DNA of 31,886 nt, taken from the IMG/VR virus record IMGVR_UViG_3300010354_000023, positions 1-31,886 of that record; one strand, given 5' to 3'. The DNA is from a virus. Each line of letters starts with the position of its first letter. Position 1 is the stretch's first letter. Below the pieces are notes generated by a model. The model was not told the origin of the DNA. It made no database searches and saw only the letters and a list, made by a program, of their open reading frames with translations. Position numbers and translations under genes: made by a program. This document shows positions 1-31,886 of this stretch, one piece after another.

Positions 1-123
1 ATACCCTGTGTGACCACGTAGCCCGCACTGCCTGCTGTGATGTTGTTCTTCACTATGCCCAATGTTTTGGAACTGGTGGGATCTCCTGAGTTGTCTGCTC
101 GCTTCACGCTGGGCCTGTCACCA
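1..123. repeat. Left copy of 123-bp terminal direct repeat (circular closure)
   Basis: Bases 1..123 are identical to 31764..31886 at the other end. The reading frame of the fibre gene that runs off the left edge continues in the same frame at the right edge, so the overlap closes a circular map of about 31,763 bp. This could mean a circular or circularly permuted genome, or a short real terminal repeat. An assembler overlap on a permuted genome is the simplest reading. Confidence 0.95.
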
Positions 124-1028
124 CTGGCACCAAATATGTACACCACCTCACCCTTGGTCAGTGTGTTGGCTTCCGCATTGGTCACGTAGGTCACAAGGTC
201 CACACCATCTATTAATTCTGTGCCATCACTCAATCCATGTGCCAGCGTGCCGTAGTCTCCGCTGTAATACAATTTGCCCGTGGCCACTGTTTCTGTTGAT
301 GTGGTGTCAAACTGCAGGCTGTCTGCAGAAGTTATGTCTCCTGCCACTGACAATGTGCCTGATATGTTCAGATTGTCATTGACCTGTATGGCCGTGCTGT
401 CTCCTGAACTGATCTCATTCACATCCAACACATCTGCACTGAGCGTGCCTGACACGTTGAGTCCATCCAACACGTTGATGGCTGATGAATCTTGTGATAT
501 GAGGTCATTGGTCACGATGGTCTTGGCATTGAAGGTGCCTGACACGTTCACGGCATCGTTGATCTGTATGGCTGATGAATCTCCTGAATTGATCTCATTG
601 ACATCTATAATTTTACTGCCCGTGATTGTGAGAGTGTCTCCGCTCACTGCAGTTGTGATGTTGTTGCCACCTGCAATTTTAACAGTTTCTCCATAGGCAA
701 GATTGGTGCCTGTAGAATCATCACCCACCACTGTGATCGCAGTGTTGGCTTTCAAAGCATAGGGATCTAAACTGGGTGCCGTGATCGTGACTGTCTGTCC
801 CGTGGCTGATGTGGTCACTGATCCAGAACCCGCTATCTTGATGGTGTTGCCCATGCCCACTTCTATGGTGGCAGAATCATCTCCCGCCAGGCCAAATGTG
901 GCATCTCTCAAATTGATCAGATTGGAATCCAGCTCCGCATAGGTCAGCGTGTCATCCTTGGGTATGTTGTCCGTGGTCACCGTGCTGGTGATCTCTGTCC
1001 TGGTGACTAGTTTGGCTTTGTTTGGCAT
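1..1028 (-). CDS. Large tail fibre / surface protein, N-terminal part (continues across closure)
   Basis: The frame opens at ATG 1028 and has no stop down to base 1. Through the terminal repeat it continues in frame into the ORF ending at 30194, giving about 865 residues on the circular map. The N-terminus (MPNKAKLVTR, then LTYAELDSNLINLRDATF) is paralogous to the fibre at 4200 (MPSRAKLTTR, LTNNELDSNFINLRDQTF). It is followed by VVGDDSTGTN-type beta repeats and several copies of a repeat of the form SGDS(S/T)AIQ(I/V)ND..N(V/I)SGT. The low-complexity, Ser/Thr/Gly/Asn-rich beta-strand repeats are typical of trimeric phage fibres; the role in adsorption is inferred. A GAGG-type ribosome site and a TATAAATA element (1053..1060) lie upstream. 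Confidence 0.85.
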   Translation of the reverse strand, partial: MPNKAKLVTRTEITSTVTTDNIPKDDTLTYAELDSNLINLRDATFGLAGDDSATIEVGMGNTIKIAGSGSVTTSATGQTVTITAPSLDPYALKANTAITVVGDDSTGTNLAYGETVKIAGGNNITTAVSGDTLTITGSKIIDVNEINSGDSSAIQINDAVNVSGTFNAKTIVTNDLISQDSSAINVLDGLNVSGTLSADVLDVNEISSGDSTAIQVNDNLNISGTLSVAGDITSADSLQFDTTSTETVATGKLYYSGDYGTLAHGLSDGTELIDGVDLVTYVTNAEANTLTKGEVVYIFGASGDRPSVKRADNSGDPTSSKTLGIVKNNITAGSAGYVVTQG

Positions 1029-1052
1029 CTTGGATCCCTCATTATGTTGGAA

Positions 1053-1060
1053 TATTTATA
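1053..1060 (-). promoter_or_regulatory. TATAAATA late-type promoter element before fibre gene
   Basis: On the minus strand TATAAATATT ends 24 bases before the ATG at 1028 and has no recognisable -35 hexamer. The same element precedes other minus-strand genes (5207, 19543, 21758, 26410). It matches the T4-type late promoter consensus, but no T4-type late sigma factor gene is visible here, so the recognising factor is unknown. Confidence 0.45.
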
Positions 1061-1083
1061 CAGATCTCATTTTTTCACACGGA

Positions 1084-4000
1084 TTATACGTATTCCCTGT
1101 TGTCTATATCCCAATAGAATATGGTCTTGGTTCCATCGTATCTGGTGAACACCTTGGCATGCAGTATCTCTGGTGCTGCCGTGCTGTCAGCCAACGTGTT
1201 GGTGCCATTGCGGAACTTGAACACCTCCGTGCTGGTGGGTGTGAAAGATATGGTCCTGCCCCCAGTGCCATCCTGTATGAACACCAGATCAAACTCACAT
1301 ACCATTACGGTGCTGGTTGGGAAGTTGCTCATGGTGAATGATGTGATGTTGCTGGTCAGCGTGATCAGATGGAATCCGTGCCCCACTGTCTGGAAATCTA
1401 CCGTGTAGGCAGCACCTGATGAGTGCGTGGCCACTATGGGCCATCTGCGTGGCAGATCCACGGCACCAATCCTGCTCCTCCAGTTCTGCGATGAGGTCCT
1501 TACGCGGAATGCCCATGGTGTGTTGGTGGATGAGGGAGCATTCACTCCTGTCTCAAATGCGGTGTAGTCCGTGACCACGGAGTTGGTTCCCGTGGTCCCC
1601 GTGCCTGAATAAGTGATGCCCTGGTCTCTGAATGCCCATGCCTCTGTCAGCGTGGTGGTGTCTCCCGTGTTCCTGCCCACAAGGAGATCATTCACCACCC
1701 CTGCGGTTCGTGGTATGGTCAATGCACCACCGTGCCCTGCCACGATCTGTGTGAGGTTACGACTGGTCACGGCATTCAATCCTGTCTTGGTTCCACCTGC
1801 CGTGTTCATGTAATAATTGAGATTCACCTGCGCACCCACACCAGTGCTGGATGAGTTAGTGGTTGTGGCAGTGGCAGATCCACCATTGAGGTCAAACACC
1901 ATTTGGTGAGCTGATGCCACGTTCCTTATGTTGGCAGAATCAAAAGATCCCCCATTGGTCTTGAACATGGCATAATCATTGTGTGGCACCACTTGGTCAG
2001 TGGTGGCCGTGTATGGAGCATAGGTCAGATTGCTGTAGAATCTTCCCGTGCCTCTGACCCTGTTGTCCGTGACTTCATATCCACCCAGGCTTCCTATGGC
2101 TGTGGGGAAATTGGTTGTGGTTTCTGCTTCGTGTCCCAGATCCACTCTGCCAGTGGTGTTGGGTATGATTGAAATTTTGCCCGCTGATCCATCCGCTATC
2201 TTGATCACACCTGAGTTGGTTCCTGAGTTGGTGTTGATAATAATATCACCCGTGCCATTGGTGGTGATGGTTGCGTCTGTGTTGGATCTTCCAACCTGTG
2301 TGGTTGATGCTAATATGTGTGTTTGTCCAGTGCCCGTGGTGCTGATTTCAATATTTCCATTTCCAGCACTGCCTGGTCCACCACCACCTCCAGTGCCATA
2401 ATTGATATTAATGGAACCTGAATTAACTCCTGAATTGGTTTGTAATATTAAGGCTTGTGTACCATTGGATGTGATATATCCTGTTGCGAGGGAATCACTG
2501 ATAACAACTTTGCCAGTGCCGTTGGGATCTAAAATGATGTTGCTATTGGTTGTGACTGATGATATTGTGGTTCCTGATACTGATAGATCACCCAGTGTGC
2601 CACCTGTGGCCACAGCAGTTATGGTCACTGTGTCTCCAGACACTGAAACTGTGGTTCCTGCTCCACCAGCAAATTTAACTGTTTCTCCATCACTGATGAG
2701 AGTGCCTGTGGAATCATCTCCCACAAACGTAATACCTTGTGTTGAGGCATTGGCCCAACTTAAATTGCCTGAACCATCTGTGATAATTGTTTGACCGCTT
2801 GTGCCATCTGTATTGGGCCAATAATTATTATCTAATTTAATTTTTCCAGATCCATCAGGTTGTATAATAATATCTGCTCCTGATCCATCTGCAATAGTGA
2901 TAGATCCAGTGTTATTACCAGAATTTGTGTTTAATATTAAATCTCCTGTGCCATTGGTTGTTATGGTGGCATTGGAATTGCTATCACCAATCCTCACAGT
3001 ATCCATGTCCACGTTTAAATTTCCTGTGCCTGTGCTTGAAATTGTGATATCTGCATTGGTCACACCTGCTGATATAGTGGTGCCTGTGATTGTGAGATCA
3101 CCTGTGCTGACAGTATTTGTGGCAGTGATAGTCAACACATCATCATTCATGGCAGTGGTGATGCCTGTGCCCCCTGCTATTTTAATAGTTTCATTGTCTG
3201 ATATTCTGGTGCCTGTGCTGTCATCTCCCACAAACGTAATACCTTGTGCGGTATTTGACCAACTTAAAACACCACTACCATTTGTGATTAATGTCTGTCC
3301 TGCCGTGCCATCAGTGTTGGGCCAATAATTATTATCTAATTTAACTTTACCTGTTCCGTTGGGAGCAATTTCTATATTGGCATTGGAACCTTGATTGATG
3401 AGTATAGAACCTGAATTGGTACCTGAATTGGTGTTGAGTGTTAAATTTTTAGCACCATTGGATGTGACCGTGGCATTGTTGGTGCCATTGCCCATTACTA
3501 TTAATCCTTCCAGTTGTGGACTTATGGTAATATTGCTGGCCCCACCTGGTGGTTGTGCTGTTTGATCTAAAATTATATAACTGGCTTTGTCATATTCTGT
3601 GTTTTCACCTGCACGTATAGTCATAGCCATCTGACCATTGGTTGAAAATAAAACATCAGTGTTTTGATTGCCAATTTCTATCACATTAGATGATAATAAT
3701 ATTTCACCTGTGCCGTTGGCTTGTAATTGTAAATCATCATTGGTTGATATGGGACTTAATACATTGCCATTGGCTTGTAAAGTTCCAAGAGTGTTTGTGG
3801 CAGTAATAGTTAATACATCTCCGCTCATGGCAGTGTCTATGCCTAAACCTCCTGCTATTTTTATAGTTTCACCATCTGATATGCGAGTACCTGTAGAATC
3901 ATCTCCCACAAATGTAATTCCCTGTGCTGATCCACCTCCACCACCACCTGCCGTGATCGTGATGGTATCTCCTGATGCAGTGACCGTGGCACCACCTGAT

Positions 4001-4200
4001 CCCGTGAATTTTATGGTATCTCCCGCACGGATGTCTATGCCAGTGGAGTCATCCCCCACGATGGCAAAGGTCTGATCTCTGAGATTGATGAAATTTGAGT
4101 CCAGCTCGTTGTTGGTGAGTGGCAGGTTCTTGGGCAGTGTTTCAGTGGTGACCGTGGTAGCACTGATTCCGCGTGTGGTTAGTTTGGCTCTGGATGGCAT
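1084..4200 (-). CDS. Giant repeat-rich tail fibre protein (1038 aa)
   Basis: A Ser/Thr/Gly/Asn-rich beta-repeat protein, a full-length paralogue of the fibre that crosses the closure point. The N-terminal 60 residues form the shared presumed anchor (NNELDSNFINLRDQTF). Modules then repeat: GITFVGDDSTGT occurs three times, TNSG(T/S)NSG blocks several times, and a LDNNYWPNTDGT.GQT block twice. The last 90 residues (ITLTSNITSFTMSNF, FIQDGTGGRTISF) are a tip domain also seen in the 865-residue fibre and, more distantly, in the 184-residue protein at 30174. AAGGAG lies 4 bases before ATG 4200. Composition is mosaic: about 25% GC at 2821..2880 but about 60% at 1441..1500, suggesting module exchange. 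Host recognition is inferred. Confidence 0.85.
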   Translation of the reverse strand: MPSRAKLTTRGISATTVTTETLPKNLPLTNNELDSNFINLRDQTFAIVGDDSTGIDIRAGDTIKFTGSGGATVTASGDTITITAGGGGGGSAQGITFVGDDSTGTRISDGETIKIAGGLGIDTAMSGDVLTITATNTLGTLQANGNVLSPISTNDDLQLQANGTGEILLSSNVIEIGNQNTDVLFSTNGQMAMTIRAGENTEYDKASYIILDQTAQPPGGASNITISPQLEGLIVMGNGTNNATVTSNGAKNLTLNTNSGTNSGSILINQGSNANIEIAPNGTGKVKLDNNYWPNTDGTAGQTLITNGSGVLSWSNTAQGITFVGDDSTGTRISDNETIKIAGGTGITTAMNDDVLTITATNTVSTGDLTITGTTISAGVTNADITISSTGTGNLNVDMDTVRIGDSNSNATITTNGTGDLILNTNSGNNTGSITIADGSGADIIIQPDGSGKIKLDNNYWPNTDGTSGQTIITDGSGNLSWANASTQGITFVGDDSTGTLISDGETVKFAGGAGTTVSVSGDTVTITAVATGGTLGDLSVSGTTISSVTTNSNIILDPNGTGKVVISDSLATGYITSNGTQALILQTNSGVNSGSININYGTGGGGGPGSAGNGNIEISTTGTGQTHILASTTQVGRSNTDATITTNGTGDIIINTNSGTNSGVIKIADGSAGKISIIPNTTGRVDLGHEAETTTNFPTAIGSLGGYEVTDNRVRGTGRFYSNLTYAPYTATTDQVVPHNDYAMFKTNGGSFDSANIRNVASAHQMVFDLNGGSATATTTNSSSTGVGAQVNLNYYMNTAGGTKTGLNAVTSRNLTQIVAGHGGALTIPRTAGVVNDLLVGRNTGDTTTLTEAWAFRDQGITYSGTGTTGTNSVVTDYTAFETGVNAPSSTNTPWAFRVRTSSQNWRSRIGAVDLPRRWPIVATHSSGAAYTVDFQTVGHGFHLITLTSNITSFTMSNFPTSTVMVCEFDLVFIQDGTGGRTISFTPTSTEVFKFRNGTNTLADSTAAPEILHAKVFTRYDGTKTIFYWDIDNREYV

Positions 4201-4225
4201 CTTTCTCCTTGGATAAATTTTGTAA

Positions 4226-4233
4226 TATTTATT
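4226..4233 (-). promoter_or_regulatory. AATAAATA variant of the late-type element before the 1038-aa fibre
   Basis: The minus strand reads TAATAAATATTAC about 25 bases before ATG 4200. It is one mismatch from the TATAAATATT element at 1053, 5207 and 26410 and sits at a similar distance from the start codon. It is a weaker match than those. Confidence 0.3.
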
Positions 4234-4459
4234 AGGTTATGATCACCACACCATTTAATTCATCGCAGTCCACATACACGGTCCTGCCCTGATGCAGTGT
4301 CACTATCTGCCAGCCCCTGCAGGGATCATATCTGCCCTCCACGTGGCCGTTGCTGAGATCCAAGCGGGCACAGATGTCTGCGGGCCAGTCGCTGATCTGG
4401 GTGTGCAACTGCCGCTTACTGGAAATCAAAGTGCCGTGAGAACGTGTTGGTGCTTTCAT
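4232..4459 (-). CDS. Small protein of unknown function (75 aa)
   Basis: Begins inside the end of the upstream 138-residue gene (44-base overlap) and ends 32 bases before the fibre start, so it belongs to the same minus-strand transcription unit. The sequence is basic at the N-terminus (MKAPTRSHG) and contains two cysteines and a WPADI..RLDLSNG segment. I recognise no family. The overlapping arrangement and even use of residues support a real gene, but the evidence is modest. Confidence 0.5.
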   Translation of the reverse strand: MKAPTRSHGTLISSKRQLHTQISDWPADICARLDLSNGHVEGRYDPCRGWQIVTLHQGRTVYVDCDELNGVVIIT

Positions 4460-4832
4460 GTGCCTCTCCCAATCTGCGTGTGACTTCTTCCTGGTATTGC
4501 ATCATCAGCATCCACATCATGTGATTGTTTCTGGTGCTCTTCCATCTTTCATCTCGTGTTCTTGTGTGAATAGGATTGCGATCCAGCACTTCCCCGCACC
4601 AATCTTGCAATTTTTTGTTCCAATTTTTGTTATCTTTTGCAAACAGCATGAGCCATTCCATGAGATGGAAACATCTCTCTGCATTCTGATTGGCATCATC
4701 TATGATTTCATATACTTTTATGTCATTCTCTGAGCACTGTCCTGGGTTGTGCCTGTTATTGTTTTTTTGATCTTGAAATCTCAAATATAAAGATACTGCG
4801 TGTTCCATGGCATCTTGTTCTGCTCTGTTCAT
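4416..4832 (-). CDS. Unknown helical protein (138 aa)
   Basis: Starts at ATG 4832 directly after the TAG of the upstream gene (4833). It is predicted mostly helical and charged, with many W/M/H residues (FHLMEWLMLFAKDN, NNHMMWMLMMQYQEEV) and no signal peptide. No catalytic motif was recognised. The abutting start and stop suggest it is cotranslated with the 123-residue protein before it. Function unknown. Confidence 0.65.
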   Translation of the reverse strand: MNRAEQDAMEHAVSLYLRFQDQKNNNRHNPGQCSENDIKVYEIIDDANQNAERCFHLMEWLMLFAKDNKNWNKKLQDWCGEVLDRNPIHTRTRDERWKSTRNNHMMWMLMMQYQEEVTRRLGEAHESTNTFSRHFDFQ

Positions 4833-5204
4833 CTATTCCATTCCTTTCGCTTTGCGTGAGGCACGTTTCATCACTTGGGATCTGTCCTTGAGGATCACGT
4901 TGTGTGTGTGCCATCCCAATCTGTGATCCACCCTGGCCAAATTGAGAGCACCTTTGTGTCTGCCCCAATTGCCCTGAGTCTGTGCGATCATTTGCAGATA
5001 CTGTGGCCAGGTTATTGACCATTCCTCTCCCCTGTACGCGGCCTGGTTCTTGGCCAGCAGCCACTTCCTCCTGATGGGCCTCAGCGAGGGATCTGGTCCC
5101 GTGATCCACTGCTGTGGGAACTGCCTGCCCCGCAAGGGAGATGGCCTGCCCCTCAAGGGTGACGGCGTGCCTGGCTTGGGTCCTTTGTGTGTTTTATTCA
5201 TCAT
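4833..5204 (-). CDS. Small basic protein, possibly nucleic-acid binding (123 aa)
   Basis: Start chosen at the ATG ATG pair at 5204/5201; the frame stays open upstream to 5267 but that segment looks non-coding. The basic N-terminal tail has a repeat PSPLRGRPSPLRGR. The core RGEEWSITWPQYLQM..., LARVDHRLGWHTHNVIL resembles, from memory, small phage proteins of the pattern W..RG..W.L....Y......G.......L.R.D...GW...NV. The function of those is unclear (HNH/AP2-like DNA binding has been suggested), so I do not assign one. A TATAAATA element sits immediately upstream, with no clear ribosome site. Confidence 0.6.
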   Translation of the reverse strand: MMNKTHKGPKPGTPSPLRGRPSPLRGRQFPQQWITGPDPSLRPIRRKWLLAKNQAAYRGEEWSITWPQYLQMIAQTQGNWGRHKGALNLARVDHRLGWHTHNVILKDRSQVMKRASRKAKGME

Positions 5205-5206
5205 AA

Positions 5207-5214
5207 TATTTATA
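5207..5214 (-). promoter_or_regulatory. TATAAATA late-type element abutting the ATG ATG of the 123-aa gene
   Basis: The minus strand reads TATAATATAAATATTATGATG (5220..5200 region). If TATAAATA occupies -13 to -6, the start point falls on the second ATG (5201), which would make a leaderless message. A TATAAT hexamer overlaps just upstream, so a plain sigma70 -10 is an alternative. Confidence 0.35.
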
Positions 5215-5238
5215 TTATACTGATTTTGTGGGTGGAGA

Positions 5239-5523
5239 TCAAGAGTTTTTTTCAACGGAGTGAGCATGACCCCACTCCGCTGTATATGGCAAACCTGACA
5301 ATATCAAGATATTGCCTTGTAGGAGCCGCGGGATCCTAGCGGTGTTAGCACTCCCCCGCATGCCACGATTATTTATTGGGATCCAGTTTTTTTTTATTTT
5401 TTTTGGTTCGCGTTTTTTTTTTTTTGATGTGCGTAAAACGGATACACGGTGGATATTGAATGGACACGGAATCTTGGGGAGTGTGTCCCAGATCTGTTGC
5501 CTCACCAGATTTCGCTGGCGCAT
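5239..5523 (-). CDS. Doubtful ORF downstream of a strong promoter (94 aa)
   Basis: From ATG 5523 the frame encodes a basic protein (MRQRNLVRQQIWDTLPK...) with a Lys-rich middle (SKKKKREPKKIKKN) produced by long A tracts (minus-strand A13, A8, A9). It lies 13 bases after the predicted start of the near-consensus promoter at 5543..5570, and GGAGG is only two bases before the ATG. The C-terminal half does not look protein-like. It may be a real short gene, a degraded one, or an untranslated leader. Confidence 0.3.
   Translation of the reverse strand: MRQRNLVRQQIWDTLPKIPCPFNIHRVSVLRTSKKKKREPKKIKKNWIPINNRGMRGSANTARIPRLLQGNILILSGLPYTAEWGHAHSVEKNS
5256..5314. other. Two perfect inverted repeats in the leader of the 123-aa gene
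   Basis: CGGAGTG (5256..5262) pairs with CACTCCG (5273..5279) across a 10-base loop. CAATATC (5299..5305) pairs with GATATTG (5308..5314) across 2 bases. Neither is followed by a T run on either strand, so these are not textbook terminators. They would fold in RNA transcribed from the promoter at 5543..5570. Confidence 0.4.
5387..5425. repeat. Homopolymer A/T tract cluster (T9-A-T8 ... T13)
   Basis: The plus strand carries T9 (5387..5395), A, T8 (5397..5404), GGTTCGCG, then T13 (5413..5425). Such phased A tracts bend DNA and are prone to polymerase slippage. They lie about 120 bases downstream of the promoter at 5543..5570. Confidence 0.7.
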
Positions 5524-5542
5524 AGCCTCCACCGTGAACTCA

Positions 5543-5570
5543 ATTATAGCATCTCTGTGTGTGTTGTCAA
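5543..5570 (-). promoter_or_regulatory. Near-consensus sigma70 promoter P1 with extended -10
   Basis: The minus strand carries TTGACA (5570..5565), a 16-base spacer and TATAAT (5548..5543), with TGC directly before the -10. Both hexamers are perfect. It should drive leftward transcription from about 5536 into the 5204 and 4832 genes, just downstream of the end of the HNH gene at 5643. Confidence 0.75.
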
Positions 5571-5642
5571 TGTGTTTGGTAATCTAAATCACTGTGTGCG
5601 AGTTTTTTTTAGATCGCGTAAAAATTTACAGCGTGGGCTGGT

Positions 5643-6140
5643 TCACACATCCTTATAAGAGAGACCCTTTCTGATCCTGTGTATGGTCATGTCGTATACA
5701 CCATAAAGCCTGGCCAGTTGTCTCTGTGAGAGAGCGGATTGCCGTATGGCCACCACCTGCTCTCTTGTGAATTTGGCCTGAGGTGATCTGGTGCCGTGAC
5801 ATTGCCTACCCCTGGCAATCATATCCCGCATATTGTCCTGCCGTGTGCCCGCATAAAGGTGAGCGGGATTCACACACGGTGGATTGTCGCATCTATGGTT
5901 GACCGTGATATTGCTTGGTAATGTCACACCGTGGACATATTGATACAACCATCTGTGAGCGTGCATACACCGTTGAATCCTACCATTGGGAGCGAACATA
6001 CCGTGACCATAATGACCGCGAGCACCTGTCCAAATCCAACATTGTGAGTCATCCTGTGGAATGTGGACTTTGCGGCAGAAACGCTCAATGGCTGGTTTGG
6101 AGTTGCGATATGGTCCTTTGGGTTTTCCTGTGCGGGGCAT
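5643..6140 (-). CDS. HNH homing endonuclease (third copy, 165 aa)
   Basis: HNH_3-type endonuclease of the kind found free-standing in phages. Zinc-binding and catalytic landmarks: CWIWTG (34..39), HRW at 62..64, then NHRCDNPPCVNPAHL (81..95) with His82, Asn91 and His94 as the presumed metal/catalytic set, and GTRQDN after it. The C-terminal REQVVAIRQ...QRQLARLYGVYDMTIHRIRKG is a helix-turn-helix-like DNA-binding tail. It should nick or cut a specific DNA site and spread itself. No ribosome site precedes the ATG; instead an extended -10 lies so that +1 is the ATG. Base composition is close to that of its neighbours, suggesting an older resident than the copy at 26419. Confidence 0.92.
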   Translation of the reverse strand: MPRTGKPKGPYRNSKPAIERFCRKVHIPQDDSQCWIWTGARGHYGHGMFAPNGRIQRCMHAHRWLYQYVHGVTLPSNITVNHRCDNPPCVNPAHLYAGTRQDNMRDMIARGRQCHGTRSPQAKFTREQVVAIRQSALSQRQLARLYGVYDMTIHRIRKGLSYKDV

Positions 6141-6146
6141 AGAAAT

Positions 6147-6155
6147 ATTATAACA
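6147..6155 (-). promoter_or_regulatory. Extended -10 promoter for leaderless HNH gene at 6140
   Basis: The minus strand reads TGTTATAATATTTCTATG: TGT then TATAAT at -12 to -7 relative to the ATG. The -35 position (TCGTCC) is poor. The TGTTA block begins exactly 15 bases before the ATG, as in the HNH genes at 19571 and 26419. Confidence 0.65.
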
Positions 6156-6250
6156 TCTCTCCTGGTTTTGGACGATGGAAATTTTTTGGGGGGTGGTCTC
6201 CTGGTTTGGGTGAAGATTTTATATAAAACTGTGTTCTGTATTTAAACCAC

Positions 6251-6268
6251 CAAAAGTATAAAAATTAT
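6251..6268. repeat. 18-bp repeat shared with the 3' end of the HNH gene at 19571
   Basis: caaaagtataaaaattat occurs here and at 20046..20063, in both cases beside an HNH gene. It is AT-rich, so chance is possible, but an exact 18-base match in a 32-kb genome is uncommon. Confidence 0.5.
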
Positions 6269-6410
6269 TATAAGTGATATAAGGCCAAGCCATTACCAAT
6301 TCTCAGTGGACACCATTACCAAAAATAAATCATTCTGGCCACCACGGCCTCCACTCTCCTCCACCGTGCCTCACCCTGTCTTGCCAGGACCCTGATGGTT
6401 CTGGGTGTGC

Positions 6411-6671
6411 CTACTGTGCGGCCTCTGTGGTGACCTTTTGCTTGAGATATTGTATGTAATGTCTCAGGGCCTCTTGCTCCAATAACTGTTCACACGTTGC
6501 CTCTCTCTCCTTGTTGGTGGCATAGAACCAACCCATGCCATTGGCTTGTTCATCCAACAGCTCTATCTTCTGGGCCATGGTCAGCGAATGATACTGTTCT
6601 CGCTCCCGCTCGTAGTATTCAAATCTGCGTTCATCCTGAACATCTTGATCTATGTCTTGTGTGTCTATCAT
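6411..6671 (-). CDS. Small acidic helical protein (86 aa)
   Basis: ATG 6671 is preceded by AGGAGA at good spacing and, further up, by the promoter at 6744..6771. The protein is highly charged and predicted helical or coiled coil (DIDQDVQDERRFEYYEREREQYH...MAQKIELLDEQ). No family recognised. Its own strong sigma70-type promoter suggests early expression, perhaps as a host-interacting or regulatory protein, but that is inference. Confidence 0.7.
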   Translation of the reverse strand: MIDTQDIDQDVQDERRFEYYEREREQYHSLTMAQKIELLDEQANGMGWFYATNKEREATCEQLLEQEALRHYIQYLKQKVTTEAAQ

Positions 6672-6743
6672 CAGTGTCTCCTAGGTTGTGAGCGTGAGTT
6701 ATCATAGTGAACATGAACTAAGACTAAAATAACTCACAAATAC

Positions 6744-6771
6744 AGTATAGCACAATTGGTAACGGTGTCAA
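6744..6771 (-). promoter_or_regulatory. Near-consensus sigma70 promoter P2 with extended -10
   Basis: The minus strand carries TTGACA (6771..6766), a 16-base spacer, then TATACT (6749..6744) preceded by TGC. It lies about 70 bases upstream of the 86-residue gene. Same architecture as P1, P3 and P4. Confidence 0.7.
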
Positions 6772-6889
6772 CCTCTCGCGGGCCTCTGCGGCAGAGCGAG
6801 GCCCCAGCTCTCTCCCAGGGTGGACCCTAAATGACTAAAACATACGGGAAGTGTGTTTTTATCTGCAAGGAAAAGGTCCACCCTGTGCT
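6772..6889 (-). ncRNA. Predicted structured RNA or structured leader downstream of promoter P3
   Basis: A transcript from P3 would start near 6889 and within four bases enter a perfect 11-bp stem (6885..6875 with 6826..6816; core AGGGTGGACC / GGTCCACCCT) closing a 48-base loop. A second hairpin follows: GGGCCTC / GAGGCCC at 6804..6798 with 6786..6780. The stretch has no ORF and ends where P2 begins. No T-run terminator is visible, so it may be a separate small RNA or the leader of a longer message through 6671. I recognise no known RNA family. Confidence 0.45.
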
Positions 6890-6895
6890 GTGTGC

Positions 6896-6924
6896 ATTGT
6901 AGCACACTGCGGCCTCAGTGTCAA
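6896..6924 (-). promoter_or_regulatory. Sigma70 promoter P3 with dyad over the -10
   Basis: The minus strand carries TTGACA (6924..6919), a 17-base spacer, then TACAAT (6901..6896) preceded by TGC. The -10 is flanked by a perfect 6-bp inverted repeat, GTGTGC / GCACAC (6890..6907), which could be an operator. Confidence 0.6.
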
Positions 6925-7120
6925 CCACCCCCCGCGGTGCGGCCTGGTGGTGGCCACCCTAGAGGCCGTTTCTACAATTTAAGGTTGTGGGCACGGTGGT
7001 GGCTGGTGGGCGGGGTAGAAAAGTGTTTGAAATCAATGGGTTAGCGGTGGCCCGTCAGGCCACTTGGGTTCTCTTGCTACAGATCTGGGTGTGAATGGTG
7101 GATCCACAGTGGTCACGGCG

Positions 7121-7140
7121 GGCAGAACCGTGGCAGAACC
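7121..7140. repeat. Direct repeat GGCAGAACC with 11-bp period
   Basis: GGCAGAACC occurs at 7121..7129 and 7132..7140, exactly 11 bp apart. The spacing equals that of the GGCAAACA array about 170 bases further right. Confidence 0.7.
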
Positions 7141-7310
7141 CTCAGATTGGGGTGGAGAACGGTGGGTAAAAGGCACTCTAAATGGTGGTTTAGATTGGAT
7201 TTAAAGCCTTTACAGTGGTTTGGGCACCAGACAGACAGGTCCTAATATACCAAATGAGATATCCACCGCTTTTCCACCCTGGCCACTGCTCTTTTACTAT
7301 TCTAGGGCTA

Positions 7311-7354
7311 GGCAAACAAAAGGCAAACAAACCCAAAACAAAAGGCAAACATTG
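7311..7354. repeat. Iteron-like array of four 11-bp units (GGCAAACA)
   Basis: Exact GGCAAACA occurs at 7311, 7322 and 7344, with a degenerate unit (CCAAAACA) at 7333, so four units follow an 11-bp period. Helically phased direct repeats in a non-coding region are typical of initiator or regulator binding sites. Which protein would bind is unknown. Confidence 0.6.
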
Positions 7355-7462
7355 CCCTAACTCTGCTTTTAATACAGAAGATCTGAGTCTTGCATGGGTC
7401 TAATCTTGTAAAATGTATGTTTAAATGCAGGATAGTGTGTCTCTCTATCCTGGTCCTGAGTC

Positions 7463-7666
7463 TTACTTGTTCTTGTCTTTGTTCTTGTCTTTGTGCAGTG
7501 TCCGTTCTATTGCTTGTAGACTGTCTGCTATTCTTTCTAGGTTCCTGTTGATCCAAACCATATTGCTGTAATCTTCTTCACTCATCTGTGTTTTTACATT
7601 CAATGGTTGATATCCTTCTGATATTGAACCTAGACTTTCTGCTATGCTTTCTAGTTGTTCTTGCAA
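7463..7666 (-). CDS. Small helical protein with TTG start (67 aa)
   Basis: Start taken as TTG 7666 because AAAGGGGGT lies nine bases upstream and promoter P4 precedes it; the next in-frame ATG is 27 codons in and lacks a ribosome site. Two amphipathic, coiled-coil-like segments repeat a motif: LESIAESLGSISEG near residue 5 and LERIADSLQAIERT near residue 43. The C-terminus is a charged repeat, KDKNKDKNK. Function unknown; the internal repeat hints at a helical hairpin or oligomer. Confidence 0.65.
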   Translation of the reverse strand: MQEQLESIAESLGSISEGYQPLNVKTQMSEEDYSNMVWINRNLERIADSLQAIERTLHKDKNKDKNK

Positions 7667-7691
7667 ACCTATTACCCCCTTTCATAACACA

Positions 7692-7719
7692 ATTATAGCA
7701 GATTATGCTGTTGTGTCAA
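7692..7719 (-). promoter_or_regulatory. Near-consensus sigma70 promoter P4 with extended -10
   Basis: The minus strand carries TTGACA (7719..7714), a 16-base spacer, then TATAAT (7697..7692) preceded by TGC. It overlaps the last codons of the 64-residue gene and fires into the TTG-started gene at 7666. Confidence 0.75.
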
Positions 7720-7897
7720 CAATATTGTTTGGTAATATATGCAGTGGTAAACTGTGTCGTTTTGTCCACTGTTGTTCTATTCTCGTTTGTTCTCTCCTTC
7801 TCATGGTATAACATCCCGTGCACACGAAACCTTTGTGAGTCTCGTGCCACTGGAGTGTGGTATTTGGTAATCTGCAAGAGGGACACAGGTCAATCAT
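7703..7897 (-). CDS. Small zinc-ribbon protein (64 aa)
   Basis: Two Cys pairs (CPSC at 5..8 and CTGC near 26..29) flank a WHETHKGFVCTGCY segment, a treble-clef or zinc-ribbon pattern. The basic tail (MRRREQTRIEQQWTKRH) could contact nucleic acid. The ATG overlaps the end of the upstream 50-residue gene by 8 bases, so it is the last gene of the 8320->7703 operon. Phages often carry such small zinc-ribbon proteins; the target here is unknown. Confidence 0.7.
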   Translation of the reverse strand: MIDLCPSCRLPNTTLQWHETHKGFVCTGCYTMRRREQTRIEQQWTKRHSLPLHILPNNIVDTTA

Positions 7898-8042
7898 GCT
7901 CCCTCTCCCTCAATTGCCGCTCAGTTTCCTTGATGGCCATACTGAGTGCCGTGCTGATGGTGTGGTCGTTGCGGAATTCTATCTGACGCATCTTGAGATC
8001 CTGTAAGAAACGCTCCAGCAGTGTGCGGTTTAGGTCCTGCAT
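7890..8042 (-). CDS. Small helical protein (50 aa)
   Basis: The ATG at 8042 shares its A with the TGA of the upstream gene (TGATG), so this start is preferred over an in-frame extension that overlaps that gene. The protein is a charged helix (MQDLNRTLLERFLQDLKMRQ...AIKETERQLREREHD). No family recognised. Confidence 0.65.
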   Translation of the reverse strand: MQDLNRTLLERFLQDLKMRQIEFRNDHTISTALSMAIKETERQLREREHD

Positions 8043-8320
8043 CAGTCCGTGTCTCGTGTGATGTCTCGCACGATCATGATCAGATCCTCTGTGGTCCAGC
8101 CTGAGTGTCTCAGTGCCTGTATGCTGGCTCTGGCAGTGGCATACCATATGGCAGTGATGTCGTTGTGGCCTGATCTCTGGGCTTCCTCCAGCATGATCTG
8201 CAGTGCTGTCTCAGCGAAATGGAATCCTGATTGTATCCTGCGTCTCTTGTGTTGTTGCTGTTGTGCCCTCCGCTCCCTGCGGTAGGTGTCCAATCTGATG
8301 ATGCGACCTTGTTTGCTCAT
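8042..8320 (-). CDS. Small protein, first gene of the 8320->7703 operon (92 aa)
   Basis: Start taken at the Met of MSKQGRIIRL; a further ATG at 8350 adds ten residues, and neither has a clear ribosome site. The basic N-terminus (RRERRAQQQQHKRRRIQ) is followed by a helical domain (FHFAETALQIMLEEAQRSGHND...RASIQALRHSGWTTEDLIMIVRDI). The layout (basic tail then helices) suggests nucleic-acid contact, but no motif proves it. It is divergent from the plus-strand operon. Confidence 0.65.
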   Translation of the reverse strand: MSKQGRIIRLDTYRRERRAQQQQHKRRRIQSGFHFAETALQIMLEEAQRSGHNDITAIWYATARASIQALRHSGWTTEDLIMIVRDITRDTD

Positions 8321-8387
8321 GTGTGTTTTTGGGGGGCATCTTTTAAACATGGCACTGTCAGAACTGATGCCCCCATTACCTTAAAGT

Positions 8388-8416
8388 GAACGTTAAACTC
8401 GCAAAAGGGAACGTTC
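8388..8416. promoter_or_regulatory. Paired GAACGTT sites, candidate operator in the divergent intergenic region
   Basis: GAACGTT occurs at 8388..8394 and again at 8409..8415, the second extended to the palindrome GAACGTTC. The 21-bp spacing is two helical turns. The pair sits between the divergent operons starting at 8320 (minus) and 8626 (plus), a natural place for a regulator. An AATAAATA element on the minus strand lies just beyond (8422..8429). Confidence 0.4.
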
Positions 8417-8455
8417 ATGAATATTTATTCAGTGTGACGAAATGTGAGCTAAGAA

Positions 8456-8560
8456 ATGGGTCAGAGAGGATATGCCTATGGAATCTCCAACCCATTCCGT
8501 GCAAAGGAGAAATTCCCAAATGGCTTTGAGATATTTCCATCTGTACTTATACGTTGGTAA
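8456..8560 (+). CDS. Possible 34-aa peptide upstream of the plus-strand operon
   Basis: ATG 8456 opens MGQRGYAYGISNPFRAKEKF... and ends at TAA 8560. Residue usage looks protein-like, but there is no strong ribosome site and the frame overlaps the candidate promoter at 8526..8553. It could be a leader peptide or chance. Confidence 0.3.
   Translation: MGQRGYAYGISNPFRAKEKFPNGFEIFPSVLIRW
8526..8553 (+). promoter_or_regulatory. Candidate sigma70-type promoter for the plus-strand operon
   Basis: TTGAGA (8526..8531), a 16-base spacer, then TATACG (8548..8553). The start would be near 8560, giving a leader of about 65 bases before the ATG at 8626. It is weaker than P1-P4 and lacks TGn. Confidence 0.4.
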
Positions 8561-8625
8561 ATTCAAAAAATGGTTGTGATTTCTTGCTCAGTCATATATA
8601 CTCACAGCAACAAAGGAGAAATCGC

Positions 8626-9384
8626 ATGGCCTCAAATCCAATCAACACAGATAAAAAACCAAACCTAACAAACTATAATAACAATTACATACATTTACAT
8701 ACAAATAACAACAAAGTTAATATAGATTGTGATGAATCACAATCAACTAATGACATTGTGTCCCTTGAGGGATCGCTTCGCTCTTCTCTTGAGTCTTTGA
8801 GAGGAGAAACGGAGAGTGGCACAGAGGGTGGCATGGATGCCACAAGGCAAATGGGCACCTTGCCGCAGGGCTGGGATTGGATCAAAGCGGATCTCTATGA
8901 CAACTCAAAAAATCACAAGCCCAAACACAAACTAAACATTACCATTTGCAAAGGTGGTAAAACTCTTGCTGTCAAGAGCCTCAACAACTCTCCCTGGAGC
9001 CTGTATAGGAGAGGCATTGTGGATTGTAATAATGATCCACACTATCAGCGAGTGAAACAGATCAGACAGGCACTGAAACAGACCACAGATCAGGCTCGCA
9101 TCCGTGTGAGCAAGTGCTACAAAACCAACTATAAAGGTCGTATTGCTGACACCATCCACGGATTCAGCACCATACTGATAGATGAAGCACGGGACAATGT
9201 GTATTCAGTGATCTGTGTGTATCAAGACAAGGAAATCGTGATACCATTGTCAGGCACAGCAGGCAGGCTATCACAAAAACAGAGAAAAGCAGGGCAGATT
9301 GCCACAGGCATGATTCGTGCTGTGACAGAGAAGCAAGGTGTGGACATAGATGATTTACTGAACAATTTGGGAGATTCTTTGTGA
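8626..9384 (+). CDS. Unknown protein, first gene of the plus-strand operon (252 aa)
   Basis: Start chosen at ATG 8626 because AAAGGAG lies just upstream; the frame is open from 8554 but that part lacks a ribosome site. Residues 1..45 are Asn-rich and polar, 45..75 are Ser/Glu/Gly-rich, and the C-terminal 150 residues look folded (WSLYRRGIVDCNNDPHYQRV, GRIADTIHGFSTILIDEARD, then a basic helix SQKQRKAGQIATGMIRAVTE). It is the largest protein outside the structural genes, so a role in replication or takeover is possible, but no motif supports one. A 9-bp inverted repeat (8725..8744) lies inside the gene. Confidence 0.8.
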   Translation: MASNPINTDKKPNLTNYNNNYIHLHTNNNKVNIDCDESQSTNDIVSLEGSLRSSLESLRGETESGTEGGMDATRQMGTLPQGWDWIKADLYDNSKNHKPKHKLNITICKGGKTLAVKSLNNSPWSLYRRGIVDCNNDPHYQRVKQIRQALKQTTDQARIRVSKCYKTNYKGRIADTIHGFSTILIDEARDNVYSVICVYQDKEIVIPLSGTAGRLSQKQRKAGQIATGMIRAVTEKQGVDIDDLLNNLGDSL

Positions 9385-9590
9385 AATATCTAGAGCGATG
9401 CCATGATGGTTGCAGGATGTATCTGGTGGAATCACCTGCAACTTCACCGCATTATGGTGTATTGCGATGCAAAGAACACGGTTTTATCAAATGGTTAAGC
9501 GAATCACAATATCAAGAATTATATCCTGTGATGTATCCTTCCAAAGGCATCACAGCAGATGATTTTATTAAAGAAATGAGAGCAAGGTAA
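9381..9590 (+). CDS. Small Cys-containing protein with an IKWLS motif (69 aa)
   Basis: GTG 9381 overlaps the TGA of the previous gene (GTGA), implying coupled translation. The segment SPHYGVLRCKEHGFIKWLS resembles the H.A.L.C..CG..IKWL signature of small phage proteins often found near replication genes. Here the zinc-ribbon-like cysteines are reduced to C.....C near the N-terminus (CHDGC) and CKEH. Function unknown. Confidence 0.7.
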   Translation: MKYLERCHDGCRMYLVESPATSPHYGVLRCKEHGFIKWLSESQYQELYPVMYPSKGITADDFIKEMRAR

Positions 9591-9649
9591 AGACACAGTG
9601 CTCTAGAGCCGTGTAAAGACCTTATTGTTCGTTTAAAGCACCATTTAGA

Positions 9650-9678
9650 TTGACTTCTACAGCACAATTTTGTATCAT
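9650..9678 (+). promoter_or_regulatory. Candidate promoter placing +1 at ATG 9685
   Basis: TTGACT (9650..9655), a 17-base spacer, then TATCAT (9673..9678). The -10 lies at -12 to -7 relative to ATG 9685, so the message would be leaderless, as proposed for the HNH genes. Confidence 0.4.
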
Positions 9679-9684
9679 TGTGTT

Positions 9685-9942
9685 ATGGCTCTGTTAAAAG
9701 ATATATTAATCAGCACGGCATTTGTTTCACAAGAAGATAGACTGCAATTTCTTAGGCAAAAAATTGCCTGTGCCAATCCAGAAGAACTGCTCTATTATGA
9801 ACACTTGATCAAGGCCGTGGTCTATTATGCCAAACCAGAGGATCGTGAGTGGTTCCTGCAACACGCATTATTGGAAGACATACACACAAGGAGAATGTAT
9901 TTTGCTCCTAAAATGACACCACCACCAAGTCTTGAACAATGA
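9685..9942 (+). CDS. Small helical protein (85 aa)
   Basis: ATG 9685 chosen over an in-frame TTG at 9670 because neither has a ribosome site and the promoter at 9650..9678 puts +1 at the ATG. Predicted helical and acidic (EDRLQFLRQKIACANPEELLYYEHLIKAV...EDREWFLQHALLEDIH). It ends with an ATGA overlap onto the next gene. No family recognised. Confidence 0.65.
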   Translation: MALLKDILISTAFVSQEDRLQFLRQKIACANPEELLYYEHLIKAVVYYAKPEDREWFLQHALLEDIHTRRMYFAPKMTPPPSLEQ

Positions 9943-10208
9943 GCATCACAAAACTTAAAAAACTTGCATCTGAACGATTGCCCATCCTGTCAGCGGAACA
10001 GCAGGATCTGAGGGAATGGGAAGACATCCTGTTGCAGAGAGAATGGAGAGCAGAGCAACTGGAAAGAAGAATGCAGAGCAATCCACACAGGCACAGGCAC
10101 ACCATTACCAAAAGAGATATCCTCAATCCCAAAAAAACCAGCAGGGCATATCACAATGACTCCCATGGTGCGGAGCATTACGCAGACTATAATCCAGACC
10201 TGCATTAA
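9939..10208 (+). CDS. Small charged protein (89 aa)
   Basis: The ATG overlaps the stop of the preceding gene by 4 bases (ATGA). The first half is a likely coiled coil (LSAEQQDLREWEDILLQREWRAEQLERRMQ); the second half is His/Asn-rich and probably disordered (HRHRHTITKRDIL...HNDSHGAEHYADYN). No function suggested by sequence. Confidence 0.65.
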   Translation: MSITKLKKLASERLPILSAEQQDLREWEDILLQREWRAEQLERRMQSNPHRHRHTITKRDILNPKKTSRAYHNDSHGAEHYADYNPDLH

Positions 10209-10217
10209 ATATCTCTG

Positions 10218-10754
10218 ATGAATCATTGCCTCGTGTTCTTCAACGGACCTTCCGTGACCCAATTCTACTCACTGCCCCGCAAGATCACGGAGATAGGTTG
10301 CAATTTCATACAGCGGCACAGGCCCATGGACCACGTGTGCTGTTTTGATCATCAGATGAAATCCAAGATCACACCCACACCACCCGCACTGCATTACTGC
10401 AGGAATGGACACAGGGGTCAAGGTTGGGGTGAGGTCACATGGAGCTCGCACGAGACCATACAGAACTCAGGCATGATGGCCATCAGATTGGCAATCACGC
10501 TGAGATTCCAACACATATGGGTGTTGGGCTGTGATTGGGGCACCACCACCCAGTCAGTGTATGATCACCTCTACCACAAGGATCCCTCGCTGCCACAGGC
10601 ACCAGGTCGCAAGAAATACACCAACGGATCGCTGAGGCAGATGGATGAATGGATGGAAAAACGCGGTGTGAGCGTGGTCACTGATCAGCGGAGCCCGTTC
10701 AGGAAACCCGTCATCTCCTCCGCAACCTTCTTGAAGCACTACGAGGCCCTCTAG
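10218..10754 (+). CDS. NGPS-motif transferase-like protein (178 aa)
   Basis: Begins MNHCLVFFNGPSVTQFYSLP, a Rossmann-like strand plus NGPS loop, and later has GWGEVTWSSHETIQNSGMM.. then AIRLAITLRFQHIWVLGCDWG. NGPS near the N-terminus and a ..G..AI..A..LGF..I.LLG.D.. strand further on are the landmarks of sialyltransferase-like (GT42) and DUF115-type proteins, which handle nucleotide-sugar-like substrates. The protein is shorter than those enzymes, so activity is uncertain. It is the last gene of the plus operon and its 3' end overlaps the oppositely oriented gene at 10711. Confidence 0.65.
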   Translation: MNHCLVFFNGPSVTQFYSLPRKITEIGCNFIQRHRPMDHVCCFDHQMKSKITPTPPALHYCRNGHRGQGWGEVTWSSHETIQNSGMMAIRLAITLRFQHIWVLGCDWGTTTQSVYDHLYHKDPSLPQAPGRKKYTNGSLRQMDEWMEKRGVSVVTDQRSPFRKPVISSATFLKHYEAL

Positions 10755-11028
10755 CGGTGCGTGGCCTCCCAGGCCTATGCACACCACTCCTGTATCTCAC
10801 GGGCTCACCCCCCACCTCATCCTTGCGATGGTAGTAGATCAGATAGTGCATGGGCTCAGGTTCTAATAGAAAACGACAGAAGTGATAGGATCCGTTGAGG
10901 CAACTGCCATAACGAGAATGCCATTGTGCATCATCCTGCTGTATCATCACTTTCTTTATCCGCTTGTGTGTGCGGCAACTGAAATTGCCCAAGCGGTCCA
11001 ATTTATTAAAAAATTTTGTGCTGTCCAT
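10711..11028 (-). CDS. Unknown protein ending the tail operon (105 aa)
   Basis: ATG 11028 directly follows the TAG of the tail-tip gene (11029), so it is probably translated by coupling. Residues 1..75 are basic and contain three Cys (FSCRTHKRIKKVMIQQDDAQWHSRYGSCLNG). The last 25 residues are an Arg/Pro-rich tail encoded antisense to the end of the 178-residue plus-strand gene (44-base overlap), which may be read-through of the natural end. Function unknown. Confidence 0.6.
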   Translation of the reverse strand: MDSTKFFNKLDRLGNFSCRTHKRIKKVMIQQDDAQWHSRYGSCLNGSYHFCRFLLEPEPMHYLIYYHRKDEVGGEPVRYRSGVHRPGRPRTARGPRSASRRLRRR

Positions 11029-13308
11029 CTATGCCACCACTGTGTGGGCAGTGACCGTGGTGAATGCACTCCTGCGATCCAATGAATTGATCGCGGCCAC
11101 CCTCACATCATAACTGGATCCCAATACCACGAAATCTATGTGAGTGGTCGTGGCAGATGTTGTGGTCCAAGTTTCCCAATCTGAACTGGAACTCAATCTA
11201 TATTGCACGATGTAGCGGCTCACGAACGGATCCGTGGGTGCCAACCAGCTGACCAATATCCTCCTGTTGGTGTTGTTGGTCTCCACATAGGAATTGGTGT
11301 TGATCTCCTCGTTGTAGGCCGCACCTGAAAACAGAGCCAGTGATGTGGGTGCTGATACCGTTAATGGATTAGGTAAACTGATCACAGGTCTCACAATGTC
11401 AGTGGGTTTGGCATTGATAGCATAGTTAGAAACTTGATGTTCCACACAGGTAATCTCTGCTTCACCTGTGGGTTGAATTCTTATGTCAGTGACTCTAAAT
11501 ATACCATCCAAGCCCAACTTGTTGTTGATAATTCTAATTAGATCTCCCACTGTGGTATTGCTGGATGCAATGGTGGTATTGAATTGCACTATTTTGCCTG
11601 CTCTGGTTCTTTTCACATACACTTCTGCATATTGCAGTGCCTGCTCTCTGCTGGACACTGTGGTCAGTGTGATGCTCTTTTCCAATCTCACATGATCTTC
11701 TGAAAGGAACTGTGTGTCCTCAGCGGAACCATCTTCAGGCCATATCACTTCGTTGGGCTGATAATCTGCGTAAGGATCCACATAAGTTACTCTACATCTA
11801 TTAATTTTACTCTCTTTATTTTCTCCCTCAATGGCCAATCCACCCACAATGTTATCTTCTGTCACTGTGAATATCACATCAGGAGCAGATGGTGTGGCTG
11901 CAATATCTGTATCATCTCCACCATGCTCAATTCTCAATTGATATTTGCCCTGTTGATAAGGCATAATACCACGAAATCCTTGTAGAATTATTTTGACATT
12001 GGTCATTAAACTTTCTGAAGTGTCAATCACAGCATCACAGGTAAATGCCTTGCCTGTGGTAGAATCTGTGTAAGAAACTATTTGATTACACAGCACAGCC
12101 GCAGTTCTAAATGTTTGCCAATCAAAAACTTCATTGGCCAATCCTTTACCATATCTAGAATTACGCATATAATCCAACAACACATTGGCAGGATTATTGC
12201 TAAATGCCACAGTTTCATTTTCATACAGTGTGCTTCTTGTGTCAGTGGGTGGTTCAATATCCAAAGCCATATTCCAACTGGTTGTGGAACCAGTGACCTC
12301 ACTGTTGTCCAATGTGGTTGAAAATACTGCTCTATAAGTGCCTGTGGGCAGTGTATATTCTTCATCAATGTTATGAGTGATGGTTTCTATAGATGTGGTA
12401 GGTCCCAGTGTGAAAGCGGCAATGGTAGCCAATGTGGCATCATCCTGCAGTGTCACAGTATTGGTCAATATAGAAGCACCCGCAGTGCCTCCTGTGCTCA
12501 TGGCCAATCTCACACGAACCACAGCATCACTGGTAGTGGTGTTAAATCTTATGGTGTAACCACTGGCTGGTGTGCCTGATGCACTGTATCTTAAACTTTG
12601 ATTGGTTGGTGCACTCCAAGAAGAAGGTTTAGAAATGTAAGCACCATAATCAGCAGGATCCAATGCATCTGTGACATCAAATATTTTTTTACCTTGTAAT
12701 ATAACTTTAATTTCTGGTATTCCTCCACCATATGGATTATTGTCCACTTGCTCTTGTGTGGGATTGGGAGGCAACCATTCAAATCTAAAAGCAAAATAAC
12801 ACAGCCCGCTCAGTTTATGGTCTGATGTCCAGTTGGGAGCATTGGTCAATATGGAAGATGCCACTTGATCATCTCTGCCATCAAAGAATTGCACCTGTAA
12901 TTTGTTGGCATAATTGCCAGAACTTGGGGTGGCCACCACACCATGTGCATAAGAATCCAAAGGCACAGTGTTGTCATCTATCAATAGACTGGTATAGCCA
13001 TTGCACTGTCCTTCAGCAACCACAAAAGCCAGATATAGATATTGATTGGTGCTGCCATTGGTAGATACAAAAACTCTTGTGCCTCCTACCATTCTTGTGC
13101 CATATACCACAGGTATGTTGCTGATAGCAGAATCTTTGTTGAGTAGCACTCCCTGTATGGCCTGTGAATCATTATAATTCACATCAGGGGCATCAAATTT
13201 AGTGCCAAAAGGAGATGTGAACACGCTCACGATTCCCTTGACCAATCCCACGGCACCCTTCACTATGCTCTTACCAAAATCCACTACCGCATCTACCACA
13301 CCACCCAT
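11029..13308 (-). CDS. Tail tip / host-specificity protein, J-like (759 aa)
   Basis: The length, position at the end of the tail module and layout match the central tail-tip protein of siphophages (lambda J type). The N-terminus has an amphipathic Gly/Val stretch (MGGVVDAVVDFGKSIVKGAVG), then DAPDVNYNDSQAIQGVLLNKDSAISNIPVVYGTRMVGG, typical of these proteins. The middle has beta domains and a NPANVLLDYMRNSRYGKGL segment. The C-terminal 90 residues are a fibronectin type III-like domain (RRILVSWLAPTDPFVSRYIVQYRL). It should close the tail tube and help recognise the cell. Its ATG overlaps the upstream stop as TAATG. GC is lower in the middle than at the ends. Confidence 0.85.
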   Translation of the reverse strand: MGGVVDAVVDFGKSIVKGAVGLVKGIVSVFTSPFGTKFDAPDVNYNDSQAIQGVLLNKDSAISNIPVVYGTRMVGGTRVFVSTNGSTNQYLYLAFVVAEGQCNGYTSLLIDDNTVPLDSYAHGVVATPSSGNYANKLQVQFFDGRDDQVASSILTNAPNWTSDHKLSGLCYFAFRFEWLPPNPTQEQVDNNPYGGGIPEIKVILQGKKIFDVTDALDPADYGAYISKPSSWSAPTNQSLRYSASGTPASGYTIRFNTTTSDAVVRVRLAMSTGGTAGASILTNTVTLQDDATLATIAAFTLGPTTSIETITHNIDEEYTLPTGTYRAVFSTTLDNSEVTGSTTSWNMALDIEPPTDTRSTLYENETVAFSNNPANVLLDYMRNSRYGKGLANEVFDWQTFRTAAVLCNQIVSYTDSTTGKAFTCDAVIDTSESLMTNVKIILQGFRGIMPYQQGKYQLRIEHGGDDTDIAATPSAPDVIFTVTEDNIVGGLAIEGENKESKINRCRVTYVDPYADYQPNEVIWPEDGSAEDTQFLSEDHVRLEKSITLTTVSSREQALQYAEVYVKRTRAGKIVQFNTTIASSNTTVGDLIRIINNKLGLDGIFRVTDIRIQPTGEAEITCVEHQVSNYAINAKPTDIVRPVISLPNPLTVSAPTSLALFSGAAYNEEINTNSYVETNNTNRRILVSWLAPTDPFVSRYIVQYRLSSSSDWETWTTTSATTTHIDFVVLGSSYDVRVAAINSLDRRSAFTTVTAHTVVA

Positions 13309-13760
13309 TATATCACCATCTTTCTGTAATTTTCACTGTATTTTTTATAACCCAGTCTTGTTAAAAACGTGTTCATTCTATTGTTTTCATTGCCATGAGC
13401 ATAATTGAAATGTATTTCCACTGCTCTATTTTTCACAGCCCAGTCATTCACAGCATGATATAATCGTAATGCACCCAATCCTTTTCTATGTTCAGGATAG
13501 ATATAATAAAAATGATCTTGAACAAAACAGTCATAATTCCATAGATACTGATTGAGAGACACAGCACAGCAACCTACAATTTTACCTTCCTTTTCCATTA
13601 CAAATACTTTTAATCGCGGATTGTCTATGGCATTGAGATAAGAAGTTTTCAATTTATGTAGATCCAAATGCAAATAATTAAAATTGCTTTCTTTGTGCTG
13701 AACTTTGTTGAGTTCAAGACATTGAGCCAAATCTGATCTCACAAATTCTCTAACTATCAC
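13308..13760 (-). CDS. GNAT-family acetyltransferase (150 aa)
   Basis: Has the GNAT acetyl-CoA signature: strand DHFYYIYPEHRKGLGALRLY, with the R-x-x-G-x-G/A-type loop RKGLGA, followed by the helix LYHAVNDWA, and EGKIVGCCAVS before it. Start preferred at GTG 13760 because GGGAGA lies eight bases upstream; an ATG at 13799 would add 13 residues but has no ribosome site. It overlaps the preceding GNAT by 11 bases and the following J-like gene by TAATG. Locally AT-rich (27% GC at 13501..13560), unlike the capsid genes and fibre ends, suggesting acquisition. The substrate is unknown: host, capsid or tail protein, or a small molecule. Confidence 0.85.
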   Translation of the reverse strand: MIVREFVRSDLAQCLELNKVQHKESNFNYLHLDLHKLKTSYLNAIDNPRLKVFVMEKEGKIVGCCAVSLNQYLWNYDCFVQDHFYYIYPEHRKGLGALRLYHAVNDWAVKNRAVEIHFNYAHGNENNRMNTFLTRLGYKKYSENYRKMVI

Positions 13761-14211
13761 TGTGTTTCTCCCATGTGGTATCTGTTTGTAAAAATCCATT
13801 ATTCATTAAAAATTCTTCCTTGTCCAAAGAATCCATGAGATAGCATCTGCTGGATGTTCTAATATTTTTGATATTGTTATCATTGCAATAACCAATCACA
13901 GTGTCAAACAACAATTGATAATAAACAGGATCTCTGTGTGCAGTGTCAAGATGTATGAGATCAATATGGCATCTCAGTTCTGTATTCCAAGGCACAGTGT
14001 CTATTTGTGCTACCACAAATCCTATTAATTTTTGTTCACGAAACATACCAAAACATTTATTTTGAGCACTGATCAAAATATTTTTTACTCTAAAATTAAA
14101 ACTGGCTTTGTCAAAATCCACACCCACCCAACCACGCTCATACACTGCTTTATAGGCCAAATCCAATACACTGTTGATATCTTTGGGTGTTAATGATTTT
14201 ATAATGTTCAT
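13750..14211 (-). CDS. GNAT-like acetyltransferase, divergent (153 aa)
   Basis: The overall GNAT pattern is visible: N-terminal helix pair (LTPKDINSVLDLAYKAVYE), strand KLIGFVVAQID, then strand HIDLIHLDTAHRD and helix YYQLLFDTVIGYCNDN, ending with FLMNNGFLQTDTTWEKH. The acetyl-CoA loop is degenerate (HRDPVYYQLL, no GxG), so the protein may not be active as an acetyltransferase. It directly precedes the intact GNAT with overlap, suggesting an ancient duplication or a heteromeric pair. AT-rich like its partner. The two genes interrupt the usual tail-tip series. Confidence 0.7.
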   Translation of the reverse strand: MNIIKSLTPKDINSVLDLAYKAVYERGWVGVDFDKASFNFRVKNILISAQNKCFGMFREQKLIGFVVAQIDTVPWNTELRCHIDLIHLDTAHRDPVYYQLLFDTVIGYCNDNNIKNIRTSSRCYLMDSLDKEEFLMNNGFLQTDTTWEKHSDS

Positions 14212-14215
14212 AATC

Positions 14216-14797
14216 TTAAAGTCTGCCCCAACGTATGTCCTTGACTATTTGTGGTGAAAAATCCATGCCCCTGTCTGTGGGAAAATGTAAGTTCTGTGAT
14301 GCTGGATTGGTTCTTCTACCATTGGTCCTCTCAAAATCCGCGAACTGACTGGCACAACTAATAGTGATGGTGGCTGTGCTTTCTGTTTCTCTGATTGAAT
14401 AACCTGTAATCCTGCCATCAAACACAAGAAATACATCATCATCAGTGAAAGTGAAATCATCATTTAACACAGCACGATAGATAACCACACGTGAATCAAT
14501 ATAATCATTGTTGAGGATGAGAGCCACTGTGGTGGTATCCACAGCAGTGAATGTCATTTCCAGTGTGCCCACTCGTAGATCTGAACTCTCCACGATGTTG
14601 CCATAACTTAAAAATTGATTCTGTGCTAGATAGGTATTGGTCCCAGCATCTGGTGCTGAAGGACTGTCCCATTGTAAATTAATATTGGTTGTGGTGTAAT
14701 ATTGAGCAGTATCCAAATGCACTTCAATGAGATCTGCTACAAATATCTGTCTAGATTCTAATTTAGTTTGTAATGCGGTACCTATATTCCTGCTCAT
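14216..14797 (-). CDS. Tail-tip / baseplate hub protein, DUF2163-like (193 aa)
   Basis: Position (third after the tape measure) and sequence fit the DUF2163-type tail proteins: MSRNIGTALQTKLESRQIFVADLIEVHLD at the start, YGNIVESSDLRVGTLEMTFTAVD, VFDGRITGYSIRE, then CASQFADFERTNGRRTNPASQ near the C-terminus, which is the usual CS..FADFERTNGRRTN signature. It should form part of the hub joining tube and tip protein. The ATG overlaps the preceding stop (TAATG). Confidence 0.75.
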   Translation of the reverse strand: MSRNIGTALQTKLESRQIFVADLIEVHLDTAQYYTTTNINLQWDSPSAPDAGTNTYLAQNQFLSYGNIVESSDLRVGTLEMTFTAVDTTTVALILNNDYIDSRVVIYRAVLNDDFTFTDDDVFLVFDGRITGYSIRETESTATITISCASQFADFERTNGRRTNPASQNLHFPTDRGMDFSPQIVKDIRWGRL

Positions 14798-15384
14798 TAG
14801 ATCTCCTCATTGACAGTAATCTCATATTTGTAGGTGCCATCTGCTTGAGCAATATATTTTTGTTGATCGTTGTCAAGATAAACTTTGATAGGCACGTTGT
14901 TGTAGGTGATAGTGGTTGTGTTGCTGATGCTGGACACGAGATTTGGATAAAAATTTATGGTGTCCACAGTGGAATTATCTAGATTGACATCCTCAGTCAA
15001 CATATAAACTTTGTCATGATTAGAAAATTTAATTAAATCTCCTTTTTTGAGAGTGCCTGTGCCACCTGCCACATTACAAGACAGTGATCCTGCTGCCGCT
15101 GTGGCATTCACAGTCACAGTGCCTGATGCTGTGCCTCTAGAGGATGCCACCACAGGAGGAACCACAGTGAATGATCCATACTGTCCATCCTGTTGCACAA
15201 TAAAACTATACACACTCATAAAATCTGCTCTGCTGAGTGCAGGAGATCTCAATCTAAAACTCCAATACTGTGCCCCCACTCTCAATCTCTGTGCCTTGCC
15301 ACTCACGCTCACAGTGACTCTGCTGGTCACGTTGCTTTGGAAATCCAATGTATCAAAACCTGTTGTGGGAAATGTTCCGCTCAT
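14797..15384 (-). CDS. Minor tail / distal tail protein (195 aa)
   Basis: First gene after the tape measure, with AAAGGAG upstream and two bases after its stop. The N-terminus FPTTGFDTLDFQSNVTSRVTVSVSGKAQRLRVGAQYWSFRLRSPALSR, followed by QDGQYGSFTVVPP, is typical of small tail proteins at this locus; the C-terminal domain is beta-rich. Likely a distal tail/hub component; exact equivalence is not certain. Confidence 0.7.
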   Translation of the reverse strand: MSGTFPTTGFDTLDFQSNVTSRVTVSVSGKAQRLRVGAQYWSFRLRSPALSRADFMSVYSFIVQQDGQYGSFTVVPPVVASSRGTASGTVTVNATAAAGSLSCNVAGGTGTLKKGDLIKFSNHDKVYMLTEDVNLDNSTVDTINFYPNLVSSISNTTTITYNNVPIKVYLDNDQQKYIAQADGTYKYEITVNEEI

Positions 15385-15385
15385 G

Positions 15386-17182
15386 TTATGCTGTCAAACT
15401 CCTTTTGCCTCTTTCTGCAAGGCCCTTGTTAATCAAACCAATAATTAAATCTTGTCTTGTAGTTAGTAGAGTATCAAAGTCACGAGCATCCAATGTGGTT
15501 ATCTCAAATGTCACATTGACATCACCGTTGATTGGACCCGCCCCACTATAAGAACCCTGTCCTGTGGGAGTGGTTAAATCTTGATTGCTAACGATATTAC
15601 CACTGGTGCTGGGCACAAATAATTCTGGACCTTTATCTCCCACAATGATGGGTTCATTGGCCTGTGCATATCCACCATTACCAAATAATTTAATACCACC
15701 TGTGGGACCACCAAAGAATGCCAGTGCGGCTTGTAGAGCCAATTGTGTTCTCAATTCACTATTAACTCCACGAACTCTATCTCTAATCTCTTCAAATTTC
15801 TTTTTCACATAATCCAATATGAATACCTGTATGGCCAATTGTATAAAACCAGTGATCAATTGTTTGGCGATGGCCTGCCCTAGATCATACATGGCCTGCG
15901 TGGCTGATTTTGTGCCATTGAATATGCTCAACAGGGCATCCGCACCTGCGGTTTTGAGTGTGCCAAATGTGCCTTTTAATAGATCCACAGTCTCTTGATA
16001 TGGATTTGCGGCATCACTCAATTGTTTGAAAGCATCTTCTCCTGCTCTGCCTAATTGATACAACAGATCTTTCTGCAACCTTAATTGTTCGTTGAGGTCA
16101 TACCAAGATTGATTGGAATCTTCCGCTTGTGCCTGTAGGCTCCTAGCATAAGCATCAGAGGCTTTTTTAGCTTCTTGTGCCGCTTTTCCAGCACCTGTAT
16201 AAGCATCTTTAACTTTGTCTACGACACCTTTGCCTTTGTCAATTTCTTTAATAGTATTTTTTAAACCTGTAAAATCAAATTTTTCAAATGCTTCTTTAAA
16301 TCTATCTAGGCTGGGCAATCCACCCGTAATGGTTTTATAAAAACCTGTTATGCTTTTGTATGCGTCTGAGAAGAAAGACTCAACAATCATACCCACGTTG
16401 ATGAATGCCTGTATAATTTCTCCAATTATAACTCCCAGTACTCTAAATCTAGCATTAAATTTGTCCAGCTGAACTTGTCCGCCTGTGAATGATCCTGTGA
16501 ATGAAGTTAGAAAATTTTCTCCAAATCCTATCACAGCATTTTGCACAGCATTGAGGCTGCCTTGCACACTGTCTGCTTGATCTTTTAGAGCACCACCCAA
16601 TGGACCATTCTTGCCCAATAATTTGGCCAATGCCTCACTGGCCCTCAGTCCTGATTTTTCTGCTTCTTTGGCAATGTCTGGATAAAATCTTTTGATGTAT
16701 TGTGCCAATTCGCTCGTGGTGCCTATGCCTTCCACATTGGCTTTGGCAATCATCTCAGCGGCTTTTTCAACTGAGATGCCAAATGCGGCTGATGCCGTGC
16801 CTGCTTGTTCTAAATTCTTTTGTAGATCTTGTGGCAGAGGAGATATCCTTGCCAATACCACGGATGCTTTTTGCACATCATCCAGTGATAATTTGTATTC
16901 CTTGGCAAATTTTGTGGCAGTATCAAATGCCTGTTTGCCCAGTTGGGCTCCACCATACAGTGCAGTGAGTTCACGATTGGTTTTTTCTGCAGCCGTGGCC
17001 ACATCCAACATACCTTTTAGGACACCAGCACCACCCAATGCAATGAAGGCACCCCTAACGAGTCTAAACGTGGAAGCCACTGTGGCACCATTCTTGTCAA
17101 TCCTGTTCAGTGCTGTGTTGACTTGATTGAGTCCTCCCAGTCCTTTGACCAAGACATCAATACCTAGTGCATAACTGGCCAT
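15386..17182 (-). CDS. Tail tape measure protein (598 aa)
   Basis: Long Ala/Lys/Glu-rich helical protein after the tail chaperones. The N-terminal region is coiled coil (GLNQVNTALNRIDKNGATVAS). Hydrophobic segments (VLGVIIGEIIQAFINVGMIV; LITGFIQLAIQVFILDYV) are likely membrane-insertion parts. The C-terminus carries the common GGYAQANEPIIVGDKGPELFVPSTSG.IV signature. At about 1.5 Angstrom per residue, 598 residues predict a tail of roughly 90 nm (inference). It acts as ruler for the tube and is expelled at infection. The ATG follows the GT extension by two bases. Confidence 0.92.
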   Translation of the reverse strand: MASYALGIDVLVKGLGGLNQVNTALNRIDKNGATVASTFRLVRGAFIALGGAGVLKGMLDVATAAEKTNRELTALYGGAQLGKQAFDTATKFAKEYKLSLDDVQKASVVLARISPLPQDLQKNLEQAGTASAAFGISVEKAAEMIAKANVEGIGTTSELAQYIKRFYPDIAKEAEKSGLRASEALAKLLGKNGPLGGALKDQADSVQGSLNAVQNAVIGFGENFLTSFTGSFTGGQVQLDKFNARFRVLGVIIGEIIQAFINVGMIVESFFSDAYKSITGFYKTITGGLPSLDRFKEAFEKFDFTGLKNTIKEIDKGKGVVDKVKDAYTGAGKAAQEAKKASDAYARSLQAQAEDSNQSWYDLNEQLRLQKDLLYQLGRAGEDAFKQLSDAANPYQETVDLLKGTFGTLKTAGADALLSIFNGTKSATQAMYDLGQAIAKQLITGFIQLAIQVFILDYVKKKFEEIRDRVRGVNSELRTQLALQAALAFFGGPTGGIKLFGNGGYAQANEPIIVGDKGPELFVPSTSGNIVSNQDLTTPTGQGSYSGAGPINGDVNVTFEITTLDARDFDTLLTTRQDLIIGLINKGLAERGKRSLTA

Positions 17183-17184
17183 CG

Positions 17185-17346
17185 TTATCTACCCCTCACA
17201 GGGTTGCCTTTCATTTTTGAAGCTTTCATAGTTTTCTGCTTCTCCTGGTTATCATATGTGATGTATCCAGCCCACATCACTAATTCCAACGTTGACATCT
17301 TTATGATTTCTTCAACAGACTTATGCAGTCTATCTGCTAGCATCAT
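17185..17346 (-). CDS. Tail assembly chaperone T-part (G-T frameshift extension)
   Basis: Lies in the -1 frame relative to the 114-residue chaperone and just before the tape measure. From ATG 17346 it reads MMLADRLHKSVEEIIKMSTL... (53 residues). The family-like block starts earlier, at VELRFIMMLADRLHKS, i.e. upstream of the ATG and in the -1 frame, which is open back to about 17409. This suggests normal expression as a G-T fusion by -1 slippage before the TAG at 17373. The best slip region is GCAAAGG (codons GCA AAG), not a canonical X-XXY-YYZ heptamer, so the exact site is uncertain. Independent initiation at 17346 is possible but has no good ribosome site. Confidence 0.65.
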   Translation of the reverse strand: MMLADRLHKSVEEIIKMSTLELVMWAGYITYDNQEKQKTMKASKMKGNPVRGR

Positions 17347-17372
17347 AATGAATCTCAACTCAACGTTGGTTG

Positions 17373-17717
17373 CTATTCCTTTGCGGCTTCTTCTGCAGTA
17401 ACATTTACTTTACCGTTGTTGATGGCACCCGCTACCTTTATGATAACAGATGGATCTGCTTCGTTAAGTAATTTTACTCTGTCCGCATCAGTGAACAACC
17501 TCTTACCATTGGCATCTTTGGCTTTGACAATCAGTGTTTCCACCAATGCTTCTACCAAGTTACCTTTTGTGGCAAGATCCACTATCCTAGACTCATCTTT
17601 GAAAGGATGTGTGGTTCTGAAATAGATATCAGTGCCCCATTCCTCACAGTGATATTTTTTAAGATCACCTGAGATGCTGTTTTGATAGTGTTGGCTTATC
17701 TTATCTGTAATGCTCAT
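17373..17717 (-). CDS. Tail assembly chaperone G-part (114 aa)
   Basis: Sits between the tail tube module and the tape measure, as lambda gpG does. The sequence is mixed helical (CEEWGTDIYFRTTHPFKDESRIVDLATKGNLVEALVETLIVKAKDANGKRLFTDADRVKLL...), resembling the chaperone family that opens with ..W.....IY.......DE..... and contains VE.L....KD..G..LF. It would coat the tape measure during tail assembly. The stop at 17373 is followed by the -1 frame T extension. Confidence 0.75.
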   Translation of the reverse strand: MSITDKISQHYQNSISGDLKKYHCEEWGTDIYFRTTHPFKDESRIVDLATKGNLVEALVETLIVKAKDANGKRLFTDADRVKLLNEADPSVIIKVAGAINNGKVNVTAEEAAKE

Positions 17718-17720
17718 TTT

Positions 17721-18026
17721 TTATTTTCTCCTTATTTTTTCTTGTCTTATCACCTGGTCAATGGATGGCTTCACGATACCTCGCGGTGCCTGTTTGCTGT
17801 ATCCATCTTCCAATCTCTGTGCATACGGTTGTGGGTTGATTATTTTTACTCTCTCCTTGGTTCCATACTTCTTCCAAGATCTCTTGAACTTGCCGCTCTT
17901 TACTGGACTGTTTGCCTGTAATAATTTGTAGAGTTCATCCACAATTATGTTGGTCGCACCAGTGATGTAAGCCTTGGTGTCAGAGATGGCTTTCTTAGAG
18001 TTAAATTTAACAACCACATCAACCAT
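17721..18026 (-). CDS. HK97 gp10-like head-tail / tail completion protein (101 aa)
   Basis: Carries the family core: ELYKLLQANSPVKSGKFKRSWKKYG, then INPQPYAQRLEDGYSKQAPRGIVKPS. This matches the SPVKTG.L..SW....., N..PYA..LE.GYS.QAP.G.V pattern of HK97 gp10-type proteins. It would act at the neck or tail end. It lies between the tail tube and the chaperone genes, whereas it usually precedes the tube gene. The start is one base after the tube gene's stop. Confidence 0.8.
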   Translation of the reverse strand: MVDVVVKFNSKKAISDTKAYITGATNIIVDELYKLLQANSPVKSGKFKRSWKKYGTKERVKIINPQPYAQRLEDGYSKQAPRGIVKPSIDQVIRQEKIRRK

Positions 18027-18027
18027 A

Positions 18028-18453
18028 TTACAGACTTGTTCTTGTCAATGCACCAGAACCTTGGAAGGTCACTGAACATTCCACCATACCATCAAAGTTT
18101 GCTGTGATGGAGTGTCCTGTTATAATGATTGTTCCAGATAGTTTGATACCAGTGGATTCACCTGATGGATATAACTCAATTGTGGTTGCTCCATTGTCTC
18201 CACCAATAGCATTGAACAAATTTACTTGTCCTTGGTTGTCATCTCTGAAATAAAGATCCATAGATCCAGAGAACTGTTTAAGTCCTGGAAGATATGCTCG
18301 TGATCCTGATCCCATAACAGATGTTTCAATTGCTTGTGTTTCTTGATCTAACGTGAAAGATCTAACACTGGCTACTGATACAGCAGAAGATGCAGTGTCA
18401 GAGAATTTAACGACACCCGCTTCACCTGTGTATGTTGTTGTGTTTGTTGCCAT
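18028..18453 (-). CDS. Major tail tube protein (141 aa)
   Basis: Small beta-rich protein with the fold pattern of tail tube proteins: GEAGVVKFSDTASSAVSVASVRSFTLDQETQAIETSVMGSGSRAYLPGLKQFSGSMDLYFRDDNQGQVNL and a C-terminal SGTIIITGHSITANFDGMVECSVTFQGSG. Phrases such as V.SFTLDQE...IETS.MG.....Y.PGL...SG are characteristic. AAGGAGG before its ATG lies inside the end of the upstream 50-residue gene. Hexamers should stack to form the tail tube. Confidence 0.85.
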   Translation of the reverse strand: MATNTTTYTGEAGVVKFSDTASSAVSVASVRSFTLDQETQAIETSVMGSGSRAYLPGLKQFSGSMDLYFRDDNQGQVNLFNAIGGDNGATTIELYPSGESTGIKLSGTIIITGHSITANFDGMVECSVTFQGSGALTRTSL

Positions 18454-18606
18454 TTATTTGGCCTCCTTGTTTTTGTTTTTAATCATCGCTGCCACAATGT
18501 GTTCATCTAGTATGTCAGCCGTAGCGATTAATTTGTGTCGCTTCAACTGATGCTTAATTGGCTTGGCAGTGCCAATATTTCGCGGTCTTAAGACTGCGGA
18601 ATTCAT
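18454..18606 (-). CDS. Small basic protein between connector and tail tube genes (50 aa)
   Basis: ATG 18606 overlaps the stop of the upstream gene (TAATG) and its TAA directly abuts the tail tube ATG, so it fills the gap exactly. Sequence: N-terminal MNSAVLRPRNIGTAKPIKHQ, then a helical ADILDEHIVAAMIKNKNKEAK. No family recognised. The tight packing on both sides makes it very likely real; it may assist tail-tube or neck assembly. Confidence 0.7.
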   Translation of the reverse strand: MNSAVLRPRNIGTAKPIKHQLKRHKLIATADILDEHIVAAMIKNKNKEAK

Positions 18607-19043
18607 TATAATACACCTTTCTTGTAGGTATAGAAAACATCCACTGTGACAATTACTTCACCCAGTGGTATCTCTCTTTCCACAATCTGTATATTACTAA
18701 TTCTTGTGGTAACATTGTGAATGTTGCCTGAATTTACGCTGATATCTCTGCCTCGTTGTTGCTCTAGAGTTTCTTCAATTCTTTCCACTATCTCATTCCT
18801 CAATGTGTCCAATTCTGGTCCTCTCACATAGCATCTCAACACGTATTGTGTTTTGCTTCTGCGAAGATCCATGGATACATCTTCTCTGTCCTCAGTGGTG
18901 GTCACAACCAATATGGCTGGGAATTGTGTGATGGCTAATTTTACCACATCAAAATATTTACGACTAACCAAACCAGGTGCTGGCTGTGTCATATTTTGTA
19001 ATTGCTGGACTATGTTGATGGCTATATTTTCTCTAGCTGACAT
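18606..19043 (-). CDS. Tail terminator / neck protein candidate (145 aa)
   Basis: Length, place (second after the capsid, before the tube) and sequence (ARENIAINIVQQLQNM...FPAILVVTTTEDREDVSMDLRRSKTQYVLRCYVRG...IVERIEETL, then IPLGEVIVTVDVFYTYKKG) suit tail terminator/tail completion proteins, which cap the tube end. The ATG overlaps the preceding stop (TAATG), as does the stop with the next gene. Assignment rests on context and general pattern. Confidence 0.6.
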   Translation of the reverse strand: MSARENIAINIVQQLQNMTQPAPGLVSRKYFDVVKLAITQFPAILVVTTTEDREDVSMDLRRSKTQYVLRCYVRGPELDTLRNEIVERIEETLEQQRGRDISVNSGNIHNVTTRISNIQIVEREIPLGEVIVTVDVFYTYKKGVL

Positions 19044-19495
19044 TATCTCTGCAATCTTCTATGATAGTAGGGTTTCTTTTCAGTTTCACTAAATGTGCCT
19101 GAACTGTCAAGATCGTATTCAACACCAACTTGTAGTATCAAATTAAATTCTTCTTCAAATTTACTCTTGTAGTAGGACATCTTTTCTCTGAAAACATCAC
19201 CCGCTGGATCAAAGGTAGATAGCTTGGGATATATGTAGTATGCCAGAACATGATACACCGCGGCTCTTTCAAATTGGCTGGCATTGAGTTTGCCTTCTTC
19301 CAATCTGGTCACGTTGCCTGTGAGAACGGAAATGTCCACTCTCCCAAATTTTGTTGTGGGCCACCAACGAATGTTGAGCAGTCTCACGATGTCATCGTAT
19401 GTTCTTTGATGTAGGTCGCTGAAGTCTTGGATACCAAACTCCAAAATTTGGGGTTCATAATCCTTCAGATCAGCATCTGTTGCGAATTGTGACAT
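19043..19495 (-). CDS. Head-tail connector / adaptor (150 aa)
   Basis: First head-neck gene after the capsid. Sequence ATDADLKDYEPQILEFGIQDFSDLHQRTYDDIVRLLNIRWW at the start, then a helical FERAAVYHVLAYYIYPKL segment, fits the small helical adaptor proteins that bind the portal ring. AAGGA lies before ATG 19495. A TATAAATA element (19543..19550) is upstream and overlaps the promoter of the divergently oriented HNH gene, so this gene probably has its own transcription start. Confidence 0.65.
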   Translation of the reverse strand: MSQFATDADLKDYEPQILEFGIQDFSDLHQRTYDDIVRLLNIRWWPTTKFGRVDISVLTGNVTRLEEGKLNASQFERAAVYHVLAYYIYPKLSTFDPAGDVFREKMSYYKSKFEEEFNLILQVGVEYDLDSSGTFSETEKKPYYHRRLQR

Positions 19496-19535
19496 AGAAG
19501 TCCTTCTTTTATGTTGTTAATCAAGTCCTACTTGA

Positions 19536-19564
19536 TTGATATTATTTATATAAAATGTTATAGT
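19536..19564 (+). promoter_or_regulatory. Promoter for leaderless HNH gene at 19571
   Basis: TTGATA (19536..19541), 17 bases, then TATAGT (19559..19564) preceded by TGT. The -10 lies at -12 to -7 from ATG 19571, so +1 should be the ATG. No ribosome site is present. Confidence 0.65.
19543..19550 (-). promoter_or_regulatory. TATAAATA late-type element before the connector gene
   Basis: The minus strand reads TATAAATAATATC, 47 bases before ATG 19495, within the spacer of the opposing HNH promoter. No -35 is apparent. Confidence 0.45.
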
Positions 19565-19570
19565 ATGTGA

Positions 19571-20056
19571 ATGAAAGCCATTGATAGATTCACGAAAAAG
19601 GTCAAGATTGCAGATTCAGGCTGTTGGGAATGGATGGGGGCTAGAGATAGATATGGTAGTTTTTGGTATGATGGTGCTAACATTGGACCACATCGTTGGA
19701 TCTATGAATATGTGCATAATAAAAAATTACCCAAAGATATCTATGTTTGTCACACCTGTGACAATGGGGGTTGTGTAAATCCTGCACATCTATTTGAAGG
19801 CACAGCCGCTGATAATACGAATGACAAAGTGAACAAAGGCAGACATACCAAAGGTGTAGATGTCAATACTAATAAACTCACTGAAGCAGATGTTCTATTC
19901 ATCAGAGAGAACAGACACCTTAAAACAAAATATCTAGCTAAAAATTTTGGAGTTAATATACATCATATTAACAAATTGAAAAGAGGTCTTGGTTGGAAGC
20001 ACTTAAACGAGAAAGGCCCAATTAAGGGCCTCTCTCAGTGTCAAACAAAAGTATAA
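19571..20056 (+). CDS. HNH homing endonuclease (first late-operon copy, 161 aa)
   Basis: HNH_3-type. Landmarks: CWEWMGARDRYG (18..29), HRWIYEY at 41..47, CHTCDNGGCVNPAHL (60..74) with His61, Asn70, His73, then GTAADN. The C-terminal LTEADVLFIRENRHLKTKYLAKNFGVNIHHINKLKRG is a helix-turn-helix-like DNA reader. It is placed antisense between the capsid gene and the connector gene. Its stop is 3 bases from the capsid stop (convergent) and its start is 75 bases from the divergent connector start. It has its own leaderless promoter. It should cut an unoccupied capsid-connector junction in related phages and spread by repair. Confidence 0.92.
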   Translation: MKAIDRFTKKVKIADSGCWEWMGARDRYGSFWYDGANIGPHRWIYEYVHNKKLPKDIYVCHTCDNGGCVNPAHLFEGTAADNTNDKVNKGRHTKGVDVNTNKLTEADVLFIRENRHLKTKYLAKNFGVNIHHINKLKRGLGWKHLNEKGPIKGLSQCQTKV

Positions 20057-20063
20057 AAATTAT
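20046..20063. repeat. 18-bp repeat shared with 6251..6268
   Basis: caaaagtataaaaattat spans the stop codons of the convergent HNH and capsid genes and overlaps the inverted repeat at 20050..20066. The other copy lies upstream of the HNH gene at 6140. Confidence 0.5.
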
Positions 20064-20066
20064 ACT
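20050..20066. terminator. AT-rich inverted repeat between convergent HNH and capsid genes
   Basis: AGTATAA-AAA-TTATACT is a perfect 7-bp stem spanning both stop codons. On the minus strand it is followed by TTTGTTTG, so it may weakly terminate capsid-side transcription. The stem is all AT apart from one pair, so strength is doubtful. Confidence 0.35.
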
Positions 20067-20959
20067 ATGTTTCTCGTACCTTTTATTAAACAGGCATAGT
20101 TTTGTTTTAACACACCGTTACCGCGAGCAGTAGTGGCCACAAATTCTGTGGTTCTAGCTGAAGCATCACGTTGCGTTTCTATCCTGATATTTCTTTTCAA
20201 GATATGACCAAACGCACTTGGTGAAAATACAGCACCAGCCGCAGAATTTGCAGTAGATTCATCAGCGATAACTGAGCTCATGAATACTTTCACGTTAAAA
20301 AGTTTACCTACATAAGCAGATGAACTGATTAAACTGTCTCCCACGGTTGATAGTGCATTGGCACCACTTGATGTGGCATAACCTGCGTTAGCCAACACTT
20401 TAGTCAAGTAGTATGCTTGACCTGGGTGTAGCACAGCAAAATAGTCACCGTCCGCATCAGTAGGAGCGTTCACTCCTCTTAATTTGTAGACAGCGGCTAA
20501 TATTGTGTCAGGTGTGATTGTTCCTGAAGTATTACCTACAGAATGTGTAGTGATGTTGCTCTCTGTGAATAGAGAGAACGCATCAGTGTCAATCTTTTCT
20601 GCGATCGCTGATCCCAACATAACTCCCACATCAGATGCCATAGTTCTAGCAGTTGATTCTGCCAAAAGGTCTGACACGTCCAATCTAGCACCAATTTCTG
20701 ATGCAGTGATCGTCACTGATGTCACATCCATTGATTCACCATCCAAGTCTTGAGCTTGTGTTGGTGCGGATGCCGTGATTGAAGGGTATACAGGCACCTG
20801 GACTGTTAATCCTGGCTGTCCAGTGTAGTCATACACTCTGAACAGATTGCCTGCGATTGATTTTTCTTGTGCTGTGAAAACGGCCTCATTAAGGACATTT
20901 GTCAACAACGCTGTGTCCAGCGAGGATAAACCTGCTGGGCCTAAAGATGAAGTTGCCAT
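20060..20959 (-). CDS. Major capsid protein (299 aa)
   Basis: Follows the scaffold gene, with AAGGAG before ATG 20959. The sequence has the look of HK97-fold capsid proteins of marine siphophages: N-terminal LSSLDTALLTNVLNEAVFTAQEKSIAGNLFRVYDYTGQPGLTVQVPVYP, a mid segment TASEIGARLDVSDLLAESTARTMASDVGVMLGSAIAEKID, then YFAVLHPGQAYYLTKVLANAGYA and FNVKVFMSSVI. Length 299 is normal. No maturation protease gene is adjacent; a scaffold is present instead. Confidence 0.88.
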   Translation of the reverse strand: MATSSLGPAGLSSLDTALLTNVLNEAVFTAQEKSIAGNLFRVYDYTGQPGLTVQVPVYPSITASAPTQAQDLDGESMDVTSVTITASEIGARLDVSDLLAESTARTMASDVGVMLGSAIAEKIDTDAFSLFTESNITTHSVGNTSGTITPDTILAAVYKLRGVNAPTDADGDYFAVLHPGQAYYLTKVLANAGYATSSGANALSTVGDSLISSSAYVGKLFNVKVFMSSVIADESTANSAAGAVFSPSAFGHILKRNIRIETQRDASARTTEFVATTARGNGVLKQNYACLIKGTRNIV

Positions 20960-21001
20960 CTTTAACTCCTTATTGTTAAGTTAAATTTGACTTACAATCT
21001 A

Positions 21002-21703
21002 CTACTTTTGGAATAGATTCCTACGAAGTTGCTTGTAAATCGCTCTGTCCGCTGGATTGTTTAGATCCAACTTGCTGACATCAACGTTCTTGGCACCTTC
21101 AGGTGATGTGTTTGATTTACTGCCTCCACCAGCGGGACCTGCTGTGACAAAATGTGGATTGGTCTTGAGCCATTCGCTCACTAATCCATCAATGGTCATA
21201 GGGTCACCAGTTTCAGTGTATTTCACTTGTCCAGATTTTGGATCAATCACTTCAACCTCACCAGCTTCTGACATCCTAACTTGATCCCTAACGAGCCTCG
21301 CGACCTGTTCTGGATTGATAGCTTTCTTGGTAGATGCCGCATTTATCAATGCTCCATCCACTTTGATTTTAGCCAGTTCACTGGATAAAGTTTGGATTTT
21401 TTGTTGGGCCTTATCAGCCTGTTCCTTCAAAATCTTTTCAAACTCACCCTTACGTTTTTGTTCCTCAAGTTTTAATTGCTCTTCCTTTTGGACCAAAGAC
21501 TTGTATGCCTCAACATCCACACCTTCGTATTTCTTTGCGATCTTGGCTTCTGTCTTTCTTCTAACTTCTGCCGCGATAGCATCCAATTCCGCTTGTGTGT
21601 AGACTCTGGTTGATTCAGCGACCTGAGATGGATTATTTTTAGAGCCTTCTGTAGTTGCCTCAGTAGCAATTTCCTTATTGGCTGTCAATGAATTATCACT
21701 CAT
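21002..21703 (-). CDS. Capsid scaffolding protein (233 aa)
   Basis: Immediately before the capsid gene. ATG 21703 chosen (MSDNSLTANK) because AAAGGAGAAA sits upstream; an in-frame ATG 27 bases earlier would place the ribosome site inside the gene. The protein is acidic/basic coiled coil (AELDAIAAEVRRKTEAKIAKKYEGVDVEAYKSLVQKEEQLKLEEQKRKGEFEKILKEQADKAQQKIQTL) with a flexible Gly/Ser/Pro stretch (AGGGSKSNTSPEG) and a basic C-terminal helix (LYKQ-like YKQLRRNLFQK) that should bind the capsid protein. A TATAAATA element lies upstream. Confidence 0.82.
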   Translation of the reverse strand: MSDNSLTANKEIATEATTEGSKNNPSQVAESTRVYTQAELDAIAAEVRRKTEAKIAKKYEGVDVEAYKSLVQKEEQLKLEEQKRKGEFEKILKEQADKAQQKIQTLSSELAKIKVDGALINAASTKKAINPEQVARLVRDQVRMSEAGEVEVIDPKSGQVKYTETGDPMTIDGLVSEWLKTNPHFVTAGPAGGGSKSNTSPEGAKNVDVSKLDLNNPADRAIYKQLRRNLFQK

Positions 21704-21757
21704 CGTGTGTTTCTCCTTTTTGTTGAACAAGGGCAGGATATACCCTCGTAATGCAGT

Positions 21758-21765
21758 TATTTATA
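21758..21765 (-). promoter_or_regulatory. TATAAATA late-type element before the scaffold and capsid genes
   Basis: The minus strand reads CTGTATAAATAACTGC, 54 bases before ATG 21703, in the end of the preceding small gene. The CTG prefix is also found in the element at 1053. Confidence 0.45.
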
Positions 21766-21770
21766 CAGGA

Positions 21771-21974
21771 TTACTTGATGGCAAAGAAATTGTTGCTGAT
21801 GCTCCACAGCACCAATAATAGGGATCCAACCACTGTGATCAGTTTGATCCACAGCATGATGTTTTCAATGCAGAGTCTTTGTTTCTTATTCTTGAGCAGT
21901 TGTTTCTGTAATATTACAGATTTTTTGGTAAGAGCATCTATTCTTTTAAGGAGTGTTTTTTCAAAGCGATTCAT
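21771..21974 (-). CDS. Small membrane protein (67 aa)
   Basis: The basic N-terminal half is coiled-coil-like (NRFEKTLLKRIDALTKKSVILQKQLLKNKKQR). It is followed by one transmembrane segment, about residues 40..60 (MLWIKLITVVGSLLLVLWSI). The size and layout would allow a holin- or spanin-like role, but nothing proves lysis. Located between small virion genes and the scaffold. Confidence 0.6.
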   Translation of the reverse strand: MNRFEKTLLKRIDALTKKSVILQKQLLKNKKQRLCIENIMLWIKLITVVGSLLLVLWSISNNFFAIK

Positions 21975-21976
21975 GA

Positions 21977-22246
21977 TTATTTTTTCCTGTGCCTGCGGGC
22001 AAATGTCCTTGCTTCAATCTTGCTACTGAATCCCCATCGTTTGAGTGCAAGGGCCAATCTCGTGGGCTTGTTTCTTGTGCCCATGCTGCCGCTCATGCCA
22101 CCAAACCTGGCAGCGAAACTGACTCTGCGTGGTGATGTGCCTGATCTCAACGGTGCTCTCAATTTGGCACCCGTGGTTCTTCTAAAAAAGTTCCTGCCTC
22201 GCTGATTTAGTCCCCCTCTGGGATTTTGATAGATTTTTTTTACCAT
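21977..22246 (-). CDS. Basic phage protein with a SFAARFGGMSG motif (89 aa)
   Basis: Arg/Lys/Gly-rich. The core PRRVSFAARFGGMSGSMGTRNKPTRLALALKRWGFSS resembles the small phage domain with the pattern R.SF.AR..GM.G.M....KPTR.A.AL..W. Proteins of this kind are common near phage head genes; their function is not established. The basic tail ARRHRKK suggests DNA or RNA contact. Confidence 0.65.
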   Translation of the reverse strand: MVKKIYQNPRGGLNQRGRNFFRRTTGAKLRAPLRSGTSPRRVSFAARFGGMSGSMGTRNKPTRLALALKRWGFSSKIEARTFARRHRKK

Positions 22247-22253
22247 CCTTTAT

Positions 22254-22904
22254 TTACTTTTTTTCTGTGTCTCTGTAATCGTAGTCGTATTGTCCCACTT
22301 CCTTCTCATCTGTGGTCCAACGGGGTTGGTCCTCTACTGACCAATTGTGAGTGTTGACCAATCTGTCAATCAATGGTGGTTGATTTAAATCTGTGCCCAT
22401 GTTGCTGTCAAACACCCTGCATCTGTTGTTTGGTTGCAGTGCAAAATTGCCGTTATCTAATTTTATGCAATGGGCTGCCTTGTGTTGATCTGGCTTGCCT
22501 GCATAACCATAGTTGAGCTCATTGTAGTCACCCTCTGTCCAATCCAGTGTGAACAGATATCTGCCTTCAAATTGTGTTTTGTCTCTGGTTGTGAATCGCA
22601 TCTTGGCACCTGACAGTTGATGGAATGTGGTGACCGCTATGTTGTAGGAAAATGAATCCCACAGCACCAGATCGTGTAATGGTTGTTCCTTGACTCCTTC
22701 TTCCTGACAGAATGCTGATATGGGTGCCCTCCACCATATGCCTCCATCTTCCATAACAAAATGGAACAAGGGTGCCTGCTTGGGTGCTGAACACACACCA
22801 AATACCACACACCAAAAATATTTGTCGTGGCTGTCTCGTTGATCTCTGAGATAGTTGCCCCTCACATAGCATTCTATCAATGGTATGTTGGCATTAAGAT
22901 ACAT
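22254..22904 (-). CDS. Conserved-looking protein of unknown function (216 aa)
   Basis: Begins MYLNANIPLIECYVRGNYLRD and has Trp/Tyr/Cys-rich strands (DKYFWCVVFGVCSAPKQAPLFHFVMEDGGIWWRAPISAFC), an ELNYGYAGKPDQHKAAHCIKLDNGNFALQPNNRC block and an acidic C-terminus. It looks like a compact globular enzyme or virion accessory protein; I cannot name the family with confidence. Overlaps the previous gene by 11 bases. Confidence 0.7.
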   Translation of the reverse strand: MYLNANIPLIECYVRGNYLRDQRDSHDKYFWCVVFGVCSAPKQAPLFHFVMEDGGIWWRAPISAFCQEEGVKEQPLHDLVLWDSFSYNIAVTTFHQLSGAKMRFTTRDKTQFEGRYLFTLDWTEGDYNELNYGYAGKPDQHKAAHCIKLDNGNFALQPNNRCRVFDSNMGTDLNQPPLIDRLVNTHNWSVEDQPRWTTDEKEVGQYDYDYRDTEKK

Positions 22905-23181
22905 TGGGTTTTTTCTTTCTTGGTTGATTCTGTTTCTGTGGTGGAGTTATGATGGGCTTGCCTTGATTCCTGTATGGACTGTAAAGTTCCAACAATTCTA
23001 ATCCTCGCTGATGTGCCACCCTCTTGAGATTGGTCAGTGCCTTTCTTGCCTTCTCAGCATATAACCTGCTGGGATGGTCCATCAGTTTTTGGGTGTTGAT
23101 GAAATATTGTTCTATCAATATTTTTATCTGTTCGTGCCTAGCACTTTCAACTGGTAATCTATATAATGCTCTGATTGTCAT
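22894..23181 (-). CDS. Small helical basic protein (95 aa)
   Basis: Begins 7 bases after the SpeD-like gene stop. Mostly helical (SARHEQIKILIEQYFINTQKLMDHPSRLYAEKARKALTNLKRVAHQRGLELLELYSPYR) with a basic, proline-rich tail (PQKQNQPRKKKP). No family recognised. The tight spacing places it in the portal-to-scaffold operon. Confidence 0.65.
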   Translation of the reverse strand: MTIRALYRLPVESARHEQIKILIEQYFINTQKLMDHPSRLYAEKARKALTNLKRVAHQRGLELLELYSPYRNQGKPIITPPQKQNQPRKKKPNVS

Positions 23182-23188
23182 GATGGAT

Positions 23189-23566
23189 TTATATTATATA
23201 TTCAAATCCATTCTCTCTGTCTAAAAATTTATAATCTATCATCATAATACCAAAATATTCATCCAACCAATCTGTGACATCTTTTATTTCAAAATTTTTA
23301 CAAGAATAACAATCAATTTGTATCACGTTGGGCTTGGGCTCATTCCAGCAGTGTATCGCGATGTGGCTGGTTTCAATGATGGCTGTGCCTGACCAACCCA
23401 CATTGCCTTCGTTGGGACAATAGGCAGTGAAAGGACCTGCCAATATCTTCATGTCTATCCTTGAGATTAAATCTTGTAGTGCTGAATCTAGATCAAAGTC
23501 TTTGTCAGGTGCCTGATCCACTAGAGCCCGTATTAAGAGATGCTTGTGCACCAGCTTGGGTTCCAT
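23189..23566 (-). CDS. SpeD-like pyruvoyl-dependent decarboxylase (125 aa)
   Basis: Matches S-adenosylmethionine decarboxylase proenzymes: GTAIIETSHIAIHCWNEP aligns with the G.A...ESH.SIHTWPE core, and VIQIDCYSCK with the .DVFTCG strand. Ser67 would be the autocleavage site that becomes the pyruvoyl group, His68 and Cys89 the processing/catalytic residues. The residue before Ser67 is Thr, not the usual Glu, and TCG is SCK, so processing or substrate may differ. Some phage SpeD relatives decarboxylate ornithine or arginine instead. The role could be polyamine supply or SAM depletion. It starts TAATG-coupled to a 40-residue gene, inside the head operon. Confidence 0.78.
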   Translation of the reverse strand: MEPKLVHKHLLIRALVDQAPDKDFDLDSALQDLISRIDMKILAGPFTAYCPNEGNVGWSGTAIIETSHIAIHCWNEPKPNVIQIDCYSCKNFEIKDVTDWLDEYFGIMMIDYKFLDRENGFEYII

Positions 23567-23688
23567 TATTTTTTCTTATACCCTGATGCGAAGATTGCAC
23601 GTGCCTGCTTCATGGCCTGTTTCTTGGTGGGATAGGTCTTGCCAGAGGTGCCCCATTTGTAGCCTCCCTTGACTTTACGAATTGGCAT
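23566..23688 (-). CDS. 40-residue protein between portal and SpeD-like genes
   Basis: ATG 23688 lies inside the end of the portal gene and its TAA overlaps the next ATG (TAATG at 23566). Sequence: MPIRKVKGGYKWGTSGKTYP, then TKKQAMKQARAIFASGYKKK. The pattern K.GGY.WG.SGK.Y.TK..A..Q..AI.ASGY is that of a very small, basic phage protein often found after portal or head genes. Its function is unknown. Confidence 0.78.
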   Translation of the reverse strand: MPIRKVKGGYKWGTSGKTYPTKKQAMKQARAIFASGYKKK

Positions 23689-25150
23689 TTTCATCCTCCA
23701 ATTCTATTTCTTCACCCTCTTCATTTTCTCCCAATTCTTCCGCTTCTCCCTCAACTTGTTCCGTGTTGGGATTTTCTGTGGTCTCTAACAGGGTCTCTTC
23801 TATTTCTAATAATTCCAATATCTTCATATCAATCGCTGCCTTGACCTTTGGATCTGCTGGATTGGTGTCCGCTGCCTTTTTCAGTATGTCAATGTCCAAA
23901 CTCTTGTCTCTGAAATGGAATGCTTTGGGATATTCAATCTCTCCATCAAAAACCATGCCTTGCCATTCAGCGAAGTATCTCCATATCTGTTCTTCTGCCA
24001 ATTCAAGATTCTTGGCCTTCTCATTTAATTTGGCATCCAATAGCACAAATTCTGACTGCATGGCCACACCTGACATCTGTCTGGTCTCAATGGCTCTCAC
24101 GGCACCCAGATGTGCCATCCTATCAATGGCCTTGATGGTCTCATCTATGGTTTGCAATATGGCTTGTAAATTTTGTCCTGATGGTTGTAGTATGTAAGGT
24201 TTAAGATTGGCATCCATGTCAGCGGGCATTTCAATGATGGCACCTGCTCCTGCTGATGCTTGAGTTTCTGCTGTTTTTACCAATGTGGGGTGATTGGTTA
24301 ATCTTATCAACTGTTCTGCCTCACTGTATAATTGGTAAAGAAAGTTTTGTGCATCTGCTATGTCTGCAATATCACTCACACCAATACCACGCAGGGGTGA
24401 TCTATTGGCATAGACCCATACTGCTGGAATTTTGCCCAGTGGGTTGGGTTTTCTTTCAATGTCTTCTATGGGATTTTTCTTTTTGGGATTATAACTTTGT
24501 AATAGGATCTCATCTCTGGTCCATGTCCTGATATAATAGATTGTGTCTTGTTGATAACTTCTCTCTTCCTGTTCTAAAAAACGAATATATTGCAATTCAT
24601 ATTTGCCACTAGGCATTCTTATAAAACTCCAATCCAATATGTTCTCAGGAGTGTAAATTGTCACATACGGCCTGATACCTTGTTGTAATTCTTCTGCTCT
24701 TGTGCCTACCTGTGTTTCAGGTCTGTCAACCAGTACACAGCAATGGCCATAGATGCTGGATTGTATATTCACATCTTGAATAAAACTTTTCCAACTTCTG
24801 CCATCCATGTCAGCATCTTTCAAGAATTGTTCCAATTCTGGCATCCCTTCCATGGATCCAAATTCTCTGTCTGGTTCATGTCTAAATAAGAATGAATTGT
24901 AGATATGGATCACTGCCTTGCAGTGATTGTCCAATGGTGTCTGTGCTATCCTGTTGGCATAATCATTGTCACTCTCAAAAATGTATTTGGTGAGATATTG
25001 TCCCATCTTGTATTGCACACCACCAAGATATGATGCTGATAGGAATTTCCATCTTCTTATAAAATTATGATATTCTTCGTGGACAGGCAATCCCTGGGTG
25101 TTGGTTCCCCCCACACTGCGATCTTGATTTACGAAACTATAATCTGCCAT
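23675..25150 (-). CDS. Portal protein (491 aa)
   Basis: Follows the large terminase with a 14-base overlap. Residues 1..100 (HEEYHNFIRRWKFLSASYLGGVQYKMGQYLTKYIFESDNDYANRIAQTPLDNHCKAVIHIYNSFLF) and the later PLRGIGVSDIADIADAQNFLYQLYSEAEQLIRLTNHPTLV are typical portal features (dodecameric ring, wing and stem). The middle RAIETRQMSGVAMQSEFVLLDAKLNEKAKNLELAEEQIWRYFAEW is the usual SG.A.....L..KL...A..LE..E. helix. The C-terminal 45 residues are very acidic (Glu-rich). Forms the DNA entry channel at one capsid vertex. Confidence 0.9.
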   Translation of the reverse strand: MADYSFVNQDRSVGGTNTQGLPVHEEYHNFIRRWKFLSASYLGGVQYKMGQYLTKYIFESDNDYANRIAQTPLDNHCKAVIHIYNSFLFRHEPDREFGSMEGMPELEQFLKDADMDGRSWKSFIQDVNIQSSIYGHCCVLVDRPETQVGTRAEELQQGIRPYVTIYTPENILDWSFIRMPSGKYELQYIRFLEQEERSYQQDTIYYIRTWTRDEILLQSYNPKKKNPIEDIERKPNPLGKIPAVWVYANRSPLRGIGVSDIADIADAQNFLYQLYSEAEQLIRLTNHPTLVKTAETQASAGAGAIIEMPADMDANLKPYILQPSGQNLQAILQTIDETIKAIDRMAHLGAVRAIETRQMSGVAMQSEFVLLDAKLNEKAKNLELAEEQIWRYFAEWQGMVFDGEIEYPKAFHFRDKSLDIDILKKAADTNPADPKVKAAIDMKILELLEIEETLLETTENPNTEQVEGEAEELGENEEGEEIELEDENANS

Positions 25151-26384
25151 GGGTCCTTCCTACCTTTACGTTGAATGTTTTTACCTCTGATGGTTCATGG
25201 TATCTATTGATTGGGAATAAGAATGAAATGAGGTATCCAAGGGCATCGTTCATATGCGAATATATTCCTGCTTCTGGCACGTTGGTGCCTTCCTTGAAGC
25301 ATTGTTTCTGTATGCTATTTAACAGATTCTGGCACCGTGGATGTATTATTATGCCTCTGATTCCTGCCGCTGAGTTCAGTTTGGAATTCACACAATTGAT
25401 CCTATCCCTAACGGCCATGTGCCTATTGTGTAATTTACAGATGAAACCAGCATTTTGCAATATCATAAGATCTGTTTTACCACCCGCTGATGATCTCCTC
25501 TGCCTACAGGCAGGATCTGGATATACGAATATCTTCTTGTTCTTGTATCTATTGTGTATTTCATCACACAGCTCATCTGTGTTGGATCCATACATGGATA
25601 TTTCATCAAACACGTGCACCACCCCATCTTGAATATAAGATACCACAGAACTCATGGGTGACACGTTGAAATCCTGTCCTATGTGCAACATGGTCACGTG
25701 CTCAGGCATCTCAAATGCCTTCACGTTGTGTTTGATGTCAAAACCATAATAGACCACTCCTGAGAATGTTTCCCAAGTGGCTTCATATTCTTGCCTAAAA
25801 ACTTTTTCTGATAGATCCTTGCGTGCTTGTTCTATTTCTTCAGCATCTACCCAACCACCTTGCAGTGTGGTGAACTGCCAACTCTTCCAATCTGGATTGC
25901 CCATCTGTCCCTGTTGATATAGATCGTAAAACCAACTCAACCCTTTGGGTGTGCCGCAGAACAGTGCCTTGCCCTTGGTATCTGATAATGTGGGCCTCAA
26001 TGTGGCTGTCCATGCTTCTTGTTCAATGTCCGCACACTCATCCATCACTAAAAAATTTATACCTACCCCCCTCAGTGAATCTGGATTGTCCGCTCCCCTC
26101 AGACAGATCCTTGAACCATTCTTTAACACAATGGTAAGTTCTGCTTCATTGATGGTCTTGGACCATCTTAGATCTTGAATTATTTTTTTTAATTGCACCC
26201 AAGCGATCTGTTTGGCCTGCCTGTAGCTGGGTCCAATGTACCAACAAAGTTGGTTGGGCATCCTTGCTTGATAACACAGTTCTCTGATGGCCAATGTGGT
26301 CTTGCCAAATCTCCTGCCACATACTGCCACTCTAAATCTTGCTGTGCTGTCAGCTACCTGTTGTTGCGGCTGTGATAATTTCAT
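25137..26384 (-). CDS. terL: Terminase large subunit (415 aa)
   Basis: ATPase: Walker A GRRFGKT (residues 23..29), Walker B FLVMDE with Asp115/Glu116, coupling motif CGTPKG (143..148). Nuclease: RNase H-like acidic residues at Asp238 (HIGQDFN), Asp290 (VYPDPA) and Asp380 (HMNDALGYLI). Drives DNA packaging and cuts the concatemer. Length 415 is on the short side of the family but all motifs are present. A TATAAATA element lies 25 bases upstream (26410..26417); there is no clear ribosome site. The small subunit gene is separated from it by the antisense HNH gene. Confidence 0.95.
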   Translation of the reverse strand: MKLSQPQQQVADSTARFRVAVCGRRFGKTTLAIRELCYQARMPNQLCWYIGPSYRQAKQIAWVQLKKIIQDLRWSKTINEAELTIVLKNGSRICLRGADNPDSLRGVGINFLVMDECADIEQEAWTATLRPTLSDTKGKALFCGTPKGLSWFYDLYQQGQMGNPDWKSWQFTTLQGGWVDAEEIEQARKDLSEKVFRQEYEATWETFSGVVYYGFDIKHNVKAFEMPEHVTMLHIGQDFNVSPMSSVVSYIQDGVVHVFDEISMYGSNTDELCDEIHNRYKNKKIFVYPDPACRQRRSSAGGKTDLMILQNAGFICKLHNRHMAVRDRINCVNSKLNSAAGIRGIIIHPRCQNLLNSIQKQCFKEGTNVPEAGIYSHMNDALGYLISFLFPINRYHEPSEVKTFNVKVGRTHGRL

Positions 26385-26412
26385 TGATTTTTAATAATTT
26401 TTTTGTTAATAT
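26384..26412 (+). promoter_or_regulatory. Promoter for leaderless HNH gene at 26419
   Basis: TTGATT (26384..26389), 17 bases, then TAATAT (26407..26412) preceded by TGT. The -10 lies at -12 to -7 from ATG 26419. TGTTA begins exactly 15 bases before the ATG, as in the other two HNH genes. The -35 overlaps the terminase start codon. Confidence 0.6.
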
Positions 26413-26417
26413 TTATA
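26410..26417 (-). promoter_or_regulatory. TATAAATA late-type element before the large terminase
   Basis: The minus strand reads GTATAAATATTAAC, 25 bases before ATG 26384. It overlaps the -10 of the opposing HNH promoter, making a compact bidirectional control element. Confidence 0.5.
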
Positions 26418-26418
26418 C

Positions 26419-26889
26419 ATGAACAACAGAATGAATCTCGTAATTAATAAATTTTGGAGAAATATTAAAAAAACTAATCATTGTTGGATTTGGATGGGTA
26501 AAAAAGATAGAGATGGATATGGGCAAATTTCTTTGTTCAATCATACCAATTTAAAAATCAGAGGAGCACATCGTTTGAGTTATTGGATTCATAATAATTA
26601 TAAAAATCCAAAAAATAATTTTATTTGTCACAGTTGTGATAATCCATCTTGTGTAAATCCAGCACATTTAATTCTTGCAGATGTGCATTGGAACAACAAT
26701 GATAAAATTAAAAAAAATAAACAAAAAGGTCCTAAGGGAATACAAAATTCTCAAGCAAAATTTAATAATAAGGATATCATTGATATAAGAAATGATCACA
26801 ACCATTATGAAATTATATCTTTAAAATATAATGTTCATCCTGAAACGATTAGATTAATTAAAAAAAGAAAAACCTGGAAACATCTTTGA
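26419..26889 (+). CDS. HNH homing endonuclease between terminase subunits (156 aa)
   Basis: HNH_3-type. Landmarks: CWIWMGKKDRDGYGQ (22..36), HRLSYW at 51..56, CHSCDNPSCVNPAHL (70..84) with His71, Asn80, His83. The C-terminal AKFNNKDIIDIRNDHNHYEIISLKYNVHPETIRLIKKRKTWKHL is a helix-turn-helix-like module. Inserted antisense between small and large terminase; the stop is 11 bases from the convergent small-terminase stop. Strongly AT-rich (23% GC at 26701..26760, against 40% in a sampled 60 bases of terL at 25441), so probably a recent arrival. Own leaderless promoter, no ribosome site. Confidence 0.92.
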   Translation: MNNRMNLVINKFWRNIKKTNHCWIWMGKKDRDGYGQISLFNHTNLKIRGAHRLSYWIHNNYKNPKNNFICHSCDNPSCVNPAHLILADVHWNNNDKIKKNKQKGPKGIQNSQAKFNNKDIIDIRNDHNHYEIISLKYNVHPETIRLIKKRKTWKHL

Positions 26890-26900
26890 TAGTTTCATAT

Positions 26901-27215
26901 CTATTCATTGGGCCAAGGTAGGGGCTCTTGACTCTCAGCATCAGTGGGTGTGTCTTTTTGATCCAAGTAATTTTTACCTAAGAATATCAACATACGAACA
27001 TCACCTTTTTCCAAAGCCACTTCCATCTGTTTCCTACGCAATGATTTCTTGCCCTCTGCCCTGCCTTTTTCAATGATGTCTTTGTATCTCTTTTTTAGAT
27101 TGTCCACAGATGTGTTCATCACTGAAGCGATCTCTTCATAGGAACACATGATGGAAGCCAATTTGGCTATCATCTGCACATCTAACTTGTATGATTTTTT
27201 TTCTATCGTGGCCAT
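26901..27215 (-). CDS. Terminase small subunit candidate (104 aa)
   Basis: N-terminal helix-turn-helix (VQMIAKLASIMCSYEEIASVMNTSVDNLKKRYKDIIEKG) followed by a charged helix (RAEGKKSLRRKQMEVALEKGDVRMLIFLGKNYLDQKD) with the common (A/V)..GD..MLI.LGK..L.QKD signature of small terminase-like proteins. It would bind pac/cos DNA and regulate TerL. The ATG is TAATG-coupled to the preceding gene. Placement next to TerL supports the call. Confidence 0.8.
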   Translation of the reverse strand: MATIEKKSYKLDVQMIAKLASIMCSYEEIASVMNTSVDNLKKRYKDIIEKGRAEGKKSLRRKQMEVALEKGDVRMLIFLGKNYLDQKDTPTDAESQEPLPWPNE

Positions 27216-27559
27216 TATAAATGTTTCTCCGTTATCACTATTCTAAATCTCCTCTTGTCAGTGTCACCGTTGGATGTCACTATGGTCACATCCACGTTAT
27301 AGACATTGCCTAGGGTGCCATTTCTTAATCTTATACTAACCACATCTCCCGCTATCAATACATCCGTGGCAGCATTGGTTGGGAATGCCAGAGGACTGGC
27401 ATCACCCGCGATGCTCTCAATGGCCACAGAAGCAGAACTGATCGCATCTCCTGAATTGAGGTAATCCGTGAAATCCACGGCATATTTGATGTTGGCAGTG
27501 GGTGCCTTCTCTATGTAGGCTCCCTCGTTGTCTCTCTTAAAACCTGTTAAATTGGCCAT
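27215..27559 (-). CDS. Small Ig-like structural protein (114 aa)
   Basis: Sequence NIKYAVDFTDYLNSGDAISSASVAIESIAGD..., then DVVSIRLRNGTLGNVYNVDVTIVTSNGDTDKRRFRIVI. This is the pattern of small beta-sandwich phage virion proteins (.D.A.DW...L..GD.I..S......, ..G..Y.V...I.T..G....R.F.I.V). It probably decorates head or tail. AAGGGGAG precedes ATG 27559. Confidence 0.65.
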   Translation of the reverse strand: MANLTGFKRDNEGAYIEKAPTANIKYAVDFTDYLNSGDAISSASVAIESIAGDASPLAFPTNAATDVLIAGDVVSIRLRNGTLGNVYNVDVTIVTSNGDTDKRRFRIVITEKHL

Positions 27560-27560
27560 C

Positions 27561-28445
27561 TTAATAATCTCCCCTTACCCTTGGCACTGAACTTCTGTTC
27601 TTGAACACTGGAGTGAATATGCGATAATTCCTTGTTTCCTGCAACACTTCAATTCCTCTGGTTTCTGTTGGTGCTGTATTTACACGAGTTTCCATCAAAC
27701 ATTCTATTATGCGATTTTCTTCTGGCACGATATAGGTTCTGATCTCCTGCAGTGCCTTGATGGTAAAATAAGGATCTGGCAGTGATATCAGTGCCGCATC
27801 GCTGAGTTCAAAGGCAAATGCTTGTAGATTTAATGGTGTTATGCCTGCAAAGAGATAATTTCCATTGCTCAATTGTGAAAAGATCGCTGACAGCGTCTTG
27901 CTGGGCCTGTAGGTGGCATTGCCATTGGCAATCTGTGAGAACAGTGCCACGAAAGATGGAGATGGTGCAAACGTGGCATTGGCATTCTGTGCAGAGGCAA
28001 AGGCCGCGTTGTAGATGATGGGTGTGGGCTGATCCCTAAATCTGTTGGGTGTGGCACTGTGCGATGCCGTGGCAGTGATGGCAGCATCACCCGTGGCAAG
28101 GAATCCTCCCAACCCTGAACAAGCCGCGATCATTGAATATGTGAAAGGTGCTGTCTGATCTCTCAATCTGTTGCAGGTGGTGTCTGCCTGTGTGGCCACT
28201 GATGATTGAACACTTGAACCAAAGGCAAGATATCCCCCCAGTGCCTTGCTGACAATGCCAAATGTGAATGCCACTCCAGAATAGTCCCACCTGTCACCAT
28301 ACCATTCATCCCAGGTCCTGTCTATGTATTGACCATCTTCTGAAAATTGATCCCAATTGAAATCTACCAGCTGGCCCCTGATGTTGCCACGCTCTTGCAC
28401 ATAGCTGTCTGTGACGTATGTTGCCGTGACGTAGATGGTGGGCAT
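27561..28445 (-). CDS. Unknown, probably structural, repeat-containing protein (294 aa)
   Basis: AGGAGG before ATG 28445. Residues 70..190 hold imperfect repeats (CNRLRDQTAPFTYSMIAACSG and PNRFRDQPTPIIYNAAFASAQ; FVALFSQIANGNATYRPS and LSAIFSQLSNGNYLF). The C-terminal 90 residues repeat ETR/ENR motifs (ALQEIRTYIVPEENRIIECLMETRVNTAPTETRGIEVLQETRNYRI). Repeats and the operon place suggest a virion or fibre-associated protein. I do not recognise the family. Confidence 0.65.
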   Translation of the reverse strand: MPTIYVTATYVTDSYVQERGNIRGQLVDFNWDQFSEDGQYIDRTWDEWYGDRWDYSGVAFTFGIVSKALGGYLAFGSSVQSSVATQADTTCNRLRDQTAPFTYSMIAACSGLGGFLATGDAAITATASHSATPNRFRDQPTPIIYNAAFASAQNANATFAPSPSFVALFSQIANGNATYRPSKTLSAIFSQLSNGNYLFAGITPLNLQAFAFELSDAALISLPDPYFTIKALQEIRTYIVPEENRIIECLMETRVNTAPTETRGIEVLQETRNYRIFTPVFKNRSSVPRVRGDY

Positions 28446-28455
28446 TAGATGCCTC

Positions 28456-28932
28456 CTATGCTAACGATATTGTGAGGTTGCCTGTGGCCACCTGGAAGGT
28501 GTCCCCGTTCAGAATTTCCTTGGGGTTGGAGAGCAACCCATAGTACATCACTTGATCTGGTGTTCTGCTCTCATCAATGATAGCGATACAGGTTATCGTG
28601 GATCCTGATCCTGCCGTGTTGTCATAATTGGCAGTGGCAGTGGGAAATGTGCAGTTGGCTGTGTTGGAAATTGATCCTGTGGTTGTGTCTGTACCAAATG
28701 TAATCTGTGTTCTTGCATAAGCAGTGCCTGATGTGGTTATCTCATAGTAGCCCCAATTGCCTATGGTGGTCGCGGCAGTGCCTGCCTCTAGTGCTGCCAG
28801 CACATCTGATGCTGGTCCTGAAAACAATGCCAATTTGATATCTGTGGCTGCTGGTGCCGTGTAGGGAGAAGCATAGCCTCTCAATGTGCCATTCAGTATG
28901 TGATTTTCTAATGCGTTGGAAGCCGCTGACAT
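28456..28932 (-). CDS. Phage structural protein of the GDTF..A.G.LTISL type (158 aa)
   Basis: Starts with a helix (SNALENHILNGTLRG), then beta strands: IKLALFSGPASD, YARTQITFGTDTTTGSISNTANCTFPTAT, ITCIAIIDE, VMYYGLLSNPKEILNGDTFQVATGNLTISL. This pattern (NTA..TFPTAT, YYG.L..PK.I..GDTF....GNLTI.L) is found in many phages next to fibre genes; its exact place in the virion is not established. AAGGAG precedes the ATG. Confidence 0.72.
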   Translation of the reverse strand: MSAASNALENHILNGTLRGYASPYTAPAATDIKLALFSGPASDVLAALEAGTAATTIGNWGYYEITTSGTAYARTQITFGTDTTTGSISNTANCTFPTATANYDNTAGSGSTITCIAIIDESRTPDQVMYYGLLSNPKEILNGDTFQVATGNLTISLA

Positions 28933-28966
28933 AAAAATTGTCTCCTTGTTGTAATTACCTTTTTAT

Positions 28967-29620
28967 TTAGCCTTCTCTGATTGTGATCTGGACAGCACCG
29001 CTTACCCTTTGACCACCACTGGTCACTTGATATCTAGCGATCAATCCTGTGCCCACTGTGCCAGGACCAAAGGTGTTGGTTTTGTCTGTGCTTAATATTC
29101 TTCTACGAGTAAAAAAACGTATGGGATATGCTGTGAGATCTCCGCTTTCACCACTGCCAGTATCAATTCTATAAGTGGAATAATTGTTGGTATGTTCATA
29201 TGTGCCAGTGCCAGGCAAAAGTGCGTATGTGGCAGCCACACGAGAAGTGATTGTGGCTATCACATTCACAGTGCCAAAACCAAATTGACCAGTAAGATAA
29301 TTGCCAGCATTGGCATAGGCCAATATAATTTTGCATTGTCTGTTGGGATCAGGTGTGTTAGTGTTTCTATATTTGGTTTCAAATGCTGTCATGTCCACAG
29401 TTAAAACTCTGCCTGCTGATAGATAGGTCACTGAAGGAAAGTTGAGGTGAGCTTCAGTAGAATCAATATGACCTGATACATCAGTGCCACCAAATCCTCC
29501 CATGGGGTAGGTGCCATCATTCATGGAAATGCCAGAATTGGTTGATCCACTTGCTGAGACTGTGGCTGTTTGTGAAGCAAATCCACCAGCACCTAGAAAC
29601 TTCCTAGATCCTATGAACAT
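28967..29620 (-). CDS. Probable virion surface protein (217 aa)
   Basis: Gly/Ser/Thr-rich, beta-rich protein (GAGGFASQTATVSASGSTNSGISMNDGTYPMGGFGG) with a more globular centre (VLTVDMTAFETKYRNTN, CKIILAYANAGNYLTGQFGFGTVNVIATITSR). Its ATG overlaps the stop of the 184-residue fibre-tip-like gene (TAATG). Function unknown; composition and place fit a decoration or fibre-associated protein. Confidence 0.65.
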   Translation of the reverse strand: MFIGSRKFLGAGGFASQTATVSASGSTNSGISMNDGTYPMGGFGGTDVSGHIDSTEAHLNFPSVTYLSAGRVLTVDMTAFETKYRNTNTPDPNRQCKIILAYANAGNYLTGQFGFGTVNVIATITSRVAATYALLPGTGTYEHTNNYSTYRIDTGSGESGDLTAYPIRFFTRRRILSTDKTNTFGPGTVGTGLIARYQVTSGGQRVSGAVQITIREG

Positions 29621-30174
29621 TAACTGATCCTTTGAGTGATACTGCCAATGTAGTTGGTGCCATCAAAGAAAACCACAACGAAATCTATCTGTCCTGATGT
29701 GCCCGTCAATGTGGGTGCTCCACCTGAAAATTTAACCAAAGTAGAACCATCTGATGTGAATGTGGCTGATTTATCATTGGCATTGATATTGATAATGAGG
29801 CTCACGCTGGTTCCTGTGGTCATGTTTGTGAACGTAAATGTGGTGTTGTCATTCAATGTCATTTTATGCACTGGTGCCACTGCGGCATCCACTGTGATTG
29901 ATCCTGATGTGCCACTGATCGTGTTGATAGTTTCTTTGGGACTTTCTTTCACGTTAAAAAATCCTGTGTTAGAATTGCCCAATTCCATTTTGGCCGTGCT
30001 GGAATTATACACAAGAATATCACCATCTGCGGCTGATGCAACATTGAAATAATCAATCACATCATTCACATTTAGGATGTTCTGATTGATGTCCGCACGT
30101 GCCAATCTGGGCAGGTCAGTGCCAGAATCCGTGTGTGTTGTGGTGGCTTTGGAGCCTGAGGGCCAAGTGGTCAT
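29620..30174 (-). CDS. Short fibre / fibre-tip-like protein (184 aa)
   Basis: N-terminal WPSGSKATTTHTDSGTDLPRLARADINQNILNVNDVIDYFN is the N-terminal pattern of many marine phage fibre-like proteins. The C-terminal MTLNDNTTFTFTNMTTGTSVSLIININANDKSATFTSDGSTLVKFSGG...IDFVVVFFDGTNYIGSI is homologous to the tip of the neighbouring large fibre (TLTGNTDFTLKNLSTGQTV...). It may be a stand-alone tip or an alternative short fibre. AAAGGAA precedes the ATG. Confidence 0.72.
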   Translation of the reverse strand: MTTWPSGSKATTTHTDSGTDLPRLARADINQNILNVNDVIDYFNVASAADGDILVYNSSTAKMELGNSNTGFFNVKESPKETINTISGTSGSITVDAAVAPVHKMTLNDNTTFTFTNMTTGTSVSLIININANDKSATFTSDGSTLVKFSGGAPTLTGTSGQIDFVVVFFDGTNYIGSITQRIS

Positions 30175-30193
30175 TTAATCTGTTCCTTTCATG

Positions 30194-31886
30194 TTATGCG
30201 AATCCTTTGTCCAGTATGCCAAGATAATTGGTTCCATCATTCACTATCCTCACCACATCAATGGCATTGCCTGCGGTGCTGAGCGTGGCAGATCCCGCGG
30301 CAAATTTAACTGCCGTGGATGATTCAGTGCTGAACGTGGCAGTTCTGCCCCCAGTGCCATCCTGTGTGACTATGATGGTCACGGTCTGTCCCGTGCTCAA
30401 ATTCTTCAATGTGAAATCTGTGTTGCCTGTCAGTGTCACTGTGAATATAGGTGCGAGATCCGTGTCCACAGCGATGCTGGCACTGAATGTCAATGCGGAT
30501 ATCTTTTCCCTGTATCTCTCCACAGTTCCTATTCGTGACAGATAGGCATCATCAGCTGAGTAGAATGCGTATTTGTTGGTGGCACCCCCACCGCTGTTCA
30601 CAAAGAATCCGTAATAGTTGGTGGATACGTTGGTTGTGGTAGATGGTGCGGCAAAGAAGCCATAATCATTGGTTATCACTCTGGTAGCCAATGCACCCGT
30701 GCCTGCGGTCAGTGTGGTGTCTGCCACATAACCAAACACGTTGGTCACTCGCGTGGTCTCACCTGTGTTGGCCCTGATGGAATTCACGCTCCTGTGTGCA
30801 ATGACATTGGGCACTGTGAGATCCCCACCGTGTCCCTCCACTATCTCCGTGAAAGCCGCACCCCCAAATATGTTGGGTGCTGTTTTGGTCCCCCCACCTG
30901 AATTGGTCAATATACAGTTGGTGGCTTGACCCCTGACACCTGTTCCTCTAGCAGTTATGCCAGAAGCAGTGGCACCATTGAGATCAAACAGGGTGAGATC
31001 AGTGTTCTGTATCAAGAATGATGTGTTGTTGTATGTGGTCCCAGAGCTGTCTGCCTTGGTAGATACGATCCTGTTGTTGACCCTGTATTTGCCCGCATCA
31101 GTGGTTATGTTGGGTACGGCAAGGTCGCTGAACAGTATCGTGGTTCCTCTGATGGAGGCACTGTCATAGGCTGGAAAATTGGTGCTGATGGGAGTGAACG
31201 GATAATTAGCAGCGGATAAAACTTTGTTGATGTTGACTTTTCCCGTGCCATCTGTGACCAACTCAATGTTGCCGTTGGCACCATCTGCAATAGTGATGGA
31301 TCCAGAATTCGTGCCTGAATTGGTGTTGATTATGATGTCACCCGCACCGTTGGTTGTGAGTGTGGCATTGGCTCCTGAGTCACCCAATCTTATGGTGTCA
31401 GCATTGAGGTTGATGTTGCCCGTGCCTCCCGCTGTAAGGTCTATGTCCGCGTTGCTGGCCGCTGTAATGCTGTTGCCATTATAGATCAATTCTCCACCTG
31501 GTGTGTTGACCCATGCTGTGCCATCGTATTTCAATACATCATTGGCCACCGCGGTGCCCGCATTCACATCATGCAATTCATCCAACTCGTAGCCGTTCTG
31601 TGGTTTCACGTAAACCAATCCATTGCCTGCATTGGCTCTCAGCACCACACCCACGAAAACTAGATGTGCTGGATGTGTGGGTTTGGTTGCTGTGAAAGCA
31701 CCAGCAGTGTCTAACCACAACACATCACCTGCTGTGTATGCTCCTAGATTCAATCCTGTGATGATACCCTGTGTGACCACGTAGCCCGCACTGCCTGCTG
31801 TGATGTTGTTCTTCACTATGCCCAATGTTTTGGAACTGGTGGGATCTCCTGAGTTGTCTGCTCGCTTCACGCTGGGCCTGTCACCA
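30194..31886 (-). CDS. Large tail fibre, C-terminal part (continues from the left end of the window)
   Basis: Same frame as the segment 1028->1 on the circular map; together about 865 residues. This part holds a conserved module (LGIVKNNITAGSAGYVVTQG, GDVLWLDTAGAFTATKPTHPAHLVFVGVVL, KPQNGYELDELHDV) seen in many marine phage fibres. Next come INTNSGTNSGSITIADGANG repeats shared with the 1038-residue fibre, a GHGGDLTVPN / VFGYVADT / YGFFAAPS / YYGFFVNSGG segment, and the tip domain (TLTGNTDFTLKNLSTGQTVTII, DGTGGRTATFSTESSTAVKF, NDGTNYLGILDKGFA). The apparent start at 31870 is a Val codon inside the gene, not the true start. Likely receptor-binding fibre. Confidence 0.85.
   Translation of the reverse strand, partial: GDRPSVKRADNSGDPTSSKTLGIVKNNITAGSAGYVVTQGIITGLNLGAYTAGDVLWLDTAGAFTATKPTHPAHLVFVGVVLRANAGNGLVYVKPQNGYELDELHDVNAGTAVANDVLKYDGTAWVNTPGGELIYNGNSITAASNADIDLTAGGTGNINLNADTIRLGDSGANATLTTNGAGDIIINTNSGTNSGSITIADGANGNIELVTDGTGKVNINKVLSAANYPFTPISTNFPAYDSASIRGTTILFSDLAVPNITTDAGKYRVNNRIVSTKADSSGTTYNNTSFLIQNTDLTLFDLNGATASGITARGTGVRGQATNCILTNSGGGTKTAPNIFGGAAFTEIVEGHGGDLTVPNVIAHRSVNSIRANTGETTRVTNVFGYVADTTLTAGTGALATRVITNDYGFFAAPSTTTNVSTNYYGFFVNSGGGATNKYAFYSADDAYLSRIGTVERYREKISALTFSASIAVDTDLAPIFTVTLTGNTDFTLKNLSTGQTVTIIVTQDGTGGRTATFSTESSTAVKFAAGSATLSTAGNAIDVVRIVNDGTNYLGILDKGFA
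31764..31886. repeat. Right copy of 123-bp terminal direct repeat
   Basis: Identical to 1..123. Joining the copies gives one uninterrupted fibre reading frame, which supports circular closure rather than an internal duplication. Confidence 0.95.

Follow-up and report, generated by a model that had tools for sequence, protein, structure and literature searches.

T4-like phages carry the free-standing homing endonucleases seg and mob (review PMC2988022). How a free-standing homing gene is expressed after an arbitrary landing, above all against an operon, is open even in T4; for segD, the same review reports that no promoter was found (PMC2988022). A TA-like signal some 12 bp ahead of the start codon, with no Shine-Dalgarno (SD) motif, is an accepted sign of a leaderless gene (Zheng et al. 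2011, PMC3160421). The three HNH genes described here all have a -10-like hexamer at this distance and no SD. They are probably free-standing homing-type cassettes with a minimal host sigma70-type promoter that yields a leaderless message.

The window, i.e. the whole stretch of DNA that was analysed, is the linear IMG/VR record IMGVR_UViG_3300010354_000023 of 31,886 bp. It is a tailed-phage genome in which the minus strand carries the late genes. DSL-LC06 (Dishui Lake) and the pelagiphages HTVC111P, 112P, 202P and 026P have terminases 49-51% identical, and capsid proteins 35-39% identical, to those of the window. The source seems to be an uncultured aquatic phage with three mobile DNA-cutting HNH genes. 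No Rfam family and no tRNA was found in the window. The HNH genes are:

5643-6140, minus strand: HNH1, an HNH_3 endonuclease of 165 aa (Pfam HNH_3 at 40.8 bits, PHROG 1872), at its only in-frame start
19571-20056, plus strand: HNH2, an HNH_3 endonuclease of 161 aa (Pfam, PHROG 1872), antisense to the capsid operon
26419-26889, plus strand: HNH3, an HNH endonuclease of 156 aa (PHROG 1872), antisense, between the genes for the small and large terminase subunits

HNH1 and HNH2 pass the cut-off of Pfam HNH_3 (PF13392) and HNH3 falls below it; all three match the PHROG 1872 endonuclease, HNH3 at 2e-22. In alignment A1 of the HNH proteins H41, H61, C63, N65, C68, H73 and N82 are invariant, giving the His/Asn/Cys core, and I-PpoI is a weak sequence match. 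We infer HNH nuclease activity and homing for the three genes.

Directly before the ATG lie TGTTATAATATTTCT in HNH1 (6140, minus), TGTTATAGTATGTGA in HNH2 (19571, plus) and TGTTAATATTTATAC in HNH3 (26419, plus). In each a TGn and a -10-like hexamer occupy -15 to -7 (3/3), the hexamers being TATAAT, TATAGT and TAATAT, respectively, at -12 to -7. No SD motif is present within -18 to -4 of the three genes, and the AGGAG about 17 nt upstream of HNH1 is too far away for SD pairing. As none has an in-frame start codon upstream, the three ATGs are well fixed. An initial annotation had quoted these upstream sequences, with TGTTA 15 bases before each ATG, the three hexamers after a TGT, the lack of a ribosome site, and TTGATA or TTGATT 17 bp upstream in two genes. 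On re-reading all of this proved exact, the two genes being HNH2 and HNH3, while HNH1 has no -35 match. The same annotation noted that the other genes mostly have good ribosome sites or coupled starts; an SD-like motif is present in about half of them, and many of those without one overlap the gene before them. A TGn with a good -10 at -12 is absent from all other curated gene starts of the window; there is just one other perfect TGnTATAAT at this offset, before a non-gene ATG (7685, minus) that opens a 35-codon frame. The first 60 nt of the three HNH messages are predicted to be no more structured than shuffles, so that the starts appear weakly structured.

From this layout we infer that the host's main (sigma70-type) RNA polymerase would recognise the box before the HNH ATG, and that transcription would start at the A of the ATG, the seventh base after the hexamer, or no more than one or two bases away from it. 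Ribosomes would then begin translation at the AUG that forms the 5' end, with no SD pairing. An insert would need only about 20-32 bp before the ATG, the -35 being offered or completed by flanking DNA (HNH1 would use the extended -10 alone) and the stop codon taken from the flank. With so compact a promoter and flank-supplied parts, the genes could be expressed from intergenic gaps against the operon direction, back to back with a neighbour's promoter. Expression would presumably be early because the promoter is of host type. HNH2 is the best case for this reading, HNH1 comes next as plausible, and HNH3 is ambiguous.

The relevant features of the HNH2 locus are:

19536-19541, plus strand: -35-like TTGATA of HNH2, in a stretch of the flank that is conserved in relatives without HNH2 (TTGTTT in relative L336)
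19556-19564, plus strand: putative extended -10 of HNH2, TGTTATAGT (hexamer 19559-19564), inside the insert
19551-20003, plus strand: HNH2 insert of about 453 bp, as deduced from the empty site in L336
20010-20036, minus strand: old terminator hairpin of the capsid operon, GGCCC...GGGCC, the same DNA being present in L336 without HNH2; the HNH2 frame now reads through it
19543-19550, minus strand: TATAAATA, putative late promoter of the gene at 19043-19495, back to back with the HNH2 promoter; AATAAATA is conserved in relatives (alignment A3)
19519-19537, minus strand: inverted repeat AATCAAGTAGGACTTGATT within the presumed 5' leader of the gene at 19043-19495, with a predicted fold whose arms co-vary in L350 and L354

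HNH2 is absent from the same site in L336, whose capsid protein is 94% identical, and in L337. The right junction of the insert is exact (at 20004) and the left one approximate (near 19551). Pre-existing DNA, the old terminator hairpin, encodes the final 17 residues of HNH2 and its stop codon; L336 has this DNA without the gene (88% identical, tblastn), and L341, L345 and L354 have clear terminators. With 17 bp between TTGATA and the -10, the predicted HNH2 promoter is among the best sigma70-like sites in the window. L074, the homolog closest to HNH2, speaks against the layout in having TATAAT 10 nt before its ATG. At the HNH2 site itself, L349 has TTGACA-17-TATAAT-5-ATG, and the HNH gene of DSL-LC06 has TTGATT-17-TATAAT-6-ATG, with an alternative in-frame ATG 15 nt upstream.

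At the HNH3 locus, where empty sites were taken from IMG/VR terminase relatives, the features are:

26384-26389, plus strand: -35-like TTGATT of HNH3, spanning the left junction (TTG from the flank, ATT from the insert), 17 bp from the -10
26404-26412, plus strand: extended -10-like TGTTAATAT of HNH3 (hexamer 26407-26412); relative L076 has TGCTAATAT at the same offset
26387-26886, plus strand: HNH3 insert of 500 bp, as deduced from the empty sites in L331 and L332, with 32 bp before the ATG and no stop codon of its own
26373-26384, plus strand: left copy of a 12-bp repeat that flanks the insert, TGATAATTTCAT
26887-26898, plus strand: right copy of the repeat, TGATAGTTTCAT, which supplies the HNH3 stop codon
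26410-26417, minus strand: TATAAATA, putative late promoter that overlaps the HNH3 -10 and lies 33 nt upstream of the terminase start

HNH3 is absent from L331 (terminase 99% identical) and L332 (97%), in which the small and large terminase genes almost adjoin. On the left the window agrees with L331 as far as 26386, and on the right it is identical to L332 over 60 nt or more starting at 26887, which places the insert at 26387-26886 and the stop codon in the flank. The repeat around it is imperfect (TGATARTTTCAT). In all, HNH2 or HNH3 is missing from the corresponding sites of relatives whose terminases are 89-99% identical, the kind of difference between close relatives that marks mobile genes. 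The two inserts have about 20-32 bp before the ATG and neither has its own stop codon. The initial proposal that an HNH gene carries its own promoter wherever it is inserted thus stands in part: both inserts bring the -10, but the flank provides the whole -35 in HNH2 and its first three bases in HNH3. In L076 an HNH3 84% identical occupies the same site with TTGATG-17-TAATAT-6-ATG. Both copies of HNH3 retain a TTGAT -35 at 17 bp while the spacer has diverged.

The HNH3 box (TGTTAATATTTATAC) is the reverse complement of TATAAATA. HNH3 is thus ambiguous, as its box may be a forward -10, a late promoter of terminase, or both. That it is solely a late promoter driving terminase, carried or created by the insert, with HNH3 weak or silent, is a serious alternative that we nevertheless judge somewhat improbable. 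By analogy with the T4 late consensus, the TATAAATA-type motif is likely a late promoter. HATAAATA occurs eight times in the window, every copy being on the late strand (expectation for the two strands together: 3.75), and five of the eight copies lie 33-79 nt before a curated gene start, the copy at 26410-26417 being the one ahead of terminase; late-strand genes are A-rich, however, and some strand bias of the motif is to be expected. Motif and hairpin are also conserved in relatives before the gene downstream of capsid, and L076 retains the same box, as ATATAAATATTAGCA on the late strand. A late promoter would not require the TTGAT kept 17 bp from the -10 in both the window and L076, and it would leave HNH1 and HNH2 unexplained, as their -10 does not overlap the motif. 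The retention of TTGAT at that distance while the spacer diverged favours both roles at HNH3. ATAAATA is found on the opposite strand within 100 nt in 6/13 layout-bearing HNH clusters as against 2/87 other viral clusters. It is conceivable, although we put it forward only tentatively, that environmental phages harbour self-sufficient antisense homing cassettes, each a leaderless core promoter and a stop-less ORF of at most about 0.5 kb, back to back with the late promoters of essential genes. In such a case the HNH3 insert would give terminase its late promoter, so that loss of the cassette would be costly to the phage.

The minimal promoter that we favour for all three genes must also be weighed against expression from longer transcripts, with SD-free translation through A+T-rich, unstructured starts and the -10-like boxes incidental. 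We regard this as unlikely. The features of HNH1 are:

6140, minus strand: predicted +1 of HNH1, the A of the ATG, from the layout
6147-6155, minus strand: putative extended -10 of HNH1, TGTTATAAT (hexamer 6147-6152), at the offset where HNH homologs peak, with no -35 match

HNH1 lacks a -35 and is co-directional with the genes around it. Transcription reading through from them could thus express it, and upstream there are strong promoters of the TTGACA type, at 6749, 6901 and 7697 (minus). The weak structure of the HNH starts also agrees with longer transcripts. HNH2 and HNH3, in contrast, run against their operons and have no evident upstream transcript. As queries, HNH1 found no relative in IMG/VR and its neighbouring gene none in IMG/VR or among named phages. 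L335 spans the region downstream of the HNH1 site, and the gene upstream of the site differs there.

The homologs bear on this most directly. We built 150 HNH clusters with starts fixed by homology and scored them with promoter weights from general knowledge of E. coli. The threshold of at least 7 was chosen in the course of the analysis, although the peak holds at any value between 6 and 9. L006 and L042, which served as scan seeds, had been seen with the layout beforehand. A sigma70-like promoter at this score, with its -10 starting at -12 or -11, precedes 10/97 viral HNH clusters (window excluded), as against a mean of 0.23 and a maximum of 3 in 200 runs of shuffles, and the 27 other offsets together account for seven clusters. 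Under one start rule for every gene, 8/93 HNH genes have the layout versus 3/1066 other ORFs (p=1.7e-7, window included). This peak, far above shuffles and other genes of the same contigs, argues against incidental boxes, as does the -35 retained at 17 bp in the strongest examples: TTGATT-17-TATAAT-6 in L042, TTGATA-17-TATAAT-6 in L113, TTGTTT-17-TATAAT-6 in L006 and TTGGTA-17-TATAAT-5 in L005. The layout also goes with orientation, being present in 7/27 clusters with a divergent upstream neighbour versus 2/65 with a co-directional one (p=0.002, window excluded). About a third of the co-directional viral HNH homologs have an SD-like motif instead, and such a motif is present in two of the ten supporting clusters.

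Most HNH homologs lack the layout. Most HNH homologs also lie in operons, many with an SD-like motif, as expression from longer transcripts would predict. In ten named-phage records the HNH genes are co-directional with the upstream gene, except for the antisense HNH of DSL-LC06. Among the 50 cellular HNH clusters none has the layout. As a trait of the whole HNH_3 family it was rejected on these counts (0/50 cellular, 10/97 viral), and it is a minority trait of HNH cassettes. The expectation that the motif would be fixed at -15 to -7 in HNH_3 homologs was borne out as an enrichment at -12/-11 and not as a fixed position. A second contig with three layout-bearing HNH genes was not found among 16 contigs searched whole. 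One of the three non-HNH ORFs with the layout has a start resembling a GIY-YIG protein, a candidate for that family.

Common ancestry, with one cassette copied within the genome and no selection for leaderless starts, is very improbable as the source of the shared layout. The three HNH genes do share one genome and one PHROG family, but identity to HNH2 is only 42% for HNH1 and 38% for HNH3, and the three upstream regions are dissimilar outside the boxes. Furthermore, the clusters of L042, L006, L113, L005, L061 and L015 have unlike upstream DNA and the same spacing, with 5-6 nt from hexamer to ATG. Chance, i.e. TATAAT-like boxes occurring anywhere in A+T-rich intergenic sequence, is scarcely credible: TGTTA at -15 of any ATG, seen five times in the window with 2.5 expected, is weak evidence taken alone, but when the 60 nt upstream of each gene were dinucleotide-shuffled, 0/20,000 shuffles put TGTTA or TGn+TAnnnT at a common offset in all three genes, and the independent homolog set repeats the result.

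The minimal promoter with a leaderless start may serve many other phage genes. In an unbiased IMG/VR scan for TTGA-N16-TGYTATAAT-N6-ATG, 46 sites among the matches listed lie near a long ORF, and at 41 of the 46 the ORF shares its frame with the ATG that follows TATAAT by 6 nt, where about a third would be expected. The layout thus appears to mark real starts. Only 5/41 of these in-frame ORFs, again among the matches listed, have an SD-preceded alternative start. The families that start with the layout among the matches listed include DNA polymerase B, NAD ligase, thymidylate synthase and PD-(D/E)XK nucleases, as well as two GIY-YIG proteins; no HNH was found among these ORFs by a home-made profile or in the listed Pfam families. 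We accordingly rejected the layout as HNH-specific, since starts of DNA polymerase, ligase, thymidylate synthase and other genes in IMG/VR contigs share it. Such starts look common in uncultured phages, with HNH cassettes as one user.

A promoter doubling as the whole 5' region would be the smallest solution to the expression of a gene after arbitrary landing, and would explain the persistence of antisense inserts. The layout offers a simple rule for annotating the starts of SD-less phage genes, and hints that uncultured aquatic phages often use leaderless genes. In agreement with the initial annotation, which knew of no description for HNH_3 phage endonucleases, a search of the open-access literature yielded no account of phage homing genes with such a promoter layout.

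Several known systems share parts of it. In AR9, as proposed for HNH here, a phage gene has its own promoter nested in another transcription unit. However, AR9 leaders of 26-491 nt mean that the messages are not leaderless, and a phage polymerase is used, unlike in the layout described here. The TA-led leaderless genes described so far are cellular, strongest in Actinobacteria and Deinococcus-Thermus, and not phage endonuclease cassettes (PMC3160421). For a mycobacteriophage HNH hidden in a methylase gene, leaderless initiation was proposed, with no SD, like the HNH genes of the window (PMC11855218). In contrast to these, it lies out of frame inside its host gene on a longer transcript, with no promoter of its own described and Mycobacterium as the host (PMC11855218).

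The T4 genes are the closest in genomic setting. Like HNH2 and HNH3, seg and mob are intergenic single-gene inserts, present or absent between close relatives, and some T4 homing endonuclease genes have their own promoter, as proposed here (PMC2988022). The endonuclease-specific promoters of T4 are middle or late and none is early, whereas those of the HNH genes would be host-type and early (PMC2988022). In I-TevI to III the SD is hidden in a hairpin (PMC2988022), whereas the HNH genes of the window have no SD and weakly structured starts. The homing genes of T4 are co-directional except for segD (PMC2988022); here HNH2 and HNH3 are antisense and HNH1 is co-directional. As a leaderless parallel segD was rejected, having TATAAT upstream but an SD-like GGAG before its start. 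In its position, antisense and adjoining the major capsid gene, segD nonetheless resembles HNH2 (PMC2988022).

In the window and in seven related sequences, a small accessory gene begins close behind a TAAATA.

10218-10754, plus strand: accessory gene of the window, with a weak PHROG match to a sialyltransferase
L341:11934, L345:9659, L346:16117, L354:5945, L360, L349, and L074 at 3954 (minus strand): the seven relatives (sequence:position)

In the relatives TAAATA precedes the ATG by 5 nt; the window has a gap of 6 nt. A Shine-Dalgarno sequence is absent at these starts. From this spacing and absence, the gene looks leaderless and driven by the phage's own putative late promoter.

The layout of a sigma70-like -10 box starting 12 or 11 bases before an ATG, with a leaderless start predicted, was found in only three of the 1066 non-HNH ORFs compared with HNH genes under one common start rule. 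One of these, L131:3917, has a GIY-YIG-like N-terminus (CGIYRITNTANGKIYIGSA), a hint that the layout may serve a further homing class as well. The layout does not account for the conserved block GTTCGTATATTTGTGACTACAAAATATAAGTAT that abuts the ATG in the MKRFFDKV-type HNH genes (L016, L019, L026-L034, L047-L054 and others).

Four strong promoters of the TTGACA kind, each with a -10 box extended by TGC, lie towards the left of the genome and are candidate early promoters.

5548, 6749, 6901 and 7697, minus strand: TTGACA promoters

At 7697, an ATG opening a 35-codon frame follows the TATAAT by 6 nt.

An inverted repeat precedes the gene following the capsid gene, downstream of AATAAATA; the relatives have it likewise, and its arms co-vary among them (alignment A3).

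19519-19537, minus strand: inverted repeat with AGGA in the loop
23189-23566, minus strand: S-adenosylmethionine decarboxylase-like gene (Pfam AdoMet_dc)

The latter gene sits amid head genes.

Immediately upstream of the HNH1 promoter, AAACCAGGAGA occurs twice within 6156-6200. Repeats also flank the HNH3 insert.

26373-26384 and 26887-26898: 12-bp imperfect repeat

The L076 copy of HNH3 is without this repeat, whose presence around the window's insert is unusual for repair-based homing.
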